Below, piece after piece: positions 1 to 64,000 of a stretch of 64,000 bases of DNA. This DNA is from a virus, in the IMG/VR virus record IMGVR_UViG_3300046517_002304, positions 186,001-250,000 of that record; one strand, 5' to 3'. Within the stretch, counting starts at the first letter, position 1. The number at the start of each line of letters is the position of its first letter. A model generated the notes under the pieces. It did no database searches. It saw nothing but the letters and a program-made list of their open reading frames with translations, and was not told the DNA's origin. A program made the translations under genes and the position numbers.

Positions 1-750
1 CCCGTCGCCAGATGTATTATATGGTAGAGATTCTGGTATTGTATACATAAAATCATTGACTGCATTTCTAAGCGCGTCAGATAACCCTGCTCTCCCATCG
101 GTCATACGATTAATCGCTACGCCCATTTGTTCCGCAAGACGAGAAATAAGATTACTTTTACTTAAGTCATCTCCAGTTTCAACCAAAGCATCTTTTATTA
201 GTTCTTCGTGTTGTAGCGCGCTAAGGATTGCCATGGTATCGCCAAATGCTTCGTGAAACGCCGCAGTTTCTAAACATTGAACATTCCATAGGTCTGGACG
301 AACTCCGTCTAATATAGCATGGCCAAGCTCGTGCGCGACAATGTCAGGTGACTCACAAGTATAGACTGTTTTGCCGTCTTTGTCTTTATCATAGAAAAAC
401 TTTAAAGCTTGACGATCATAATAAGCATTAAATTGAACGCCTGCGCGAGGGAATACACTCAAGTTATTTATAGACGACCAACGATGCAGAGCGTGCATTA
501 AATTAGGTTGAACAAATCCAAGAGTAAAGGCTAGAGTAGAATATACCTGCATAACTTGTGGGTCATTTTTATCACCGACGAGCGTAAAGACTGGGCACGG
601 ATTAGGAAGGTTAGGAATATTAATCTTAACTTTTTCTGGAACCGATGGATCATCTAGAATATAATCAAAGTCCGAACCAATTGTTGGATTCATTGATTTT
701 ACATTTGATTGTCGGTTAAAAAAATTGCCTAAGAATTTAAAGAATTGCAT
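1..750 (-). CDS. Zinc metalloprotease, gluzincin (thermolysin-like) type, 3' end outside window
   Basis: The gene reads leftward and runs off the window edge; 250 codons are visible from the ATG at 750. The translation holds HELGH at residues 140-144 and FHEAFGD at 165-171, so H140, H144 and E167 would bind zinc and E141 would be catalytic. An HExxH followed about 25 residues later by ExxxD is the thermolysin/M4 (gluzincin) arrangement. There is no signal peptide. The N-terminus (MQFFKFLGN) is a weak relative of the capsid-targeting-like peptide found on other proteins here. An ATAAATAT stretch lies about 30 bases upstream of the ATG. Protease identity is fairly sure; the substrate is unknown, and a virion or injected role is inference. 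Confidence 0.8.
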   Translation of the reverse strand, partial: MQFFKFLGNFFNRQSNVKSMNPTIGSDFDYILDDPSVPEKVKINIPNLPNPCPVFTLVGDKNDPQVMQVYSTLAFTLGFVQPNLMHALHRWSSINNLSVFPRAGVQFNAYYDRQALKFFYDKDKDGKTVYTCESPDIVAHELGHAILDGVRPDLWNVQCLETAAFHEAFGDTMAILSALQHEELIKDALVETGDDLSKSNLISRLAEQMGVAINRMTDGRAGLSDALRNAVNDFMYTIPESLPYNTSGDG

Positions 751-801
751 ATTATTTTTTCCATAAGTGTATTATAGAATATTTATTCAATCAAGTCTTA
801 A

Positions 802-1857
802 TTAACTTGTAGCAGCAGTAAATTCCGCAATTTGGGCGGGCTTTTTAAACTGAGATGCTACTGCTCTAAGAACCGTCATCCATTCAGGGCTTCCTTTAGG
901 CAGCGCTCTCCAGTCATCAATCGTCATCATAGTCCCACGGGGGGCCTTTGGATCAATGTATCTTTTTGCTATATGAACAATGTACTTATTAATTATTGCT
1001 TCTTTTGGCGTCATTGTGCCTGGCGCTGGGGGCGGAGCCGGGCCTGTTGGAGTTGCCCCTTTTGCTATTTCATCGTCTATTCTTTGAGCTTCTTGTTCTA
1101 CTATTGCATTATTACCTATATCATAATGATGCGTAAGATGCTGAACAAAGTCTAGGGCGCTTTCTGGTCTGCCTCCCATTGCTCCCATTTCCGCTCTATA
1201 GGTTGCATATAATTTTTTAAGCATGCTTTGCCAAGGAGCGGATTTACGCAAATATAGAGAGATGATAAATATTGACAGCAAATCTCTAATTGCCTTGTCT
1301 TTTGGCTTCCATCTAGCCCTTTTTTCAAATCCATCAATTATGAACTGATGCTCCGCTTTATCCTTGCTTGATGCATGCGGAGTATGGGTCTTAGGCGGTG
1401 TTGGAACTTGACGATGCTGTTCCCAGTTATCATCTAAAGTATTGTTAATAACCTGCGGATCATGAACTCCGGGAGGGAATCGGTATATCTTTGGATTTAA
1501 ATCATGTGCTTGTACATACAATCCAATTAATTCTCTTGGATTAAATTGATGCTGATTTACTTTATTGATACTATTTGTTAAGTCAATTAGGGTTTTATCT
1601 GGAATAATTTGATTTAAAGCCAAGGACTTTACGACATTAGTAAGATTTTTCTTAGCAAATAGGTCGGCTTTGTTCCACTTAACATTATGCTCACTTTGCA
1701 AAAACTTTATAAACTCATCCGCCGCTTTATTAAAATCTGCATCTGTAGGCTTGCCTTGTGTAATTCCCTGCATCATTCCTTGTGCGAATTGATTCACACC
1801 AGATAAGAATCCAGCTTCATCGTACTGATTGCTCCACTCTTTAAACCTTAATGCCAT
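802..1857 (-). CDS. Putative capsid-targeted internal protein, unknown function
   Basis: No recognised domain; about 351 residues. The N-terminus MALRFKEWSNQ matches the recurrent F-K-x-W peptide proposed here as a capsid-targeting signal. An in-frame ATG at 1863 overlaps the TAAATA promoter-like box (1863-1868), so a transcript started from that box would lack it; I chose the ATG at 1857. A Pro/Ala-rich linker lies around residues 265-285 and a basic Lys/Arg stretch near 180-190. Divergent from the gene at 1894. A virion protein is the best guess. Confidence 0.75.
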   Translation of the reverse strand: MALRFKEWSNQYDEAGFLSGVNQFAQGMMQGITQGKPTDADFNKAADEFIKFLQSEHNVKWNKADLFAKKNLTNVVKSLALNQIIPDKTLIDLTNSINKVNQHQFNPRELIGLYVQAHDLNPKIYRFPPGVHDPQVINNTLDDNWEQHRQVPTPPKTHTPHASSKDKAEHQFIIDGFEKRARWKPKDKAIRDLLSIFIISLYLRKSAPWQSMLKKLYATYRAEMGAMGGRPESALDFVQHLTHHYDIGNNAIVEQEAQRIDDEIAKGATPTGPAPPPAPGTMTPKEAIINKYIVHIAKRYIDPKAPRGTMMTIDDWRALPKGSPEWMTVLRAVASQFKKPAQIAEFTAATS

Positions 1858-1862
1858 AAACA

Positions 1863-1868
1863 TATTTA
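1863..1868 (-). promoter_or_regulatory. T4-late-type promoter box (TAAATA)
   Basis: CTCTAAATA on the minus strand ends 5 bases before the ATG at 1857. It resembles the T4 late -10 element TATAAATA recognised by gp55; the predicted RNA start would fall at or next to the start codon. Confidence 0.55.
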
Positions 1869-1893
1869 GAGTTTGGCACGATATTATTAGTAT

Positions 1894-2280
1894 ATGGAAA
1901 GAAAAGAATTAGTCATTAGTCATCATATGTTTTTGACGCAAAAACAAAGGTATAGCTTATCCGAAGATGACACCACCCTTGAAGTTAGCGGAAGTAGTCT
2001 GGGCGTATGGAAAAAGGGCACTAAAACAAATGAGCCAGCAGAGGCGGTAGAGTGTAAGTATAAAATAACAAACAACATTTCTAGGCCCATTTTACAAGTT
2101 GACGGCGAAAATTATAAAATTGCATTGCCTGATTATGAGTCTAGGGCAGGATTACTCAATCCAAAAGACGGAGGGTTTAAAGGATTTCAATTTGCTTATA
2201 AAGAAGTGAATGAAAACTACGATTCTACTCATTATATCATAATTAATGACTATGATGAAATGATTGCGTCAAAAATCTAG
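1894..2280 (+). CDS. Hypothetical protein, 128 aa
   Basis: Not recognised. A small soluble protein rich in charged and polar residues, with no signal peptide or membrane segment. It starts 36 bases from the divergent gene at 1857. No Shine-Dalgarno is visible; the ATG is preceded by ATTAGTAT, which also precedes the gene at 62423. Intact ORF in a tightly packed region, so likely a real gene. Confidence 0.6.
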   Translation: MERKELVISHHMFLTQKQRYSLSEDDTTLEVSGSSLGVWKKGTKTNEPAEAVECKYKITNNISRPILQVDGENYKIALPDYESRAGLLNPKDGGFKGFQFAYKEVNENYDSTHYIIINDYDEMIASKI

Positions 2281-2316
2281 ATATATCTGATGCTTTAACA
2301 AGGAGTCAGAATATCA

Positions 2317-2754
2317 ATGTCAGTATCATTTAGCAATAATCAGGCAACATTAATCGTTGGGTCGCCTAATGCTCCATCAGTACAGGCCGCAGGCCGTTTA
2401 ACTGCAAAAACTAGCTCACAAGCATCCGTAGCAACATATACCGTTGGGTCGGCGGATGGATCTTTTGAAGTATCTGCAAACGTTTTGGTGACGGCATCAA
2501 GTAGCCATGCCTTTACCATTACCTGCGCATATACTGATGAAGGAAGCACTTCTAGAACGCTAACCATGTGCTTTACATTGGTGGCTGGCGGAACTTTGGT
2601 TACGTCTGTCGCAAACGCAAACGGAACAGTTCCATATATGGGAATTACTCAGCATATCAGATGCAAGGCTGCAACAGCCATTACTATAGCTACTACTGGC
2701 ACCTTTGGCAGCGTAACGTACAACGTAGAAGGTGTAATTAAGCAAACGGCCTGA
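2317..2754 (+). CDS. Hypothetical Ser/Thr/Ala-rich beta protein, possible virion decoration
   Basis: 145 residues, rich in Ser, Thr, Ala, Val and Gly with alternating hydrophobic residues, typical of a beta-sandwich surface protein. A strong Shine-Dalgarno (AAGGAG) lies about 13 bases before the ATG, suggesting high expression. No signal peptide or catalytic motif. The composition resembles phage head-decoration or fibre-tip proteins, but that role is inference from composition only. Confidence 0.6.
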   Translation: MSVSFSNNQATLIVGSPNAPSVQAAGRLTAKTSSQASVATYTVGSADGSFEVSANVLVTASSSHAFTITCAYTDEGSTSRTLTMCFTLVAGGTLVTSVANANGTVPYMGITQHIRCKAATAITIATTGTFGSVTYNVEGVIKQTA

Positions 2755-2792
2755 AATTAACGGCTATAAAAATTATCCTGTATTAAATTCCA

Positions 2793-2802
2793 TAAATAAA
2801 TA
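2793..2802 (+). promoter_or_regulatory. Possible T4-late-type promoter, doubled TAAATAAATA
   Basis: Two overlapping TAAATA boxes lie 24-33 bases upstream of the ATG at 2826. Spacing would give a short leader of about 15-20 bases carrying a weak AGG ribosome site. Confidence 0.35.
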
Positions 2803-2825
2803 AGACCCTTATTTTAGGCAATTAC

Positions 2826-3731
2826 ATGAAAAAACTACATCTATCCATTGCTTTAGCGTTAATTGCTCTATTCAGCTTTGCATCGCTTGCACCCACTCCG
2901 GTATACGGAAGAAGTACGACAGATAAGCCAGCCGCAACTGCACAGGCTCCCGCTGGAGCTAAGCCTGTAGCTTTAACCGATGATACTGTCATTAAATATT
3001 TGGAAGCGTCTGTGATGATATTAAAAACAGACAATCTACAGCAGGGATGGATGGGAAGTGGTACTGTCTTATATCAAGACATGGATTGGGCATATGTTTT
3101 AACTTGCGCTCATTTATTTGATGATGCAAATCAAAAAGAGTGTGGCATACGATTCTTCTACAAAAATGGAGCGAAGCTTGATAAATCATTAATTTATAAA
3201 GCAGAAATACTTGGAATGAGCCATAAGGAAGATTTATGCTTTATAAGGTTTAAGGCGGACTATGATATTCCTCACTTTAGAATAGCGCCTAGGGATTGGA
3301 CTGCTGATAAAGGTGATTTAATTGTTTCTTGCGGCTTTGACCAGAGAGAAGGGAAGCTAGCAGCCTACAATACGTATTTTGATAAATATGAAGTTTGGAA
3401 TATGGGGCAGTTTAAGTGTGATAAATGCGGGCAAGTCCATTCTTATGAAAAAAGTTTATTTATTATTTCTGCACCAGGATATCGTCATGGTCGTTCTGGA
3501 GGCGGAAGTTTTAGCAAAGAAGGCTATATGATTGGCGTTTGCAGTAGAGGGTCTGAAATTGAGTTCGGCACAGGTAACGGCGGAAGTATTAAGGTGGCAG
3601 ATATTCATGATTATGCCAAGAAGCTAGGATTAGAATTTGTGCTGGATGGCAAAACTAAAACCTTAAGAGAGTCAACCGTCCAAACTAAAAACGGAGAAGT
3701 GCCTGGTTCGGATTATATTCCGGTTCCCTAA
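2826..3731 (+). CDS. Secreted trypsin-like (chymotrypsin-fold) serine protease
   Basis: 301 residues. Residues 1-28 form a Sec signal peptide (MKK, hydrophobic core, cleavage near VYG), followed by a low-complexity Ala/Pro/Thr linker to about 50. Catalytic signatures: H96 in LTCAHLF, D136 in HKEDLCF and S224 in GRSGGGSF, in the order H-D-S of family S1 proteases. An insertion around 198-205 holds CDKCGQVH. The closing tail is short and polar. The C-terminus overlaps the convergent nuclease gene by 4 bases. An exported protease is unusual for a phage; it could act in the periplasm or outside the cell on receptors, rival phage or peptidoglycan-associated proteins (inference). Confidence 0.82.
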   Translation: MKKLHLSIALALIALFSFASLAPTPVYGRSTTDKPAATAQAPAGAKPVALTDDTVIKYLEASVMILKTDNLQQGWMGSGTVLYQDMDWAYVLTCAHLFDDANQKECGIRFFYKNGAKLDKSLIYKAEILGMSHKEDLCFIRFKADYDIPHFRIAPRDWTADKGDLIVSCGFDQREGKLAAYNTYFDKYEVWNMGQFKCDKCGQVHSYEKSLFIISAPGYRHGRSGGGSFSKEGYMIGVCSRGSEIEFGTGNGGSIKVADIHDYAKKLGLEFVLDGKTKTLRESTVQTKNGEVPGSDYIPVP

Positions 3732-4477
3732 AGAACATTTAAGGGTGAGTTCTGGAAGTAAGAACATAAACTTTTATACTCGCACAATCCGCAATGATCC
3801 CCAACTGTTCCTACAACTGTATCTGGATTGGACTCCATAACTTCGTTGTAAACCTTAAGCAGTTTCTTGGGCACATTCTCTAGTGTTTGTTTACTAAACT
3901 TAGCAGAAATAAGGCTTCCACCTTGCAGATAATAAAGTCCTGCTTTAATCTTACTTGGATCTACATTATACATCTCTGAAACCACCCATGTATAACACAT
4001 TAGTTGTAGGTCATTTACCACCGTCTGCATAGTTTTGCGAAACTTGCCTTCTTTGGTGGTTTTAAAATCTAAAATCCAGTATTCGTCATTTCTCTTAATA
4101 ATCATATCCATAAAGCCGACAACAAATTTATTGTGCGGGGCGTCTAAGTCCTTTTTAAATGGCACTTCAATCTCAGCATCTGTACCTATCTTTTTTGACA
4201 GCACCATGAATTGCTTTAAGTCCTTTGGCAATTGTTGGGCATAATGATACGGCAGTGGATTCTCGGTAGTCATTACTTCTTTTGAAATATCATTAATATT
4301 CATCATACCTTTATGCTTGGTATAAAGTTCAATGACCTTATGAACTATTTTTCCATATCTAAACCAGATTTGTTCGGGAATTGGGCTAGGTGTCTTGAGG
4401 TGATATTTTAACTTGTATTTGTATTTACATTGTTCAATAGTCCCAACTCTGCTGACGCTGATATGTTCTATATTCAT
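3728..4477 (-). CDS. PD-(D/E)XK exonuclease with Fe-S cluster, RecB/Cas4/AddB-like
   Basis: 249 residues. The RecB-family nuclease motifs are complete: H46 in GKIVHKV, D124 in GFMDMI and D137-x-K139 in LDFKTT, which coordinate metal and cut DNA. Four cysteines, C17 near the start and C229/C232/C238 at the end (CGLCEYKSLC), match the 4Fe-4S clamp of Cas4 and AddB nucleases. It lies back to back with the primase operon at 4574, so a role in phage DNA replication, recombination or host DNA degradation is likely. There are no CRISPR genes nearby, so an adaptation role is not supported. Family assignment is strong. Confidence 0.85.
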   Translation of the reverse strand: MNIEHISVSRVGTIEQCKYKYKLKYHLKTPSPIPEQIWFRYGKIVHKVIELYTKHKGMMNINDISKEVMTTENPLPYHYAQQLPKDLKQFMVLSKKIGTDAEIEVPFKKDLDAPHNKFVVGFMDMIIKRNDEYWILDFKTTKEGKFRKTMQTVVNDLQLMCYTWVVSEMYNVDPSKIKAGLYYLQGGSLISAKFSKQTLENVPKKLLKVYNEVMESNPDTVVGTVGDHCGLCEYKSLCSYFQNSPLNVL

Positions 4478-4573
4478 ATTGATTTATCGGTTAATAAGAA
4501 AAAATAATTTAAGCCTCAATAGAAATTAGCATTTATACGATAAATTATCATCTGGACCTATTATTGGTGAAGC

Positions 4574-5212
4574 ATGAAGATAAAAGAAGTATTTGATTAT
4601 TTAAAGTCATTGAGCCTTCAGAGCGAGCTAGAGTCACGCATTAAGGCATTCCATGCTCTATGCTCACAGCCGGTCACCGGTAGTCCCGCCGAAGGACTCT
4701 TGCATAATGCTCTTGGTGGCGTAGGCGTTAAAACATCGTGGACTCCTATGAGTCATGCACAAGAAAAAGATATGGTTTTTGAAATAGGCGAAAACAAAGT
4801 TAACGTATCCCAAAAAGGATGTAAAGAGAGTCGCACTAGAATATCTTTTAGCAGTTATCGTACGACTTCAGCAGAACTACTGGAACAAAAACTAGACTTA
4901 ATTGAAAAATTAGATGCCAATCTTCACATGATGTTTGTATTCGCAAGAATGCATACCGGCAAAAACCCGCTGCCTGATTACTACAAGATTTATCTTATTA
5001 ATCCTCATTATTTAAATCCAAAAAAATTCAAGTGGAAAGAAGAAAGAGATGCAGACGGCGTGATTAAAGGATTTCATACTTACACGAATGATTTAAATAT
5101 CAATATGGGTATTGTTCAGAAAATGAGCGGACAACTTTGGGTTGATATCGCTAAGTCCAATTTAGAGAAACATCCAGATATGATTCTTGAATTAATGGAA
5201 ATTAAGATTTAA
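4574..5212 (+). CDS. Hypothetical protein, possible restriction-endonuclease-like fold
   Basis: 212 residues, unrecognised by full length. Residues 38-82 contain an acidic helix (E40), D66 followed by a beta strand and Q80-K81 in NVSQKG, which loosely recalls the PD-(D/E)XK core of type II restriction enzymes, but the canonical acidic residue two before the lysine is a serine. It ends in the same base where the primase ATG begins (TAATG), so the two are translationally coupled and may work together. The nuclease idea is weak. Confidence 0.65.
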   Translation: MKIKEVFDYLKSLSLQSELESRIKAFHALCSQPVTGSPAEGLLHNALGGVGVKTSWTPMSHAQEKDMVFEIGENKVNVSQKGCKESRTRISFSSYRTTSAELLEQKLDLIEKLDANLHMMFVFARMHTGKNPLPDYYKIYLINPHYLNPKKFKWKEERDADGVIKGFHTYTNDLNINMGIVQKMSGQLWVDIAKSNLEKHPDMILELMEIKI

Positions 5213-6204
5213 TGAAATCTGTTAATCATAATACGTTTGTATCCTGGTTGGAGAAGCACTTCGATGTTATCAAGGAACGAGGTCCACAACTTCAAGTTAA
5301 TTCCTTTTTTCATGAAGATAAAAACTTCAAACTTTATTGTAATACAGACAAGAACTGCTATCATTGTTGGTTGTCTAGTGAGTCCGGATCTCTTTTTAAA
5401 CTTGTGTCTATAGTAGAAAAATGCTCATATAAAGAAGCAATGCAAATTTTGGGGGTTGAATCTGAAATTCATAACCTACATGAAAAAGTCAAAGAGCTAT
5501 ATAAAAAGAAAAAAGAGACTCCTATTGACCAAGTAGTAAAACAAATAGGCTTACCAGATGGCGCTTCTAAAATTTCGGATTTATCTAACGACAACCCTTT
5601 TAAGATAAAAGCCATAAAGTATCTTAGCACCAGAAAGATTGATTGCGGGGATTTGTATATCGGGTGCTTCGGCCCAGCGACAGACCGTATTATTATTCCA
5701 TATTATAACAAGAACGGAGCGCTGCTTTACTGGAATGCCAGAACAATTGTTGGGCATCCGCAGAAATACATGTTCCCGCTTAATGACGGAACAGGCAAAG
5801 GAGATTTTCTTTATTTCCCCGTTCATAAAAACGAAAGCAAGATTTATATTACAGAAGGTGAGTTTAACGCAATTACACTTTCGCAGATGGGATTTTTTTC
5901 GGCGTCAACTGGCGGAAAACAAGCGACAGAAAAGCAAATAAGACTACTGAAAAATTATGATGTAGTGGTTTGTTACGATAATGATAAGCCTGGCCGTATC
6001 GGCACATGTAAGGTCGCGAAAGAGCTGATATCAGATAGATTCGGCAGGCAAGTAAACTATGTGCTTCCGCCTAAAGATGTCAACGACTGGAATGATATGC
6101 TGAAGGACGGCAATCTAGAATTAGTTAAAAATTATATTTTATCTAATGAAAAAAGATTTAGCGAGGGGTACTTCAAAGTAGATTACTATATGGATTTTTG
6201 TTAG
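5212..6204 (+). CDS. DNA primase, CHC2-type zinc finger plus TOPRIM
   Basis: 330 residues, close to the size of T4 gp61 primase. The N-terminus has a zinc-binding set (H43 then C54, C60 and C63 in YCNTDKNCYHC). The TOPRIM domain shows the catalytic glutamate in ITEGEFNA and the acidic metal site in CYDNDKPGR. It makes RNA primers for lagging-strand synthesis with the replicative helicase, which is not in this window. The ATG overlaps the stop codon of the upstream gene. Confident family call. Confidence 0.88.
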   Translation: MKSVNHNTFVSWLEKHFDVIKERGPQLQVNSFFHEDKNFKLYCNTDKNCYHCWLSSESGSLFKLVSIVEKCSYKEAMQILGVESEIHNLHEKVKELYKKKKETPIDQVVKQIGLPDGASKISDLSNDNPFKIKAIKYLSTRKIDCGDLYIGCFGPATDRIIIPYYNKNGALLYWNARTIVGHPQKYMFPLNDGTGKGDFLYFPVHKNESKIYITEGEFNAITLSQMGFFSASTGGKQATEKQIRLLKNYDVVVCYDNDKPGRIGTCKVAKELISDRFGRQVNYVLPPKDVNDWNDMLKDGNLELVKNYILSNEKRFSEGYFKVDYYMDFC

Positions 6205-6737
6205 ATCTTCTTTAATCCGTCAAGAAAATTAAAGAGCGGTTCATCGGTATAATCCCAAAAGCCAGAATTGGGCACGCCTTCAATTGATTCAAAATATCTC
6301 ATTGTTTGTTCACTTAGAATGTATGCCCATGCTGTTTCAACCGTAGCAGGATCAGTATAAGCATGTACTAGCTTGCGTACATGGTAATTAAAGCTTCCTC
6401 TACCGTAAAACGACTTTAGTTTATCTAAAAGCAAAATAGCATCAGGATTGGTTATGGTTAACATGTAACCGACTACTATATCTTTGCCGGATACTTTAAT
6501 TAAAGAGTAACTATTGGGGGTATACGAAATTACGCCTAATTTGCCGAATATAAATGCTGGCTTTATATCATAAGAGAAATCTGATAGCTCAGTTTTAAAA
6601 AGACGTGTCCCAGGTTTTAATTCACATGCTAAAAAAAATCTATTAATTTTTCGTATTTGTTTCTCGCCGCTTGACTTTCCGAGACTAAATCTGTTATTGT
6701 TCAAATCAGTTCTCCTGGTACTATGATATTTAATCAT
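6201..6737 (-). CDS. Possible gamma-glutamylcyclotransferase-like protein
   Basis: 178 residues. The pattern of a beta strand (IFGKLGVI), an AWAYIL strand and a closing GVPNSGFWDY segment is reminiscent of the AIG2/gamma-glutamylcyclotransferase fold, but the usual YGTL signature is not clear, so this is a guess. The ATG at 6737 has only a weak ribosome site. An in-frame TTG at 6704 has AGGAG 7 bases upstream and may be the true start, which would also free the opposite-strand start at 6736. Confidence 0.6.
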   Translation of the reverse strand: MIKYHSTRRTDLNNNRFSLGKSSGEKQIRKINRFFLACELKPGTRLFKTELSDFSYDIKPAFIFGKLGVISYTPNSYSLIKVSGKDIVVGYMLTITNPDAILLLDKLKSFYGRGSFNYHVRKLVHAYTDPATVETAWAYILSEQTMRYFESIEGVPNSGFWDYTDEPLFNFLDGLKKI

Positions 6738-7023
6738 GAACCTGAACTATTTTGTTAACAAAATTTGTACCATCCTTACAGTATCAGTAAATTTAGACAA
6801 TCTATCTAAAATGCAAGTCGCAAATATCTTTACTGGAATAGTTGAAGATGTGAGCGATTATGGTGTTTTAATGCGAGCAATGAATGGAAAAAAGTCATTA
6901 TTTTTCCGCGATCACATCGTTGGAATATTAGAAGAAGAAGTAGTGCAAAAGCAGGAAATACCTAAGCCTGTACCACAACCGCTGTCCATTGACTCCTTAA
7001 ACGATATGCTTCTTAAACGTTAA
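6736..7023 (+). CDS. Hypothetical small protein, possibly Sm-like fold
   Basis: 95 residues. Residues 28-65 alternate hydrophobic and polar residues (FTGIVEDVSDYGVLM, then FFRDHIVGI) in a way that recalls Sm/Lsm-like beta barrels. The tail is Pro/Gln-rich. The ATG lies in CATG, sharing bases with the possible start of the opposite gene at 6737. Function unknown. Confidence 0.55.
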   Translation: MNLNYFVNKICTILTVSVNLDNLSKMQVANIFTGIVEDVSDYGVLMRAMNGKKSLFFRDHIVGILEEEVVQKQEIPKPVPQPLSIDSLNDMLLKR

Positions 7024-7267
7024 GATTTTCTGGTGGAGCGTACTCGCCAAACTTCTTAATGTTTAGTAAACACATGTCAAACTTAGAGCAAAGTGAATCA
7101 AAGTATTCAAAGTATAGCTTTTCAAATTCTTTAACTTCTGTTTCTTTGATGTCAAAGTAAACCGTTCGGCCCTTCTTGCCCACAAATTTATATCCGTGCA
7201 TATTGAGCCATGCGGCAATACCTAAATCGGATATTTGTTTTCTAACTTGCTTTTCTGTATCTGTCAT
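7013..7267 (-). CDS. Small hypothetical protein downstream of actin-like gene
   Basis: 84 residues, with an N-terminal helical part (possible DNA-binding helices) and a mixed alpha/beta C-terminus. It lies 15 bases downstream of the actin-like ATPase gene and is preceded by a purine-rich AGAAAGAAAGAA ribosome site, so it is probably co-transcribed with it. It could be an adaptor or regulator of the filament, but no ParR-type motif is recognised. Its end overlaps the convergent gene at 7023 by 11 bases. Confidence 0.65.
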   Translation of the reverse strand: MTDTEKQVRKQISDLGIAAWLNMHGYKFVGKKGRTVYFDIKETEVKEFEKLYFEYFDSLCSKFDMCLLNIKKFGEYAPPENLNV

Positions 7268-7282
7268 TTTCTTTCTTTCTCT

Positions 7283-8293
7283 TTATAAAACACTATTTTC
7301 GGCAGCAATTAAAGCGCCCTTGGCAACAGTAAGTAAGGTGTCTTTAGGCTTTTTAATCGCCCCAATGTTCATTGGAACCTTGTTCTCAATTAAAATTTCC
7401 TTAAACCAATCTTCAAAACCGTTAGGCGAACTAGTTCCACCGCTAAGCACAATATCAACTGGTTCATCCATGTTAAATTTACCATTGTTATCAGCAATTC
7501 CCTTTTTAATTCCGGCCACTGTCTTTTCTATCATAATACGATATTGCGTCATGATAGACCTTTCCACACTAGTTGTAGGCGACTTGGTTAAGTCAATTTT
7601 TGTCTTTTCTCTGTTAATAACGATTGGGCTTTCATTTGTTGCCTTGGCAGACATTTCGTCAATCCAGTCGCCAGAATTTGATATAGAGAAGCTAAAGACA
7701 GGCGTCCCATATACCGCATAACAAACATTGGACATTCCGGCACCATGACTACTGGCTAGACCAGTAAACTTCTTATCTTCTAATTCAGCAAATATAATGC
7801 AAAGCGCCTCATTAACGGCCTGTGGAAGAACCACTTTGTTGTTAACATTATATTTCTTAAAAATTGAATCTAGTATCTTCTGATGGTAATCGGCATCGGA
7901 AAAAGAATTAACGGCGTTGGCCGGAACAGTATAGGCTAAGGTGGCCTTATCTTCATTTACCTCGCCGATAAGACGATGCAACATTGCGCCTAATATAAAA
8001 AATGCTTCTTTTTCCTTAGGGTTAAGACATCCGCCTTGCATTGGTCGCTTTAACTGAATCTCGCTCATAGAATAGGCTAAGTTTAAGCTAGCCTCCCCGA
8101 TTGCAAAGGCAACTTTTTCCTTCTCAATCAGAGGAACCCCTGACTTCTTTAACATATTAAACATATACCTGTTATTAAGCGGTAATTCTACGAATGCGTT
8201 AATATCTTTGGTATACTCAATTTCATTATTTGCATTTCTCTTTGCGCAAACTAACGTGTAAGTTCCAACATCTAGTCCAATACAATTATTCAT
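7283..8293 (-). CDS. Actin-like ATPase (ParM/MreB/Hsp70 superfamily)
   Basis: 336 residues, the size of ParM (320) and bacterial actin-like proteins. Phosphate-1 loop at residues 5-14 (IGLDVGTYTL), a phosphate-2-like loop SSHGAGMSNV near 185, and the adenosine motif VLSGGTSSPNGF near 288-300. Family members polymerise with ATP to push plasmids or phage DNA, or to position virions. The 64-residue gene upstream (5-base gap) and the 84-residue gene downstream form an operon-like cassette as in parM/parR pairs, though neither partner is recognised. Superfamily membership is strong; segregation function is inference. Confidence 0.82.
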   Translation of the reverse strand: MNNCIGLDVGTYTLVCAKRNANNEIEYTKDINAFVELPLNNRYMFNMLKKSGVPLIEKEKVAFAIGEASLNLAYSMSEIQLKRPMQGGCLNPKEKEAFFILGAMLHRLIGEVNEDKATLAYTVPANAVNSFSDADYHQKILDSIFKKYNVNNKVVLPQAVNEALCIIFAELEDKKFTGLASSHGAGMSNVCYAVYGTPVFSFSISNSGDWIDEMSAKATNESPIVINREKTKIDLTKSPTTSVERSIMTQYRIMIEKTVAGIKKGIADNNGKFNMDEPVDIVLSGGTSSPNGFEDWFKEILIENKVPMNIGAIKKPKDTLLTVAKGALIAAENSVL

Positions 8294-8298
8294 TCAAT

Positions 8299-8493
8299 TC
8301 ATTCCTTCTTTAATTCTACAACTTTGCCTATTTCAATATCTGGAATCTCTAAGTCCCAAGGGACTTCTTTATTCTCAACATTGATGCCAATTTTTCCATC
8401 TTGATCTAGCGTAATTGTAAGATTAAGGTTTATTGTTATTTCGCCTTGCTGCGTCTTAGTGATTACGCTAACTGGTTTGGTTAAATGTGCCAT
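8299..8493 (-). CDS. Small acidic hypothetical protein upstream of actin-like gene
   Basis: 64 residues, mostly alternating beta-type sequence (ITINLNLTITLDQDG), acidic, no membrane segment. It sits 5 bases before the actin-like gene and is almost certainly in the same transcript. The position is that of an adaptor in filament operons, but the sequence gives no direct support. Confidence 0.6.
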   Translation of the reverse strand: MAHLTKPVSVITKTQQGEITINLNLTITLDQDGKIGINVENKEVPWDLEIPDIEIGKVVELKKE

Positions 8494-8566
8494 ATTTCAA
8501 TATAGTAAAAAGTTATTTTTTTTATAGAGTTCTTCAAATAAGACATCTATAAACACTAACTTATTA

Positions 8567-8938
8567 ATGTCATTGTCTCCATCTAGGCTTGAGAAAAGAG
8601 ACTTTAATCCTTCTTCTGTTTGTTTTAACTTTTCCACATCCGAAATGATACCTTTATCTGAATTAGCTGCCATTAAAAATAACTATTGCCTTTGCTATAA
8701 GGGGTTTAATCAAGATATTGTTGTTCAAATGAAGTCTCTGAGACATTTAATTGAACAAAAGTATACAAGCATTAACCTTTTTCTTTGTTGTAGAGATGAA
8801 TTACTTTATTTATTAGGCGAAAATGATAAAAATATATGTATATCCAACTATACTAAGGAGAGGTATGCGTATACCCACGAGCTATCTGAGGTGCCAAAAG
8901 GCGAAAATCCCGTAAATATTTTTAGGAAAGATATATGA
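8567..8938 (+). CDS. Hypothetical protein, 123 aa
   Basis: Not recognised. Residues 27-123 look like a compact alpha/beta domain. No Shine-Dalgarno supports the ATG at 8567; the ATG at 8645 (MIPLSELAAI) is an alternative. It ends in ATGA with the next gene, so the three plus-strand genes to 10274 form a coupled operon ending in a GT9-like glycosyltransferase. Confidence 0.55.
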   Translation: MSLSPSRLEKRDFNPSSVCFNFSTSEMIPLSELAAIKNNYCLCYKGFNQDIVVQMKSLRHLIEQKYTSINLFLCCRDELLYLLGENDKNICISNYTKERYAYTHELSEVPKGENPVNIFRKDI

Positions 8939-9498
8939 GTAAATTTAAAGTTAATCTTCGTCAAGGTCGTGCAGGGCGCTTAGATACAAGCGCGGTAGCC
9001 GGAGTTAGTTTTCAAAGAACCGTTCACATTTCTGGACCAGATGGAGTTAATAAAGAGTATGTAGATGGACAAGTATTTGAAGAATCTAATTTTTACAAGT
9101 GTTATTGCCTTCCTGCCTGTAAACCAGAAGATGCTAAGCTACAAATATTAGAAGATGATGGTAGAGAATATGCCCCAAACAGCAAGCATCCTGTTATTTT
9201 TACTAAAGTAATTAATGCACACTCTAACTGTTTGCCAGAGTATACTATTGACGCCAAAAGAGATTGTCATGGAACTATCGTAGCGGCCCAAATCACTAAT
9301 CGTTGCGCAACTGGGTCTGGCGAAGACATAAACGTAAAATTTAACAAGAGCAACAGCGCCATTCTTGAGATTATGGCCGGAGAAACACAAACGTTTGGAA
9401 AAGATGATTTTAATATATCCAATATCGATTTTATTAATAATACTGATCATAACATTAAAATGCAGGTATTAATTTCTGTTGTCTCTGATTTTAAGTAA
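8935..9498 (+). CDS. Hypothetical beta-rich protein, 187 aa
   Basis: Not recognised. The N-terminus is basic (NLRQGRAGRLD), and the rest is beta-rich with several cysteines (CYCLPAC near 60, C101, C111 and C122). The C-terminal third resembles a small jelly-roll-like domain. Overlaps the previous gene by ATGA and the next by TAATG. Could be a structural protein or a substrate or partner of the downstream glycosyltransferase; no firm evidence. Confidence 0.6.
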   Translation: MSKFKVNLRQGRAGRLDTSAVAGVSFQRTVHISGPDGVNKEYVDGQVFEESNFYKCYCLPACKPEDAKLQILEDDGREYAPNSKHPVIFTKVINAHSNCLPEYTIDAKRDCHGTIVAAQITNRCATGSGEDINVKFNKSNSAILEIMAGETQTFGKDDFNISNIDFINNTDHNIKMQVLISVVSDFK

Positions 9499-10274
9499 TG
9501 AAGAATCAAATCTCTATTAAAGAGTTTAATGATAAGAAAGACAAAATTCTTATCATTCGTGATGAGGGTCACTTTGGCGATATCTTGATGCATAGAATGT
9601 TATTTGAAGATATAAAAGCCTTAATCCCAGATTCCCATATAACTTTTGCCTGCCCGAAAAGATATCATGATGCAGCAATGAATCATCCTTATATCGATAA
9701 TCTTATGGACTCTGGTAAAGTGAATGTTGGCGATTTTTTATATGTCTACAACACCGCCAACTCTTGTGAAGAACAGAACCATCATCAACATAAAAGTGAC
9801 ACATGGGCAGAGAAACTAGGTATCAAGTTAGCGAATCATCATATGCACCTTCATGTGGACGCTAGCCATACCGATTCTTCTTTGCCATTATTAATTTTAG
9901 CTCCATTTGCGTCGGATAAAAAGCGTAGTCTAAGTGCTTCACAAGCCAATGATATTATTCAACATTTTGATGGTAAGTACGACATACGGCTAGTACACAA
10001 TTGTTTAGTAGAAGGATTATGTAAAGATGGAATTATTTTTGATACATTCATTCATTTAGCAGAATTAGTGGCGAGTGCTTCGCTGGTGGTTTCTGTAGAT
10101 ACATCTATACTACACCTTGCTGGAGGACTAAATAAAAACACTATCGGATTATTCAGTTGGACATCAGGAAAAATTATGTGCCAGTATTATCCTACGGTTA
10201 AATATATCCAGCACAAATCGCTTAATCTTTCAGATGATTTTGACATCGGCCGCCTAATAGAGATGGCTAAATAA
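9498..10274 (+). CDS. GT9-like (heptosyltransferase-like) glycosyltransferase
   Basis: 258 residues. The N-terminal Rossmann half begins ILIIRDEGHFGDILMHR, matching the RxxxxGDxL start of ADP-heptose:LPS heptosyltransferases. The C-terminal half has SASLVVSVDTSILHLAGGL, matching the family's D[ST]xxxHLA nucleotide-sugar site. Shorter than typical heptosyltransferases (about 320-350), so the second domain is reduced. It probably transfers a sugar to a phage or host acceptor. Convergent with, and overlapping by 8 bases, the gene at 11097. Confidence 0.7.
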   Translation: MKNQISIKEFNDKKDKILIIRDEGHFGDILMHRMLFEDIKALIPDSHITFACPKRYHDAAMNHPYIDNLMDSGKVNVGDFLYVYNTANSCEEQNHHQHKSDTWAEKLGIKLANHHMHLHVDASHTDSSLPLLILAPFASDKKRSLSASQANDIIQHFDGKYDIRLVHNCLVEGLCKDGIIFDTFIHLAELVASASLVVSVDTSILHLAGGLNKNTIGLFSWTSGKIMCQYYPTVKYIQHKSLNLSDDFDIGRLIEMAK

Positions 10275-11097
10275 AGAATTCACTCACGTTACTAATGTTA
10301 GAAATATTATCGTATTTCCATCCGTTTGAGCAATCGCCGATCTTAATTTCGGGGTTTTCTCTTTTCATAAAGAAGGCCATTGTATCTACTATTTCCTGAC
10401 TAATCTTGTGTTGCGGATAAGAATACATGTTGTTTTCTAGTTTTTCAGATCCAGGTCTTTCATCGGCAAATGCATTATCGCAAGATAGCAAAAGTATATT
10501 TGATGACTGAAAAAAATTAGCTATATTTAAAGCAGCACATAAAGGACTTCTGTAATCGTCAATTCTAAATCCAGTTGTGTTATTGAACATAGAAAACTTA
10601 CTCTCGTAGGTAGGATAATACTTATACATTATCCCTTTATATTTTTTAACAAATTCCGAACTAGTTCTTGACGCAACAATGCATGGAGGGAAGTATTTAT
10701 TTTTAGGCAGGAAGGAACAACATTCTTGATATGGATTGTTGACTAAATAAAAATCCATCTTCCCTAATGATGCATTCCATTTTTTTAAAGCTCCGTTAAT
10801 ACCAATTACGATATACGGACCCTTTATTTGTTTTAATATGCTCTGAGCATTTAGAAAATTAAGTCCGTCAGATACGATAACACAATTTTTGTATTTATTC
10901 TTAATTTCGTTAACAGCCATTAAATTTAATGGTCTGATATATGTTTCATTATCAATGAATAATTTGTAGTCTTTTTCAGATGTTAGATTATTAATATCTA
11001 TCGGGTGTAAGCGTATACTAGAGTTTCTTACCCATATGTTATGCTCTGTTAAAGCATACTCGTTATTTTTATACTTTTTAATACGCTTGATTGCCAT
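10267..11097 (-). CDS. Hypothetical protein, possibly DUF115/sugar-transfer related
   Basis: 276 residues. A central Rossmann-like stretch (CVIVSDGLNFLNAQS, then YIVIGINGALKKW, then MDFYLVNNP) resembles the MptE/DUF115 type found in flagellin and surface-glycan modification proteins, in which a fixed-address domain is followed by a nucleotide-binding core. SSNILLLSCDNAFADERPG later also fits that group. Assignment is tentative. It follows the adhesin genes by 22 bases on the same strand and may be transcribed with them. Confidence 0.6.
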   Translation of the reverse strand: MAIKRIKKYKNNEYALTEHNIWVRNSSIRLHPIDINNLTSEKDYKLFIDNETYIRPLNLMAVNEIKNKYKNCVIVSDGLNFLNAQSILKQIKGPYIVIGINGALKKWNASLGKMDFYLVNNPYQECCSFLPKNKYFPPCIVASRTSSEFVKKYKGIMYKYYPTYESKFSMFNNTTGFRIDDYRSPLCAALNIANFFQSSNILLLSCDNAFADERPGSEKLENNMYSYPQHKISQEIVDTMAFFMKRENPEIKIGDCSNGWKYDNISNISNVSEFFI

Positions 11098-11118
11098 GAA
11101 ATAAAATAGCGATAAAAA

Positions 11119-13041
11119 CTACTTTCCGCAAGGAACAAAGTAGAAACAATCCGGCTCATTGCCGTTTTCCGTCATAATTTTCTTCATGTCAAGATGGACG
11201 CTAATATTTACGTCTAATGGCTTAACCTCAATCATTGGTTTATTATCTGGCAGAATTAGTGAAATAAACGCTGGCAAGTCATGCTTCAAGGTAATGAAAT
11301 CTGGACAACCGGTAATTTTGATTTCACTAATCATTTTGCTAGAATCAATGGAAATAACATCTGGTATGCCAGGGTTTTCTATTTTAATCAAACTTGGAAT
11401 ATCATGTTCAATTTTGATTACTCTTGGCACATCATCAGCAATTAAGCGAATATCTTTTATTTCCGGAGCGATTACTCTGATTTCTTTAGGAACATTGCTG
11501 GCATCTATCGATATAGATGGAATAGAAGGAACAACTACATTAATCGTATCTTTGAAGTTGTGCTTCAATGCGATGTATTGAGGAATATTTGCAGGAACAA
11601 TCTTAATTTCAGATGGGATACCAGCAAAGTTATACTCAACATTTGGCGATTCCTCAGTTTCTTCAAAGCCTAAGTCTTCTACGTATGTTTGCTGCCACGC
11701 GGCCACTGATGCGGCACCTGGGCAGGTGATAGAACAAGCGCAGCTAATTACTGGAGGAGTACCCCAGTCTACTGATACTGTTGGCGGATCTCCGAAATTT
11801 ACATTAGGGAAATCAGGAACCATAAATTGAACAGCAGGAAATTGAACCGGACCAAATTGTACGATTGGGAAAAACGGCTGAGCAAATTGTATCGTTGGAA
11901 AGTTTGGGAGCGGACCAAAATTAATTGTAGCAGGTATACCCGGATTATTAATTACAATTACAGATGGTATGGCTGGATTTGTAAAAGAAATAATAGGTGG
12001 CGTAATTGAAATATGAGTAGGAATACTCGGTCCACTAATAATGATTGTATCTGGAATGCTAATTCCAGATAATGTTATTACACTTGGAATACTTCCATGA
12101 ATGTCTATGACGCTTGGAATATTTCCGTGAACATCTATTATACTGGGTATATTAAATGAGCTAATTCCGCTAATTCCTAATGTTAGACATGGAAAGTTAA
12201 TAGGGATTATCGGTAAATCAAAATCTGTAGATGCTATACTAACATTAATGCCAGGAAATGGACTAATAACAGGCACTCCAACGACAATGCCTCCCCCGCC
12301 GCTATTAACCACTGGTTCATTTGAACTTGTTCTCCGAATAGCTGTTTGGGTTATTGTACAATTGCCGTTCGTCACGGTGACTACGGGGTCAATATTGCCA
12401 TTGGGGGCATATGTATGTGTTCCGGGCTGAGTAGATGTTGTTTGGAAGCCGTCGCCAAACTGCAATAAAAAAGTTTGTATGGTGCCTGTTATATCAACAG
12501 TATAGCTCATTACCGTGCCGCTGGCAGGGTCAGAACTAAGAAATTCAATAGTTAAGACAACCGTAGGGCAACCAGAATCGTCAAATATCGGCGGTGTATT
12601 TTGTAGATTTCTAATGCGCCAATCTAAGGTAGACGTATCAGGACTAAAATTTTCACCTACGAAATCTTCGATATCAATAATTGCATCGGCAAGTTGCTTA
12701 TGATGTTCTGCAATTACGAATCCTCTAACTGAAGTTCCAGATGCATTAAACCTTGTATGATCTCCCCCGAAGTTTCTTAAACATCTTTTAAATTTAAATA
12801 TTTTACCATTTACGTCTTTTTCTACTAGATCATAATAAAACAGTTCGCCAGATATGTTTGCAAAACCGTTTTCAGCCCATATCTCATCAGCGTCAATGCC
12901 AACTGGAACAATCGTAATTTCTTCGCTCCATGCTTGATTATCGCCAACGGTTATAGATTCTGATGTGTTGTAAACAGCATAAAGAGTGCTGTCATTGTCA
13001 ATTGCGTTAGGATATACTGGTTGTGGAGGAAATCCTCTCAT
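11119..13041 (-). CDS. Tail adhesin/fibre with IP-x-x-I repeats (third of three paralogues)
   Basis: 640 residues. Residues 1-140 resemble the start of the next two proteins (YPNAIDNDSTLYAV, then IAEHHKQLADAIIDIE). Residues about 160-250 contain a PKD-like strand pattern (LLQFGDGFQTTS). From about 280 to 460 and again 475-610 the sequence repeats a short unit of type IPSVIxIxG every 10-13 residues, as expected for a beta-solenoid or intertwined trimeric fibre. A Cys cluster (SCACSITC) and an acidic stretch separate the two repeat blocks. AGGAG precedes the ATG. Likely host-recognition fibre; receptor unknown. Confidence 0.75.
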   Translation of the reverse strand: MRGFPPQPVYPNAIDNDSTLYAVYNTSESITVGDNQAWSEEITIVPVGIDADEIWAENGFANISGELFYYDLVEKDVNGKIFKFKRCLRNFGGDHTRFNASGTSVRGFVIAEHHKQLADAIIDIEDFVGENFSPDTSTLDWRIRNLQNTPPIFDDSGCPTVVLTIEFLSSDPASGTVMSYTVDITGTIQTFLLQFGDGFQTTSTQPGTHTYAPNGNIDPVVTVTNGNCTITQTAIRRTSSNEPVVNSGGGGIVVGVPVISPFPGINVSIASTDFDLPIIPINFPCLTLGISGISSFNIPSIIDVHGNIPSVIDIHGSIPSVITLSGISIPDTIIISGPSIPTHISITPPIISFTNPAIPSVIVINNPGIPATINFGPLPNFPTIQFAQPFFPIVQFGPVQFPAVQFMVPDFPNVNFGDPPTVSVDWGTPPVISCACSITCPGAASVAAWQQTYVEDLGFEETEESPNVEYNFAGIPSEIKIVPANIPQYIALKHNFKDTINVVVPSIPSISIDASNVPKEIRVIAPEIKDIRLIADDVPRVIKIEHDIPSLIKIENPGIPDVISIDSSKMISEIKITGCPDFITLKHDLPAFISLILPDNKPMIEVKPLDVNISVHLDMKKIMTENGNEPDCFYFVPCGK

Positions 13042-13042
13042 A

Positions 13043-15286
13043 TTAATAAACTCCTAAAACCCATTGTTCTCCAGCAGGTCTTGCCGGAAGTGAGCTAAAC
13101 GTTGCCGATGATGCATTGAACTTAATAAATGTATTCACCGAATAATCAAAAGATATATACGCTAAATGATTGCCATCTGATGTAGCCAGTAGTTTTTGTG
13201 ATGGGTCGTCAAACGACATGTTCGCCATACCAGGTATAGTTGGATCTTGATAAGCTACAACAGACGAGTCATAAAGAGCAGACCAAGCCATTGAGTTAAT
13301 GCCAGGCCCGCCGACCGACCATGTGGCTGATGTGGGATTATATGCTAGGACTTCGCCTGTATTATTAAAGAAATATAAACCACCGATTAAGGGGACTAGT
13401 TGACCTTCTAGTTTCGTAGAACCCGGCATATCGTTTAGTTTTTGTATCCCTTGAACTAAATCAGAAAGAACGCCCTGTGTTTGATAAAAGCTTTTAATTC
13501 TAAAATAAGTGCCGTTTGCATCATTTCTAGCAATAAACCCAGTTGAGTTAAACCACGCCGATCTGTATACGCTAAAATCTCCGCTCGCACCGCTGTCTAC
13601 ATTGTTCATTAATTCAACTGCGCCGTTAGTGTAGCTACTTGGCGTAAAGACTGTTGTAGCGGTACTTAAGTCTACCAGACTCATGTTTGTATTGTCTTGA
13701 TTGGTAGATGACGAAACATCTGGCATTGCGTCAGTATTGCCTAGCAAAAAGTAAACTGATTGCGGGGAATTAAGAGATACCCAATTCCAGGCGCGCGAAA
13801 AACTACCACTTAGCGCTGCATTGCAGCTACCGCCTGTATAACAATCGCTAAATCCTTCGTATTCTGTTACATCAATTGTTTGATCAGTCCAACTGCCAGA
13901 CGATACATTATATCCAGTTGCCCAATAGAAATAGGCAGTACCTCTATCTCCTGAATCTGTTGTATCTTTAGCAACAAAGCCAGAATTTCTAAGAAACTCT
14001 TTTTTTTGTTGATTTTCCTGAGGTTCACCAGTCAAAAAGCTGTAGTCTCTAGTTATATTTGGGGAAGCGTTTCTATTATTAGTTTTAAAAACGCTGCCTA
14101 AGGTGTTAAATTCATATGTATTGGCGGTTTTTGTGGCCTGATAGGTTGTGTCCGGGAAAACGGCAAACCATAAATTAGTATCTTCTATAACATCAATAGC
14201 ATCTGGAACTATTGTAGTTCTGTATGCCCCAAATGATGTGTTAACCCTAATTCTTACGTCATATAAACCGCCAGTACTATAGAGCGCTTGGGTTTGAGCA
14301 GAATTAAAATGCTGCAAGTCATCCCCTAGTTTCCAAATATATTGTAATACAGGATCTTCTGGTCTTTCCCCATTATCGGTTACTTCTATGTTTACTAAGG
14401 TGTTTATTTTTGATTTTAAGACGCCTCCGGTGGCCATAGACACGTCCGGCTCAAAAACCTGATTAGTAGGGGATATGTCAAAGAAATCCATTTCTGCGGG
14501 GTCTGGGGCCTGTGCCCTAGCGTTAATCATCTTTTCAAATACTAACTCATCAGTTCCAAAGGCATTGCTAACGGTTAGGCTTACATTATAAAAGGCAGGA
14601 GTGTAATATGTTTTTTCTATTGTTTTGCCGTCAAGATCCACAACGCATGATACTCCACTTGGCACAAACTCAGATACAGATGGTATTCCAGCAGAAACAG
14701 AGACTGATCCGCCATCCCCGAAACACCACTTCCAGTAAGTTGGACTTCTGAAACTAAGATCATCAAAAGTGATTGTTAATGGGACTACGCCAACTTGTTT
14801 ATTTGCAGTAAACCATGCTTTTGGCTGAAGGACAAGGTTCTGCAAAAAATTAGTTCTACCCTCTAATGTATCCCCTAAAGGATTTAGGTCTGTAGTTCCT
14901 TTTACTCCAGCAAAATTCTCAATAGCTATAATAGCATTTTTTATACTGCCGTGATGTTCGGCCATTACGTTTTCTGTGACATTTGTTGACAACTTAGACT
15001 TAGTGGCGTCTGTAAATCCTGGTAAAATCTCTAATTCTGAAAACGTATCGCTAGTAACGACGCCATAGTAAAACGAGACAGCCCTTAGGTCAATTTCGCT
15101 ACATTGATCAGTCAATGTAATAATTCCAGTCGGTGGAAATCGCGATGTATCACCACTAACGGTAATAGATGTATCGCCTGGACTATAGTCTTCAGATAAA
15201 GAAACACGAAGCGAATCGTGTACTAAAAATAGATTATTATCAGTATCTAAGACAGATGGATATAATGATGAACTAGGAATTGTCAT
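13043..15286 (-). CDS. PKD-domain tail adhesin (second of three paralogues)
   Basis: 747 residues. Residues 1-130 form the shared N-terminal domain (YPSVLDTDNNLFLV, AEHHGSIKNAIIAIENFAG). PKD-type modules follow at about 150-260 (WKWCFGDGG, ending YNVSLTVSNAFG) and 290-370 (YIWKLGDDL, YDVRIRVNTSFG). The remaining 370 residues are Ser/Thr/Asn-rich and unrecognised, probably the receptor-binding part. Starts inside an ATGA overlap with the upstream paralogue, so the set is translationally coupled. No signal peptide, consistent with a virion protein. Confidence 0.78.
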   Translation of the reverse strand: MTIPSSSLYPSVLDTDNNLFLVHDSLRVSLSEDYSPGDTSITVSGDTSRFPPTGIITLTDQCSEIDLRAVSFYYGVVTSDTFSELEILPGFTDATKSKLSTNVTENVMAEHHGSIKNAIIAIENFAGVKGTTDLNPLGDTLEGRTNFLQNLVLQPKAWFTANKQVGVVPLTITFDDLSFRSPTYWKWCFGDGGSVSVSAGIPSVSEFVPSGVSCVVDLDGKTIEKTYYTPAFYNVSLTVSNAFGTDELVFEKMINARAQAPDPAEMDFFDISPTNQVFEPDVSMATGGVLKSKINTLVNIEVTDNGERPEDPVLQYIWKLGDDLQHFNSAQTQALYSTGGLYDVRIRVNTSFGAYRTTIVPDAIDVIEDTNLWFAVFPDTTYQATKTANTYEFNTLGSVFKTNNRNASPNITRDYSFLTGEPQENQQKKEFLRNSGFVAKDTTDSGDRGTAYFYWATGYNVSSGSWTDQTIDVTEYEGFSDCYTGGSCNAALSGSFSRAWNWVSLNSPQSVYFLLGNTDAMPDVSSSTNQDNTNMSLVDLSTATTVFTPSSYTNGAVELMNNVDSGASGDFSVYRSAWFNSTGFIARNDANGTYFRIKSFYQTQGVLSDLVQGIQKLNDMPGSTKLEGQLVPLIGGLYFFNNTGEVLAYNPTSATWSVGGPGINSMAWSALYDSSVVAYQDPTIPGMANMSFDDPSQKLLATSDGNHLAYISFDYSVNTFIKFNASSATFSSLPARPAGEQWVLGVY

Positions 15287-16251
15287 TGTATGATGATTTT
15301 GTCGCCTAAACTGAGCTTCTTCTTAGTTCCGTCAGTGAATACAACTAATAAGGATGGTTGATAGGAGCCTGCTACGGTATATATGTGAGTTGCGGTATGA
15401 ACGTCTGGATCAGATGCGGTAAAGAATGTTCCGTCGTCAAAAATCCAATATCTACTTGCTATATCCCCATCTGTTTGATCGATAAAGGTTATATTTGTGG
15501 TATTTGCAATACCAATTACCGGTGTGACATAAAAAAAGGCTTGTGCCTGGTTATTGTTTACGGTAATATAAGATTTCTTTGTTATTATACCTTGAGCACC
15601 CAATGATGTTGTCATGCTCAACTGAACCGTATAAGTCCCTATACTAGCGTAAGTATGCATTGGGCTTACTTCAACGCTCGTATTTCCGTCCCCGAAATCC
15701 CATAGAAAACTTACGGCATTTCCACTAGAAAAGTTTTGAAATGATACTTCTAGTGGCGCTGGTCCTGACGCTGGAAATGCTCTGAACAGAGGAGCAGGTG
15801 CCAACCATCTACTTTCTTGTTTCTTCAAAATGCCATTTAACGATGCATCGGTTGGCTTGTCGCTTACCCCTATATTCGCCTCAATGTTAATAATGGCGTC
15901 TTTTTCGGCATTGTGAACTTCTGCAAAAACACAGCCAAGAACTGGAGTGTTTTTGGGCCATGGTCCTTGTCTAGAGCCAGAAAAGCCTCTTGCCAACTCT
16001 TTAAACGTAGTATCCGTTCTACTTGCATAATAAACAGTTTCTTCCCCCACTTTTATAAGTCCAGAAGAAGGGAATGAAGACGCATCTTGAACAACGATAA
16101 ACTTAGTAGTATAACTAATGCCCTGAGTGGTTACTGTAGATGCATTGTTAGCCACTTGGTAGAGTGTATCCTCTGAATCCAATGCTTTAGGGTAAATACT
16201 TAAATCTCCGGCTATGTATCCGGAATCTAGTGAACTAATTCGGCTTGTCAT
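15283..16251 (-). CDS. PKD-domain tail adhesin (first of three paralogues)
   Basis: 322 residues. The shared N-terminal domain (YPKALDSEDTLYQV, then FAEVHNAEKDAIINIEANIG) covers 1-135. One clear PKD domain lies at about 155-232 (FLWDFGDGNTS, YTVQLSMTTSLG) and a second PKD-like one at 235-320 (RYWIFDDGTFF). PKD folds are immunoglobulin-like spacers common in surface proteins and phage fibres. The ATG is 9 bases downstream of a TAAATA box lying inside the end of the upstream gene. Confidence 0.78.
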   Translation of the reverse strand: MTSRISSLDSGYIAGDLSIYPKALDSEDTLYQVANNASTVTTQGISYTTKFIVVQDASSFPSSGLIKVGEETVYYASRTDTTFKELARGFSGSRQGPWPKNTPVLGCVFAEVHNAEKDAIINIEANIGVSDKPTDASLNGILKKQESRWLAPAPLFRAFPASGPAPLEVSFQNFSSGNAVSFLWDFGDGNTSVEVSPMHTYASIGTYTVQLSMTTSLGAQGIITKKSYITVNNNQAQAFFYVTPVIGIANTTNITFIDQTDGDIASRYWIFDDGTFFTASDPDVHTATHIYTVAGSYQPSLLVVFTDGTKKKLSLGDKIIIQ

Positions 16252-16867
16252 TTGTATTATTATTTAGATTTTTTCTGTTGCTTTCTAAATTTGCCTTATT
16301 TTGAATCATCTGAATAATTTCTGATTTAACCTGTGTTCCGTCCGGCAGAGCAAATATAGTTTTGAGTAGCTCAACATCAATGGGCCTGCCAAGTATCGCT
16401 CTCATACGAAGATCTGCCAGTAATTTAGCATTCCAGTAATCCTTCTGGACTTCTGGACTTCCCCAATCCTTTGCATCTTCTTTTTCGGTCAAAAAATTAT
16501 ACATTTTAATGATTAGCTGAGACTCTTCTTCAGTAGACTTTTTAATTTCATTTAGCTCGCCGATTCTCTTATCAAGATAAAGCATTTTTCTATCAGCAAT
16601 TCTATCTTTGATTTCTTTTTCATGAGAATTTCTATGGGGGGCCAGTTCTTTGTCTATTTTTAAAAGCTCCTTTTTATCATTAACTTCTAATATTTCCATG
16701 TCCAAGTTTTCTAATACCTTCCTTCTTGACTGTAATTCTACAAGACATTGGTGAATTTTGGCCTGATGATTTGGTTCGTTTCCTATAACGAAATGCTCAA
16801 GTTGGAAATCGCTATGTCTATTGGTCAGTTTATTTTTAACAATTTCATCGATTTGATTAATGATCAT
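16235..16867 (-). CDS. Coiled-coil hypothetical protein at head of adhesin operon
   Basis: 210 residues, strongly helical and charged, with a probable coiled coil from about 40 to 125 (many E/K/L, ELNEIKKSTEEESQLI). No membrane segment. Overlaps the first PKD adhesin by 17 bases. Position suggests a fibre-assembly chaperone or a connector protein; that is inference. Confidence 0.65.
   Translation of the reverse strand: MIINQIDEIVKNKLTNRHSDFQLEHFVIGNEPNHQAKIHQCLVELQSRRKVLENLDMEILEVNDKKELLKIDKELAPHRNSHEKEIKDRIADRKMLYLDKRIGELNEIKKSTEEESQLIIKMYNFLTEKEDAKDWGSPEVQKDYWNAKLLADLRMRAILGRPIDVELLKTIFALPDGTQVKSEIIQMIQNKANLESNRKNLNNNTNDKPN
16261..16266 (-). promoter_or_regulatory. Possible T4-late-type promoter box for adhesin operon
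   Basis: AATCTAAATA on the minus strand, 9 bases before the ATG at 16251, inside the 3' end of the upstream coiled-coil gene. Confidence 0.35.
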
Positions 16868-16924
16868 GATGTTAATTTCCGATAAAGTAAGTACAGTTTA
16901 GTATAGTATAGGGACTAAGAATAT

Positions 16925-17479
16925 ATGGGTAAATTGCGAGGAAACATCACCTATCTTGCTGGAAGTATGGACAACGATCCGACCGGCGGAAACGATTGGC
17001 GTGATGAAATAACTCCATTCTTAAAAAGCAAGGGCGTGGGAGTGTTTAATCCATGCCATAAGCCGATGACATCGGCAGTGGAAGATGGGAAAGTTCGGGA
17101 AAACATTAGTCAGCTTAAGAAAGAAAAAAGATTCGCCGAAATTAAAGAAATCATGAGAGAAATTGTTTACACTGATCTAAGAATGGTAGACAAGTGCGAT
17201 TTTATGATTTTAAACATTGAGCCAGATGTGCATATGTGCGGAAGTTATCACGAATCCAATTATGGAATCATGGAACACAAGCCGATTATTATATTATGCA
17301 GAAAGGGTGTAGAATTTATTCCTAATTGGCTATATGGAATTATTGACATTGAAACAATGTTTGATTCAGTTGGTGGAGTTTGTGAATATTTAGATAAGAT
17401 TGACAGCGGAGCAATTGTGCCTTCATATCGTAAATGGAAATTTTTTGATTTCAGTATGGTGTTTGGAACTAATGAATAA
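16925..17479 (+). CDS. Nucleoside 2-deoxyribosyltransferase-like protein
   Basis: 184 residues. The start ITYLAGSMD, then WRDEITPFL and GVGVFNP, then SYHESNYGIMEHKPIIILC fit the nucleoside deoxyribosyltransferase/DUF4406 fold (Rossmann-like, cleaves or exchanges the N-glycosidic bond of deoxynucleosides). Heads an operon with dCMP deaminase and a fructose bisphosphatase; the stop codon lies 7 bases inside the next gene. A role in nucleotide salvage is consistent with the neighbours. Exact reaction unproven. Confidence 0.7.
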   Translation: MGKLRGNITYLAGSMDNDPTGGNDWRDEITPFLKSKGVGVFNPCHKPMTSAVEDGKVRENISQLKKEKRFAEIKEIMREIVYTDLRMVDKCDFMILNIEPDVHMCGSYHESNYGIMEHKPIIILCRKGVEFIPNWLYGIIDIETMFDSVGGVCEYLDKIDSGAIVPSYRKWKFFDFSMVFGTNE

Positions 17480-17939
17480 GATTATACAAAGTAGCATTTC
17501 TTGGGATAGTTATTTTTTAAACATAGTTAATGACATCGGAAAGAAAAGCAAAGATCCTAGTACTAAAATCGGGTGCTTGATAGTTGATAAGGAAAACCGC
17601 ATTAAGGCAACCGGATACAATGGATTTCCGTCTAAGGTCATTGACTACGAAGAAAGATATACTGACAGAAATCAAAAATTATATTTTACAGAACATGCAG
17701 AAAAAAACGCTATTTTTTATGCTGCCCGCCTTGGAATTTCTGTGGTTGGCTGCAAGATATTCATACCCCTTCATCCTTGTCACGAGTGCTGCCGTGGGAT
17801 TATACAATCTGGTATAGATGAAGTGATTTTTACTAACGACAATTCTAATGGGTATTATGATAGGTGGCGAGAAAGTATCGCATACGCAGATATAATGTTT
17901 GAAGAAGCCGGTATTTTATTAAGAAAGATTGATGTATGA
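17472..17939 (+). CDS. dCMP deaminase family protein
   Basis: 155 residues. The zinc-dependent deaminase motifs are present: HAEKNA at 75-80 (H75 zinc ligand, E77 proton shuttle) and PCHEC at 102-106 (C103, C106 zinc ligands). The family converts dCMP to dUMP, feeding dTMP synthesis; T4 gene cd is a well-known phage case. I chose the ATG at 17472, overlapping the upstream stop (ATGAATAA), because an upstream in-frame start at 17400 lies wholly inside the previous gene and adds 24 non-conserved residues. It ends in an ATGA overlap with the next gene. Confidence 0.85.
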   Translation: MNKIIQSSISWDSYFLNIVNDIGKKSKDPSTKIGCLIVDKENRIKATGYNGFPSKVIDYEERYTDRNQKLYFTEHAEKNAIFYAARLGISVVGCKIFIPLHPCHECCRGIIQSGIDEVIFTNDNSNGYYDRWRESIAYADIMFEEAGILLRKIDV

Positions 17940-18910
17940 AGAACATTAGTTTAGATCTAATTAGAGTTTGTGAAGCAGCCGCTATAGAAGCAGGCAAGCT
18001 TGTTGGCAGTGGAGATAAACTAGAAATTGACCGAGTCGCCACAGACGCTATGCGCAAGAGGTTAAATGAAATACGGTTCGCCGCCAAGGTAGTGGTTAGT
18101 GAAGGAAAGAAGGACGGAGCAGCGCATCTAGAGGGCGAATATGTTGGCTTGCTAGGACGACAGTTCGCCGAAAATTCTTCTGCTGCTAGTGTATCCGAAT
18201 ATAAAAATATACAAGACAGTAAGCCTAATACTTATGAAATCGCACTGGATTCAGTTGATGGCACCACTCCCACATCAATTAATGGAGCTGAAGCAATGAG
18301 CGTCTTAGCAGTTGCTAATGAAGATTGCATGTATGTTCCTCAAAACTTCTACATGAATAAACTGGCTTATGGTGCAAAAATACGGTCAAAAGTAAGGTTG
18401 AATATCTTAGATCCTATTGAGAGAAATGTTGAGCTATCCGCTTTTGCATTAGATAAAAAAATTAATAATCTAATGGTTGGGTTGTTAAACCGCCAAAGGC
18501 ATAATGACATAATAACAAGATTAAGAAAGATGGGAGTTAGACTAAAGCTTCTACAAGATTGTGATGTGTCTGGATGTATAGGAACATGTTTGCCAGAAAG
18601 TGATATTGATTTATTTTTTGGATTCGGTGGAGCGCCTGAATCCATCATAGCAACCGCGGCGATTAAATCCCTCAGAGGAGGATTTCAATCATATGAAGTA
18701 GACAGTAATTTTAAGCAATCTGGTGATGTGATGGACGAGAATGCTTTAATTAGAGGAGATTGTGTTTTTGTAGCTACAGGTGTTCTTAACGGCTCAATGC
18801 TCCGTGGCGTAAGATTTACAGAAGATGGATGTATAACTAACTCGGTATTCATGAGAAGTAAATCCGGAACAATTCGTTGGCTAACGACGCACCATAATCA
18901 CGAAATCTAG
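17936..18910 (+). CDS. glpX: Class II fructose-1,6-bisphosphatase (GlpX family)
   Basis: 324 residues, near the 336 of E. coli GlpX, and collinear with it. Residues matching the known GlpX metal and substrate sites are kept: D32 (GSGDKLEID), E56 (VSEGKKD), D105 and T110 (LDSVDGT) and E235 (GFGGAPES). The enzyme dephosphorylates fructose-1,6-bisphosphate; cyanobacterial relatives also use sedoheptulose-1,7-bisphosphate. It is coupled by ATGA to dCMP deaminase, so the phage may steer host carbon toward pentose phosphates for nucleotides (inference). Two usual acidic positions differ (K58, D108). Could be an inositol-phosphatase relative, but the collinearity argues for GlpX. Confidence 0.85.
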   Translation: MKNISLDLIRVCEAAAIEAGKLVGSGDKLEIDRVATDAMRKRLNEIRFAAKVVVSEGKKDGAAHLEGEYVGLLGRQFAENSSAASVSEYKNIQDSKPNTYEIALDSVDGTTPTSINGAEAMSVLAVANEDCMYVPQNFYMNKLAYGAKIRSKVRLNILDPIERNVELSAFALDKKINNLMVGLLNRQRHNDIITRLRKMGVRLKLLQDCDVSGCIGTCLPESDIDLFFGFGGAPESIIATAAIKSLRGGFQSYEVDSNFKQSGDVMDENALIRGDCVFVATGVLNGSMLRGVRFTEDGCITNSVFMRSKSGTIRWLTTHHNHEI

Positions 18911-18931
18911 AAACGATAACTAGTTTAATGA

Positions 18932-19696
18932 GTGAAGAAAAGTCCATTAGATAAATTTTATACAAAGCCAGAAGTGGCTAAATTCCTTATCAGTAAATTA
19001 AATTTATCTGATTTTGATCTAATCATTGAGCCATCTGCTGGCAATGGGGCTTTTTCTTCACAGATAGATAATTGTTTGGCTTTTGATATTTGTCCGGAAC
19101 ACCCATCAATCGTTGAGCAAGATTTTTTGTTGTATGAATATAATGGAAAAATTACTAGTAGTAAGATTCTTTGCATAGGCAACCCGCCATTTGGCAAACA
19201 GTGCTCTTTGGCCCTAAAGTTTATTAAAAAGTGCTCTGAGTTTTCTGATACTATAGCGTTTATTCTTCCTCTTTCTTTTAAAAAGTCTAGTATACAAAAT
19301 AAAATACCTAAAAGCTATCACCTATTCAACGAGGTGGATATACCCGAAGGTTCATTTTTAATAAATGGAATGTCTTGTTCTGTTCCTGTGGTTTTCCAGA
19401 TATGGAAAAACGAATATGTAGACAGACATCAAGAAGATAAGGTATATCCAGAAGGGTTTCAGTATACGAAGAAAAGCACGGCAAACTTGTCGGTTAGAAG
19501 AGTGGGGGTAAATGCAGGAAAAGCGTTTTACGATACCGATAAATCAGATCAATCACATTATTTTATAAAAACAGATGCCAATATTGTAGATGCTTTAAAC
19601 CGACATCAATGGCAACATAATAACACTGTTGGTCCAAGGTCTATATCTAAGCAAGAATTAAATAAAGTTATAAATGATATAATTAGCCAATTATAG
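18932..19696 (+). CDS. N6-adenine-type DNA methyltransferase (NPPF motif)
   Basis: 254 residues. SAM-binding motif IEPSAGNGAFSSQ near residues 32-44 and catalytic GNPPFGK near 80-86 define a gamma-type class I adenine methyltransferase. GTG start at 18932; the nearby ATG at 18928 is in another frame and stops at once. No nuclease is adjacent, so it is an orphan enzyme, perhaps protecting phage DNA from host restriction. Downstream of the GlpX gene by 21 bases and convergent with the gene at 20288. Confidence 0.75.
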   Translation: MKKSPLDKFYTKPEVAKFLISKLNLSDFDLIIEPSAGNGAFSSQIDNCLAFDICPEHPSIVEQDFLLYEYNGKITSSKILCIGNPPFGKQCSLALKFIKKCSEFSDTIAFILPLSFKKSSIQNKIPKSYHLFNEVDIPEGSFLINGMSCSVPVVFQIWKNEYVDRHQEDKVYPEGFQYTKKSTANLSVRRVGVNAGKAFYDTDKSDQSHYFIKTDANIVDALNRHQWQHNNTVGPRSISKQELNKVINDIISQL

Positions 19697-20288
19697 GCAC
19701 GTTAATTACGCCTTTAAAGGTAAATTGTTTATTATTAACTATATTCTCGCAAAACCAAACGATTTTACTGCCTTCTATATCATTAAACTCAGTAGGCATA
19801 TCTCCTATCTCGTTTAATGCTCTTTTATGAAAGAACAGGCCATTCAAAGACGATTCGTAGAAAAGCGTTTTTCTGTTTATAACTGCATACAGTATATCTT
19901 TATCACTTTTTGCGAAAGACAAGTACTTTCTTTCTATCTTTGTTTTTATCTTCGCTCCGGCCACAAATATAAAATTCCAGTCTACGGTTGTTGATTTTAC
20001 TCCAGAGTTTATAATTCCACATATGGTCTGGTCGCGTTTAGCGGCAATTTTGTTTTGCAGATCTATCGATTGAACTATTTTTATTTGTTCTTTTGTAAGC
20101 TGTGATGAACACGCAATAACCATTGGGTGATTAGGATAATAAATTCTGATGCTCCTAAGGGTATCTTGAATTTGCTTGATATTAAAAATCGGCAAAAGCA
20201 CTATAAATCCAAACTTATAATCCTGTTTGGCTTCTGGTTCTATTTTCTGCTTTGATTCTCTCGCCGCAAGCATTGAAGTAAGCGTCAT
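19683..20288 (-). CDS. Hypothetical protein, possibly glycosyltransferase GT-A-like
   Basis: 201 residues. Begins overlapping the upstream methyltransferase by 74 bases but has its own good ribosome site (AGGAG, 9 bases before the ATG). From residue 25 it reads FGFIVLLPIFNIKQIQDTLRSIR, like the first strand and helix of GT2 glycosyltransferases, and later shows a domain of similar size, but no DxD is evident. Could be a degenerate sugar transferase. Confidence 0.6.
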   Translation of the reverse strand: MTLTSMLAARESKQKIEPEAKQDYKFGFIVLLPIFNIKQIQDTLRSIRIYYPNHPMVIACSSQLTKEQIKIVQSIDLQNKIAAKRDQTICGIINSGVKSTTVDWNFIFVAGAKIKTKIERKYLSFAKSDKDILYAVINRKTLFYESSLNGLFFHKRALNEIGDMPTEFNDIEGSKIVWFCENIVNNKQFTFKGVINVPIIG

Positions 20289-20961
20289 CTTTTTCCACTC
20301 CTATATAATTTCTGTTTTCTCTTAAGCATGCGATGGCTGTTGTTCCGCTGCCGATACATGGGTCTAATACTAAGTCGCCTTCTTTTGTGTATGTTCTTAT
20401 AATATATCGGCAAAGATCAATCGGCTTCTGTGTTGGATGAACTGGTTTGCCTTCACTCTCTGCTGTTTTAAAGTAGATAATAGACCTTGGATATCTTACG
20501 CCATTATTATCATTTCTAAATTGACTGTCTCTAACAGCGCCATACACTTCTGTAATTTTTTTACCAGGCTTTGCCTTATAGCTACTTCCATTAGTCATTT
20601 GTGGATAGTAAGGAGTTTTTCCATTACAAAAAACAAGTAAAGATTCGTGTGATTTCAGTGGCTTCTTCTTAGCATCCAAGAAATTGCTCGCCTTGCTTTT
20701 TTCCCATATCCATTCATATTTAAATTTATCAATCTGCGATACTAGTAAAGTAGACGTAAATGGTTGAGATGAAAACATAATTATCGGACAATTTGCTTTA
20801 GCAACTCTCCATAGTTGTTCCCATAACTTAGTTAGGTCAATGCGGCAATCCCACTTGCATTGCGTTGTTCCGTACGGCAAGTCACATAAAATTAAATCGA
20901 TTGATTTTTCTTGTACTGCTGGCAATACATTGAATAAATCATCATGATATATTTGGTTCAT
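20215..20961 (-). CDS. DNA N6-adenine/N4-cytosine methyltransferase (DLPYG motif)
   Basis: 248 residues. Catalytic LCDLPYGTTQCKWD near residues 25-38 and the SAM motif LDPCIGSGTTAIA near 207-219, with HPTQKP before it: the beta-class order typical of phage orphan methyltransferases. Sits at the end of the tail-fibre genes; its stop overlaps no fibre gene, and its ATG abuts the fibre stop at 20961. Probably modifies phage DNA to evade restriction. Confidence 0.85.
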   Translation of the reverse strand: MNQIYHDDLFNVLPAVQEKSIDLILCDLPYGTTQCKWDCRIDLTKLWEQLWRVAKANCPIIMFSSQPFTSTLLVSQIDKFKYEWIWEKSKASNFLDAKKKPLKSHESLLVFCNGKTPYYPQMTNGSSYKAKPGKKITEVYGAVRDSQFRNDNNGVRYPRSIIYFKTAESEGKPVHPTQKPIDLCRYIIRTYTKEGDLVLDPCIGSGTTAIACLRENRNYIGVEKDDAYFNACGERIKAENRTRSQTGL

Positions 20962-21713
20962 TAAATTAAGGCAAAGTCAAAATCAATCTGAACAACATCA
21001 GTGTTTAATAAAGTTGCATTAAACTGAAATGTTCCGGCTGAACTCAATATTTCTGTGTACATTAAACTAACCCAAGTAGTTGAAACTCCAACTCTAGGTA
21101 CGCTTGTGGTGGTAGTTTCACTTAATCTAATCCCATTGACATATACGCGCAGGGTTCCTGAAACATATGGAGTGCCACCGCTTGTTGTCTTATAATTTAG
21201 ATGATTGGTTGTGTATGGGACTACTGAGTAAAAATGCGATACTGGAGCGTAAATTACGTCAGCGGACAACTTACCGGCTGTATAGTTCCACTCGATTGTA
21301 TCGCTGCCGATTAAAGATATTTGTCCTGTGGAAAAATCTGTAGTATTTGACATTGTGTCAACTTGGATAGTTAAGCTATTCGCATTGCTAGCAACAGTGT
21401 TTAGCTTAATTCTTTCGCCAAATTCCATTCTAACAAAGCTACCAGAATCAGTATGATCATCTATAAGATGCATTGAATTATTAACAGCAGTTGTTTTGAG
21501 CGTTCCATCAGCATTCAAACTAACGTTTAGTCTTGTTGCTAGGCTTCCAGATGTGCCTTGAGCTAACTCAAGAATACCAGTGCTGTTGTCCACGGCATCA
21601 TTTATAACAACAGCTTGTACGGATATGTCCTGTAGCGGAATATTGTCAGTAGAAACCTCGTATGGCTCTAGGCCAGTAAAAAAACGAATAGGTATGTTTG
21701 TTAAATCGGGCAT
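20961..21713 (-). CDS. Putative tail fibre / receptor-binding protein
   Basis: 250 residues, Ser/Thr/Asn-rich and beta-type throughout, no signal peptide. The N-terminus (IPIRFFTGLEPYEV) could attach to the preceding fibre protein. Lies at the distal end of the baseplate gene series, where tail fibres normally lie. Preceded by GAGAG ribosome site. No specific family recognised. Confidence 0.65.
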   Translation of the reverse strand: MPDLTNIPIRFFTGLEPYEVSTDNIPLQDISVQAVVINDAVDNSTGILELAQGTSGSLATRLNVSLNADGTLKTTAVNNSMHLIDDHTDSGSFVRMEFGERIKLNTVASNANSLTIQVDTMSNTTDFSTGQISLIGSDTIEWNYTAGKLSADVIYAPVSHFYSVVPYTTNHLNYKTTSGGTPYVSGTLRVYVNGIRLSETTTTSVPRVGVSTTWVSLMYTEILSSAGTFQFNATLLNTDVVQIDFDFALI

Positions 21714-21728
21714 TGTTGTTTCTCTCTA

Positions 21729-22211
21729 TTAAACCAATTCTAGATCCCAGACAATCGTAATTTGAATAGCCGAGGTTTTTGTTATGACGGGGAATGTAAA
21801 CATTGAAAATAAATCACCATTAGCCATCTGTAGCGCAATTTCACTAAGAGAACTGCCGTTCCCGTCAGAAGAACTTAAAACTGCCGTTATGTGAAGTAAA
21901 TTGGTGTTAACTGAATCAATACTAACTGATACCGGCTTACTTAGCAACGTTGCTCCGAACAACCCAGTTCTTGATGGGTCTATTGTTTTAGGTGTTGAGC
22001 CAGAAACCCCATTAGTTCCTACTAATAAAGTTGTAATGTAAAAACTAAAAACGGTGTCGATAGCGTTTGCTAAGCACGCAGCAAGAGCAGACTTTCCGCC
22101 ATTTAAAACAGTATTGCTGCGAGAAATTATAGTTTGTTCGCCCGTATCAAGATTATCAATCACCATCTTGACGAATCCATTACACTTTGTGCTGTCAATA
22201 ATATTTGTCAT
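21729..22211 (-). CDS. Putative tail fibre/collar-type structural protein
   Basis: 160 residues. A C-terminal stretch of type SLSEIALQMANGDLFSMF followed by FPVITKTSAIQITIVWDLEL resembles a short conserved module of phage tail-fibre proteins. ATGA overlap with the gpI-like gene indicates coupled translation and stoichiometry with the baseplate. Role as a fibre-attachment protein is inference. Confidence 0.65.
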   Translation of the reverse strand: MTNIIDSTKCNGFVKMVIDNLDTGEQTIISRSNTVLNGGKSALAACLANAIDTVFSFYITTLLVGTNGVSGSTPKTIDPSRTGLFGATLLSKPVSVSIDSVNTNLLHITAVLSSSDGNGSSLSEIALQMANGDLFSMFTFPVITKTSAIQITIVWDLELV

Positions 22212-25111
22212 GCTTCTACCTTCTCAATTATAAATGATACTTTTTCACTCTGTCTTACGTTATCGCTGAATCCAGGTATTCCTTCATATGAAAGCATGGC
22301 TCCGACACTTTCCGAAGTAATCGTCACCACATCATTCCCGCTTCTATCTATTTTTCTGAATACATGGTCTTCTATATTTACGTTTTGTGTTTTGTTATAC
22401 TGCACGATTGAGTATGTGATAGGGGTACCTGCTAGCCCCCAATTTACCTTGTATCCACTAATATAAATATTAGTTCCAGTCCATTGTGATACTTTATAAT
22501 AGTTTCCGTTAAAAAGTATTAGATAATTCTCTTTAAATTTACTATCGGTGTCCGCCACTCCATCTGTAGATTGGCCATGTCCGTTTGCAATTCCTAGTCC
22601 AGCTTCGTAATCCACTCCGGACACAATACGCATTCCTCCTGTGTCTAGGTATCCGCGAGTATTGTCAACAAGTCGCTTTAATATTCTAATATTAGCAGTC
22701 CCAACTGCTGTCCCGGCCGAGTATGCGTCAACGTATGCTTTGTTAGACGCATTAAACCCTGATATCGGATATTGGTTAGACTTATAAAGAACATAATAAC
22801 CAATGTTAACTTCAAACCCATTTACGATATCATCCAGAAGCTCAACTCTACCTCTGTTTTGAATGTTGATACTTCCAGTAGTGCTGCTAGTTATTGTATT
22901 GCTAAGATTGTCTTTAAGCTGATAGCTTAACCCGCTAATATTTGCGCCTGGCCACGCATTAATTAATAATGTATTGTTTGGAAGTATTTCATTAATAGCG
23001 TATGTGCCAGGATTTGTGCCATTAGAAATTACCACGTTCCACGAAGATGTGACTGCATATTGCGTAAAATCAATATTTGAATCACTAAAGATAAAAAGAT
23101 TGTCCTGAAAAATGCTTGCGGAAATATCTGTATAAACAATATTGCTAAGGCGAAAATGATGTTCTCCAACCTCTAATGGATACGATAATGTATCTGGGCT
23201 GCCTTGGTTTATATGTACTCTATATTTTTCTGATACACTACATGTATAGTTGCCTGCCGCTGTTCCGGAAAGAATTTCCAATAAGTTGCTCCCGCCATTT
23301 AACCCAATTTCATCAAAACGGATAAGCGGAGCATATAAAACGTACTCTTGATTAAAACCATTGCCCGAAACAGAATTAATAACAGTAGTCCGTGTTGCTA
23401 ATGAGATTCTGTTTAATGCATTGAAACTACTATCAATTCCACCGGAAATCGGCATTGCCCTGTTGAATCTTGCTTCGGCACCGGCCAACACGTTATCGCT
23501 GGGAGTGTATTGTATTAGAAAATCTACGCTCTCTACTGGTGGAATGATTATATCATAAAATGAACTTGAATAACTTAGGTTTTGTGGCACAAGGTGGAAT
23601 GGTTTATATTCTCTAATTATATCATTTGTTTCAGACAGCCTATCATCAGATAGGTCATTAATTGTAACATCAATATTAAACTTGCTACTTCTGCAACAAC
23701 TGCAAGTATCTAAAAATGACTTATCTAAATCACATGGGTTCGTAGAATCTCGTTTGGAACCATTGTATTCATCCATATTATAAATGTTTTCGCTATATGG
23801 AAACTCTGTTCTCACTTGCCCAAATATAATTGGATCTACGAAAGGATGCTTAACGCTGCAAATTACATCAAACATCGAATCTGCTTCAGTGATAAGCCTT
23901 ACGTTCCAGTTTTTAGGAGGATACGCAACCGTAACTTCATCTCTTAGGTCGGCTAGCGGTAAAGATCTTATGTAATTTTCTATAGGCTGACTGACTACAG
24001 GACTAATCTTATAAATAACATCTAGGAAATCGCCCTCGGCCAAAACAATTGGAGATGTAGCGCTTTCTCCAATCCATGTCATGGTCGTAATGCCATCGCT
24101 GTTAGAAAATGTCACATAATCATTTAGAATTAACGACATGTACGATGATGTATTTGCTGGTCTAATTGATATAGAAAAATTACTTCCATCTTCTGGAAGA
24201 ATTGCTAGTTTAGCTAAAACAAAGATTGTCTGGCTATCTTCGGAAACTTTAATTCCTTCTTGCCACGTAGACGGCGATACTATTTGCCATAACATAGAAA
24301 AGCTATTAAGCGTGATTCCAGCATTGGCAAGCGCGTTCGTTAATCCGATCAGAGTGCCTTTTTGCTTGTATAACGGAATAGCTTGTTTTATCTGTCTTCT
24401 CCATAGAGTCACATCTTGTGATCTTAGTTTTAGACCGAACAATCCCGCAAGGTAAGGCAACAAGGTTTGCGGAGTAGCATTAGCATCGATCAAATCTACT
24501 GTCTGATTGACCATGTCCTCAATAAACGTGAACAGCTTTGCTACTGCTGTATTGTACCTAGAAATTACATCTGGAGACAAATCACTTTCCGACATTTGAT
24601 TACTCATAAAATCTGGCATATATCGGCTTAATAGAGTCGTATACTTTTCAGGATTTGTATGATGCGTAGGAATGCTAGTGGTTTCTTTAGTGTCACCAGA
24701 AATAAAAAATTGATAAAAATTAGAAAGTTGATCGCTTGTGTTCAGAGTCCATGTCCAACAGATGTAATAATCGCCTTCGCGATAATTCGGTTGCCAAGTA
24801 AATGTAAAGGTTCCGGTAGAAACATGCCGTATGGTTGAAGCACTTGGGCTAGAAGAATTCCAGGCAGCAATGCCATCACTGCCCAATACGGTGGTTGGAA
24901 TGGTTTTGCTAAAGAAGGTATCATAACTCATTTCCGGCTCAACTTCAATTACTTCTTTGAAATTACCATTAAAGAAACTTCTTTCAACGTAGTTGATGGT
25001 CACTAAGTCAATAGTGTCCGGGTCAACTAGATTACCGTCGTTATCTGTTGTGGTTATAGTAAATAAAATCTCATCAGAGATTGTTGGGTTTTGATCGATT
25101 GTTATTGTCAT
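22208..25111 (-). CDS. Baseplate wedge/tail protein with P2 gpI-like domain
   Basis: 967 residues. Residues about 165-290 (MPDFM, PYLAGLFGLKL, IPLYKQKGTLIGLTNALA) match the P2 gpI tail-protein domain, the module that links baseplate wedge to fibres. The N-terminal 150 residues are an Ig-like beta domain; the C-terminal 500 residues are beta-rich, with a Cys cluster TCSCC near 480. It follows the gp6-like gene with an ATGA overlap, the order seen in contractile tails (gp25, gp6/gpJ, gpI). In size it is comparable to T4 gp7 (1032 residues). Confidence 0.8.
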   Translation of the reverse strand: MTITIDQNPTISDEILFTITTTDNDGNLVDPDTIDLVTINYVERSFFNGNFKEVIEVEPEMSYDTFFSKTIPTTVLGSDGIAAWNSSSPSASTIRHVSTGTFTFTWQPNYREGDYYICWTWTLNTSDQLSNFYQFFISGDTKETTSIPTHHTNPEKYTTLLSRYMPDFMSNQMSESDLSPDVISRYNTAVAKLFTFIEDMVNQTVDLIDANATPQTLLPYLAGLFGLKLRSQDVTLWRRQIKQAIPLYKQKGTLIGLTNALANAGITLNSFSMLWQIVSPSTWQEGIKVSEDSQTIFVLAKLAILPEDGSNFSISIRPANTSSYMSLILNDYVTFSNSDGITTMTWIGESATSPIVLAEGDFLDVIYKISPVVSQPIENYIRSLPLADLRDEVTVAYPPKNWNVRLITEADSMFDVICSVKHPFVDPIIFGQVRTEFPYSENIYNMDEYNGSKRDSTNPCDLDKSFLDTCSCCRSSKFNIDVTINDLSDDRLSETNDIIREYKPFHLVPQNLSYSSSFYDIIIPPVESVDFLIQYTPSDNVLAGAEARFNRAMPISGGIDSSFNALNRISLATRTTVINSVSGNGFNQEYVLYAPLIRFDEIGLNGGSNLLEILSGTAAGNYTCSVSEKYRVHINQGSPDTLSYPLEVGEHHFRLSNIVYTDISASIFQDNLFIFSDSNIDFTQYAVTSSWNVVISNGTNPGTYAINEILPNNTLLINAWPGANISGLSYQLKDNLSNTITSSTTGSINIQNRGRVELLDDIVNGFEVNIGYYVLYKSNQYPISGFNASNKAYVDAYSAGTAVGTANIRILKRLVDNTRGYLDTGGMRIVSGVDYEAGLGIANGHGQSTDGVADTDSKFKENYLILFNGNYYKVSQWTGTNIYISGYKVNWGLAGTPITYSIVQYNKTQNVNIEDHVFRKIDRSGNDVVTITSESVGAMLSYEGIPGFSDNVRQSEKVSFIIEKVEA

Positions 25112-26661
25112 TGGAAGCTAAATGAGACACTTATAGTATCTGGCCTTATAATTTCATAGTATTTTGCCACAACCGTTTCTCCAGAATTACCTGGGTCATT
25201 TGTGGTGAATGTCGTTGAAAAACTAATAATTTGTTGTATAGAAGATAAAGATTTTACTAAATCAGAGGCGTTAAGTGTTTGTCCATATTCCCAGTTGGCT
25301 AGGGCGAAGAAGTTATTTATAGCTGAATTTACTGCGCTTTCTATATTAGACTGAGCGTTTCTATAAAACTTATCAACTATTAGATCTACAGAAACATCTG
25401 TATTAATAACCACGCCATCTCTCAAGCAAACCGAAACTCCCATCATAGACTGTGCGTTGATAGCATCTAATAATGCGCTCTTAAGAGAGTCATTGGCAAC
25501 TTGTAAGCCGCTAGTCCCACTTAAAGCAAGCACATAAACATCTACAATGTTAGCTGCGCAGCCATAGTTCCTTAAAACCGCTACAGATTTGCCGATTTGC
25601 CCGTTGTATGGAGTAGCGAACTGGTCAGCGAAAGTCTGGTAATCAGTATCGGAAACAATTCTACCCTGCATTTTAACATACCTTGGCAGTTTACTCTTAA
25701 CATCATCAATCGTATCGCCGTCGTATCCAAAGTTGCTAGCTGTGTAATTAGAAAAATTAACTGCTGCGGCAATACCGAATCCGTCTAAAGTAAAAGTTCT
25801 ATAAGTAGAAATAGCCCCAGAAACAATGTTGCTGCTTGTCCCGCCACCCACTCTATATTGTACAACAATATTTGCTCCTGACGTAGGGAATAGGCCAGAT
25901 TGTGTATTGCCGAATATAATGAACGCATTATAATTTGAATCAAATTCAAGGCGGTATTCTTTTCTAGGATTGGAGTCGGTAAAGTAATCAACCTCATTCC
26001 ATGTTGAGCCATCTACTATTACAGTCACGCTGTCAAAAATAACAGGATGATTTGATAGCTGAAAATTTTGATTAGCTAATCCGGTGCCGAGGAAGGTATC
26101 AATAAATGTTTGTCCTTGCACCCCAACTATAGAAGTATTTGACAGATTCCCAGCAGGTATAATTATGTCTTGGTTAAATATTGGGTTATTATTAGAGTCG
26201 GCAACAAATAACTCATATACTACCGAATTGTTGTTAGACACCGCAGTAACCGCAACACCAGACGGGATAATCAGATCACCAGGCAGGACCGTGTTGATGG
26301 TGGCAGCAAACATTGCTACTGCTGGAATTGGTGGGGTTGGCTTAAAACCGACTGATTCTGCTATACGAAAAGCATTTTCTGTTTCCGTGACCGTGCCAAT
26401 AAAAACTTCCTGTATAATTTGATCTTGCTTAAATGACAGTGTGTCAAATAAAAATGCCTGAGGTTCGATAAGTAAAAATGCTAAGGATGACTCAATAAAA
26501 TCATTAAAGTCAGACGGAAACTGTTCTTTGATTAGATTTCTTAATCTAAACTTTAAAGAGTAAAAGTCTTGGTTGGTATAATTAATGTTCGTTAGGCTAT
26601 TGTTTGGAGCCAAGGATGATTGGTCTAATGGGGTTTGTTCAAAGGTACAGTTTGTTGTCAT
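25108..26661 (-). CDS. Baseplate wedge protein, gp6/gpJ-like
   Basis: 517 residues. The start NYTNQDFYSLKFRLRNLIKEQFP followed by ESSLAFLLIEPQAF and the wedge-type strand pattern ALFAATINTVLPGDLIIPSGVAV match the baseplate J/gp6 family that forms the inner wedge ring. Located directly after gp25 and before the gpI-like gene, as in other contractile injection machines. Overlaps the next gene by ATGA. Strong by motif and order. Confidence 0.82.
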   Translation of the reverse strand: MTTNCTFEQTPLDQSSLAPNNSLTNINYTNQDFYSLKFRLRNLIKEQFPSDFNDFIESSLAFLLIEPQAFLFDTLSFKQDQIIQEVFIGTVTETENAFRIAESVGFKPTPPIPAVAMFAATINTVLPGDLIIPSGVAVTAVSNNNSVVYELFVADSNNNPIFNQDIIIPAGNLSNTSIVGVQGQTFIDTFLGTGLANQNFQLSNHPVIFDSVTVIVDGSTWNEVDYFTDSNPRKEYRLEFDSNYNAFIIFGNTQSGLFPTSGANIVVQYRVGGGTSSNIVSGAISTYRTFTLDGFGIAAAVNFSNYTASNFGYDGDTIDDVKSKLPRYVKMQGRIVSDTDYQTFADQFATPYNGQIGKSVAVLRNYGCAANIVDVYVLALSGTSGLQVANDSLKSALLDAINAQSMMGVSVCLRDGVVINTDVSVDLIVDKFYRNAQSNIESAVNSAINNFFALANWEYGQTLNASDLVKSLSSIQQIISFSTTFTTNDPGNSGETVVAKYYEIIRPDTISVSFSFQ

Positions 26662-26667
26662 AATGGT

Positions 26668-27084
26668 TTAGCCTACGGGCAGTTGTAGAACTAATGTGTC
26701 TACTGCCGTTAAATTGTCAAATTGTGCGAATTGTATAGTAATAGTCATTAGGTGCTGGTCGCTTTCGGAAAGATTATTTGGGTTCTGCGCATTTGCCGTT
26801 TCCGATGATACTGCTGTTATTTGTGTAATAGATACTCTTGGCTCCCATTTACTTATAGCGCTTTTAATTAATGAAACCACCTGCGCCTCTAAAGCGGCGT
26901 TATTTTGCTGGAATAGAGCCGAACTTAGTCCAGTCCCGAAGGACGGCAACATCACTCTTTCGCCAAAATTAGTAAGCAAAAGTATCAATAAATCACTTTT
27001 AATAGTGGAAGTATCAGCTATTTTTGCGAAATAACCTTGACTATTTTTTTGTATAGGGTATTTGAGACCGAGGAAGTTGGGCAT
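26668..27084 (-). CDS. Baseplate wedge protein gp25-like
   Basis: 138 residues, the length of T4 gp25 (132). The pattern of an N-terminal linker, SDLLILLLTNFGERVMLPSFGTGL and IKSAISKWEPRVSI is characteristic of the gp25/IraD-like wedge family, which seeds sheath assembly. A full TATAAATA box (27091-27098) lies 6 bases upstream of the ATG. Just 6 bases separate it from gp6-like gene. Confidence 0.87.
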   Translation of the reverse strand: MPNFLGLKYPIQKNSQGYFAKIADTSTIKSDLLILLLTNFGERVMLPSFGTGLSSALFQQNNAALEAQVVSLIKSAISKWEPRVSITQITAVSSETANAQNPNNLSESDQHLMTITIQFAQFDNLTAVDTLVLQLPVG

Positions 27085-27090
27085 TTAGTT

Positions 27091-27098
27091 TATTTATA
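27091..27098 (-). promoter_or_regulatory. T4-late promoter, exact TATAAATA
   Basis: Minus-strand TATAAATA identical to the T4 late consensus, ending 6 bases before the gp25-like ATG at 27084. Drives the gp25-gp6-gpI series; predicted transcript has nearly no leader. Confidence 0.65.
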
Positions 27099-27123
27099 GA
27101 AGAATTAATACTAAATTAGTGCT

Positions 27124-27756
27124 ATGGGTAAAAAATATCACATTATTCTGGCCGATCCACCATGGAGCTACAACGATAAAAAGGTTGCCGGAACAGTCAG
27201 AAGCAACTTCGGAGCATCTAAACATTATACGTGCATGAATATAAATGAAATTAAAAAACTAAATGTATCCAGTATAGCGGAAGACAATGCGGTATTGTTT
27301 CTTTGGGTCACGATGCCATTGCTAAAAGAGGGTATTGATACAATGGAAGCTTGGGGATTTAAATACAAAACCATAGGTTTTTCTTGGGCTAAATTTAACA
27401 AAAATGGAAAACCTTTCTTTGGAGTAGGGGCGTACGCCAAAAGCAATGTAGAGCTATGCTTAATGGGTGTTCGCGGTAAAGTGGGTCGTCTTATAAAAGG
27501 ACAAACATCAGATCCAAAAACCAAGCTTACAGTAGCCAGTAATTATGTGTCATCTTTAATTCTTACAAATAGGCCACACCAGTCTACCAAAGTTTTTTTC
27601 CACTCATCAAAGCCAGAAGAACAATATTCTAGAATAGAAGGTTTGTTCGGCGATGTTTCCCGAATAGAATTGTTCGCTAGAAATACCCGTAATGGATGGG
27701 ATTCCATCGGCCATGATATAGATGGCGCAGATATTAGAAATTATCTAGTTAGTTAA
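27124..27756 (+). CDS. MT-A70 family adenine methyltransferase
   Basis: 210 residues. LADPPWSY at residues 10-17 is the catalytic DPPW motif of MT-A70 (the bacterial DNA m6A / eukaryotic RNA m6A family), with VLFLWVTMP and FHSSKPEEQYSRIE, GWDSIG later as in family members. It lies on the plus strand between the spike and gp25 genes of the minus-strand tail operon, so it looks inserted. No nuclease nearby: orphan methyltransferase, probably against host restriction. Its last bases overlap the convergent spike gene end. Confidence 0.85.
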   Translation: MGKKYHIILADPPWSYNDKKVAGTVRSNFGASKHYTCMNINEIKKLNVSSIAEDNAVLFLWVTMPLLKEGIDTMEAWGFKYKTIGFSWAKFNKNGKPFFGVGAYAKSNVELCLMGVRGKVGRLIKGQTSDPKTKLTVASNYVSSLILTNRPHQSTKVFFHSSKPEEQYSRIEGLFGDVSRIELFARNTRNGWDSIGHDIDGADIRNYLVS

Positions 27757-29732
27757 TTAGTTTGTGAGCTTCCGCCGGACTTACCGCCCATTACCATTTG
27801 TAGCTGAACCTTTTGAGCGCCACTGCCAGCGGCTGCAAAAACCCTATCTGAAATTTGTAGCAATCCGTCTTTGAACACAATAACGGGGGCGACACATGGG
27901 TCAAGCTGGCCTTCTACCGATGTATCAGGGCAATCCTGTCCTGCTAGTAAATAGATATTTTCTTTAGCATAATGTAATATGCTTTCATCAGCCGCAAAAT
28001 ACACGTTCTTACATTCAACTACAAACTGATCTGACACGGAAAAGATCTTATTGCTCGGGTTACTTTCTGATCCAACTACTTCTACGCTGTCTCCGTATGT
28101 CTCAATATTTAATTGTCCACCAGCTCTTAGGAATACAAAAGATGTAAATGAGTCTGACGTTGCCGCATCTGCGCTTTCCTGCATTAAAAAAACGTGCGGA
28201 CCAGCTTCTTGATTATCTTTTTGAGGGCATAGTATTTGTACGCTTTGAGCCTTGGTATTTTCTTGGCTTGTAGAATCATCCATTACAAATTCTAAGCCAT
28301 ATCCAGTTTTAATATAAACTTTTCCAGCAGATGCCTTGGCAATGGGAAGTCCGCCAGACATGCGCATTGGAGAGCACTGTTGATTCCCTTCGTCAATCAT
28401 AGCAAATACGTGATTGGAAGTGGTAGTGACCTTATATCCTCTATTTTTTCCAGCAGAATTAGGGGGGCAGGCGGCATCTTGTGCATTTTCTTCCCCTTCT
28501 TCAGCGTTCCCCGCATTGCCAACAGTATGATCGTTTAATTCAACTTTAATACCACAGGCGGTTTCTAAAACAATACCATTACCGTCATCACGCACGCCTT
28601 TAGACGACTCAATGTCCTTCATGGTAATAGAATGGCCGGTGACACTTTTAAGAAATGCTTTTCCTATAAACTTATCAGTGCAACCAAAATCAAAATCTAA
28701 TCGCCAATCTGGATTACCGCTAGGTTGTTCTACTGAATCATCGAAAACTAATTGGTATCCTGCGATAGACTGTAATTGTACTCCTGATTGGGGTAATGCC
28801 GATGCGGCATTTTGTGGCGTAGGTGCGCCAGCATATAACCGACATTCTTCTTTATGCTTATAATAAGGATTAGATCCTTTGTTTAAATTTTCTACGTCTG
28901 GAGCTACCGTATTGGAACAGTTTACCATCTTGGTGCTGCATTCGCTCAAGTCATCCCCAGCTTGGCCGCATTGTGGATGCGCCCATTGTCCACTAGGATT
29001 TAAATGATCATCCTTAAACAATAACCAGTTTCCACGACCTGAAAACAATTCAACTCTTGAGTATCTCTCGTTGCATTTGTGGTCGCCGTCGTCAAACTTT
29101 AAAGTATGTTTGTTGTTTGTTTTAAACCCATAAATATGTGGATATGTAATTTTTTGATATGCGTTCGGATCTTCGTCAAATGTTTCAAATTGCGTTGAGT
29201 CAATTGCGTTATAATTTTCGCTTGTCCATGGAGGAAGCAACTGCGATTCATCGTCTGGGCCGACCAGATAACCCTTTCTTTTCCCATACCATATGTTATA
29301 ATATTCTTCAATTTCATATCCCCATTCATATGGTGCTTGTCCTCTGCTAACGGGATAAGTGGTTCCGAAATAATATGGAGCATTTCTGTTTCCATTTACG
29401 AAAGAGACTATAACTGTTGACCCAGCCGGTGGAACCCACGATACTCCGCTTGCATCAAATCCGCCAAACGTAGATATAGGATCTGCCCAAGGCAAGCTTT
29501 TAATATCTGCATCTTTATTATTTAAAATGCCAGTAAAAAATTGTATTCTATTTCGTTTTAGTGGGTCTAGGGTATTAACGCATAGCGCTAAGTAAATACC
29601 ATTTAGCGTTTCGCTGTGATAAGCAACGCGCCAGTTCTTGACGAAATCAGAAGTAAGAATTTTATCTACTTTTCCACCTAGTGAAAAAATATATGATTCT
29701 AAATCTTGAACTTTTTGTTGCAGCGACGACAT
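27753..29732 (-). CDS. Baseplate central spike, gp5/gpV/VgrG-like with OB fold
   Basis: 659 residues. After a short coiled N-terminus, residues 40-135 form the OB-fold domain (RIQFFTG, GGFDASGVSWVPPAGSTVIVSFVNG, APYYFGT), the gp5/VgrG signature. The rest is beta-rich, with many Gly and short repeats as in a beta-helical spike, and includes six-plus Cys residues around 250-310. No lysozyme domain is visible, unlike T4 gp5. AGGAG precedes the ATG. It follows the hub gene, as expected. Confidence 0.82.
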   Translation of the reverse strand: MSSLQQKVQDLESYIFSLGGKVDKILTSDFVKNWRVAYHSETLNGIYLALCVNTLDPLKRNRIQFFTGILNNKDADIKSLPWADPISTFGGFDASGVSWVPPAGSTVIVSFVNGNRNAPYYFGTTYPVSRGQAPYEWGYEIEEYYNIWYGKRKGYLVGPDDESQLLPPWTSENYNAIDSTQFETFDEDPNAYQKITYPHIYGFKTNNKHTLKFDDGDHKCNERYSRVELFSGRGNWLLFKDDHLNPSGQWAHPQCGQAGDDLSECSTKMVNCSNTVAPDVENLNKGSNPYYKHKEECRLYAGAPTPQNAASALPQSGVQLQSIAGYQLVFDDSVEQPSGNPDWRLDFDFGCTDKFIGKAFLKSVTGHSITMKDIESSKGVRDDGNGIVLETACGIKVELNDHTVGNAGNAEEGEENAQDAACPPNSAGKNRGYKVTTTSNHVFAMIDEGNQQCSPMRMSGGLPIAKASAGKVYIKTGYGLEFVMDDSTSQENTKAQSVQILCPQKDNQEAGPHVFLMQESADAATSDSFTSFVFLRAGGQLNIETYGDSVEVVGSESNPSNKIFSVSDQFVVECKNVYFAADESILHYAKENIYLLAGQDCPDTSVEGQLDPCVAPVIVFKDGLLQISDRVFAAAGSGAQKVQLQMVMGGKSGGSSQTN

Positions 29733-29733
29733 C

Positions 29734-31296
29734 TTAATCTCCTATACCGTTATTTATGTCTGTATCTATACCAGGTTGTGCCAGCACTAATTCTAATGTA
29801 GTGGTATAAGATCCTTCCTTAATGTCATGAAAAAAGCTTTTTATCATCCAAGATTTATTAGACAAAACCGAATTGCACAATGCTAAGTTACTGCTGCTGC
29901 TCATTGTTTGTATAGTCCAGTCACAAGTAGTAGTCGTGCCAGATGGTATAAATGAATTGATGACTACCACTGTTATTAGTTGCCCGATGTCTTGAATATA
30001 CTGATAAGATGGATCGCCTTGTATTCTAAGTTCCGCCGTAATCGCCTCAAACGCATTTTCTGCTAAGAACTGTTTTCGGTCAGCGCGCATTCTATCAACC
30101 ATAGCATCGCTTCCACGAGAATCGTCAATCGGATGCGACGGAGACTGCATTGTTGTTATCCCAGGCTTTGTGTTTTTAGGCTTATCTCCGTCTTGGCAGT
30201 CTTCTAGTTTTTGATCGTCTTGCTTAACATCTTTTTGTTGATTTTTATCCTGCACGGCACCAGCTTTTAGTGATGGAACATATATCCATTTTATATTTGG
30301 GGTAAAACTTAAAACTTTACTCTGAACACCACCGTTTACAATATAAACTCTTTTCTCAAGTGGATCGATATCTGGAATTTGGGGAAATTTTTCGCAGCCG
30401 GGCTTGTCATTCTCTCTAATTATTAAATTAATACCTTTCGCCCCACTCTCAAACATTACTTTAAAGCCTTGTCCATTGATACTTTCAACAACGCCGAGCC
30501 AGTCGCGTAATATAGACAAAGGAGTTCTTCCTAAAGTATTCCATTTAACTTTTGGTCCGAGCGTTTGTTCATTAATTCCATTATTTGATGCAAAAAATGG
30601 TCTATCTGGCTCATCTGGCATTGAAACTATGTTGCCTTTGGCATCTCTCATCTGATATATGACAGAGTCTACCGATGGAACGGCATATGCTACAAATAAC
30701 GTAGTGATCGCATGAACAAGAGGTATTTCTGGAACTTCTGCATCTACCACCTGCTCATGATATATGTCAGAAGGATCTACGCATGTTATCGTAAACCTAA
30801 ACATGCCATTTTCTAAAACTGGAACTATATGTCTGATAATGGCAGTGTGAGACCCGCTAATTAATCTTGCATCAATCGATGCAAGCGAACCTTCGCCATT
30901 TGAGCCACACTCATCGCCACTCCATCCCCATCTAAAAATAATCTTATGATCTTCGTCAAAATTATCTTCTTTTAAATCTTGCGCTAACTTGTTAACAAAA
31001 CTACAGAAATTACCACCTTGTACATCAACTATTTCAAACTTAACAGTAAATCCATCGCTTGATCCATATTGAAATGATTTAATCGCAGCATATGCGGTTT
31101 GTCCGCCTTGTGATTCGTTTCCTACGGTAATAACTTGAGCATTAGGGTTGTCTATATCGCCATTGATGGCTATTTTTACCCAAGGAATAAGAACAGCAAA
31201 TGGAGGCGGTTGGTTTTGTGGAAAATCTAATAGATTTCCGCCAACCGGATCTATAAGAAAATCTGGAATTTTGCAATCACAAGGTATTACTGCCAT
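29734..31296 (-). CDS. Baseplate hub protein (gp27/gpD-like)
   Basis: 520 residues, between the LysM-like small protein and the spike, the position of the hub in P2- and T4-like tails. Residues 30-190 are beta-rich (WVKIAIN, SFQYGSSDGFTVKFEIVD), compatible with the hub fold that cradles the spike and meets the tube. A polar, Lys/Asp/Gln-rich insertion near 350-385 is unusual. No muralytic motif. Assignment rests mostly on order and size. Confidence 0.7.
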   Translation of the reverse strand: MAVIPCDCKIPDFLIDPVGGNLLDFPQNQPPPFAVLIPWVKIAINGDIDNPNAQVITVGNESQGGQTAYAAIKSFQYGSSDGFTVKFEIVDVQGGNFCSFVNKLAQDLKEDNFDEDHKIIFRWGWSGDECGSNGEGSLASIDARLISGSHTAIIRHIVPVLENGMFRFTITCVDPSDIYHEQVVDAEVPEIPLVHAITTLFVAYAVPSVDSVIYQMRDAKGNIVSMPDEPDRPFFASNNGINEQTLGPKVKWNTLGRTPLSILRDWLGVVESINGQGFKVMFESGAKGINLIIRENDKPGCEKFPQIPDIDPLEKRVYIVNGGVQSKVLSFTPNIKWIYVPSLKAGAVQDKNQQKDVKQDDQKLEDCQDGDKPKNTKPGITTMQSPSHPIDDSRGSDAMVDRMRADRKQFLAENAFEAITAELRIQGDPSYQYIQDIGQLITVVVINSFIPSGTTTTCDWTIQTMSSSSNLALCNSVLSNKSWMIKSFFHDIKEGSYTTTLELVLAQPGIDTDINNGIGD

Positions 31297-31298
31297 TA

Positions 31299-31625
31299 TT
31301 AAAAGACCAATGCTGGGATACGAATGTTTAGACCTGCTTTGAAGTTATATATATCCATTATATTGTTGGCTTGGAGTATTTTCCACCACAATCTAGGATC
31401 TTGATAAACATCATTCGCAAGTAAATCTGGTCTATATTCGTATTTTTTATTAAGTACTGTGAAAATATCGTTTGGTGAAACTGGAATTGCGACCTTTTTG
31501 TACGTCTCAAATGTAATGTATTTTTCTATGTTGGTATTATAATAAATTACATTTGAATTAATGTATCTACTTGAACCGTCAACATATTGGCTGGCCGGTA
31601 TATTAGTGGGTTGTATAGTTATCAT
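31299..31625 (-). CDS. LysM/gp53-like baseplate protein
   Basis: 108 residues. The C-terminal half (YEYRPDLLANDVYQDPRLWWKILQ, then FKAGLNIRIPALV, written in parts) fits the gp53/LysM-type baseplate protein, in which a YxxPxxWxxI pattern and a short RIP strand pack on the wedge or hub. Overlaps the upstream gene by ATGA. Family call fairly good. Confidence 0.72.
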   Translation of the reverse strand: MITIQPTNIPASQYVDGSSRYINSNVIYYNTNIEKYITFETYKKVAIPVSPNDIFTVLNKKYEYRPDLLANDVYQDPRLWWKILQANNIMDIYNFKAGLNIRIPALVF

Positions 31626-32176
31626 TTAAAGCAACTCTGCGAAAGTTGAACATCGCTTAATATTCTCTCTTGTCCAGGCAAATCAGTGGTGTTATAGACA
31701 ACGTCCATTTCTATATCCATAGTAAAGTAATATGGGATTAATTTAGTTGGCTCCCAAGGAACATCTCTTGGTAATTTTAATGAGTATCTTTTTATAACTA
31801 CGCATAAAGGATCTTTAGATAAAAGTTGTCCGCAATATAACTGACATAACTGTGGTGGGCGATATGGTAACGCTGTTGCGAGGAATCCGGCTCTAGGATA
31901 TGTAGCACTTTGGATTAATCTGCAATAACCCAAATTACAATTAATTGCATCTGATGTATCTGAATAAAAGTATGCAGTCATTCCTATGGTTCTATTTTCG
32001 CTATACGCATATGTTTTAACAGGAAATGATCTACCCATGACCGGCTCGTCATTATACTGAGCAGCCTTACTGTCTGAAATATCAGGTAATATTTTTAGCG
32101 GTATAACAAATGTACCTATTGTTAAAGTACATCCTGTTGCGGTAAGTGCCCCTGTGGGTGATGTTGCTAGTGTCAT
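31622..32176 (-). CDS. Tail/baseplate structural protein, unknown family
   Basis: 184 residues, beta-type, placed between the tape measure and the LysM-like gene where tube-initiator proteins (T4 gp48/gp54 or gpU-like) occur. Six cysteines, no enzyme motif. A TAAATA box lies 14 bases upstream of the ATG (32191-32196). Structural role inferred from order. Confidence 0.65.
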   Translation of the reverse strand: MTLATSPTGALTATGCTLTIGTFVIPLKILPDISDSKAAQYNDEPVMGRSFPVKTYAYSENRTIGMTAYFYSDTSDAINCNLGYCRLIQSATYPRAGFLATALPYRPPQLCQLYCGQLLSKDPLCVVIKRYSLKLPRDVPWEPTKLIPYYFTMDIEMDVVYNTTDLPGQERILSDVQLSQSCFK

Positions 32177-32190
32177 TGTAGTATTATAGT

Positions 32191-32196
32191 TATTTA
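32191..32196 (-). promoter_or_regulatory. Possible T4-late-type promoter box
   Basis: AACTAAATA on the minus strand, 14 bases before the ATG at 32176, in the 37-base gap after the tape-measure gene. Confidence 0.35.
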
Positions 32197-32213
32197 GTTA
32201 TGAAGGCTGCTGA

Positions 32214-35200
32214 TTAAGTTTGTTGAGTGTATGACATGTTTCTGTTTATGCTGCCAGACCTAGTGTTGCTAACTTGTCTGCCGTAATCCGGAGCTACTGA
32301 ACCTTTGGCATTTGGACTTGTGTCTGGAGAAGTGTTTGACGTTCTTAGTTCTTCTAAAATTTCAGAAAGCGTAGTTTGCATAGACGTTAATGCATCAACA
32401 GCGCTTCCGGTATTAGATGCTACATCCGTTAATTGTTTTGTGCTTTCGGATTCTACGTCTGCTTTCGCTTGCGCAGCGCGCTCTTCTCTTAGAGTATCGA
32501 TTGACGCACCACTGGTGGCAGCGCTCATCTTGCCTAACTGATCATCTATATCTTTTAGTTCTTTATCATATGCTGTGATTCGGCCTTTATCGCCCTCAAT
32601 CATGGCATTATCGCTATTATTGGCCCACCAGTTAAGTGGATTGAACCATGATCCTTTATTCTTTTCCAATTGCTTAATATTATTCTCTGCACCGCCTCTT
32701 AGTCTTGTTAGGTTTGCTTTTTGATTTTGTAGCTCTTCTAATTTTTTAGGATCATCTAGGCCAGCTAATTGCTTCTGCCGATCAGCCATACCCATTTTAT
32801 CTATTTTTCTTTCCGATTCTGTTTTGCGAACTGCTGCGTTTGATTGATAAGACTCATATTGTCTTTTTCCGATTTGAACAAAGTCTCCGGTGCTCATAGA
32901 TGCGATATCACCAGCCTTGCTCGCGTAATCCCATCCTCCCCAATCCTTAAGGTTTTCTGGTCTTCTAGCATCCCAATCATTAGTACTAGTAGCGGCCCCT
33001 TCATATGCCCCTAAGGCCATAGCCACAGGAGTTGCCAATCTACCAGCAAGCTTACCAGCACCCATTGCGACTCTCCCCACTCCACCTAAGCCTCTTCCAG
33101 CAGCGCCTAATCCTCGTCCTAATGCTGCGCCAGCCCTTCCGAATCTGCTTCCAGCTCCCGCCGCCCCGCCCGCGCCACGAATGCCACCTGCACCAGCAGC
33201 AGCGCCACGAACGCCACCTGCACCAGCAGCACCTCTTACACCACCAGCCGCTCCCCGAACACCAGCACCCCCCGCCCCTGCGGCTTCTGCTCCAGCAGCA
33301 CCGGCGCGTCCATTCCATAACGCTCTACCCGCGTTTAATCCCCAACTTGCAAGTTGTTTGCCAAAAATACCCGCGCCAAAAGCGACAGCAGGATGTATAT
33401 TCGGCGCGGCCCCAGTTCCAAATTTAGCCAGCCAATCATAAATTTTTTCTAGCCATTGATTAGCCTGTTGTTGCGGCGATCTCATTTTAGAAATTTCAGC
33501 CCTAACCTGCTCATTGGTGTTTTCTAATAATTGTAATTTTTCCTCTGCTGACTTTCCGGCTAAAGCACCTGGCTCTAGTTGAGTGCCAAGCCCCGCGCCT
33601 TTTGCCATTTCATTAATTTCATCGGCGGCTTTTTGCAATTCGGCATCAGAAACTCCCTTTGCCCCCCTCTTATCAAATGCCGTTGTTTGATCTCTTAATA
33701 TTTTGTCAACATGTTGACTTTGTAGACCAAATAATTGATCTTTTGCTGCATTAATTTGTAATTTATTGCCTAATTTTTCGGCATTAGCCAACACGTCTTT
33801 TTGAGCCTTAATTTTTTTCTCAATGTCTTCCATGTTTTTTCCGCTGATACTTTCCTTCCATGCTTTGACGACCTGTTTTAATTCACCTATTTCCATTCCC
33901 ATGCTATGAGCAAAGACCGCCTGTCCTTGTTTGCTCATTTTTTCAAAAGCTGCAAATTCTTTCTCTAGTCCCTTGCCAAATTGCGCTACTAATTTTTCAT
34001 CACCCAGTATATCTTCGCCAGCATTAAACTTGCCTCTTAATCCTGATTTGTCAAGTATTCTTTGGAATAAAGTAAAGTATTTAGACCCACCCATCGCAGC
34101 TCTTGCTGGACCTCCAGCTAGTAGTTTTTGGAACTCGCCTACTTGTTCCCCAACGCCAAATTTTTGACCAGCAGCAGTTAATTTTAAAACATTATCTGCT
34201 GAACTAGATGTTAAGCTATTGATATTTCTTAAATAGTCCATCATAACTTTTGACGAATGAACGGCTTTGGCTAAGCTATCCCCCATCAATCCAGTAGTTC
34301 TAGCAGTATCTCTCATAGAGCGAGTCATTGCTGTGATTTGCCTATCGCCCAAACCAAGCTCTTGTGTCCATTGTCCAAATAATTCGGCAGTAGAATCTGC
34401 ATCCATGCCAAGCTCAAACGCAGCTCTTCCAGATGCCGTTAACGCTTTTTCTGCTTGTTGGCTGTCCTTCATGCCCATTCTGGTTAACTTAACATAATTT
34501 TTCATCAAAACTAATCGATTAAGCCCGGTTTTATTCTGGGCGTCTTGAATTACCTTGATATTTTTCTCAATTCTTTCAATTCCGCCGAATTTTGCACTTA
34601 TATCCTGTACTTGTAAGGCCGTTTGAGCCATCGCATCGTAGAATTTAATGCCCTCGCCAAATGCCGGCCCCAGTGTACTTAAGTCGCCGGCTCCGATAGC
34701 GCCAATGGCTCCTACGATCAAATCATGTGTTTTACCAAAGACGGCATTTTGTAAACTAGCCACAGCATCTTTGTATACATCTTTTAAACCTGTATACTGT
34801 TTGTTATTTCCAGACCCAACATCCCCGCCTATTCCGGATTTTGATTGGCGTTCTGCCATTCTCCCAATTTCATCATATGAATCTAAGATTAATTTATCCT
34901 TAGCTTTCATTCTTTGATGAATAGACTTGAGTATTTTGGTGATATTATTTAGATGCTTATCAGTCCTGATATCATGAGTATAAATACTCCCCTTCTTAAG
35001 CCCAGCGTGTGCTAGCTTTGCCAACTCTATGTGTTCTTTACTCTTTTTTTCTTTCTTGCTGTTTTTAAGGCTAGTGTTTAATCGTTCGGCTATCTTATGC
35101 AGTTCTTTGGCATTGCTACTGATTATCTTCTTATTTTCTTGAGAAAGACGCTCAAGAGCCTTTTGCATCTTCGTTTGGTTGTGGCTTAGCTCAAGCATGG

Positions 35201-35336
35201 ACTGACGAAGAAAATCCATGTCCGTTTTATTGCTGGTATTTTGTACAGGGCTTTTTAGCGAAGCAATGAGCGCTTTCGCAAAATCGCCGCCGCCGCCCTG
35301 AAAAGGAACGTTATTACCGAGAGAATCTTGAGGCAT
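32214..35336 (-). CDS. Tail tape-measure-like protein
   Basis: 1040 residues. Helical, with a charged coiled coil at 45-170, a middle helical part (residues 200-640) with the spacing of tape-measure proteins (short hydrophobic helices, GMKDSQQAEKAL, GMDADSTAEL, similar to phage TMP family), then an Ala/Gly-rich stretch about 675-770 and a basic C-terminal half. In contractile and siphophage tails the tape measure sets the tail length and lies upstream of baseplate genes, as here. A TAAATA box (35348-35353) lies 11 bases before the ATG. A transmembrane-like stretch is not obvious. Confidence 0.78.
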   Translation of the reverse strand: MPQDSLGNNVPFQGGGGDFAKALIASLKSPVQNTSNKTDMDFLRQSMLELSHNQTKMQKALERLSQENKKIISSNAKELHKIAERLNTSLKNSKKEKKSKEHIELAKLAHAGLKKGSIYTHDIRTDKHLNNITKILKSIHQRMKAKDKLILDSYDEIGRMAERQSKSGIGGDVGSGNNKQYTGLKDVYKDAVASLQNAVFGKTHDLIVGAIGAIGAGDLSTLGPAFGEGIKFYDAMAQTALQVQDISAKFGGIERIEKNIKVIQDAQNKTGLNRLVLMKNYVKLTRMGMKDSQQAEKALTASGRAAFELGMDADSTAELFGQWTQELGLGDRQITAMTRSMRDTARTTGLMGDSLAKAVHSSKVMMDYLRNINSLTSSSADNVLKLTAAGQKFGVGEQVGEFQKLLAGGPARAAMGGSKYFTLFQRILDKSGLRGKFNAGEDILGDEKLVAQFGKGLEKEFAAFEKMSKQGQAVFAHSMGMEIGELKQVVKAWKESISGKNMEDIEKKIKAQKDVLANAEKLGNKLQINAAKDQLFGLQSQHVDKILRDQTTAFDKRGAKGVSDAELQKAADEINEMAKGAGLGTQLEPGALAGKSAEEKLQLLENTNEQVRAEISKMRSPQQQANQWLEKIYDWLAKFGTGAAPNIHPAVAFGAGIFGKQLASWGLNAGRALWNGRAGAAGAEAAGAGGAGVRGAAGGVRGAAGAGGVRGAAAGAGGIRGAGGAAGAGSRFGRAGAALGRGLGAAGRGLGGVGRVAMGAGKLAGRLATPVAMALGAYEGAATSTNDWDARRPENLKDWGGWDYASKAGDIASMSTGDFVQIGKRQYESYQSNAAVRKTESERKIDKMGMADRQKQLAGLDDPKKLEELQNQKANLTRLRGGAENNIKQLEKNKGSWFNPLNWWANNSDNAMIEGDKGRITAYDKELKDIDDQLGKMSAATSGASIDTLREERAAQAKADVESESTKQLTDVASNTGSAVDALTSMQTTLSEILEELRTSNTSPDTSPNAKGSVAPDYGRQVSNTRSGSINRNMSYTQQT
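33060..33310. repeat. Imperfect tandem repeat coding Ala/Gly-rich block of the tape measure
   Basis: A run of near repeats such as GCCACCTGCACCAGCAGC (33183-33200 and 33213-33230, period 30) codes for alternating Gly-Ala-Arg blocks in the minus-strand protein. GC content is far above the flanks. Copy number may differ between relatives. Confidence 0.7.
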
Positions 35337-35347
35337 GGGTTATTCTC

Positions 35348-35353
35348 TATTTA
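35348..35353 (-). promoter_or_regulatory. Possible T4-late-type promoter box for the tail module
   Basis: CAGTAAATA on the minus strand, 11 bases before the tape-measure ATG at 35336. Confidence 0.35.
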
Positions 35354-35411
35354 CTGCAAATTTTTTCTATTTTGTACTTCCCTTTTTCAAATTTTGCTGT
35401 ATTATTGTAGT

Positions 35412-36149
35412 ATGAACACTCAAGAATCAGACTGGAATAGCCGAATCATCGCCTTGTTTGTGATGTCTTTCTTTGGCGCGGCACTTCCGTTTATGGTCGT
35501 CGGCCAGTTCCACGCAGAAGAAAATTGTACCGTATTGCCGTCATTTGAAAAATACGGAGCCAAAAAACCGTATCCAGTAATCAGCGATCATACGGAATAC
35601 GATAAGGCTGTGATAGACGTAATTGATTCGTCTTACAGGCAAGAACTCGCCGCAGCTAAAAATGAAGGCGAAGTAATGCCAAGATATGCTTTGTTGTTAA
35701 AAGATGTTCACGACACTTTAGCTGTTAGCTTCGGATTCTTCCAAAGTAATGTTTCTCTTTGGAATAGCATTGTCTTTATTACTGCCCTTTGTGTTATGCA
35801 ATGGGTAAGCGGAGTATGGGTATATTTCTTTTCTAGAAATATTGCCGTTTCCCTGAGATTAAATATGTTCAATATTGGGTGTGCGTCTTTAGCCTTCTTG
35901 TGCCTATGGACCCATTTGTTTCCATCTCTTTCATTTATCGGAGCAATATTTTACTATGTCTTGCCGATACCAGTGTTGATATGCTGGTTGTTATATGGAT
36001 TGGTATACTTCTACAACATGATTGTTTTGAAACACGAAAATCTATTCACTAACTCTCTGTATGCCTTTTGGCATTACTGTGGGTTTTTGGTAATGTTTAA
36101 TTACATAACAAATTGCAGCGTGCCTTGGTTGCCTGGAGCATCATCATGA
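35412..36149 (+). CDS. Multi-pass membrane protein
   Basis: 245 residues. One membrane segment near 11-31, a soluble loop of about 80 residues rich in charged residues, then four hydrophobic segments between about 117 and 232. I use the ATG at 35412; an upstream in-frame start would add a hydrophobic stretch that lies within the tape-measure promoter region. It ends in an ATGA overlap with another membrane gene. The pair could be a superinfection-exclusion or lysis-related system; no family recognised. Confidence 0.65.
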   Translation: MNTQESDWNSRIIALFVMSFFGAALPFMVVGQFHAEENCTVLPSFEKYGAKKPYPVISDHTEYDKAVIDVIDSSYRQELAAAKNEGEVMPRYALLLKDVHDTLAVSFGFFQSNVSLWNSIVFITALCVMQWVSGVWVYFFSRNIAVSLRLNMFNIGCASLAFLCLWTHLFPSLSFIGAIFYYVLPIPVLICWLLYGLVYFYNMIVLKHENLFTNSLYAFWHYCGFLVMFNYITNCSVPWLPGASS

Positions 36150-36412
36150 GAACATGCGTAGCACTATTCGTCTTTATTTTGATTTCATCATTCTGTCTTG
36201 CCACCTTATGTTTGTGCGTAAGTTGGCACAGGCATGAAAAACCGAAATACATTGACAGCATCATGATTTCAAGATGCTCAGAATACAACTCCAAGCGGAC
36301 AGAATGGGAAAAACTACACTGGAATAAATTTGTTGCGCATATTCGGAGAGATGAGCCATCGCTTTGGGAGCAATACGGCGATCAGCTTAACCGTGGCGTG
36401 TCGGCCAACTAG
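36146..36412 (+). CDS. Small single-pass membrane protein, coupled to upstream membrane gene
   Basis: 88 residues: N-terminal hydrophobic helix (residues 5-25) and a charged soluble tail with several Trp. The start ATGA overlaps the stop of the preceding gene. It could be anchored with the tail in the cytoplasm or periplasm. Function unknown. The end is convergent with the 101-residue gene at 36387, overlapping by 26 bases. Confidence 0.6.
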   Translation: MRTCVALFVFILISSFCLATLCLCVSWHRHEKPKYIDSIMISRCSEYNSKRTEWEKLHWNKFVAHIRRDEPSLWEQYGDQLNRGVSAN

Positions 36413-36692
36413 GGAACTTGCTGTTTCCAGCATTTGGCTGAGTTAGACCTATAACCGTTTTTTGATTTGCTAGATCTGCCGCAAGTCGCTTAACGGTTGT
36501 TTGGTTTGTCATGTTTACTGGAGGACGCTTATTTTTTACGGTTGATATCGCTCCGCTTCCTGTTCCAATATTTGACTTTTGAATAATATCAGAGCCATAA
36601 CCTAACCTTTTAAGTTCTTCGTCATCAAGAACATTTTCAGGGTCTAATCCATACGGATAGTTCTCGTTTAACCATTCTATAAAAGTGATCAA
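36387..36692 (-). CDS. Putative capsid-targeted small protein
   Basis: 101 residues. The N-terminus MITFIEWLNEN fits the proposed capsid-targeting peptide with an LxE-type cleavage site (LNE). TTG start at 36692 overlapping the upstream TGA (TTGA), giving translational coupling. The rest is polar (Thr, Asn, Lys, Pro) and unrecognised. Confidence 0.65.
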   Translation of the reverse strand: MITFIEWLNENYPYGLDPENVLDDEELKRLGYGSDIIQKSNIGTGSGAISTVKNKRPPVNMTNQTTVKRLAADLANQKTVIGLTQPNAGNSKFPSWPTRHG

Positions 36693-37222
36693 ATGCCGCT
36701 CCCATCTCCTGGTTGAACGGCGCGGCCCTGTCGCACCATATTCCTCATGCCTTGTAAAGCGGCATTATAATCAGGCTGTTGGCCTGGTTGGGTAGCATTT
36801 GCCTTATAGGTTTGTCCATTAAAACTTAATTGTTTACCGTTGCCTGCTTGTAATGCTCGGCCTACGTTGGTGAGGAAGTTTTGAACCTTTGGATCGGTTA
36901 GACCAACCTTTTTTAAATCTCCTTGTAAATCAGTGATTTTTCTAGTTGTCTGCATCACTTGATTGCGTTGTTGGCCTTGTTGAAAATTATTGGATACATT
37001 TTGACCGAAAGACTGTATGCCAGATTTAACCGCTTGTCCTACGGCGTTAACTCCATTGCCGATTGCTTGGCCGATGCCGCCAAGCAACTCGTTATAAATT
37101 TGCTCTTCTGATAATGCATTTTTTCTAGCCAGATACATGGCTACTTCATAAAATTCGTCAAACGATAGCCCAGAGATATCTTCTATATTTTTTTGGATTA
37201 GAAACTCTTTGAATAATTGCAT
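36689..37222 (-). CDS. Putative capsid-targeted protein, Gln/Gly-rich
   Basis: 177 residues. The N-terminus MQLFKEFLIQKN matches the shared peptide. Residues 45-175 are Gln/Gly/Asn-rich, with short repeats of the type GIGQAIGNGVNAVGQAV in the middle and no catalytic motif. Between two genes with which it overlaps or nearly overlaps, so co-translated. Likely virion-internal (inference). Confidence 0.7.
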   Translation of the reverse strand: MQLFKEFLIQKNIEDISGLSFDEFYEVAMYLARKNALSEEQIYNELLGGIGQAIGNGVNAVGQAVKSGIQSFGQNVSNNFQQGQQRNQVMQTTRKITDLQGDLKKVGLTDPKVQNFLTNVGRALQAGNGKQLSFNGQTYKANATQPGQQPDYNAALQGMRNMVRQGRAVQPGDGSGI

Positions 37223-37236
37223 ACTCTATGTATTCC

Positions 37237-37785
37237 TTACATCCCAGGAAAAGGTGGCGGTCCTGCTGGCATCTGCGGAATTTGAGGGCCAATTCGTTTA
37301 TCCATAGAAAACATATCGTGTTGATGCGGCGTAATCATATTCTGTAATTGCCCGGCCATGTCTTGTGCATTAGGATTCTGTATATCCTGCATTTGCTGCT
37401 TGATTTGATTCTGGATAGCGGCAATTTCGTTAGGATTGAATCGGAATGATCTAATGACCCCAAGTGTTTTGTTTAGGACTTCGCAGTCCATCATATGCAT
37501 ATTTCTAATGCCAGTTTTTTTGTAAGTCCTAAAAGAATTATATAAAAACCTATCGCCTTTAATTTTATAGTAGCCAAACGTCTTATCATCGCAAAAATTC
37601 TTAAGTAATTTTCGGACATAAACAAAGGTTAAATAATGTAAGTTTATACCCGCAATCCGTCCGTCTGAATAGATACTTGTTACCAGGACTAGCGGACTCG
37701 GATCGTTTCTGTGGAACAGATATTGAAAGTTAATTAAACTTCCCTTTTGTACGGTTGTACTATAGATTCTGCGGAACGGGATCAT
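37237..37785 (-). CDS. Hypothetical protein, possibly virion-associated
   Basis: 182 residues. The N-terminal 120 residues form an alpha/beta domain (SDGRIAGINLHYLTFVYVRKLL, written in parts, then FRTYKK), a pattern I recall from conserved hypothetical proteins in the structural region of T4-like marine phages. The C-terminal 50 residues are Gln/Pro/Met-rich and disordered (QIPQMPAGPPPFPGM). Overlaps the small upstream gene by 26 bases. Confidence 0.65.
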   Translation of the reverse strand: MIPFRRIYSTTVQKGSLINFQYLFHRNDPSPLVLVTSIYSDGRIAGINLHYLTFVYVRKLLKNFCDDKTFGYYKIKGDRFLYNSFRTYKKTGIRNMHMMDCEVLNKTLGVIRSFRFNPNEIAAIQNQIKQQMQDIQNPNAQDMAGQLQNMITPHQHDMFSMDKRIGPQIPQMPAGPPPFPGM

Positions 37786-37930
37786 CTACAATGGCCAAAT
37801 GGCTTACCCTTTCCTTAATGTTCTTAATTTCTTCCTTGATAGTCTCAAGAACTTGAATTTTTTCGCTTAGTTCTTGCTCACTTTTAGCGGAAGGCTGCTT
37901 CTTTTTAGTTTCCTTAACCTTGCGGGCCAT
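37760..37930 (-). CDS. Small Lys/Glu-rich protein, 56 aa
   Basis: Starts at an ATG with AGGAATT ribosome site 8 bases upstream; the longer frame to 37972 lacks one. The translation MARKVKETKKKQPSAKSEQE continues as a charged coiled helix. Overlaps the next gene. Function unknown. Confidence 0.55.
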   Translation of the reverse strand: MARKVKETKKKQPSAKSEQELSEKIQVLETIKEEIKNIKERVSHLAIVDDPVPQNL

Positions 37931-37971
37931 ATAATTCCTACCAGAAAGGGACAATAATATATATAGCGACA

Positions 37972-37977
37972 TAAATA
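37972..37977 (+). promoter_or_regulatory. T4-late-type promoter box (ATAAATA)
   Basis: GACATAAATA, 4 bases before the ATG at 37982. Spacing identical to six other genes in this window; predicted transcript is leaderless. Confidence 0.6.
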
Positions 37978-37981
37978 CAAT

Positions 37982-38416
37982 ATGCAGAATCCCACAGAGA
38001 TGATTAAGATTGAGTCTAATGGCACATCTATGTCTATTTCATCGCCGCCGAAAGAAGAAGTCAAAGAATTAATTACGGATGAACAGGTATTAGGTCTTGC
38101 CGATGAAATCTTACAAGATATTAGAGATGACGCTACTTCAATAAAAGACGCTTATGAAAGATTCTTTGATATGGTGATGAATGAAGGCGATGCATCATCT
38201 GCTAGCAAAGAGGCTATTGTTAACTTGCTAAAAGTTAAATCAGAAATGTCAGATAAAAAGATAAAGGTAATGGATTTGTATATGCGAGTTAAATTAAGAG
38301 AAAGAGACACTTTCCCTAAATATCTTGTTAATAATCAAAAAAATACTATCGTTAATGGTATGGACAAAAAGAAACTATTAGAGGAAATAACTGAAGATGA
38401 GCACAAAAATAAATAA
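37982..38416 (+). CDS. Hypothetical helical protein, 144 aa
   Basis: Acidic and basic segments with a helical core (ITDEQVLGLADEILQDIRDD, then FFDMVMNEG, NLLKVKSEMSDKKIKVMDLY, written in parts). Not recognised; a small DNA-packaging or scaffold partner is conceivable but not shown. The late-type box and the overlap with the downstream gene argue for a virion or assembly protein. Confidence 0.65.
   Translation: MQNPTEMIKIESNGTSMSISSPPKEEVKELITDEQVLGLADEILQDIRDDATSIKDAYERFFDMVMNEGDASSASKEAIVNLLKVKSEMSDKKIKVMDLYMRVKLRERDTFPKYLVNNQKNTIVNGMDKKKLLEEITEDEHKNK
38410..38415 (+). promoter_or_regulatory. T4-late-type promoter box inside upstream gene end
   Basis: AAATAAATA, 5 bases before the ATG at 38421 and 2 before the one at 38418. 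Confidence 0.4.
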
Positions 38417-38420
38417 GATG

Positions 38421-39710
38421 ATGTGGCTAGAAGAAGAAGGACTGGACGCTAATCCCGGCCAACCCGCTCAAAATATGCAACAACAGCCCGTCCCAACAAT
38501 GCCTAATGCACAACAGGCGTCTATGTCTGATCCTAATCAGCAAAAAATTCCTCAGGCTAATCCTGGTGATCAAAAATCTATGAGCGATAATGATAAGGCT
38601 CCAGATCAAGGTCAGTTAGATCCTAATTCTCCTGATATGCCAGAAGAAAATGACGAAGTTGAATTTAATAGCTGGAAAAATGAATACTTTAAGTTAGCCG
38701 TTCAGGGCGATACTGATAAAATGCTTGATTCTATTGATACTATCAGAAATCATGACCTAAAAGCATCGCAAACTAAGTTCGTAGAAGATAATTTTCAAAT
38801 ACTGCTTTTGAGACAGGACGCTAACTTTGACAAGGTTTCTAAAAGTATAAGAAGGTCTATTAAGACTGACGTTGATAAAGACCATCCTGGCGTATCAATG
38901 ATGCAGATTATATCACAAGAACTAGACCCTAATCCAGTATTAAGCGAAATATTAGTTAAGCTATTCGGATTCCATGGATTAAAAGGTGAGCTACATCGTA
39001 AGTTTCTTGCTGCATTAACCGGATCTGTTCAAGTAGGTGGTGGCGCAAGCAAAGAAGATATAGTTTTTAACGATAAAGATTTCTCAATCAATATCTCCAC
39101 TAGAATGGCCAGTGATTTTGGCGAAATTAATTTAGGTAAGTGGTCGTTACAAGATGACGATACGCATAAGTTCCTTGCCGAACCAGAGGTCGCACGATTA
39201 CAAGAAGGTAGCCCCGAAGAGCGCAAAGCACTGATTCATCGTGTTGTTATGTCAAGTATCGCAGAGAAGTTTAAGAAACGCGCCTTTTTAATACATGTAG
39301 TGTCTGAAACTGGAAATGTTTATAGTATTGGATGGGACTTAGGCGATAGTTTACAGAGCGCATATAAAGAAGGAAAACTTATAGTTAAGAGCGATGATTC
39401 TGATGACGCAGATGTTTCCATTAACGAAGCCGGTGAATTAGTTCCTCTTAAGAATTTAGGCATTTACGCTAAAATGCCAGACAGCGAAATAGGCGATAAT
39501 GGAGAAACAGAAGAAAAAACGGTTCCGTTTATTGAAAATAGAAGCGGCACACTTTACTTTGTCGCTGATATGGACACCATGAATTCTATGGGCGGAAATT
39601 TAGCTGGCATGTCTTTCCAAAACAAGCCATATACAGGTAGTCCAGTAGAGTTTAAAAATTTAACCAGATGCATTCCGTCAATGACTGAATTGCTATTAAG
39701 GAGATGCTAA
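38421..39710 (+). CDS. Hypothetical protein with Pro/Gln/Asn-rich N-terminal arm
   Basis: About 429 residues. I chose the ATG at 38421, 5 bases from a TAAATA box; ATGs at 38397 and 38418 are alternatives. The N-terminus MWLEEEGLDA may be a reduced capsid-targeting peptide. Residues 10-80 are a Pro/Gln/Met-rich flexible arm, followed by a long alpha/beta body and a C-terminal region with conserved-looking charged turns. No enzyme motif. Followed by a TAATG-coupled gene. Probably structural. Confidence 0.65.
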   Translation: MWLEEEGLDANPGQPAQNMQQQPVPTMPNAQQASMSDPNQQKIPQANPGDQKSMSDNDKAPDQGQLDPNSPDMPEENDEVEFNSWKNEYFKLAVQGDTDKMLDSIDTIRNHDLKASQTKFVEDNFQILLLRQDANFDKVSKSIRRSIKTDVDKDHPGVSMMQIISQELDPNPVLSEILVKLFGFHGLKGELHRKFLAALTGSVQVGGGASKEDIVFNDKDFSINISTRMASDFGEINLGKWSLQDDDTHKFLAEPEVARLQEGSPEERKALIHRVVMSSIAEKFKKRAFLIHVVSETGNVYSIGWDLGDSLQSAYKEGKLIVKSDDSDDADVSINEAGELVPLKNLGIYAKMPDSEIGDNGETEEKTVPFIENRSGTLYFVADMDTMNSMGGNLAGMSFQNKPYTGSPVEFKNLTRCIPSMTELLLRRC

Positions 39711-40198
39711 TGCAGTATTTTCATAGTTTTGTTGACAGAAAACACAGAAAAGCAATTAAAGAGTTAAAAACCATAGATGAAGTTCTCACTATGGCCGGGT
39801 TCAAGGTCAAGAAGTTTTTTGAAGACAAGTTTGATCCTTATATCTTCGTAGCGTCAAATGCTGATACTCCATTTGGCGGCATTAGAATATACAAGATTGA
39901 AAGCACGATTGCTTATCGCGCCCAAAACGAAGAAAAAACACATCCTTACGGCAAAGCATTTAATATTGACGTTGAAGGAATATTTGAAGACTATCTAGAA
40001 GATGATGAAGAAGGCGATAAAATTGGAGAAATGGTTGCTAAGGCAATAGCAGAAGACGTGCGCTTCTTTTTCAAGAAAAATGCCGAACTATATTCTCCAT
40101 ATGCACAATTTGACAAAGATAAAACGGACAAGCCACAAATTATGACGCCACCAGTTGGTGGAGCAGATAAATTTAGGGCTGACGGCGCTTGGTCGTAA
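39710..40198 (+). CDS. Hypothetical protein, 162 aa
   Basis: Begins at the second ATG (39710), 6 bases after AAGGAG; the first ATG in frame (39704) lies inside that ribosome site. Residues 50-125 have an alternating strand-helix pattern (PYIFVASNADTPFGGIRIY), and an acidic loop EDYLEDDEEGDK. Unknown function. Translationally coupled to the previous gene. Confidence 0.6.
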   Translation: MQYFHSFVDRKHRKAIKELKTIDEVLTMAGFKVKKFFEDKFDPYIFVASNADTPFGGIRIYKIESTIAYRAQNEEKTHPYGKAFNIDVEGIFEDYLEDDEEGDKIGEMVAKAIAEDVRFFFKKNAELYSPYAQFDKDKTDKPQIMTPPVGGADKFRADGAWS

Positions 40199-40429
40199 TT
40201 AGCGGCCTTTGTTAACAAACTTTTTGAAGGTAATTGGCTCAAAAAGTCCCTTGACTTCTCTAGATGGATCTAGTATAATCTTGTTAACTGCTTTATTGCC
40301 CTCTTGGCTTTTCACTTTACTCCATGCGTTTCGGCGAGTTGAGAGAGTGTACTTTTTAAATGCGGTCTCTAAGGCTTTAGCTATGTCGTCTATCGCCTTT
40401 TTTTGATTATTAGACTCTTGATTACTCAT
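40199..40429 (-). CDS. Small basic protein with C-terminal FKKF peptide
   Basis: 76 residues, Lys-rich. The C-terminal ITFKKFVNKGR (66-76) resembles the recurrent F-K-x-[FW] peptide, here at the end instead of the start. Its ATG shares the CATG with the opposite gene at 40428. No Shine-Dalgarno; a TATATAAGG stretch lies just upstream. Confidence 0.55.
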   Translation of the reverse strand: MSNQESNNQKKAIDDIAKALETAFKKYTLSTRRNAWSKVKSQEGNKAVNKIILDPSREVKGLFEPITFKKFVNKGR

Positions 40430-40628
40430 GCCTTATATAGTAAGCTCAATTCCAAGCATTTGCCTCCATGAAGGATATAAATATTATAGCACTGCATTTC
40501 CTCCAGTCAGAGCCAAATCATTAATAAGCCATCTCAAATTTATTGCGCATGACAGTATCTTATCATTAGCCGCCGCAGGTAGTAATTCTTTTATACGGAG
40601 TAAAAAAATTGTCAAACCATCTAATTAG
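40428..40628 (+). CDS. Small hypothetical ORF, uncertain
   Basis: 66 residues, no recognised motif and no clear ribosome site. It shares bases with the opposite start (CATG at 40427-40430) and covers the ribosome site and first 20 bases of the carbamoyltransferase gene. May be a real coupled leader gene or merely open frame; the alternative is a 180-base leader of the downstream gene. Confidence 0.35.
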   Translation: MPYIVSSIPSICLHEGYKYYSTAFPPVRAKSLISHLKFIAHDSILSLAAAGSNSFIRSKKIVKPSN

Positions 40629-41508
40629 CACAAGTCAGTTTCATGAACCAAAAGATTTAGAGCCTTTTTTTGCTCACGCCGATTTAATGGCGAATCCATG
40701 GAAAAAGGCCGACCCCATTTATATGTTGCGTGGTAAGGTCGTAGGACTTGTTTTCTTAGAAAATAGTACAAGAACCAAGATATCTTTTAAGGTTGCAGCG
40801 AAACGGTTAGGATGTCATACATTTGATTTCGGAGTACAACAGTCGTCAATTCAAAAGGGCGAAAGCTTACAAGATACAATAAAGGTCTTGGAGCAATATT
40901 CTGACGCTCTTGTTATTAGAGAAAGAAATCATTCGCTACTTGAGACGTTTGCCAAAACATCAGAAATACCTATTATAAATGCCGGTAGCTCAGAACACCC
41001 TACTCAAGCAATAAATGATTTATATACAATTAAAAAAGAAATCGGCAAAATACATGGAACGAATATTTTACTTATGGGTGACTTGAAATATAACAGAGCC
41101 ATTTTTTCACTAATTAACATGCTAAAGATGTATTCGCATATTAGAATTCATCTTTATTCACCCGCTGAACTAAGGCTCCCCAAAGAATTTTTCTATGAAA
41201 ACATCATCTTTGTTGAGGAACAGGATCTTACAAAGTTACTTCCTAAAATAGATGTCGTCTACATCACGCGCCCGCAAAAAGAGCTATACCCAGAAGGGCT
41301 GTACGAAGAAGTTAAAAATAAATACGTTTTTGGTGAAAAAGAACTTGCTTTATTGGCAAAAGATGCTATTATCATGCATCCATTACCACGTAATAATGAA
41401 ATTCCCAGAACGCTGGACTCTGACAAGAGAGCCGTCTATTTTCGGCAAGTAAAAAATGGCATGTACATACGAATGGGAATTCTCAAAGAACTTATGAGGC
41501 ACGAATGA
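40609..41508 (+). CDS. pyrB: Aspartate carbamoyltransferase, catalytic chain (PyrB-like)
   Basis: 299 residues, the size of bacterial catalytic chains (about 305-310). All signature sites are present: carbamoyl-phosphate loop ENSTRT (51-56), K83 in QKGESLQDT, HPTQ at 130-133, R221/Q223 in TRPQKE (the aspartate-binding pair) and HPLPR at 257-261, which separates ATCase from ornithine transcarbamoylase. It would catalyse the first committed step of pyrimidine synthesis. TTG start with GGAG 8 bases upstream. Overlaps the adenylate kinase gene by ATGA. A complete ATCase in a phage is unusual. Confidence 0.88.
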   Translation: MSNHLISTSQFHEPKDLEPFFAHADLMANPWKKADPIYMLRGKVVGLVFLENSTRTKISFKVAAKRLGCHTFDFGVQQSSIQKGESLQDTIKVLEQYSDALVIRERNHSLLETFAKTSEIPIINAGSSEHPTQAINDLYTIKKEIGKIHGTNILLMGDLKYNRAIFSLINMLKMYSHIRIHLYSPAELRLPKEFFYENIIFVEEQDLTKLLPKIDVVYITRPQKELYPEGLYEEVKNKYVFGEKELALLAKDAIIMHPLPRNNEIPRTLDSDKRAVYFRQVKNGMYIRMGILKELMRHE

Positions 41509-42056
41509 TCTTCATTCTTTTCGGAAAACCTGGTTCAGGAAAAGGTACGCAGTCTAAGGTACTGAGCGAAAGATTAAAAATTAGACATATCGATGTCGGC
41601 AACATTTTACGACACAATATTCAAAATAGGACAGAGTTGGGCCGCAAGGTTTATGGATACATAGATAAAGGCAACTTAGCGCCAGATGAATTAATTAACG
41701 CAATGGCCGTGGACACAGTAAAAGAAGTCGGCCCCAGTTCCTTTGTCTTAGATGGTTACCCAAGAAATATTAAGCAAGCGGAGTTTTTTAATAATCATAT
41801 TCTTAAAAAGAAAAATGATCACTGTATTGTTATTCATCTAAACGTATCTGATGATGTTGCAAAACAGCACATTTTAGACAGGCATCGTGGCGACGATACC
41901 GAGGATATATTTGTTAATCGCATGAAAATTTATCAACAAGACACCTTGCCAGTTTTGGAATTTTTTGCTAAAATACACCCAGTGCTATCTGTGCCAGCAG
42001 AAAAAAATATTGAGGATGTAAGTAAGTCATTTATGTCATTTTTATACGGCTATTAA
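41505..42056 (+). CDS. adk: Adenylate kinase, short type
   Basis: 183 residues. P-loop GKPGSGKGTQ at 7-16, DGYPRN in the middle and the closing lid region DRHRGDD, all as in adenylate kinases; no zinc-lid insertion, so it is the short form. It would convert AMP + ATP to 2 ADP, feeding nucleotide pools, in keeping with ATCase just upstream (ATGA overlap). UMP/CMP kinase activity cannot be excluded. Confidence 0.85.
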   Translation: MIFILFGKPGSGKGTQSKVLSERLKIRHIDVGNILRHNIQNRTELGRKVYGYIDKGNLAPDELINAMAVDTVKEVGPSSFVLDGYPRNIKQAEFFNNHILKKKNDHCIVIHLNVSDDVAKQHILDRHRGDDTEDIFVNRMKIYQQDTLPVLEFFAKIHPVLSVPAEKNIEDVSKSFMSFLYGY

Positions 42057-42068
42057 GAGAGAACGATC

Positions 42069-43196
42069 ATGAAGTTAGAAGATATTTTAAAAGATGTCTA
42101 TTTACAGGGACTAGAAAGTCCCATGGATTCTATAGATGATATAGTTCAGCAGAAGCTTGACTGTATTACTAAAATTTCGTACATGAGAAAATTATTTGCC
42201 GTTCATTTGCGTGAGTGTTTTACATCAGGATATTATGGCGATGCTGTTTTAGCGGAAGAGTATGCGTCTAGCATGTCGCGAATGATCTTCAAAAGACTTG
42301 GGAATTTAAAAAATCTTCTTAACATTGATAAGGTATTAAAAAATATACCTGATGCTGTGTCAGAGTGCATCACAGTTGGTGGTGGGTATTTATCTGGTGG
42401 CGGTGCCTTAAGAGCCATTCTTGGTGGGGGATGGGAAGGCGACTGGGATATTTATTGCTCGCATAAACAAGAAGCCAGTATTGTTAAGTTGCTACAAGAT
42501 AAATATAAGGCCATCGCAAACACCAATCCCACCTATGGAAACTGGGACATTGTTGCAAATGATCAAAAAATACAAATAATAGTCGTTGACAGCCTTCAAG
42601 GCGCTATTTCCGCATTTGATTTAACTATTTGCCAATTTAGTATCTCTAGGTATATTCCATGCATTTCTGGACCAGATGTTGCCTTCTCCGATTTAAGAAA
42701 GAACTTGTTAAGAATTAACCCATCGCTCAGATCTGTGAACAAAGATACCATAGAGCGCCGGATGGAAAAGTATATCGCTCGTGGATTTAGTTGTGCGCCT
42801 GGAACTTTAGAAACTATAAAAAAGTTGGGGTCTGTAAGTAGGGCAGGGAAGGGGTTTCTTAGAGCAACTAAAAAACAAGAATTAGTTCAAGAAAGTCAGC
42901 CGAGTTTTGCTGTCCAATCAGTGCCTCACACTATTTCGGGATTTAGTATTGCGAACACCAATCCAGCCACGGGAAACCCGGGAAGCCTGCAAAACTGGAC
43001 TTTTGACGGCGGTGACGGTTCCGAACCCGGATGGAGCACTCCTGGCGCCTCGCCACAATATGTATCAAATCCTTATGGAACATTAACTACTCCTACACTC
43101 CCTACAGCAGCGGATGGCCCCACACTTGATGTTACTTATGATGAGATTGATGAAGTAGAGTCTGATTATGGTTCAGATTTAGACGAAGTGCTATAA
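42069..43196 (+). CDS. Putative nucleotidyltransferase (pol-beta-like fold)
   Basis: 375 residues. Residues 100-140 read VGGGYLSGGGALRA, then WEGDWDIYCS, the G[GS]...D-x-D arrangement of polymerase-beta-type nucleotidyltransferases, with a later strand KIQIIVVDS that could hold the third acidic residue. Residues 170-260 are helical. The last 110 residues are Pro/Thr/Gly-rich and then acidic, probably disordered. GAGAGAA ribosome site. Substrate unknown (RNA, protein or antibiotic). Confidence 0.65.
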   Translation: MKLEDILKDVYLQGLESPMDSIDDIVQQKLDCITKISYMRKLFAVHLRECFTSGYYGDAVLAEEYASSMSRMIFKRLGNLKNLLNIDKVLKNIPDAVSECITVGGGYLSGGGALRAILGGGWEGDWDIYCSHKQEASIVKLLQDKYKAIANTNPTYGNWDIVANDQKIQIIVVDSLQGAISAFDLTICQFSISRYIPCISGPDVAFSDLRKNLLRINPSLRSVNKDTIERRMEKYIARGFSCAPGTLETIKKLGSVSRAGKGFLRATKKQELVQESQPSFAVQSVPHTISGFSIANTNPATGNPGSLQNWTFDGGDGSEPGWSTPGASPQYVSNPYGTLTTPTLPTAADGPTLDVTYDEIDEVESDYGSDLDEVL

Positions 43197-43219
43197 TTTA
43201 AATTTGTAAAGGATGTTTT

Positions 43220-43408
43220 ATGATTTTTACTTTTTTATGGAAGACCTTAAAAGTTTTTCTTTTTATTTCTGGTTTTTACTTTCTGTCTTATGGAATTGCG
43301 TCTAGTATGGGATGTAATCCCATAAGCGGCGGATGTATCTTTGGGGGTATAGCGTCTATCATAGTGTCATTTTTAATGACTTTGGAAAATCCTGAGAAGC
43401 CAAAATGA
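43220..43408 (+). CDS. Small two-helix membrane protein
   Basis: 62 residues: hydrophobic segments at about 5-25 and 32-52 with short polar ends. AAGGA ribosome site. Overlaps the next gene by ATGA. Could be a holin-like or superinfection-exclusion membrane protein, but no hallmark separates these. Confidence 0.6.
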   Translation: MIFTFLWKTLKVFLFISGFYFLSYGIASSMGCNPISGGCIFGGIASIIVSFLMTLENPEKPK

Positions 43409-44298
43409 TTACAGGCGAAACATTATTCGGGCTGCTTTTTGTTGGTCTAATGATCTATTTTTTAGTTTTATTCATAGCTAAATCATGCGTTGAGGGGGAT
43501 AGTACGTTTGACTTATCATTAGGCACATCTGGTCCGACCAGCTCCACAGTTGTCCAGAATAGTAAAACTATTAAAATAACGAATGATATTATTAGTGGTA
43601 GTGAAAAGTTTTATGAATCGCCATCTGGGAAATATAAGCTAATTACATGGAATCAAAGTAGTGGTGGCGGAAAAAAGAAATCTCCATCATCATTTGGGCG
43701 GATATTCGCAGACAACTTGACATTTCCTATATCAAATATAGGATTAGATTTTATAACTTTTTGTTGGCTTGAAGATTGCGAAGATGGACATGATTATTTC
43801 GTATACCAAAGCTTCAACCAGAACAGAAATACATCTTTGTATAGTATATGCTTAGACACTGGCTCGGAAGGGAAGCAACTAGATCCTCCTAATAATACTC
43901 ATTTCATAGATATGCTTTTATCGCCTGACAAAAAGAAAATAGCAATGGTCGGGTTCTTCAGCATAAATTCTGTCAAGGCTGTTCCTGATATCGATATTCA
44001 TTTTTATGATATAAAATTTGACAATGGCTTATCCATATGTCATTCGGCCAACATGACCAATTCATTGTGCTACTTTATGAAGTGGCGCAATGATAACATT
44101 CTTGATATGACCCTTATGTCTGAATATGATAAAAAAATGGGCAAGTATCAGGTTGAAATGTCGCAAGCAGAAAAAACAAAATCTACAAATGTTTATGGCT
44201 GGCCAAAAAACCCACAAATAGAAGTAGATGCAGAGTATAATTACTGTGAAAAAAGAGTTGTTAGGGCGTCACCTACGCTATTAACATGCACTGTGTAA
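43405..44298 (+). CDS. Membrane-anchored protein with soluble C-terminal domain
   Basis: 297 residues. A single N-terminal hydrophobic helix (residues 5-27) anchors a Ser/Gly-rich linker and a 220-residue beta-rich domain (repeats of short strand pairs and Trp/Asp), possibly a small propeller-like fold; low certainty. Coupled by ATGA to the small membrane gene before it. Unknown function. Confidence 0.6.
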   Translation: MITGETLFGLLFVGLMIYFLVLFIAKSCVEGDSTFDLSLGTSGPTSSTVVQNSKTIKITNDIISGSEKFYESPSGKYKLITWNQSSGGGKKKSPSSFGRIFADNLTFPISNIGLDFITFCWLEDCEDGHDYFVYQSFNQNRNTSLYSICLDTGSEGKQLDPPNNTHFIDMLLSPDKKKIAMVGFFSINSVKAVPDIDIHFYDIKFDNGLSICHSANMTNSLCYFMKWRNDNILDMTLMSEYDKKMGKYQVEMSQAEKTKSTNVYGWPKNPQIEVDAEYNYCEKRVVRASPTLLTCTV

Positions 44299-44312
44299 AA
44301 GGAAAGATAAAA

Positions 44313-44441
44313 ATGAAAAAAGATGATCTAATTTGGTACACATTTATGGCCGGAATAGTTTTGTTTATGGCAGCAAGCGTATTTTGCTGTTGGTATTTTG
44401 GCATGCCGGTTAGTGATGACTATCTAATCATTTGCCCTTAA
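44313..44441 (+). CDS. Tiny membrane protein, 42 aa
   Basis: MKKDDLIWYTFMAGIVLFMA begins a short protein with one hydrophobic helix and a Cys-Cys pair. AAAGGAAAG ribosome site 6-8 bases upstream of the ATG; starts 15 bases after the stop of the previous membrane gene. Its end overlaps the convergent gene at 44428 by 14 bases. Confidence 0.55.
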   Translation: MKKDDLIWYTFMAGIVLFMAASVFCCWYFGMPVSDDYLIICP

Positions 44442-44805
44442 GTTCATGAAATCGGCACGCAACTTCGCCGAACACTTCCATTTTACCCATTAGTTCTTGG
44501 AATTGTTTCTGTGATACTTTTTGTAGCTTGACTTTGGCCTTTAATTTATTGAATTTGCCTTCTAAGAATCCATGAATATCATTTTTTTTAATATGGGAAA
44601 TTGCTTCGTTATACGCGGGCAACTTAGCGAAGAAATGCCAAGCAGTCAACATCGCTAAACCGCCTTTTTCTTTTGACTTGCGAGCTATTTTTTCTGCGCC
44701 TTCTTTGCGATTTTTGCAAAAATCAATAAGAATTTGATTTACGTTTTCTGAATCTTCTGCTTTTTTACTTTCGCATAGATTATATTCTTCGTATCGTATT
44801 AGCAT
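44428..44805 (-). CDS. Hypothetical helical protein, 125 aa
   Basis: Lys-rich and helical throughout. The N-terminus MLIRYEEYNLCES is a weak match to the shared capsid-targeting peptide. A TAAATA box lies 6 bases before the ATG. The helical rest resembles small scaffold or packaging-associated proteins, but there is no specific motif. Overlaps the end of the tiny membrane gene. Confidence 0.6.
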   Translation of the reverse strand: MLIRYEEYNLCESKKAEDSENVNQILIDFCKNRKEGAEKIARKSKEKGGLAMLTAWHFFAKLPAYNEAISHIKKNDIHGFLEGKFNKLKAKVKLQKVSQKQFQELMGKMEVFGEVACRFHELKGK

Positions 44806-44811
44806 ACGCTA

Positions 44812-44817
44812 TATTTA
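44812..44817 (-). promoter_or_regulatory. T4-late-type promoter box (AATAAATA)
   Basis: TAATAAATA on the minus strand, 6 bases before the ATG at 44805. Confidence 0.5.
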
Positions 44818-44854
44818 TTATAACTACAATCAAAACCTAAATTAAGGAAAAACC

Positions 44855-45202
44855 ATGCTACAAATCACTGATGTCGCTGCGCAAGAGATTAAGAGCGTTA
44901 TGAAGCAAAACAATGTGCCTGATAACACTTACTTAAAGCCCTTTATCCAAAGTCAAAGCTGTTCTGGAACTAGCTTTGGACTTGGCTTTGTGGATACGGT
45001 GGATGCCGACGATATTACGCTAGAAGTTCAAGGCATTAAAGTTTTAATTAATGAAGCAGAGGAGCCACTCCTTAAGTCAACAACTATTGATTACAACATT
45101 GAGAAGAAGGGGTTTGTTTTCAAGAACCCGCTTCAAACCATAAACAATAGTAGTGCTGGTGGATGCGGTAGTTGCTCAACAGGTGGCTGCGGAAGCCATT
45201 AG
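44855..45202 (+). CDS. A-type iron-sulfur carrier (IscA/HesB-like)
   Basis: 115 residues. The pattern AAQEIKSVMKQ, then SCSGTSFGLGF with C36, then LLKSTTIDYN, fits the HesB/IscA/ErpA family. The C-terminal CxC of IscA is replaced by a longer Cys-Gly tail with C104, C107 and C112 (GGCGSC, GGCGSH). Such carriers hand Fe-S clusters to client enzymes; the phage nuclease at 3728 with its four cysteines is a possible client. AAGGA ribosome site. Confidence 0.78.
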   Translation: MLQITDVAAQEIKSVMKQNNVPDNTYLKPFIQSQSCSGTSFGLGFVDTVDADDITLEVQGIKVLINEAEEPLLKSTTIDYNIEKKGFVFKNPLQTINNSSAGGCGSCSTGGCGSH

Positions 45203-46017
45203 AATATAAAGTTCATAAGTCCAGTCATCTTGACTTCGCTGGCAGAATCCGTAATGCTAATATAGCCGTTGGCGAACTTTATTTTCATATTTGCGCTTGA
45301 GCCATAGTCTTTATCGGCGTTGTTGCCTTTACTCGGATAAAGCCGCAGCGATTCAGCCTCTGCATCATATTGTCGTTTAATTAAATCGGAGTAAGAGATA
45401 AGACCCGCATCTTTCGTTTTAGTTTTTTCATTTTTATAAAGATGGTATGCCGACACTTTGGCCTCGTTTCTTAGCTCATCTTGCGAAGCATGAATAAATA
45501 CATTATAAAATACGTTAAAGAATATCGGACCTCCTGATACACCAAGTATAGAACTAATTACAGCATGAGGATGCATACTGGCATTGTTGCTTGATAGATA
45601 TACATCTAGTTTTGCCGCGTCAAATCCAGTAGCTTTTTGAAAAGTCCATGAACGTTTTAGTATATCGGATACCTTTTGCTTCATTTCGTTAAATTTAGGT
45701 GTGTTAAATTCTAAAAACCATATAAAATCTAAATCGGCATCTTTGCTATCTGGCCTGACGCTGTAATACGTCTTATCTGCTTTATAGCCCTGTTCTTTAT
45801 TGAACAGGAAATCTTTAATTATACTAAGAACAGCTTTGCTATCTGCGTCTTTTCTTTTGGCCCACGTAAGCACTTTTTTTCTAAAACTAGGCCAGTCATC
45901 ATCGCCGCCCCCGCCCCCACCGCCGTCATAATCATTGTTGTCAGTGTTGTTTATATTTCCTATATCAGAGCCTTTAATAGTGGCGACTGCTTCTAAAAAC
46001 TGCTTAAAGGACTTCAT
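45199..46017 (-). CDS. Putative capsid-targeted protein with poly-Gly/Asp linker
   Basis: About 272 residues, starting at the ATG at 46017 that overlaps the upstream stop (TAATG) and has AAGGAC before it. The N-terminus MKSFKQFLEA matches the shared peptide; next come Asn/Asp residues and a run of seven Gly then Asp (residues 32-41), a likely flexible linker, then an unrecognised alpha/beta domain of about 220 residues. The first 40 residues look like a removable targeting arm. Effector domain unknown. Confidence 0.7.
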   Translation of the reverse strand: MKSFKQFLEAVATIKGSDIGNINNTDNNDYDGGGGGGGDDDWPSFRKKVLTWAKRKDADSKAVLSIIKDFLFNKEQGYKADKTYYSVRPDSKDADLDFIWFLEFNTPKFNEMKQKVSDILKRSWTFQKATGFDAAKLDVYLSSNNASMHPHAVISSILGVSGGPIFFNVFYNVFIHASQDELRNEAKVSAYHLYKNEKTKTKDAGLISYSDLIKRQYDAEAESLRLYPSKGNNADKDYGSSANMKIKFANGYISITDSASEVKMTGLMNFIF

Positions 46018-46550
46018 TACTTGTCCTTCCAAGGCATATCTTTAAATAACCCATATTCATCATCGTTGCCGCCCGTTGGCTCTTGTGGTGTTGATTTTTT
46101 TTGACTTTTATCCATAAATTGTTTAAATGAATAACCAGGAGGCAATTCATTTTTTGGTGGATAAGTGGCGATTACATTATCTCCATGCGCGCTAAAGCCA
46201 AACATTTGTTCGGTTCCGTGCTTAATTTTTTTGAGCACATTGAGCATATCTGATCTATTGATTGGCACTTCAATGAACAAATTGTCTCTAGCTATGTTTC
46301 CTCTAGACATTCTATCCATAAAATAATTAACAATATCCATTACGCCACTTTCTGCTCCGTCTATTTCAAAAATAAAGATGCCTCTTTTGTAGTTGGTCCT
46401 ATATAAGGCGAAAGCATTGACGTTTCCAGCGCCATCAAACGATACGACTCCAGTGTTAGTAGAAATTTTTTTCTCTAAAGCAGGCGTGTAGTTTCTAGAA
46501 ATATCAGCAATTTGGCTCAAGTTCCTGGGTGTAATATTTTGAATTGGCAT
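46017..46550 (-). CDS. Hypothetical protein with internal FKQF peptide
   Basis: 177 residues. Residues 30-120 resemble a small alpha/beta domain (GVVSFDGAGNVNAF, then GIFIFEID), possibly GNAT-like but without a clear acetyl-CoA motif. SFKQFMDK at 141-148 is an internal copy of the targeting-like peptide. The rest is charged and disordered. A TAAATA box sits 4 bases before the ATG. Shares transcript and stop/start overlap with the next protein. Confidence 0.6.
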   Translation of the reverse strand: MPIQNITPRNLSQIADISRNYTPALEKKISTNTGVVSFDGAGNVNAFALYRTNYKRGIFIFEIDGAESGVMDIVNYFMDRMSRGNIARDNLFIEVPINRSDMLNVLKKIKHGTEQMFGFSAHGDNVIATYPPKNELPPGYSFKQFMDKSQKKSTPQEPTGGNDDEYGLFKDMPWKDK

Positions 46551-46554
46551 GATA

Positions 46555-46560
46555 TATTTA
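46555..46560 (-). promoter_or_regulatory. T4-late-type promoter box (CTAAATA)
   Basis: CAACTAAATA on the minus strand, exactly 4 bases before the ATG at 46550. Confidence 0.6.
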
Positions 46561-46608
46561 GTTGCATTTTTTTGTTTTTATGATATAATGCACGGTTGGA
46601 GAAAAATC

Positions 46609-47985
46609 ATGAATCCTAGACAACTAGAAAAAATCGGCATTACCCCGGACTGTATGTCTACTGCTATTGCTGGAATACAGAAGGCGGCAAAAGATGGCGT
46701 TCTTAGAACAATGAACGTTAAGGCCAAAATAAAGGGAATAGCAGATAACCCAGAATCTGGCGTGAATGATCTATATTTCGGGGATTTGGCTAAGGAAATT
46801 ATAAAAGATAAGAGTTTTGTCGCCAAAGAACCTGTTCCTTATTCTTATTGGGGAGTGGTGGACGAAAATGTAAAGGGTCAAATGCAAAACGTTTGCTCTG
46901 TTCCTAATGTGGAAAAAGTATCTTTAATGGCAGATAGTCATTATTGCACGCCGATACCCGTAGGAGCAGTCGTCGCTATGTCGGACGCCATTTCTCCATC
47001 TCTAGTAGGATCTGACATTTCATGTATGATGAAAATGTCTATCCTTGACATGCCCGTTTTGTCTATTAAAACCAAGCTTAATCTTTATAAAGAAGCGATT
47101 AATACCAGCACTAGGTTCGGAATGGGGCCTGAAGCATTGCACGATAAGCCGCAGCATCACCCTATAATGGACCAGCACTGGAGCATCACTAGAGTAACTA
47201 GAGAGATTAAAGATAGGGCATGGAAGCAATTAGGTAGTTCTGGTAACGGGAATCATTTTTGTGATATAGGAATAGTTACGCTAAATTCTAATGCATTTGG
47301 ATTAACTGCCGGCGAATATGTGGCTATTCTGTCTCACAGCGGTTCCAGAGGCCCTGGTGCGGCTGTATGCGATACTTATGACAGTATCGCTGGCAGAAAG
47401 CGACCTAGACGATATGATTACCTTGGGCGGCTGTCCTGGCTGGATAAAGGCACCCAAGAGTTTTATGAATACTGGGAAGCAATGAACTTCATGGGAGAAT
47501 ATGCATCTGCTAATCATGAAGTTATACATAGGTTGCTAGTAAAAAACATAGGAGCAAATGTCTTGTTCTCATTAGAAAATAAACATAATTTTGCTTGGCT
47601 AGAGGAAGTGGACGGCAAGGAAATGTACGTTCACAGAAAAGGAGCAACTCCCGCCGGAAATGGAGTTATGGGAATTATCCCTGGTTCTATGGCTTCGCCA
47701 GCGTTTGTGGTTTGCGGAAAGGGTAATAAAGAATCAATTAACTCTGCGTCTCATGGCGCAGGACGAGTAATGAGCCGTAGACAAGCTAATGAGAAGTTTA
47801 ATTGGAAATCTATTAAAGGTGATTTAGACAAAAAAGGTATAACCGTAATTGGTGCATCTGCCGAAGAAGCACCTTATGTGTATAAGGACATTGAGCAAGT
47901 TATGAAACAACAGGAAGACCTGGTAGATGTAGTGGCTCGTTTTGATCCAAAAATTGTTCGTATGGCAGAAGATGAAAGAAGATGA
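46609..47985 (+). CDS. rtcB: RNA-splicing ligase RtcB
   Basis: 458 residues. Conserved RtcB elements: ADSHYCTPIPVG, GSDISCM with C139 as the manganese ligand, GNGNHFCDIG, SHSGSRGPG and HRKGATPAGNG, the last holding the histidine that is guanylylated. RtcB joins 2',3'-cyclic-phosphate and 5'-OH RNA ends, repairing tRNAs cut by host nucleases. The ATG at 46609 has GGAG 11 bases upstream; an in-frame ATG at 46549 would add a hydrophobic, unconserved leader. Ends in an ATGA overlap with the next gene. Confidence 0.87.
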   Translation: MNPRQLEKIGITPDCMSTAIAGIQKAAKDGVLRTMNVKAKIKGIADNPESGVNDLYFGDLAKEIIKDKSFVAKEPVPYSYWGVVDENVKGQMQNVCSVPNVEKVSLMADSHYCTPIPVGAVVAMSDAISPSLVGSDISCMMKMSILDMPVLSIKTKLNLYKEAINTSTRFGMGPEALHDKPQHHPIMDQHWSITRVTREIKDRAWKQLGSSGNGNHFCDIGIVTLNSNAFGLTAGEYVAILSHSGSRGPGAAVCDTYDSIAGRKRPRRYDYLGRLSWLDKGTQEFYEYWEAMNFMGEYASANHEVIHRLLVKNIGANVLFSLENKHNFAWLEEVDGKEMYVHRKGATPAGNGVMGIIPGSMASPAFVVCGKGNKESINSASHGAGRVMSRRQANEKFNWKSIKGDLDKKGITVIGASAEEAPYVYKDIEQVMKQQEDLVDVVARFDPKIVRMAEDERR

Positions 47986-48278
47986 AGAAAAAAATTTATG
48001 TTCTAACCAATAAAACAGGCGCAGGAGAGCCTAATGCCCCTGGAATCGCTTTAAAAGAAGGGCGCTGGTATACCGTAGACGTTACGCAGATAGCCAATGA
48101 TTTAATCAGATATAGGGTATGGAGCAATGCAACCGGAAATGAAGGCAACCACACAATCGGTAAAAAAGAAGTGCGCATGTATGATATTAAAACAACAAAA
48201 TTTATTCATTTACCAGTTATTAAGTCTTTGGAGAAAGGCTGTTTTGTAAGAAGTCAAAAAATCAATCTTGACTTGTAA
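47982..48278 (+). CDS. Hypothetical protein downstream of rtcB
   Basis: 98 residues, coupled to rtcB by ATGA. A small beta-type protein (EGRWYTVDVTQI, then KKEVRMYDI). Function unknown; may act with the ligase. Overlaps the convergent 61-residue gene by 17 bases. Confidence 0.6.
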   Translation: MKKKIYVLTNKTGAGEPNAPGIALKEGRWYTVDVTQIANDLIRYRVWSNATGNEGNHTIGKKEVRMYDIKTTKFIHLPVIKSLEKGCFVRSQKINLDL

Positions 48279-48447
48279 AGTCACCCCTGGTTAGTTTAGA
48301 TACGATAATTTCTTTTACGGGTGGAGGGAGTTTAGCCGGAAGCATCTCTTCAGCGAAATAAATGATCTGAGTATTTCCGGCAGGAGCGCCGCAGCCACCA
48401 TGAAGGCAACTAGTGTGTTCTAAGTTATTCAAGTCAAATAGTGGCAT
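48262..48447 (-). CDS. Small hypothetical protein, Cys/Gly/Pro-containing
   Basis: 61 residues, no domain recognised; a HTSCLHGGCGAP segment could bind metal. Its ATG has an AATAAATA box 4 bases upstream, and it is divergent from the cyanophycinase-like gene. Likely real because of the promoter-like box and lack of other coding frame here. Confidence 0.5.
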   Translation of the reverse strand: MPLFDLNNLEHTSCLHGGCGAPAGNTQIIYFAEEMLPAKLPPPVKEIIVSKLTRGDFTSQD

Positions 48448-48451
48448 ATAG

Positions 48452-48457
48452 TATTTA
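48452..48457 (-). promoter_or_regulatory. T4-late-type promoter box (AATAAATA)
   Basis: CAATAAATA on the minus strand, 4 bases before the ATG at 48447; the 14-base context to the ATG matches that at 60244. Confidence 0.55.
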
Positions 48458-48473
48458 TTGTTTGTACTTTATC

Positions 48474-48479
48474 TAAATA
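48474..48479 (+). promoter_or_regulatory. T4-late-type promoter box (TCTAAATA)
   Basis: ATCTAAATA, 7 bases before the ATG at 48487; divergent from the box at 48452, so both strands are served from a 39-base gap. Confidence 0.5.
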
Positions 48480-48486
48480 TTAATTG

Positions 48487-49404
48487 ATGGCAAAAAATCT
48501 CAAACGATGTTTGTTTTTCATAATTCTATTTGCCATACTCTTCTCATCGCTCCCGCAAGACAAATATAAAAACGGTGCCGTTGTCTTAATAGGCGGCGGA
48601 TATTGTGCAGAGGGCATTGAGTGGCTGTTAAATAAGGCCGAAAGTAGAGAGATGCTCGTGCTATCGTCAGATGACGTATGGATGAGCTGGCTATACAGAC
48701 TTCAGGCCAATACTAAGATAGACTTCTTAATAATACCATCTAGGGATGCCGCTAACTCAGATCAAGTAATTGATAAAATCTATAGAGCTAAATCCATTCT
48801 GATATCCGGAGGCTATCAGAACGATTACATTAAGTTATGGAAAGGAACCAAGCTTGCGGCAGCAATAAGCAAAATGGCTTATAAAATTCCCGTTGGTGGG
48901 TCAAGTGCCGGACTAGCTATTATGGGTGAATTTTACTATTCAGCAAAAAACAATACGGTGATTAGCGATGAAGCGCTATTCAACCCGTATAATGAGTTTA
49001 TGTCTGATATTGATAATAACTTTCTTAAATTACCATTTATGGAAAATATAATTACTGACTCTCATTACGCAGAAAGAGGGCGACAAGGCAGACACTTGGT
49101 CTTCATGGCGAGAATATTAAATGATAGGCATATAGAAAATATTAAAGGAATCGGAATAGATGAAGACACGGCTTTATGCATTGACTACCGGGGAACCACA
49201 ACCGTTTTAGGGAATGGCAAGTGTTATCTTATAGAAAATCTATCTTTCCCGAAGATATGCATTATAGGACAATGCCTAATCTGGAACAGAGCAGCAAGGG
49301 CGTACATCATTAGTTCTGGCACCGTATTTGATATTAATAAATGGAAATTTGAGAGCAGCGAAGTTTGGAGTGTTGAAGACGGGAAACTAGTCCGCGCTAA
49401 TTAG
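48487..49404 (+). CDS. Cyanophycinase-like peptidase (family S51)
   Basis: 305 residues. N-terminal signal or anchor helix (5-22). Then VVLIGGGYC, IPVGGSSAGLAIMGE with nucleophile S140, DSHYAERGRQGRH (191-203) and GIGIDEDTALCID, all fitting cyanophycinase, a Ser-dependent peptidase that cuts cyanophycin (poly-Asp-Arg) to dipeptides. A related dipeptidase E function is possible. The N-terminal helix suggests export or membrane attachment, unlike cytosolic cyanophycinase. Starts at ATG 48487, after an in-frame TTG at 48484. Confidence 0.82.
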   Translation: MAKNLKRCLFFIILFAILFSSLPQDKYKNGAVVLIGGGYCAEGIEWLLNKAESREMLVLSSDDVWMSWLYRLQANTKIDFLIIPSRDAANSDQVIDKIYRAKSILISGGYQNDYIKLWKGTKLAAAISKMAYKIPVGGSSAGLAIMGEFYYSAKNNTVISDEALFNPYNEFMSDIDNNFLKLPFMENIITDSHYAERGRQGRHLVFMARILNDRHIENIKGIGIDEDTALCIDYRGTTTVLGNGKCYLIENLSFPKICIIGQCLIWNRAARAYIISSGTVFDINKWKFESSEVWSVEDGKLVRAN

Positions 49405-49840
49405 CGTATCTTTTAATTAATGAAATAGAATGATTAATTAAAGCGCTAAGCCCGAAGTGCTTCGGTTGTATTTTCAGAAGCTCATTTAAATCTACCCACT
49501 TAAACTCCTGCGTTTCACAGTTGCTGGTCGGCTGAAATTCTTCGGGTACTAAACCGATGAAATTATGATACTCAAAATCCTTATCTTTAAACACATAAGC
49601 GGGAATTAGGTTTATCATTCCACGATAACCAGTTTCTTCATGAAACTCTCTATTGGCTTCTGCTTTTAGGCTTATCGTATTATCGTCTACCTTACCGCCG
49701 ATAGTTCCATAGGTATTTGGCTCATTCACATGAATAGAGCGCAATGCTATTAGAATTCTCTTCGTAGTAAAAGAAATGGGCAATATCCCAACTCCCTTGC
49801 TTCCCCAATATCGGGATTCTAAATAGTTTTTGAATTTCAT
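49397..49840 (-). CDS. Nudix hydrolase with capsid-targeting-like N-terminus
   Basis: 147 residues. Nudix signature: GGKVDD (48-53) and REFHEETGY (64-72), with one residue more than usual between GG and RE. Nudix enzymes cleave nucleoside diphosphates linked to another group (damaged dNTPs, NAD, capped RNA). Starts at the ATG at 49840, overlapping the upstream stop (TAATG); a frame extension to 49876 lies inside that gene and is not used. The N-terminus MKFKNYLES matches the shared peptide, so it may be packaged into virions (inference). Confidence 0.82.
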   Translation of the reverse strand: MKFKNYLESRYWGSKGVGILPISFTTKRILIALRSIHVNEPNTYGTIGGKVDDNTISLKAEANREFHEETGYRGMINLIPAYVFKDKDFEYHNFIGLVPEEFQPTSNCETQEFKWVDLNELLKIQPKHFGLSALINHSISLIKRYAN

Positions 49841-50076
49841 TAGCTTAAATGCTTGTAGGCTCGCCATATAACACAAACCCCAATACCACCGGCTACCGAA
49901 AAGAAGATGCTTTCATGACAACCGAATAAAGACGCAACTAAGTGGCCTAGTACTGATCCAAATACCCCCACTGCTGTAGTTGCCCAGAAACCTTCTGGCT
50001 CTTCGCCAGGATGAATTAGTTTAGCAATCTGACCGATTGTGAATCCCATTAAAACAACATAAATAATATGAAACAT
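49840..50076 (-). CDS. YeaQ/YmgE (GlsB)-family small membrane protein
   Basis: 78 residues, three hydrophobic segments. VVLMGFTIGQIAKLIHPGEE then WATTAVGVFGSVLGHLVASLFG (written in parts) matches the transglycosylase-associated YeaQ/YmgE family. Function in bacteria is a stress-related inner-membrane protein. Ribosome site GGAGG upstream; a TCCTAAATA box lies 20 bases before the ATG. Translation coupled to the Nudix gene. Confidence 0.78.
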   Translation of the reverse strand: MFHIIYVVLMGFTIGQIAKLIHPGEEPEGFWATTAVGVFGSVLGHLVASLFGCHESIFFSVAGGIGVCVIWRAYKHLS

Positions 50077-50097
50077 AATGATTTGCCTCCAAGATAT

Positions 50098-50982
50098 TTA
50101 GGATACATTAACCGGTTTATTATTGACAACCACTTTAGGCAAGGCGTCTAGTATGGCTTCTATAAGTTTAACCTGCCCATCGTCAACCTTTTCTAGGTAT
50201 ATGAATAAATCTGCTAAGTTTCTAGCATCTGGATGGTATGAGTATCTATTGGCCAGAAGGTGCTGTATGGCTTTTAGCATTTCATCTTCGGAATCGCCCA
50301 GTACATGCTTTGTGAGAGCAAAGTAATCTCTTTTAAATTGGGCTACTCTTACGCCAAATTCATGCGGCATTAAATAATATTTAACAGTATTTTTTTCATC
50401 TCTGTCAAGGTCTGAATTATCAATATCGGCATCAGTAAATTGTCTAATAAGTCGCTCTTTAAAAGTATTTTGGGCAGCGTGCGTTAGCTCGTGTGCCAGT
50501 GCTTCTTCTTCATCTTTTTTAGCAACTACGCAGAAAGGATTGCCGATTGCGTCGTTGGAGCAAAAGGCTACATTGCCCGTTAACTTACCCTTTAGCTCAT
50601 CTGGACTTACGTTTATAACTGGAACGTACTGCATCATTCTAATCTGGTTAAACACCATGCCGCTTTTGGCATCTGCGGGTTTTTGAGCCTTAACTGCATT
50701 GCTTATTGCACTATCAGTTTTATCACCATAAAAACCATGTATTACATCTAGTGGTTTATAAAAAGCAATTTGATCTGGGTTTAAATTATACCCATATGTT
50801 TTTTTAACATATTGAATTAAGTCGGCCTTTCTCTCAACTTCTGTTGCCTTATCAGGATGAATCCGAGATACCTTTGGCATTATACCCATCATGGCTGTGC
50901 CGATTACTAATGGACTTGCTATTTTACGAAGCCTGCTGTTCATAAGACCCTCAGTTTGAATTAGCCATTCTCTAAATCGCAT
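50098..50982 (-). CDS. HExxH zinc metallopeptidase with capsid-targeting-like N-terminus
   Basis: 294 residues. EEALAHELTHAAQ holds HELTH at 164-168 (two zinc ligands and the catalytic Glu); a third ligand probably lies in YLMPHEFGVR downstream. N-terminus MRFREWLIQTEG is one of the shared peptides. Residues 20-40 are hydrophobic. TAAATA box 4 bases before the ATG. A protease delivered with the DNA could cut host defence or cell-envelope proteins (inference); a head-maturation role is the main alternative. Confidence 0.75.
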   Translation of the reverse strand: MRFREWLIQTEGLMNSRLRKIASPLVIGTAMMGIMPKVSRIHPDKATEVERKADLIQYVKKTYGYNLNPDQIAFYKPLDVIHGFYGDKTDSAISNAVKAQKPADAKSGMVFNQIRMMQYVPVINVSPDELKGKLTGNVAFCSNDAIGNPFCVVAKKDEEEALAHELTHAAQNTFKERLIRQFTDADIDNSDLDRDEKNTVKYYLMPHEFGVRVAQFKRDYFALTKHVLGDSEDEMLKAIQHLLANRYSYHPDARNLADLFIYLEKVDDGQVKLIEAILDALPKVVVNNKPVNVS

Positions 50983-50986
50983 GAAT

Positions 50987-50992
50987 TATTTA
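50987..50992 (-). promoter_or_regulatory. T4-late-type promoter box (CATAAATA)
   Basis: CCATAAATA on the minus strand, exactly 4 bases before the ATG at 50982; it overlaps the candidate ATG of the divergent gene. Confidence 0.6.
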
Positions 50993-52410
50993 TGGAAATG
51001 GCATCCTATAATAGATTCACGATGTTAAAACTAGAAAAGATAAAGAAAGCATTAGACTTAGTTAGGGTAAATCCAGAAAAGGCAGAGCCAATGCTGGTAG
51101 ATTTATATAAACAGTATTCGTCTGATAGACAACTAGGCCGAATGCTTGGTATGTGTAAAATTCAGCTAAAAAAGTTTAAAGATGCAGAACCTATATTCGT
51201 CAACTTAGTGCAAAAAGAGCGAAGATATGATGATTACTTTATTATGGCAGGCATCTATACGAATCTAGGGAAACATGACGAATCTATAAGCATTTTATAT
51301 AAGTTATTAAATCAAAAACCAGATGATATCAAAGTACAAAACCATATTGCTAGTAAGCTTTGGAATATTGGCAAGTACGAGGATTCTATTAAATTACTAA
51401 AAAATTCTAGTCATAGCTATAAAACATGCGATGATTGGGACAATCTAGCTAATTTTGCGATTAATTTTCTAGACTTACAAACAGCAGAACTGGCAACAAA
51501 AGAATCTCTAAAAATTAATCCAGATAATCCTGCGGCTCACCTTAATCTTATCGATTTATACGATTTTCGTGGTGATTGGAAGTCTGCAATTAAAGAAAAA
51601 GAATGGCGAGTGAAGCAGTTTGACGATTACAAAGTGTATTTTAACAAGTATCCAGCAGACAAGCTGTGGGCCGGGCAATCTCTTGATAATAAAACAATTA
51701 TAATTTATGGTGAACAGGGTTTCGGCGATGTCATTCAACACTATAGATTTGCATCTTATCTTGAGAACACTAAGGTAATATTTAACTGCCCCAATAAGCT
51801 TAAAACCCTTTTATACAACCAAGAAAGTAATTTTGAAATCATCGCGTCTAATATGTCAGATCCAGAACCATCTCCTGAGCATGACTATCATATTTTGTCA
51901 GACAGCCTACCGTATGTGATGAAAGTAACATCCATATGCGGTAGGCCGTATCTTAAATCTCAAAAATCAGATTTAAAAAGCAATAAATTTAAGGTGGGGT
52001 TTGTGTGGGCTGGAAACAGTCAGTATAAAATGGATAAAGAGCGTTCTATTCCGCAAGACTTTTTCCGCTTTAACAACGATAAGATTCAACTTTATAGCTT
52101 ACAAGTGCCATCACAAGATGGAGATTTTTATATTAACTTGGCAGATAAAATTAATGATTTTTCTGACACCGCTCAATTTTTGATGGGATTAGATTTATTC
52201 ATTTCATGCGATACTGCAACGGCGCATTTGGCTGGCGCATTAGGTGTTTCTACATGGCTATGCTTACCATATTCTCCGGACTCAAGATGGGGGCTGGGAG
52301 AAACTTCGCATTGGTATGATTCTATTCGAATATTCCGACAAGAAAGTGTCGGGAACTGGCATTCTGTATTTAATAATATCAAGAACGCTCTTTTAACAAC
52401 CATCCCTTAA
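50992..52410 (+). CDS. TPR-containing GT9-like glycosyltransferase
   Basis: Up to 472 residues. The first 200 are TPR-like repeats (paired helices, e.g. YDDYFIMAGIYTNLGKHDES, WNIGKYEDSIKLL). Residues 225-470 carry IIIYGEQGFGDVIQHYRF, KVGFVWAGNSQY and FISCDTATAHLAGAL, the heptosyltransferase/GT9 pattern. TPR-GT9 fusions are seen in surface-glycan and protein-glycosylation loci. The start may be 50992, 50998 or 51022; the first overlaps the opposite promoter. Lies next to the glycosyltransferase cluster. Confidence 0.78.
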   Translation: MEMASYNRFTMLKLEKIKKALDLVRVNPEKAEPMLVDLYKQYSSDRQLGRMLGMCKIQLKKFKDAEPIFVNLVQKERRYDDYFIMAGIYTNLGKHDESISILYKLLNQKPDDIKVQNHIASKLWNIGKYEDSIKLLKNSSHSYKTCDDWDNLANFAINFLDLQTAELATKESLKINPDNPAAHLNLIDLYDFRGDWKSAIKEKEWRVKQFDDYKVYFNKYPADKLWAGQSLDNKTIIIYGEQGFGDVIQHYRFASYLENTKVIFNCPNKLKTLLYNQESNFEIIASNMSDPEPSPEHDYHILSDSLPYVMKVTSICGRPYLKSQKSDLKSNKFKVGFVWAGNSQYKMDKERSIPQDFFRFNNDKIQLYSLQVPSQDGDFYINLADKINDFSDTAQFLMGLDLFISCDTATAHLAGALGVSTWLCLPYSPDSRWGLGETSHWYDSIRIFRQESVGNWHSVFNNIKNALLTTIP

Positions 52411-53107
52411 AACTAACACTATCGCCGAACTGAAAAGATTTTTGCTGATAGTAAGGGTGTAGCTTTTGCGTTTCTATGTCCTTAACTTGTTGGTTGGCAA
52501 CATTACCGTATTGAGTAGACGGTGATTGTGATGGCTTTCCGCCGTTTTCTAATTCTGGAAGAGTAAAAGTATAATTTTTTTTTGTGGAGTAAACATAAAC
52601 ATAGAACTCTTCGTTCTCATCAAATTCTTCGCTCCCACCCTCTTGTTCAATAATTTCCCCTAATCCATCGGCTATTTCTTTTATGTCTTTCGGCATGAGA
52701 GTCCATGTTTCCACATGATCGTTTCTAACCGCTTTCCATCCGTATTGCTTTATGACATATTCTCTAGAATCTCCGCGACCCTCAGCAATGGCGAACATAT
52801 CTGCCGGAATTTTATGCTTGGCTAATGATTTGTCGATAAGTTTTTTTCGTCTTTGATTATCATTAAGTATTTTCAGAGCGCTAATTTCATACTGATTTAA
52901 TTCGCCTTCTTCGTCATCAATAATCTTCTCTACAAATTCGTCCCAGTCCACATACTCATTATTAATGAACTCATCAAGTCCATATGCGCCAATTACTTGG
53001 CGCATAACGAAATCTGTGGCTATAAAATCATGATTCTTATCGCCTGTGTCGCCATCTGCGAAATCTACTTCGCCTCCGATAATCCAGTATTCTCCAGTTA
53101 TTGCCAT
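52379..53107 (-). CDS. Hypothetical protein with C-terminal FKGWL peptide
   Basis: 242 residues. Acidic N-terminal two-thirds with helix and strand mixture, no recognised motif. The final residues SFKGWLLKERS (232-242) repeat the targeting-like peptide at the C-terminus. TATATAAAG lies just upstream of the ATG, a possible degenerate late promoter. Convergent overlap of 32 bases with the TPR-GT gene. Confidence 0.6.
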   Translation of the reverse strand: MAITGEYWIIGGEVDFADGDTGDKNHDFIATDFVMRQVIGAYGLDEFINNEYVDWDEFVEKIIDDEEGELNQYEISALKILNDNQRRKKLIDKSLAKHKIPADMFAIAEGRGDSREYVIKQYGWKAVRNDHVETWTLMPKDIKEIADGLGEIIEQEGGSEEFDENEEFYVYVYSTKKNYTFTLPELENGGKPSQSPSTQYGNVANQQVKDIETQKLHPYYQQKSFQFGDSVSFKGWLLKERS

Positions 53108-53123
53108 ACTTTATATAGGAAAT

Positions 53124-54845
53124 TTATATTACTTTGCGGGTATACATCCATTCATATATCCTCTCAAAACACCAAGGCGCTTCTGGGAAGTTAATAGATA
53201 AATCAAGCCATTTTTGATATTGTTCTTTGGTATATTGCCTAATTGTATCTCTTCCTATAGCCATTATGGCCCCAGCCCCAAAGCACAACGTATCTGGTAA
53301 TTTATCGTCTGGAAACATGGTAGAAAGCAGCTCTTGTATTTTCAGACCATCATGGTTCGGCCTACCGTTTAAGTAACAGTCCAAGTTTACGTCGCACAAA
53401 TTAATAAAAGAAATATTGCGAGGTATCTTTATTATATTGCTCATAAATTTACGACAATGGGCCATTGTGTTGCCTTGACAAAAAATCGTAACATCAGACA
53501 AGTTATCGTAGTTTTCTATAATATGATGAAAGTAAGTATGGGCCTCTCTGCCGATATTAGGCAAAGCAATAGCAGGCGTTAGCTTACTTTCTGATTTATC
53601 ATACACTTTTTTCTTGCAGTTTAAATCGTGAAGCCAATCAATATCTTCTTTATATTTTGCCACCACAATTTCAATACCATCTAAGCTTTCATTAACTACA
53701 TAATATTCTTTAAAATCTGTAAATTGCTCATATTTTTTTTCCATGCTAGTTTTATTTTCGCTAGGATAAGTTCCTGTGGTATGGTAGCATATAAGAGAAA
53801 ATTTATCCTTGATAATAGCAGTATTACTAAACGTATTTGGAAGCCTGGCCCATCTTATCGGATATTTTGCTGACACCTTAAATAACTCTGATATATAATA
53901 CTGGTCATCATGTTCGGGATTTTGCTCCACGCGATCCAAAACATCGGCATAAAGCTTCTCTGTAATTTCGGAGCATCTCACCACCGCCAACCCTCCGTTT
54001 ACACAGTAATAATCACAGTGATCCGTTTCTTTCATAAAAAGAACGTCTTTATTTATCATAAGTTTTTGCACAATATCATAAAACGGACGAATCCATAAGA
54101 TATCGGAATCTGAAAATATTACTATTTTACCGTAATTATTTTTGATTAAATTTAAAGCTATCTTGGTTCTTTTGATTATAGTAGACATGTACCCATAACT
54201 ATTCCAATTTGCGTTTCCCGGTACCTCAACTGATATCGCCCCAACTCTAATGTTTGGATCGTTGGTAATCTTTAAAGAATTTAAAAATACAGAATGCTCC
54301 ATATCCTTATAATTTCCTGCGCCCACCGTGTATATGTTAATCGGCTCATTATACGGGATTAGCTTTTGGTGGTTTTTTGCAATATCTACCTTAACTGGAT
54401 TTTTTTCGTTTATCCATTCTGTAAAACATCTAGTATCTGATGTATCTAATAAACTAGATGATACCATAGTGCCGCTGAAGCCTCCGCCAGAACCCAAGCG
54501 AATTATTTCATGCTTAGAACACTCAAAAGACATTTTGGCTAGCATGTCCCGGCTGTTTAATAGGAAATCTTCGTCGATAAAACAGATATATTTTGAATAC
54601 AGCAAGTTACAGCATAGGTTCATAACGGAATTGATGCTGTTTATTTCAGCAAAATGAATCTCTACATCCGGAGATTTAAAATCATAAATGTACTTGATAT
54701 AATCAACATTTGAACCATTGTAAACTATTGCGATATACGGATTGTCGGATTGTAACCTTAACTCATTAACAATGCTGTCAATTTTTTTCTCATTTTGTAT
54801 GATTAAACATACGGTTATCGGATAATCCCAAGGATAAATTTTCAT
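53124..54845 (-). CDS. Multidomain glycosyltransferase (GT2-like + GT77-like + DUF3431)
   Basis: 573 residues, three parts. 1-150: GT2-like Rossmann (VCLIIQNEKKIDS, IVYNGS). 165-390: nucleotide-diphospho-sugar transferase pattern like GT77 (VFSDSDILW with the DxD, then ETDHCDYYCVNGGLAVVR). 395-573: DUF3431-like region (VVAKYKEDIDWL, PNIGREAHTYFHH, FGAGAIMAIGRD). The order suggests a fused enzyme making a branched or modified glycan. Overlaps its downstream-start paralogue by ATGA. Acceptor unknown. Confidence 0.75.
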   Translation of the reverse strand: MKIYPWDYPITVCLIIQNEKKIDSIVNELRLQSDNPYIAIVYNGSNVDYIKYIYDFKSPDVEIHFAEINSINSVMNLCCNLLYSKYICFIDEDFLLNSRDMLAKMSFECSKHEIIRLGSGGGFSGTMVSSSLLDTSDTRCFTEWINEKNPVKVDIAKNHQKLIPYNEPINIYTVGAGNYKDMEHSVFLNSLKITNDPNIRVGAISVEVPGNANWNSYGYMSTIIKRTKIALNLIKNNYGKIVIFSDSDILWIRPFYDIVQKLMINKDVLFMKETDHCDYYCVNGGLAVVRCSEITEKLYADVLDRVEQNPEHDDQYYISELFKVSAKYPIRWARLPNTFSNTAIIKDKFSLICYHTTGTYPSENKTSMEKKYEQFTDFKEYYVVNESLDGIEIVVAKYKEDIDWLHDLNCKKKVYDKSESKLTPAIALPNIGREAHTYFHHIIENYDNLSDVTIFCQGNTMAHCRKFMSNIIKIPRNISFINLCDVNLDCYLNGRPNHDGLKIQELLSTMFPDDKLPDTLCFGAGAIMAIGRDTIRQYTKEQYQKWLDLSINFPEAPWCFERIYEWMYTRKVI

Positions 54846-56221
54846 CTTTTTTTAATTTTTTGAAATTGTTCTAATTTTAACTCAACACTACTTTTATTTT
54901 TTACTGGGAATGTCCCTATTGAATGATAACAGATCAATCTATCGTCATTGATATCATACTCTAGCGAGCTATTGGCGAATACGCTTGGCAACATGCACCA
55001 TTTAAGATTGGACTTTGGCAGCAAAGTATTAACAATGCCCTGGAACCTTAAGTTTTTTTCCTTCAGCGAACAATATACTTTTTCGTAAAAATCATATATG
55101 TCCTTATAAAACTTTTCAGTTTTTTCCGAACACTTAATAACCGATATTCCTATATTGGCCTTATCCTCTGCCTCTTCGTTATTTGATTCTTTGGTGTACA
55201 GACAATCATAATTTTGCATCATTAAAAATTTAATCGTATGCGAAAACGGCTTGAACCAATAGATGTCCGCGTCAGAGAAGACTATGACTTTGCCATAATT
55301 TGATTTGATCAAGTTAATGATAATTTGCGTTTTATACAAATCCATGTCGGCAAATCCTTGGCTGGTAAAGTCACCATTACTATAATGATCTATAAATAAA
55401 GGCTTTAGCTCTATATCTGGATCATTAATTTCGTTCAATGACTTCATGTAAACATTATGATACAATTTCTCATGGGATTGAGAATACATGCAGAACATTT
55501 GTATTTTGCTATTATGATCCCACTGAGGCGATGTTGTATCGGCATAAGATAACATTAAATCAGAATCATGTTGCATCTTATCTTTATCGTCGTAAAACCC
55601 AAATACTTTGTCGCTCTTACTATAGCCTTCTTCTCCCAGTATAAATGGGCTAATTTTATTGTCTTTTAAATTCAAATTAAACATAACTTCCCTACTCAAG
55701 TAATCCTTAGATGCTCCAGTAGGCGCTTGATTCCGCAACCCTAATCTTTTACTTAGTTTTCTAAGATTAAAACTAATATTGTGCTTGGCGAATAAGTCTT
55801 TTTTTACCATAAGGCTTTTAAATCCCACCATTGACTTATGTCCTGGATAAGTTTTGTCAATTAAACTATATCCACATACGTTTTTTTTGCTGCATAATGA
55901 CATCATATATTCAAGAGAGCATGTCGCTTTTGGTAGACAGGTCATGTCTGTTATGTAAACATAATCTGATTTGCTTATACTAATAGCAAATTCTAATGCA
56001 CAAACAAATGCGTCAGATTGATTGATCTGATAGTTTGGCGATATCCATTGGACAATGATATTCTTGCTTTTAATTTCTTTTAAGTAATAAAAGTCCCCTA
56101 GCTTTTCTCCAGTATATAAGATAATAATATCAGGACGAATCGTTTGTAGTTCTAGCAAATTGACCAAATTAGCCACGCTTTGTCTTTGACTGGTGATAAT
56201 GCAGGCACTAATATTTGACAT
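54842..56221 (-). CDS. GT2-like + GT77-like glycosyltransferase
   Basis: 459 residues, paralogous in layout to the gene downstream. N-terminal Rossmann (ACIITSQRQSVANLV, IILYTGEKLGDF), then a GT77-like half with VFSDADIYWF (DxD) and ITKESN-type acceptor loop, lacking the DUF3431 end. Both genes sit between the LpxH-like and the protein of 52379. Product likely modifies phage or host glycans; the gene order suggests a locus. Confidence 0.72.
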   Translation of the reverse strand: MSNISACIITSQRQSVANLVNLLELQTIRPDIIILYTGEKLGDFYYLKEIKSKNIIVQWISPNYQINQSDAFVCALEFAISISKSDYVYITDMTCLPKATCSLEYMMSLCSKKNVCGYSLIDKTYPGHKSMVGFKSLMVKKDLFAKHNISFNLRKLSKRLGLRNQAPTGASKDYLSREVMFNLNLKDNKISPFILGEEGYSKSDKVFGFYDDKDKMQHDSDLMLSYADTTSPQWDHNSKIQMFCMYSQSHEKLYHNVYMKSLNEINDPDIELKPLFIDHYSNGDFTSQGFADMDLYKTQIIINLIKSNYGKVIVFSDADIYWFKPFSHTIKFLMMQNYDCLYTKESNNEEAEDKANIGISVIKCSEKTEKFYKDIYDFYEKVYCSLKEKNLRFQGIVNTLLPKSNLKWCMLPSVFANSSLEYDINDDRLICYHSIGTFPVKNKSSVELKLEQFQKIKKR

Positions 56222-56230
56222 ATATTTAAA

Positions 56231-56983
56231 TTAGTTATTGTTATGATAATATAAGCTAAAATTACCGTCATTATCTTCAATGATAGCAGAACAACTTTCA
56301 ACAAAATCGCCACAATTCATGTATTTAAACCCATTGATGTCTTTGATTTCAGCATGATGAATATGTCCGCATATAACTCCATCACATCCATTTTTAATGC
56401 CGTATGAGACAAGACAATCCTCAAAATCAGACATATAATTAACTGCGCTTTTTACATTATACTTGACCGCCTTGCTTAAAGACCACTTTTTAAATCTAAA
56501 TATCTGCCTTATTTTATTCACCAGGTGATTTAGCCTAAGTAAAAACTCATACCCTATGTCACCTAAAACACACAGCCACTTAGCGTGTTTTGTAACTAAA
56601 TCAAATGCATCGCCATGAATAACCATCATTTTTTTGCCGGCAGCGCTTTCGTGTATGACTTCGTTAGTAATTGTTATATTTCCAAAACTTAAAATATGAT
56701 ATTGATCGATAAATTTTCTAATAAACTCATCGTGGTTTCCAGCGATTAAATAAACCTTAGTGCCTCGTTTTATGAAGCCAAAAATCTTTCTAATAAGAAG
56801 CGTAGCGTTATCGTCCCAATACCAATTTCTTTTTAATTTCCATCCGTCAATAAAATCGCCAACGATATAGATAAATTCTGGCTCGTCCTTTTTGACGGAT
56901 GTTAAAAAATCAATTAGCTCTTTTGTGTGAGCATGCCTAGATCCAAGATGTATATCGCTAATAAATAGGCTACGTATTTTCAT
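56231..56983 (-). CDS. LpxH-like metallophosphoesterase
   Basis: 250 residues. Calcineurin-type motifs: D10-x-H12 in SDIHLG, D43 in VGDFIDG, N/H in AGNHDE, VIHGDAFD and GHIHHA. UDP-2,3-diacylglucosamine diphosphatase (LpxH)-like enzymes have this layout plus the helical cap. In a phage it may trim or modify lipid A precursors or another UDP-sugar; overlaps the upstream GT by 14 bases, arguing for a shared pathway. Confidence 0.78.
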   Translation of the reverse strand: MKIRSLFISDIHLGSRHAHTKELIDFLTSVKKDEPEFIYIVGDFIDGWKLKRNWYWDDNATLLIRKIFGFIKRGTKVYLIAGNHDEFIRKFIDQYHILSFGNITITNEVIHESAAGKKMMVIHGDAFDLVTKHAKWLCVLGDIGYEFLLRLNHLVNKIRQIFRFKKWSLSKAVKYNVKSAVNYMSDFEDCLVSYGIKNGCDGVICGHIHHAEIKDINGFKYMNCGDFVESCSAIIEDNDGNFSLYYHNNN

Positions 56984-58019
56984 TTACTATATTTATGACC
57001 TTTTGAACTCCATTTACCATTTTACTTTCTGATGGCTTAAAATTATTGACGAAATTAATAACCACTTTTTCATTTAACTTACTGGCGCTGCAACTTTGTC
57101 CAATCTTTAATTTGTCAACATAGAATGCATTTATATGCTGTTCATACTGGCCTGGTTCTGGAACAACCAGCATTGGTTTGTTGTAGAATCTAGCCTCTGT
57201 TATCAACTGATTACCTGCTGTAGATATTACACATTGACAATTTGCCAAGTCTTTGATAAAGAACGGAGACAAGCCATGAAAACTAAAGTTTTCTTTATCA
57301 AAGAAGTAGTTTTTGTTTTTGTTATCTATATGCCCATAAACATGGAGCGGTATATTTAGATTTCTAAGAGAATCAAGTATTATATCGCTTACGGTTCCAC
57401 GAAGATACACTAGGACAAAGCCTTTATTACTAGGGGTAATTTGGTCCATTCCCTTCCTTAGTAGACCGTATGTAAGCGAAACATTTGGATTGTTTGGAGT
57501 TAAGTTATCAAAGTTGAAAGTAGAAATAATAGTTTTATATGGATTGGGCACCATATACTCTACGGTAAGTTTCGCCATTCGGCAATATAGCTTTAAAAAG
57601 GCAGGAAGATCTGATAAATCGCAATCAAGAAAGCGATGCTGATTATCAACGGATATAAATTTTTTATTTAACAGATTGGCAACTCTCGGCATAGATGGCT
57701 CAAAATCCGTCATGAATAGGCATGGGTTTAATTCATCTGCTTTGGTCTTTATGTAATCTAAGTTCTTTTTAATCTCATGTTTAAAGAAATTATAAGTAGT
57801 TAATCCAGTCTTTAGATAATTAACGTGATTATGTCTGTAAGAAAACAAAATGCCGGCAATGTTATGTCTATTCTGGTATTTTATAGTTTTTAAAAATTCG
57901 TAAGCTTTGCCAAATGTAAAAATATGAAATTCATATTCTGGCATGTGCTCTACAACAGAGAGAGTTCTTGTGATATGACCTAGACCTTCGCCAGCAACAC
58001 CATAGAAGATTCTTTTCAT
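56970..58019 (-). CDS. MurG/GT28-like glycosyltransferase (MJ1255-type)
   Basis: 349 residues. The start IFYGVAGEGLGHITRT is the GxGxGH signature of MurG-like and MJ1255-type GT-B enzymes; the second domain has VLVYLRGTV and ANCQCVISTAGNQLITEA then MLVVPEPGQYEQHINA, the nucleotide-sugar site. Soluble, no signal. Overlaps the LpxH-like gene and starts the minus-strand glycan set. Acceptor unknown. Confidence 0.78.
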   Translation of the reverse strand: MKRIFYGVAGEGLGHITRTLSVVEHMPEYEFHIFTFGKAYEFLKTIKYQNRHNIAGILFSYRHNHVNYLKTGLTTYNFFKHEIKKNLDYIKTKADELNPCLFMTDFEPSMPRVANLLNKKFISVDNQHRFLDCDLSDLPAFLKLYCRMAKLTVEYMVPNPYKTIISTFNFDNLTPNNPNVSLTYGLLRKGMDQITPSNKGFVLVYLRGTVSDIILDSLRNLNIPLHVYGHIDNKNKNYFFDKENFSFHGLSPFFIKDLANCQCVISTAGNQLITEARFYNKPMLVVPEPGQYEQHINAFYVDKLKIGQSCSASKLNEKVVINFVNNFKPSESKMVNGVQKVINIVNENT

Positions 58020-58078
58020 ATTGTATCTATATGAAGCACGGTCATACTGTTAGTATTTTTTATTAAGTGTTTTAAAAA

Positions 58079-60193
58079 TTAAACAGTTTGCGAAAGCTGA
58101 TAGGCCGTAAAGTTTTTATTTGCCGTTTTGTCTCTCGGTTCTAAAACAATTTTTGCGTGGATTTTCATCATCGGCTCTTGGAACTCTGGATCTTTTGTCC
58201 TTACCGATGTTTGAATTGCCTTTTTTAGAATTGGCATCATTTCAGATTCAAATTTAGAATTATACTCTACGCTTACATTATTATGTTCGTCCGAATGCAA
58301 TATCACCAATCCCTTTTCATCATATGCAACACCAACAGATATCTCGGATGCGGCGGCATATATGTCTTCGTTATCTGGCTCTGCCTCATATTTCCAACTT
58401 TCTTCTTCTTCCTCTTGTTTTAGTTGCTTAATCTTCCACTCAACATACTCATTATAATACTTTGTTTTTATTAGTTGCTCAAGGTCTTCATTTGAAATAT
58501 CATCTGGTACATCAAGCGATTCATCGCTAGCAAAATCATCCATGTCATATCCAATATCATTCATTACTTCTTCTTTATCTTCTCCGTAAGATTCCGATGG
58601 CTTAGATTCAACGTTTCCCTGAGCTTTCTCCATAGCAGCTTCATATGCGTCATCGTGTACTTCGTCAAAATCAACTATTTCATTTGAGATAAAATCTTCT
58701 TCATCTATGCTGTCGCCTCTGTAGGAAACGTATTTATCTGGTACGTCTTCCCATGTTTTCATGCCATCCTTAAGCACTAGGTATTTCCACGCAAGCTCGC
58801 CTATAATAAACTTATTGTTTTCGGTTTTTTGTCGCGCAGCTTCCTTTCTGTCTTCGTCTGCCTTAGTATGTTGGGCATGGGCATCATCTATATGAGCCAT
58901 TATTCTAGGATCAATCTGGAGATACTTAGAAAGCTCTTTTATGTTTGTTACAGCATGCTTTTCCAGTGGCTCGCCAGGATTCTCTAAATATGAATTTAGT
59001 TCTTGCGTATACTCTTGCTTAAATTTGTTAAATTGTGATGGAATAAGAGACTCTAGGGCGGCAGAGTGTTTAAAAATATTTATTGCATCGTAATAACTCT
59101 GTTCACGTATATTTTCTATAACATCATTTACGTTATCGTCTAAAAATTTGGCTATGTAAAAGATTACAGAGCCTCTATTGGTTTTGTCTGCCGCAGCCTT
59201 GTTCATAATATCATACAGATACTTGTTATCTTTACTAACAGCCCGAATAAAGAAATGTAGTATTTCATCATCGGCATAACTGGCTTTTATAAATTTACTT
59301 ACATCATTTAAAGGCACTCTGGTATTGGCTGGCTTAATGTCTAGAGCAGGATGCTTTCTCCCTCCAGAAACCGTTGTGCCGACACCATTGATTCTATGCA
59401 TTACCATTTCGTGTGCATTAGGATATCCTTTTAACATTGTATCTGCTAAAAACTTTAAGTAAGCTACATTATTGTTATATTCATTTTGCCATTTGTCTTT
59501 CGCCTCATGACCAGTTTTGCTATGGACGGTTTCTATAGTACGTCCACTCATCCTATCTCTAATTTCATAAAACTCCATTAAATCATTATCGATCAACGGT
59601 TTAGCAGCCTGCTTCATCATGTCAAGAACGCCATCAATAGCATGTTGCGGGTGTTCGTTTCTAAAAAAGTAAGACCAAGAACCAGATGCTTTTGATACAG
59701 AAATGCCAGTAGTGATTTTTTGTGCATTGGATGCGCCAGCCTTAATGTCTGGGACTGCCGAAACTTTATGCTGAGTGTCCTGCGCATTCTTAAACTTATT
59801 TAATAAATCCTGTTTTTCAGGTTCAAACTCATCGCTTTTAATGTTCTTAACAATATTAGACCAGTCTGATTCGCCTTCTTTATATGGAACCGGCTTACCG
59901 GCCTTAGATTGTAATAACGGCGCTAAAGTTTTGATAAAGCTAATGTCTACGCCTTTTCCTGCCTCAATAGGATTAGTTTTGGTAATGCCAACGTGTGTCG
60001 GCCTCTGACTTATAGAAACATATCCTACTCTTCTTGCTTGATACGGTGCAATAAAATAAGTAGACCATTCGGTATCCGTCTGATAGTTGAACTCTTTAAT
60101 GAAATGTGGCTCAACGACATGAAGAGTGGATTCGCCTATCCCATCTTGGATGACGATGCTTTCTGATAACAGGAGCCACTCTTTGAAATTCAT
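58079..60193 (-). CDS. Large putative capsid-targeted protein, unknown function
   Basis: 704 residues. N-terminus MNFKEWLLLSES with an LxE-type site (LSE). Residues 90-430 are mixed alpha/beta with several conserved-looking His (HKTGHEAKDKW); residues 430-620 are acidic and helical (many EE, DD); the end is beta-rich. No recognised catalytic motif. Late-type box 4 bases before the ATG. An internal virion protein is likely. Confidence 0.7.
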   Translation of the reverse strand: MNFKEWLLLSESIVIQDGIGESTLHVVEPHFIKEFNYQTDTEWSTYFIAPYQARRVGYVSISQRPTHVGITKTNPIEAGKGVDISFIKTLAPLLQSKAGKPVPYKEGESDWSNIVKNIKSDEFEPEKQDLLNKFKNAQDTQHKVSAVPDIKAGASNAQKITTGISVSKASGSWSYFFRNEHPQHAIDGVLDMMKQAAKPLIDNDLMEFYEIRDRMSGRTIETVHSKTGHEAKDKWQNEYNNNVAYLKFLADTMLKGYPNAHEMVMHRINGVGTTVSGGRKHPALDIKPANTRVPLNDVSKFIKASYADDEILHFFIRAVSKDNKYLYDIMNKAAADKTNRGSVIFYIAKFLDDNVNDVIENIREQSYYDAINIFKHSAALESLIPSQFNKFKQEYTQELNSYLENPGEPLEKHAVTNIKELSKYLQIDPRIMAHIDDAHAQHTKADEDRKEAARQKTENNKFIIGELAWKYLVLKDGMKTWEDVPDKYVSYRGDSIDEEDFISNEIVDFDEVHDDAYEAAMEKAQGNVESKPSESYGEDKEEVMNDIGYDMDDFASDESLDVPDDISNEDLEQLIKTKYYNEYVEWKIKQLKQEEEEESWKYEAEPDNEDIYAAASEISVGVAYDEKGLVILHSDEHNNVSVEYNSKFESEMMPILKKAIQTSVRTKDPEFQEPMMKIHAKIVLEPRDKTANKNFTAYQLSQTV

Positions 60194-60197
60194 ACCT

Positions 60198-60203
60198 TAT
60201 TTA
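60198..60203 (-). promoter_or_regulatory. T4-late-type promoter box (GTAAATA)
   Basis: AAGTAAATA on the minus strand, 4 bases before the ATG at 60193. Confidence 0.55.
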
Positions 60204-60231
60204 CTTTGGAAGACAATCTTTCTACAACTGA

Positions 60232-60239
60232 TATAAATA
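60232..60239 (+). promoter_or_regulatory. T4-late promoter, exact TATAAATA
   Basis: Identical to the T4 late consensus, 4 bases before the ATG at 60244, so the transcript would be leaderless. Confidence 0.65.
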
Positions 60240-60243
60240 CTAT

Positions 60244-61593
60244 ATGAACTTCAAGGTGTGGCTAGAAGCAATACTAGACCCAAATGTAAAATACTTAGGT
60301 AAATACCCTAACGATTACGGCGATAAAAAGCCACGCCTTGGTAGGGGAGCTTATCTTAAACTAGATACTAATGGTCGCGTCACATCCTTAACCCAAGACG
60401 ATTGGGAACGGGGCACTCCATATATACAAATACAGCCGAATCACTCAATATCTTTGCACAAGATAAGCCCTCAATCGCCTGATTTTGCTAAAATTATAAA
60501 AGCATTAAAGCCAAAGTTCCATGATATAGGAAATTGGCAAGTTGAGTATTTCTTTATGGCAAGCCATTTAGTAACCGGTAATGAAAAATATTATCGTACA
60601 GTAGATTACTGGCTTAAACATACTGTTAATATTAACGATACCTTGCCCGAATTCTTTTATCACGGAACATCCACCAATCAGTGGTATGAAGGCATTAAGA
60701 AAAATGGCTTACTACCAAGAAATATTACCGGATCTGCCGGAGGGTATGGTTCACAAAACGCAAGTTCTTTAAGCAAAAAAGGTATAGTTTATCTTTCTAC
60801 TCATCCCGACGCGGCCACAAGAACCGCAGCAGAACAGGCGGCAAACAAACATGGTGGAGTGCCGCTGATACTGAAAATCAATAGTTCTGGGATATTCAAG
60901 GATAAATTAGTACCAGATGAAGATTCAAGGCAACCAAATGCCCAAAAGTCAATCGTTAAAATGTCAACTGTAGGATATGAAGGGCGAGTACCTCCATCGG
61001 CCATAGAGCCATTTTTACTTGGTAATGAATATGAAAAAAATAGTCGGCTTTATACTAAATGGGAAAAATTTAAAGACGTTCCAGTTGCCGAACATCCATT
61101 AACCGCACGTTTAAAATCTGGAATGACGCCATACAGCAATGATCCAGAATACTATATTTTGAGGGATGCGGGAATTATTAAAAGAGAAAAAACAAGAAAC
61201 CCTACTAGTGGCTGGCCATCTGAAAACGACGTTCAAACTAGAGAAGTAAGCGACGAAGAGTTACGCAAATTACTTAAAAATGGTGGGTGGGCAAACACTG
61301 CTAGGGCGATTAGTACTGATTTAAACAATGGCTATCAAGGATGCATATACAGCTTAAAAGACATCACCCTGCCGCCTAACATGTCGCCAGAATCGGAAAG
61401 TATAATTAAGATGCTAACTGACAGTAGGCTATGCGGCACTGATACTCGGGGCGAAAAGAGGTATATCTATTTAAACAACTACGATTCAATGGATAGGGTA
61501 ATTGCCTTAGCTAAACTTCTACATGCTAAAAAGATGGACATGGACGATCTATGCCGAGAAATAAAAACTATTACGGCGTTGCCATTAGACTGA
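60244..61593 (+). CDS. ADP-ribosyltransferase-like (KptA/ART fold) capsid-targeted protein
   Basis: 449 residues. N-terminus MNFKVWLEA (targeting-like). Residues 138-215 read FYHGTS, then GIKKNGLLPR, then GIVYLSTHPDAATRTAAEQAA, then PLILKIN: the H-Y pattern of RNA 2'-phosphotransferase and R-H-Y-type ADP-ribosyltransferases (H140 and YLS 183-185). The glutamate of toxin ARTs is not identified, so it may be a KptA-like NAD-using enzyme. T4 packages an ART (Alt) in its head and injects it; this could be an analogue. The C-terminal 220 residues are unassigned. Confidence 0.72.
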   Translation: MNFKVWLEAILDPNVKYLGKYPNDYGDKKPRLGRGAYLKLDTNGRVTSLTQDDWERGTPYIQIQPNHSISLHKISPQSPDFAKIIKALKPKFHDIGNWQVEYFFMASHLVTGNEKYYRTVDYWLKHTVNINDTLPEFFYHGTSTNQWYEGIKKNGLLPRNITGSAGGYGSQNASSLSKKGIVYLSTHPDAATRTAAEQAANKHGGVPLILKINSSGIFKDKLVPDEDSRQPNAQKSIVKMSTVGYEGRVPPSAIEPFLLGNEYEKNSRLYTKWEKFKDVPVAEHPLTARLKSGMTPYSNDPEYYILRDAGIIKREKTRNPTSGWPSENDVQTREVSDEELRKLLKNGGWANTARAISTDLNNGYQGCIYSLKDITLPPNMSPESESIIKMLTDSRLCGTDTRGEKRYIYLNNYDSMDRVIALAKLLHAKKMDMDDLCREIKTITALPLD

Positions 61594-62115
61594 CATTAAG
61601 TGAGTTCTTTGAATCTGCTTGCCTACCCCGCCTGGCGGAGGTAATGGCGAAGGTGGATTCCTATCATCATCGCCGCCATTATCGTTATCATGGCCATTAT
61701 AAAAGCCATAAATAGCATTCTCAATAAAATGCACAACTTGCGCCGGCGATTTCAATGGAGTTTGAGGATGTAAATTGTCTGCTATGGAATGAGATAAATT
61801 ATCTCTCTGCATTCTTAGATTTACGAAAAACTTAAGGAACTTATTACCAGTAGCGTGGTCATATTGTAAATTATCCACATCATCGCCAGCGGCCTTATCA
61901 ACCACAACATCTACAGTGGCAAGAAATACGTCATTCTTATGAATACCTCTTCCAGTAAAAGATAGGCGATTATGAAAGCTATATTTTGGATCAAAGTTTA
62001 CTTCTTTCCAATCCATAGTCCAATTACCGGCTATATGTTTGGAAAAAGCTTGCTTAAAATCATTGGCTAAATTAGATAATGATTGGCTATGCTCAACAAA
62101 TAGTTTAAACTTCAT
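61585..62115 (-). CDS. Putative capsid-targeted protein with Asp/Pro tail
   Basis: 176 residues. N-terminus MKFKLFVEHSQ, a variant of the shared peptide. Unrecognised alpha/beta core (residues 25-140), then an Asn/Asp/Gly/Pro-rich tail. TAAATA box 4 bases before the ATG. Convergent overlap of 9 bases with the ART-like gene. Confidence 0.68.
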   Translation of the reverse strand: MKFKLFVEHSQSLSNLANDFKQAFSKHIAGNWTMDWKEVNFDPKYSFHNRLSFTGRGIHKNDVFLATVDVVVDKAAGDDVDNLQYDHATGNKFLKFFVNLRMQRDNLSHSIADNLHPQTPLKSPAQVVHFIENAIYGFYNGHDNDNGGDDDRNPPSPLPPPGGVGKQIQRTHLMSV

Positions 62116-62119
62116 ATAC

Positions 62120-62125
62120 TATTTA
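62120..62125 (-). promoter_or_regulatory. T4-late-type promoter box (CTAAATA)
   Basis: TTCTAAATA on the minus strand, exactly 4 bases before the ATG at 62115. Confidence 0.6.
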
Positions 62126-62129
62126 GAAG

Positions 62130-62381
62130 TTAATATCCGTAATCTTCGGAATAATCGCCGTCCATAGGATCAATTATAACGTCAGCATCATAGGCCCACT
62201 TAGATAATAGCCTAGATACTTCTTCATAATTCCAGAAGCAGCTTACCATAATTGGACTTTCTTCCCCACAGCTCGGGCCAAATGATCTAATAATGCTTAT
62301 AATTTCACTATCCCATTCACCGGAGGTCCATCTAATATGATAATCGTAAAGTCCAACTCCGCTGAAGTCAAATAGTTTCAT
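62130..62381 (-). CDS. Hypothetical acidic protein, 83 aa
   Basis: No domain recognised. A compact acidic protein with several Trp and Tyr and two Cys. N-terminus MKLFDFSGVG is a distant variant of the targeting-like peptide (L-F-D-F). It starts 42 bases from the divergent gene at 62423 and may be co-expressed with the gene at 62115. Confidence 0.55.
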   Translation of the reverse strand: MKLFDFSGVGLYDYHIRWTSGEWDSEIISIIRSFGPSCGEESPIMVSCFWNYEEVSRLLSKWAYDADVIIDPMDGDYSEDYGY

Positions 62382-62406
62382 CTGGTAAATCTCTTATTAA
62401 AAATCC

Positions 62407-62422
62407 ACTAATATATATTAGT
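62407..62422. promoter_or_regulatory. 16-bp perfect palindrome abutting a start codon
   Basis: ACTAATATATATTAGT equals its own reverse complement and ends one base before the ATG at 62423. It lies in the gap between divergent genes and could be a dimeric operator or a bidirectional promoter; no TAAATA box is present here. Confidence 0.5.
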
Positions 62423-63622
62423 ATGCGATTTTCTCAATTCTTGACAGAAATTAGGACTCCTCCACATATGCCTCTGAAGTATTTCAGAGATAAGCTGGCC
62501 AGCATTTCTGCTATAGAGCAAAATCTGAGTGAATTTGTTTTAAACTATGAAAAATTTCAAGATATTTTATATGATTTCAATGGTACTTCCAACTATTACA
62601 GAATCCGCTTACCATGGGAAATTGGAGAAAAATTAGGCAAAAATACATCATATAAAGATTCATTTTCAGAGCCGATAAGAAGACTATTTCAATATTTAGA
62701 GTTTGATAATCCTCACGGTTGGGAAAAATTTCTGCCAAACATTCTTCCGTTCGGAGAAGAAGGATATCAAGCTTTTATTACAAAGCATCAAAAGACATTG
62801 AGGAAAATGACTCAATTTATAAAAGCTGCGCCTGATTTAGTTAATGAAATAAAAAGTGTTGCTGAATATTTGCAGGGTGGAAATCAAGCCGAGCCAGGAG
62901 CGCCGACTTTAGCAGAGGCAGTAGGGTACGTGAATTACATTGCCAATGGATATCAAAATATAATGAAGTTGCTAAAAGAAGTTTTTGATCTTGAACATAA
63001 ATTAAAAGCGTATATGGAAAGAATACAACTTAATAAAGAGAGACAGTGGAACAGCACCGGAGAAGATATCAAGCCGAAACACGAAGGCACAGAAACATTA
63101 TATCATGCTACAATTGCCGCAGATGCTATTATAAACGGCGGATTTAAAACAAGAGCAGAATTAGGCCATAACGGAGCCTTAGGTGGTGGGCCGAGTGATG
63201 TAGTAAGTTTTACCGCCGACCTAAGAATAGCTAAAGAAATAAGCAAGAACCTAAGAATTGTAGTCAGAATAGCCAAAGGATTAATTAAACCAGAAGAAAT
63301 ACTAAAAATGGCCGCAGACGATAATGTTGACATTAGTAGATTTGACGCTCCCCGTAGTTATGCTCGCCATAAGACAGATGATCCAAAGATGACCTATGAG
63401 TTATTCAGAAGCTTTTTAGCACAGGCACATTTTGATAACAAGCATTATGACCCGTTATTCTTCGACGTATCTTTAGATGATTTGAAAAATGTAGATGAAC
63501 GACAAATTGGCGTACTAGCTTGTAAGGTTGATATGAGCCAAGTGAAAGATTATCTCACATCTATGGAAGAGTATAGAGCGCCGCCTAGTGCAGTTTTAGG
63601 TGTTAGAAAGGCTATAGGATAA
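62423..63622 (+). CDS. ADP-ribosyltransferase-like capsid-targeted protein
   Basis: 399 residues. N-terminus MRFSQFLTEIR, with an exact LxE site (LTE). A helical region (20-205) precedes the ART-like part: LYHATIAADAIINGGF (226-241) and DVVSFTADLRIAKEI (259-273), giving the H/Y and S-T strand pattern of ADP-ribosyltransferase folds. Catalytic Glu not assigned. Together with the gene at 60244 it forms a pair of likely packaged ARTs. Coupled to the next gene by TAATG. Confidence 0.68.
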   Translation: MRFSQFLTEIRTPPHMPLKYFRDKLASISAIEQNLSEFVLNYEKFQDILYDFNGTSNYYRIRLPWEIGEKLGKNTSYKDSFSEPIRRLFQYLEFDNPHGWEKFLPNILPFGEEGYQAFITKHQKTLRKMTQFIKAAPDLVNEIKSVAEYLQGGNQAEPGAPTLAEAVGYVNYIANGYQNIMKLLKEVFDLEHKLKAYMERIQLNKERQWNSTGEDIKPKHEGTETLYHATIAADAIINGGFKTRAELGHNGALGGGPSDVVSFTADLRIAKEISKNLRIVVRIAKGLIKPEEILKMAADDNVDISRFDAPRSYARHKTDDPKMTYELFRSFLAQAHFDNKHYDPLFFDVSLDDLKNVDERQIGVLACKVDMSQVKDYLTSMEEYRAPPSAVLGVRKAIG

Positions 63623-64000
63623 TGCCATTTAAAAATAAAAGACAAATCAAAGCATGCTTCGCAGCACATGACCCAAAATGGAATTGCGAAAAATGGCTTA
63701 AAGTAACACCTAAAAATATTCCAGAGTCATTGTCATTTAAACAATGGTTGGAAGGCAAACATTTAACAGAAGCTACTAAGGAAGATTTCTGGGAACTAGG
63801 CAATCTTCAAAGAGATAGACCAGAGCACGCCATGCTTCAAGTTCAATATGCTATGGGAGGCGGAGTTATGAATCCTGTCATAGAACATGTCGGCGATTTA
63901 ATTCACAGAATGACAGAGCGCCCTACTTGGAGCTATGCGGGATATGAGTATGTAAAAAATAAAGTAGAAAAAACTCTTAGGTGGCTTACAAATGGGTATG
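63622..64000 (+). CDS. Hypothetical protein, 3' end outside window
   Basis: 126 codons visible, starting at the ATG that overlaps the previous stop (TAATG). Reads MPFKNKRQIKACFAAHDPKW, then SLSFKQWLEGKHLTE (36-50), an internal copy of the targeting-like peptide. The rest visible is helical with several Trp. Function unknown; possibly another virion-internal protein. Confidence 0.6.
   Translation, partial: MPFKNKRQIKACFAAHDPKWNCEKWLKVTPKNIPESLSFKQWLEGKHLTEATKEDFWELGNLQRDRPEHAMLQVQYAMGGGVMNPVIEHVGDLIHRMTERPTWSYAGYEYVKNKVEKTLRWLTNGY

Follow-up and report, generated by a model that had tools for sequence, protein, structure and literature searches.

The window, a 64,000-nt stretch spanning positions 186001-250000 in a virus record of 511,233 bp, carries a glpX gene whose product is apparently a working class II fructose-1,6-bisphosphatase (FBPase), by which the phage probably steers host sugar phosphates toward DNA building blocks. 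Judged by its sequence, the protein is a member of a divergent subfamily of the class II FBPase sequence family, an assignment to a family and not proof of an FBPase. The best-known cases of phage genes rewiring host carbon come from cyanophages. The carriers of the putative FBPase described here are instead a T4-like lineage of large phages, and the subfamily to which it belongs is absent from PHROGs, BFVD and the true phages of INPHARED. If the enzyme is active, large phages would be shown to control the step between fructose-1,6-bisphosphate (FBP) and fructose-6-phosphate (F6P) itself.

The gene belongs to an island of four plus-strand genes (16925-19696) with minus-strand genes on either side, tail and baseplate genes among them:

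16925..17479, plus strand, nucleoside 2-deoxyribosyltransferase-like protein of 184 aa (PF15891, 33 bits, barely above the cut-off of 30)
17472..17939, plus strand, dCMP deaminase, start ATG at 17472 (PF00383, 72 bits; phrog_174 dCMP deaminase, 136 bits)
17936..18910, plus strand, glpX, putative class II fructose-1,6-bisphosphatase of 324 aa, DCD subfamily (PF03320, 266 bits)
18932..19696, plus strand, DNA-methyltransferase-like protein with a GNPPF motif, fourth gene of the run (phrog_5172, 195 bits; phrog_799 DNA methyltransferase, 62 bits)

The end of the deoxyribosyltransferase-like gene, whose product has homologues in phages L029 (39%) and L043 (47%), and the start of the dCMP deaminase gene overlap by 8 nt (ATGAATAA, 17472-17479), while the latter, with intact HAE and PCHEC motifs, overlaps glpX by 4 nt (ATGA, 17936-17939). 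The initial annotation had described glpX as overlapping with nucleotide genes in an operon; both overlaps proved exact, and the genes are co-directional. Since a consensus promoter scan rose scarcely above shuffles and no plus-strand terminator was found, it is the gene overlap that argues for an operon, in which glpX would be co-transcribed with its neighbours. The gene gave the single GlpX match in the whole 511,233-bp virus genome, and it was rightly called phage-borne, as the window also encodes baseplate wedge and tail proteins, together with a DNA primase. Thus, glpX lies between phage genes in a bona fide phage genome, and in the related locus L021 a portal gene is found two genes from glpX. 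Furthermore, a second IMG/VR record, 3300047312_000379 (L001), matches the window without a difference along its entire 12,990 nt, glpX included, which together with the virion genes makes bacterial contamination of the contig unlikely. Beside the island, the minus strand at 13043-16251 encodes two large proteins with PKD-like repeats (FGDGG/FGDGN), probably of the virion surface or fibre.

Assignment of the window protein to the GlpX family, as first proposed, was borne out by both profile and fold. Residues 3-320 align to positions 2-307 of the PF03320 profile (E 3.4e-79, 266 bits vs a gathering threshold of 27), and M. tuberculosis GlpX matches at E 3.9e-53. An AlphaFold2 model built from a 51-sequence alignment reached a mean pLDDT of 94 and retrieved with Foldseek, at E<=1e-3, only FBPase II structures, substrate complexes among them; 24 FBPase II chains matched at E<=1e-28, the best PDB match being 6ayy (E 1.3e-36, TM 0.85-0.89). 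The first match of the inositol-monophosphatase type followed at E 2.3e-3 with a TM of ~0.33, so that this identity is ruled out by the fold search. Solved GlpX structures (M. tuberculosis 6ayy/7txb, E. coli 3d1r, F. tularensis 7txg), to which the window protein is at best 36-37% identical, agree with it in fold and length, in the metal ligands and the nucleophile Thr, in the Arg-x-Arg that binds phosphate and in the two Asp of the sugar motif. The window protein differs from them in having D-C-D for D-G-D, an altered E-G-E-x-D loop, an insertion of ~20 residues at about 76-98, modelled with low confidence, and a short C-terminus. It also scored only 209.4 bits against TIGR00330, the glpX equivalog model with a curated NCBIfam cut-off of 259.3, whereas in the same subfamily the sister phage L020 and the Omnitrophota loci L058 and L059 score above it (269-286) and L060 falls short (258); accordingly, activity is less certain for the window copy than for its relatives. 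No PHROG profile matched the protein, BFVD viral structures held no comparable fold at E<=0.001, and no true phage was found among the five INPHARED matches (H1-H5), which look bacterial: they are contigs of bacteria or fragments lacking annotation, and bacterial neighbours surround glpX in those that were inspected.

The active site comprises the following elements:

18101..18115, plus strand, E56-G-K58-K-D60 loop, metal ligand Glu56 and Asp60 kept, K58 for the usual Glu (counts from alignment A3)
18248..18265, plus strand, D105-S-V-D108-G-T110, with metal-binding Asp, Asp108 and the nucleophile Thr110 (roles from PMC5892879, PMC10289334)
18491..18499, plus strand, R186-Q-R188 of the 6-phosphate pocket (alignment A3; PMC5892879)
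18557..18565, plus strand, D208-C209-D210, sugar-hydroxyl motif with Cys for Gly, the subfamily signature
18638..18640, plus strand, Glu235, metal ligand (Mtb Glu208), invariant in alignments A3 and A4

The catalytic-site residues published for the M. tuberculosis and E. coli enzymes (in M. tuberculosis numbering D27, E51, D79, D82, T84, Y114, R159, R161, D183 and E208; PMC5892879) are all ten present in the window protein, as D32, E56, D105, D108, T110, Y139, R186, R188, D210 and E235, which upholds the earlier claim that they are kept. Invariant over the 51 aligned sequences are K28, D32, E56, D60, D105, T110, Y139, R188, D208, D210 and E235. The initial annotation had further held that two usually acidic positions differ, K58 and D108. 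The first is a real replacement of the usual Glu; the second is no anomaly, as the family has either Asp or Glu at this position (Asp82 in M. tuberculosis, Glu88 in E. coli; PMC5892879) and D108, the counterpart of Asp82, is ordinary. Nor is K58, which corresponds to E. coli Glu59, an individual peculiarity: the position is Glu in all 15 D-G-D-type GlpX sequences and Lys, Ile or Glu in the window's own clade, where Lys is common, and is thus a clade trait.

The scans of viral sequences yielded 37 glpX loci, about 24 of them non-redundant besides the window. Besides the window copy and 24 further loci from phages, the subfamily takes in every GlpX found in Omnitrophota and a single planctomycete sequence, and D-C-D is read in every subfamily viral locus that covers the motif as well as in these bacterial members. 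In contrast, D-G-D is found, where the motif is readable, in the other cellular sequences and in a second, unrelated viral group (L011-L016, 27-30% identity). Some members of that group (L012:7986-8885, L014:7986-8888, L015, L016) encode a GlpX of about 300 aa, 27-30% identical to that of the window, whose gene overlaps by 8 nt an ORF of 658-660 aa that is terminase-large-subunit-like by eye and has no PHROG match. Cellular relatives were drawn from a scan of genome contigs, and among the best 80 matches listed were six Omnitrophota (47-51% identity) and one planctomycete (43%), the rest being at <=39%. A full-length GlpX match was present in 10 of 193 Omnitrophota genomes, in each case D-C-D, whereas in 294 genomes of planctomycetes D-C-D was seen in just one of the readable matches. 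The viral glpX pairs measured are under strong purifying selection (dN/dS 0.03-0.10), the window copy having no close homologue for such pairing.

In the tree, all D-C-D sequences fall into a single clade (support 100/100, stem 0.68), whose nearest neighbours are Thermotogota (97/86). The phylogeny proposed in the initial annotation thus places the window copy in a subfamily of mostly large phages and a few Omnitrophota, as the most divergent member of the clade (end branch 0.94), and the pattern is unchanged when this long-branched row is left out. The Omnitrophota sequences group together (97/93) and branch from within the phage sequences, while the planctomycete GlpX is nested in another phage group; a single monophyletic clade of phage sequences was rejected (AU p 0.00018). 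As read from this topology, the fewest changes would be reached if the phage lineage were old and had twice passed the gene to bacteria; alternatively, there may have been several captures from unsampled bacteria. We hypothesize, tentatively and with some doubt, that the D-C-D class II FBPase evolved in phages and that those Omnitrophota having an FBPase got their only detectable one from them. If this were true, viruses would have supplied central metabolism to a bacterial phylum.

The Omnitrophota proteins (L054-L059, L134-L143) are the nearest cellular relatives of the window GlpX, with 45-51% identity and C209 in all, and they differ from the phage copies in their chromosomal context, which was checked in L058 and L059. 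In L058, glpX is followed by yebC, ruvC and ruvA, and in L059 it is adjoined by isocitrate lyase and malate synthase genes, a gluconeogenic setting; on account of these neighbours, mis-binned phage contigs can be rejected for both loci. In seven such Omnitrophota genomes, neither a further GlpX, bar a short partial match in G003, nor an enzyme of the class I (PF00316) or FBPase_3 (PF01950) type was found. As the only FBPase found there, the D-C-D GlpX very likely works as the FBPase of these bacteria.

The signature itself touches on the question of substrate. According to PMC10289334, every class II enzyme conserves the motif IxDGD, which contacts the furanose hydroxyls; the window protein instead reads LQDCDV, and this C209, passed over in the initial annotation, is a stronger departure than K58. 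In alignment A3, residue 209 is Cys in 31 of 31 subfamily rows and Gly in all 15 others, and sites 36, 62, 64, 112 and 119 likewise separate the two classes. Together with the annotation of cyanobacterial class II enzymes as taking both FBP and sedoheptulose-1,7-bisphosphate (5a5l, 3roj), these features would suit a subfamily whose substrate has shifted to another sugar bisphosphate, such as sedoheptulose-1,7-bisphosphate or a pentose bisphosphate, by way of Cys209, the loop at 58/62/64 and the helix at 112/119 behind the nucleophile. However, both motif Asp, the 6-phosphate arginines and Tyr139 are kept, and no FBPase other than the subfamily member was found in the bacterial genomes, where one copy sits beside the glyoxylate-shunt genes, and we regard such a shift as unlikely. 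For any change of substrate, C209 would be a better candidate site than K58 or D108.

In related phages, glpX occupies a different place. Two features of the window are relevant here:

5212..6204, plus strand, DNA primase (phrog_47, 133 bits; homologues of 31-37% identity in 9 phages)
6736..7267, no strand assigned, usual glpX site of the relatives, occupied by two short ORFs (6736-7023, plus; 7013-7267, minus) and no glpX (tblastn synteny)

Nine related phage contigs (12-533 kb) carry primase, usually a short gene, and glpX in a row, with glpX 0.5-3 kb downstream of the primase homologue, and by tblastn the window genes at 1-13041 are syntenic with this primase block. Since glpX is absent from its usual site in the window and present ~11 kb away in the plus-strand nucleotide cassette, it was either moved or lost and regained, and was kept. 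Adjacent to the vacant site, the minus strand at 7283-8293 encodes a 336-aa protein that is 48-57% identical across the nine phages and whose start (MDxGTYN-like in the relatives) suggests an actin-like fold; Pfam Volactin matched a single ORF in the neighbourhood of glpX, a match that is not tied to this protein. A survey of 143 ORFs near glpX in 19 phages returned as recurrent neighbours primase, head closure, dNMP kinase (3), MazG (2), IMPDH (2), saccharopine-dehydrogenase-like (3) and RIIB (2) genes. In phage L050, a Nuc_deoxyri_tr2 gene lies directly upstream of glpX. The same position is taken in L029 (8516-9991) by a complete gene for an aldehyde dehydrogenase (PF00171, 450 bits).

With fair confidence, we favour a model in which the phage GlpX converts FBP into F6P and thereby feeds pentose phosphates and nucleotides; for the window protein, we infer catalytic activity, FBP as its substrate and this direction of flux. 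A metal-dependent GlpX would hydrolyse FBP to F6P and phosphate, would during infection oppose the host phosphofructokinase step, and would leave more F6P for the non-oxidative pentose-phosphate enzymes of the host. From established pathways, host transketolase and transaldolase would be expected to turn F6P into ribose-5-phosphate, which would feed a phage PRPP synthetase; the resulting nucleotides would feed phage ribonucleotide reductase and dCMP deaminase, the latter presumably supplying dUMP for dTMP. Genes for PRPP synthetase (prs) and the ribonucleotide reductase large subunit are indeed present in the 511-kb genome, and an ORF read from the sequence as IMPDH/GMP-reductase-like (L148:6997-8058) lies ~1.7 kb from the phage prs.

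Cyanophage talC, zwf, gnd and cp12 are carbon-flux genes acting presumably toward pentose phosphates, and phage glpX resembles them as a phage gene that would redirect host central carbon, but it concerns a different enzyme and step, and the host need not be a cyanobacterium. The close analogy drawn in the initial annotation is not supported, because no transaldolase was found in the 511-kb phage or in 20 glpX-bearing phage records, which also removes this enzyme as a phage partner. PRPP synthetase is no constant partner either: prs was found in one of the 20 other glpX-bearing records, many of which are fragments, and, with the 511-kb genome counted, only in the two largest records. With no phage transaldolase and prs so rare, the nucleotide link is firm for the 511-kb genome only.

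This scarcity of prs, the position of glpX beside primase and outside a nucleotide operon in most relatives, and a family-9 glycosyltransferase homologue in the same block of both window and relatives would also fit a captured gluconeogenic host FBPase whose benefit is not nucleotides, one that slows host glycolysis by lowering FBP or supplies F6P for amino sugars and glycans. Against this stands the overlap of the window glpX with nucleotide genes, as well as the recurrence of dNMP kinase, MazG and IMPDH near glpX elsewhere, and we consider it distinctly improbable. We return to the supply of pentose phosphates and nucleotides as the preferred reading, with a reservation for the window copy itself: S55, S106, C12 and L284 are its own, at positions where 43-45 of the 45 other sequences share a different residue (G55S, P106S and T12C; Gly55 and Pro106 in 45/45 aligned relatives), and as the most divergent copy, below the TIGR00330 cut-off and with S55 and S106, it could, to judge from these replacements, have reduced or altered activity. 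That it is a decaying or non-catalytic remnant, as the long branch, these substitutions and the low equivalog score might imply, is very improbable given its intact reading frame, the retention of every listed catalytic residue, its presence in L001, the overlapping starts with intact neighbours and the confident predicted fold.

Viral glpX has previously been listed as an auxiliary metabolic gene in the available portions of two surveys (PMC12615777, PMC12448302), and as not validated in those of a third (PMC12713726); these portions give lists without subfamily, motif or lineage. The main text of Tian et al. 2024 mentions neither glpX nor a bisphosphatase. The presence of the gene alone is therefore not new; new here are the subfamily, its D-C-D signature and the phage-centred tree.

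Two further genes were observed in this phage. The window encodes at 46549-47985 an RtcB-type tRNA-splicing ligase (phrog_1075, 290 bits), and a 245-aa ORF elsewhere (L148:14731-15468; phage genome 152730-153467, minus strand) resembles the core of a tryptophanyl-/tyrosyl-tRNA synthetase, with the motifs PTGKLHLGH and KMSKS.

Follow-up and report, generated by a model that had tools for sequence, protein, structure and literature searches.

A short N-terminal peptide is shared by dozens of otherwise unrelated proteins in a 511-kb uncultured giant phage and its relatives. It most probably serves as a capsid targeting sequence (CTS) like that of the T4 internal proteins, here used at large scale; we put the probability of this reading at about 0.87. 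The tag matches the one with which T4 packs proteins into its head for injection. By this analogy, a large and enzyme-rich protein set probably enters the host together with the DNA of these phages. The function of most genes in huge phages is not known, and a tag recognizable in the sequence would single out genes whose products ride in the head and are the first to act in the host. The window, that is the whole stretch of 64,000 nucleotides analysed, covers positions 186,001 to 250,000 of IMG/VR record IMGVR_UViG_3300046517_002304, and positions below refer to the window unless the genome is named.

The ten N-termini on which a sequence-only reading of this DNA had drawn were all present in the sequence at their coordinates. 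The shared peptide held, but the form given for it there, M-x-F-K-x-[WF]-L-x-E, was too strict: the second aromatic residue was W, F or Y, and only six of the ten had K after F. The proposed L/I-x-E cleavage site was likewise found in its strict form in three proteins (36692, WLNE; 60193, LLSE; 62423, FLTE) but not in the others. In four more, E stood directly behind an aliphatic residue (46017, FLE; 49840, YLE; 60244, WLE; 62115, FVE), and inspection of the ten gave no clear cleavage site in 37222 and 1857.

Several tagged proteins carried recognizable domains. The NUDIX hydrolase at 49397..49840 (-) comprised 147 aa (MKFKNYLES then RYWGSKGVGIL; Pfam NUDIX, E=9e-12; phrog_1198) and started at an internal ATG, 12 codons into its ORF. 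The 294 aa protein at 50098..50982 (-; MRFREWLIQTE) was metallopeptidase-like, with an HExxH motif (AHELTH) and a sub-threshold eCIS_core match across that region; its cargo resembled a tagged protein in L100. The 449 aa protein at 60244..61593 (+; MNFKVWLEA) contained an ADP-ribosyltransferase (ART)-like stretch (FFYHGTSTNQWYEGIKKNGL), ART-like by motif only, with a match to phrog_13493 over 138-268 (E=1e-7), and its cargo resembled the tagged L079:6849. A possible ART-like stretch (LYHATIAADAIINGGF), again by motif only, was seen in the 399 aa protein at 62423..63622 (+; MRFSQFLTE then IRT). All ART calls were made from short motifs and one sub-threshold PARP/ART-PolyVal match. AlphaFold2 models of 60244(+) and 62423(+) computed without alignment reached pLDDT values of 35 and 40 and were uninterpretable.

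Other tagged proteins were identified from their sequence at 36689..37222 (-; 177 aa, MQLFKEFLIQ), 61585..62115 (-; 176 aa, MKFKLFVEHS) and 58079..60193 (-; 704 aa, MNFKEWLLLSE then S), the last with no assigned function and with a cargo resembling tagged proteins in L090 and L103. A tblastn comparison of 58079-60193 and 60244-61593 with named phages gave no match. The 101 aa protein at 36387..36692 (-; MITFIEWLNE then NYP) used a TTG start instead of ATG, behind an SD-like sequence, and the 272 aa protein at 45199..46017 (-; MKSFKQFLEA) began at an internal ATG, 5 codons into ORF 45199-46032. The weakest of the ten was the 351 aa candidate at 802..1857 (-; MALRFKEWSN), which had S where L was expected after W and no L-x-E; a profile search assigned it to no family at a meaningful score. 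None of the baseplate or tail genes of the window carried the tag. The product of 5212-6204 (MKSVNHNTFVSWLEKH) looked tag-like and was not counted: nearly all of it aligned, at 36% identity, with a primase-like LR756511 protein (L043:1160-).

The pattern M.{1,3}F..[WFY][LIV] occurred at the start of 11 of the 77 window genes, nine of them among the ten named before and two (1-750 and 39704-40198) apparently spurious. The latter two (the first reading MQFFKFLGNFF) were dropped, as were motif matches at genome positions 390730 and 43514; these rejected matches were hydrophobic or motif-poor. Since F, K and L are frequent amino acids, and the bare DNA pattern also matched many non-gene sites, the tag might be a product of chance or of the composition of an AT-rich genome. 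The probability of this is practically negligible. Against the 11 observed genes, 2000 shuffles of the N-termini gave 0.41 matches on average and never more than 3; internal Met positions matched in 0 of 364 cases; and when a nearby E was also demanded, 8 genes were found versus 0.08-0.13 by chance. Chance was also refuted in a test over 434 genes, in which the aromatic pair was the sole criterion for picking genes: L, I or V came next in 31 of 44, compared with 21.6% at internal pairs (P=7e-11), and [LIV]xE followed in 17 of 44, compared with 7.1% (P=4e-8). The first pattern showed no excess over its control in the 484-kb huge phage LR756508 (46 vs. 46), while it was in excess in G000 (76/46) and LR756511 (66/36).

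A search for the tag over the whole 511-kb genome, as the sequence-only reading had proposed, was run by pattern and yielded many further tagged proteins. Approximately 266 kb was read, in which ~41 tagged genes were found; the stretches were picked partly by motif matches, and this number is thus a lower bound and not drawn from a random sample. The tagged genes formed clusters at genome positions 41-53, 63-74, 81-88, 142-165, 185-250 and 490 kb.

Tagged genes also differed from untagged genes in front of their start codons. A TA[AT]ATA box lay within 18 nt of the start in 18 of 32 tagged genes versus 33 of 359 untagged genes (P=8e-10), and SD-like sequences preceded 6 of 35 tagged versus 122 of 347 untagged genes. 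At -60 to -43, the box frequency did not differ between the two groups. In the window, a late-promoter-like TAAATA was located 4 nt ahead of the ATGs of the divergent genes 60193(-) and 60244(+) (60191..60203, -; 60234..60246, +), whose ATGs are ~50 bp apart, and ahead of the ATGs of 50982(-) (50980..50992, -) and 62115(-) (62113..62125, -). TAAATA near any ATG of the window showed no overall excess (33 vs. 28.8), and only its placement before tagged starts was enriched. A box so near the ATG, together with few SD-like sequences, could mean that the N-terminal codons serve the translation of near-leaderless late mRNAs and that the peptide is inert. This is scarcely credible, because the amino acids were conserved, not the codons, which mixed freely (TTT/TTC, TGG/TTY/TAY, CTN/TTR, GAA/GAG); the spacer to E varied in length, yet E stayed at the cargo boundary; and the same box was present on the 33 untagged genes. 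A search of the 511-kb genome for T4 gp55 (late sigma) at E 0.01 gave no match, a threshold that a diverged copy could escape.

If the tags are removed as in T4, a gp21-type prohead protease should be encoded, as the sequence-only reading had pointed out, and its gene was indeed found in the genome (PF03420, E=1e-25). This S77-type protease aligned with T4 gp21 at the NHP/DHP and GVS[ST]RG motifs, which contain the conserved His and Ser. Its gene adjoined those of the gp23 major capsid protein (PF07068, E=5e-87) and of a scaffold-like protein, assigned to gp22 by the location of its gene and a coiled-coil-like sequence. The gp23 N-termini of relatives kept, among their first ~15 residues, [FY]L[NTHV]E then [ASG], a site like the FLTE then A of T4 gp23. 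F-x-x-W-L could form a short amphipathic helix, and the tag might then direct proteins to a membrane or replication compartment of the infected cell, unrelated to the head. We regard this as very unlikely. The residue spacing, including the aromatic pair three apart, was identical to that of the mapped CTS of T4 IPIII; the E bordering the cargo was conserved; the gp23 N-terminus had a matching [FY]LxE; and the T4-type gp21/22/23 module was in the same genome.

Outside the tag, the proteins were unrelated, as previously noted for the window: with the tag removed, 164 tagged proteins fell into 103 cargo groups. When homologues of one cargo were sought independently of the tag, 13 of the 16 recovered carried it, and E stood at the cargo boundary in nearly all 16, with a spacer of 0-3 residues. 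Homologues of the Nudix protein were tagged in the 511-kb genome, L079 and L088, while in the alignment of all these the GAP32 copy was untagged and those of BcepSauron and Tunturi_5 had other N-termini. The existence of both tagged and untagged Nudix homologues indicated that the tag is portable. A search for related loci with three cargo proteins returned nothing, or only a 100% identical contig.

The tag could also bring proteins into the prohead core for assembly or DNA condensation, not as effectors to be injected. T4 IPIII also influences head assembly (PMC9026906), and several small tagged proteins (genome 45739-, 74204-, 85924- and 490997-) ended in Lys-rich tails, like basic internal proteins. 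However, many cargoes were enzyme-like, with Nudix, HExxH, RelA/SpoT and GNAT-like proteins in the 511-kb genome and, in a relative, a member of the anti-CBASS Acb1 family; moreover, the cargoes varied between related phages and resembled host-directed or anti-defence proteins. A role confined to the core is thus unlikely.

Delivery by a CTS could proceed as follows. Late in infection, the tagged genes would be transcribed from T4-like TA[AT]ATA promoters placed nearly at the start codon. The aromatic pair (F and [WFY], three apart) would bind the tagged protein to a prohead core built on the gp22-like scaffold. While cutting gp23, the gp21-type protease would also cut after the E of [LIV]-x-E, or of WLE/FLE variants, and free the cargo inside the head. 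We infer that the cargo then leaves the head along with the DNA and takes immediate effect on host defence or metabolism; candidate effectors are Nudix, ART-like, peptidase-like and RelA/SpoT proteins, joined in relatives by anti-CBASS and other proteins of the 2H phosphoesterase type.

We lean towards the view that each genome of a T4-headed huge phage encodes 40 or more head-delivered proteins, a modular and exchangeable arsenal that is mostly phage-specific and includes RelA/SpoT-domain, Nudix, GNAT-like, HExxH peptidase-like and several ART-like proteins, with an Acb1-type anti-CBASS protein in a relative. We know of no RelA/SpoT-domain, Nudix, GNAT-like or HExxH peptidase-like protein established as an injected phage protein. 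Such an arsenal would place counter-defence in the cell before any phage gene is expressed. The tag would narrow the candidates for early effectors and anti-defence proteins to a short list open to testing, for example a head-delivered Acb1 or RelA/SpoT-domain protein, and would provide new targeting peptides with which proteins could be loaded into T4-type heads. The internal-protein concept, based on a few small inhibitors, would also grow to take in dozens of cargoes per phage, most of them enzyme-like.

Searches of the open-access literature gave no account of a CTS repertoire for huge phages with T4-type heads. We regard the tag system as a large-scale variant of the one to which the T4 internal proteins belong. 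Mutagenesis of IPIII (MKTYQEFIAE) showed that Y4 and F7 act in targeting and I8 and E10 in processing (PMC9026906). Run on T4, the tag pattern hit three genuine gene starts, those of ipII, ipIII and 61.1. IPI, IPII, IPIII and Alt share with the proteins described here an N-terminal tag of ~10 residues, its aromatic pair and, in part of the set, its aliphatic-x-E signature, the gp21/22/23 head module, and the use of one tag ahead of unrelated cargoes. However, T4 has a handful of them, compared with ~41 tagged genes in half of the 511-kb genome, where W was favoured at the second aromatic position, the spacer before E varied and the cargoes were enzyme-rich. Among T-even phages, at least 10 internal proteins have been reported across relatives, as cited in PMC12373910; they also combine a constant leader with variable cargo. 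Ip1-3 inhibit type IV restriction enzymes, and the known internal proteins are spread over many phages, whereas the 511-kb genome alone holds more kinds, many of them enzyme-like.

The giant phages phiKZ and SPN3US likewise have a prohead protease that cuts head proteins (inner-body and ejection proteins) before ejection. Their propeptides are mostly >100 residues long and differ from the T4 CTS (PMC5694885), whereas the tags here were about 9-14 residues long and the head genes T4-type, not phiKZ-type. In the Dar system of P1, the N-terminal signal of DarB is enough for a foreign protein to be packaged into the head (PMC9024508); unlike the tag, it comprises about 30 residues and belongs to different proteins. 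Polyvalent proteins (PMC5512222) also deliver ART, peptidase and other conflict domains with the DNA, and Tunturi_5 gp273 has an ART-like motif behind the same Nudix homologue. However, polyvalent proteins join many domains in one giant protein, whereas the 511-kb genome encodes tagged single-domain proteins.

All ten N-termini that the sequence-only reading had named were found in the window (positions 186001-250000 of the 511,233-base virus record). Nine of them shared one motif, an aromatic-x-x-aromatic-aliphatic tag, and 1857(-) was a weak fit. The start codon of 36692(-) was TTG, and the tag ATGs of 46017(-) and 49840(-) were internal to slightly longer ORFs. The pattern M.{1,3}F..[WFY][LIV] opened 11 of 77 window genes (two of these matches looked spurious), compared with a mean of 0.41 and a maximum of 3 in 2000 shuffles, and none of 364 internal Met positions matched it. 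When E was required as well, 8 genes matched vs. ~0.1 by control. In a circularity-free test, genes were picked from 434 by the aromatic pair alone; the next residue was L, I or V in 31 of 44 (P = 7e-11 vs. internal pairs), and [LIV]xE followed in 17 of 44 (P = 4e-8). The strict L/I-x-E cleavage motif was missing from some members.

Genome-wide, pattern searches and the reading of ~266 kb of the 511,233 bases, in stretches chosen partly by motif matches, gave about 41 tagged genes as a lower bound. They clustered at 41-53, 63-74, 81-88, 142-165, 185-250, and 490 kb, with a few others besides. Examples outside the window were MGSFANWMQE, MSSFKLFLEE, MNFRKWLVSE, MKFSEFLNE, MDFKHWVNE, MNFTDFIQE, MRFSEFLDE, and MKTFQEWLKE. 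The baseplate/tail block of the window (about 11-36 kb) held no tagged genes. At L034:13771-16607 (+), two tagged genes in tandem encode paralogues of 477 and 468 aa that share 47% identity and have different tags, MRFRAYLES and MRFSQFIES. A second recurrent N-terminus, MK-x-I-[ND]-x-[ND]-LI-[AK]-S-[LV]...GY/WI[RK][ST]K, was observed on three small genes (L034:7022-7264 (-), L034:8765-9136 (+), and L035:15411-15809 (+)).

The proteins behind the tag were indeed largely unrelated: with the first 14 residues cut off, 164 tagged proteins fell into 103 cargo groups. Scanning IMG/VR for the pattern yielded 31 contig pieces, and several genes were tagged on most of them (14 of 19 in L079, 6 of 6 in L090). 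Because these pieces were selected by the tag, a reverse check was begun from one cargo family, SWIM-finger-like by eye, searched alone with its tag trimmed. The tag was present in 13 of 16 homologues, with E at the cargo boundary (slash) and a spacer of variable length (WLE/SS, WLNE/SS, WLELNE/SS, WIITE/SS).

The tagged protein at window 49840(-) matched the NUDIX domain, and the one at 50982(-) contains an HExxH motif. The Nudix cargo aligned with tagged Nudix proteins of the relatives L079 (MTTFKQFLEN) and L088 (MNFKQWLLEN). In the GAP32 homologue the domain starts at the N-terminus, and the BcepSauron and Tunturi_5 homologues have N-termini of other kinds. Tunturiibacter phage Tunturi_5 gp273 (L072:2620-6447 (+), ~1490 residues) carries its Nudix homologue near the N-terminal end, followed by an ART-like motif, VYHGTKAEF; this polyvalent-protein-like chain joins domains that are separate tagged proteins in the 511-kb phage. 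The ART-like class comprised one sub-threshold PARP/ART-PolyVal match (genome 69605(-)) and motifs in three or four further tagged proteins. A tagged RelA/SpoT-domain protein of 180 aa (genome 490246-490788, L119:6246-6788 (-)) scored above the Pfam cut-off and is possibly a head-delivered nucleotide-signalling enzyme. A tagged GNAT-like acetyltransferase (MNFKLFLEE; genome 184941-185315, L036:8941-9315 (-)) matched under the cut-off; its gene overlaps adjacent ORFs and is missed by simple gene calling. Small tagged proteins ending in Lys-rich tails were also present. Among relatives, tagged cargoes included a match to the anti-CBASS protein Acb1 (L070:9189-9743 (-); 37.8 bits vs. a cut-off of 27; 2_5_RNA_ligase2 matched as well), other 2H phosphoesterases (L066, L084), an AAA_33 kinase (L070:3116 (-)), and HExxH proteins (L063, L064).

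Of 32 tagged genes, 18 had TA[AT]ATA within 18 nt upstream of the ATG, compared with 33 of 359 untagged ones (P = 8e-10); farther upstream both classes were alike. The T4 late promoter, TATAAATA, shares this box. SD-like sequences were less frequent upstream of tagged genes. Box position and SD scarcity fit nearly leaderless late mRNAs for the tagged genes. No homologue of the T4 late sigma gp55 was found at E 0.01 in the phage's own genome.

The gp21-type prohead protease gene that the capsid-loading idea called for was located at 164128-164814 (-) (PF03420, E = 1e-25); its DHP and GVSTRG align with NHP and GVSSRG of T4 gp21. A gp22-like scaffold gene and gp23 (PF07068, E = 5e-87) adjoin it. 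Except in the distant LR756508, every gp23 of the relatives carries [FY]-L-x-E near its start, in about the first 15 residues (MNANAKFLTE/S, MSANAKFLNE/A, MSHNNNFLVE/A); the phage's own gp23 begins MSNFGTAKGEFLHE/G. T4 gp23 is cut at FLTE/A, so the tag signature also occurs at the expected site of head maturation. The T4 gp23 propeptide of 65 residues is consistent with this cut (PMC9026906). Two small ORFs, L034:13483-13728 (-) and L034:18931-19134 (+), contain short gp23-segment copies, FSHMSIPLFKNLNTASIANKLVSVQPLLGPTG and MAEFKRISIPLIRRIYPSLI, one preceded by a zinc-ribbon-like stretch. The small tagged L089:6174 resembles them, and tag-bearing T4 gp61.1 also has a gp23-like stretch, TTSGAVVNKGP.

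In T4 IPIII (MKTYQEFIAE), targeting is governed by residues 4 and 7, and processing by residues 8 and 10 (PMC9026906). Its aromatic-x-x-aromatic-aliphatic-x-E spacing is identical to that of the tags, which upholds the suggested likeness. Over the T4 genome, the tag DNA pattern hit only the annotated starts of ipII, ipIII, and gene 61.1. T4 injects the ADP-ribosyltransferase Alt into the host (PMC9026906), and Ip1-3 inhibit type IV restriction (PMC12373910); these are the precedent for the cargoes found here. None of the defining features of T4-type capsid targeting that were tested failed. The tags very probably constitute such a system, judged from sequence, and loading, cleavage, and injection of the tagged proteins are predicted. 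Searches of an open-access literature library found the T4, P1, and phiKZ/SPN3US systems and none like the tagged repertoire of huge phages. New here are the scale, a cargo that is rich in enzymes and rapidly exchanged, and the occurrence in huge phages.
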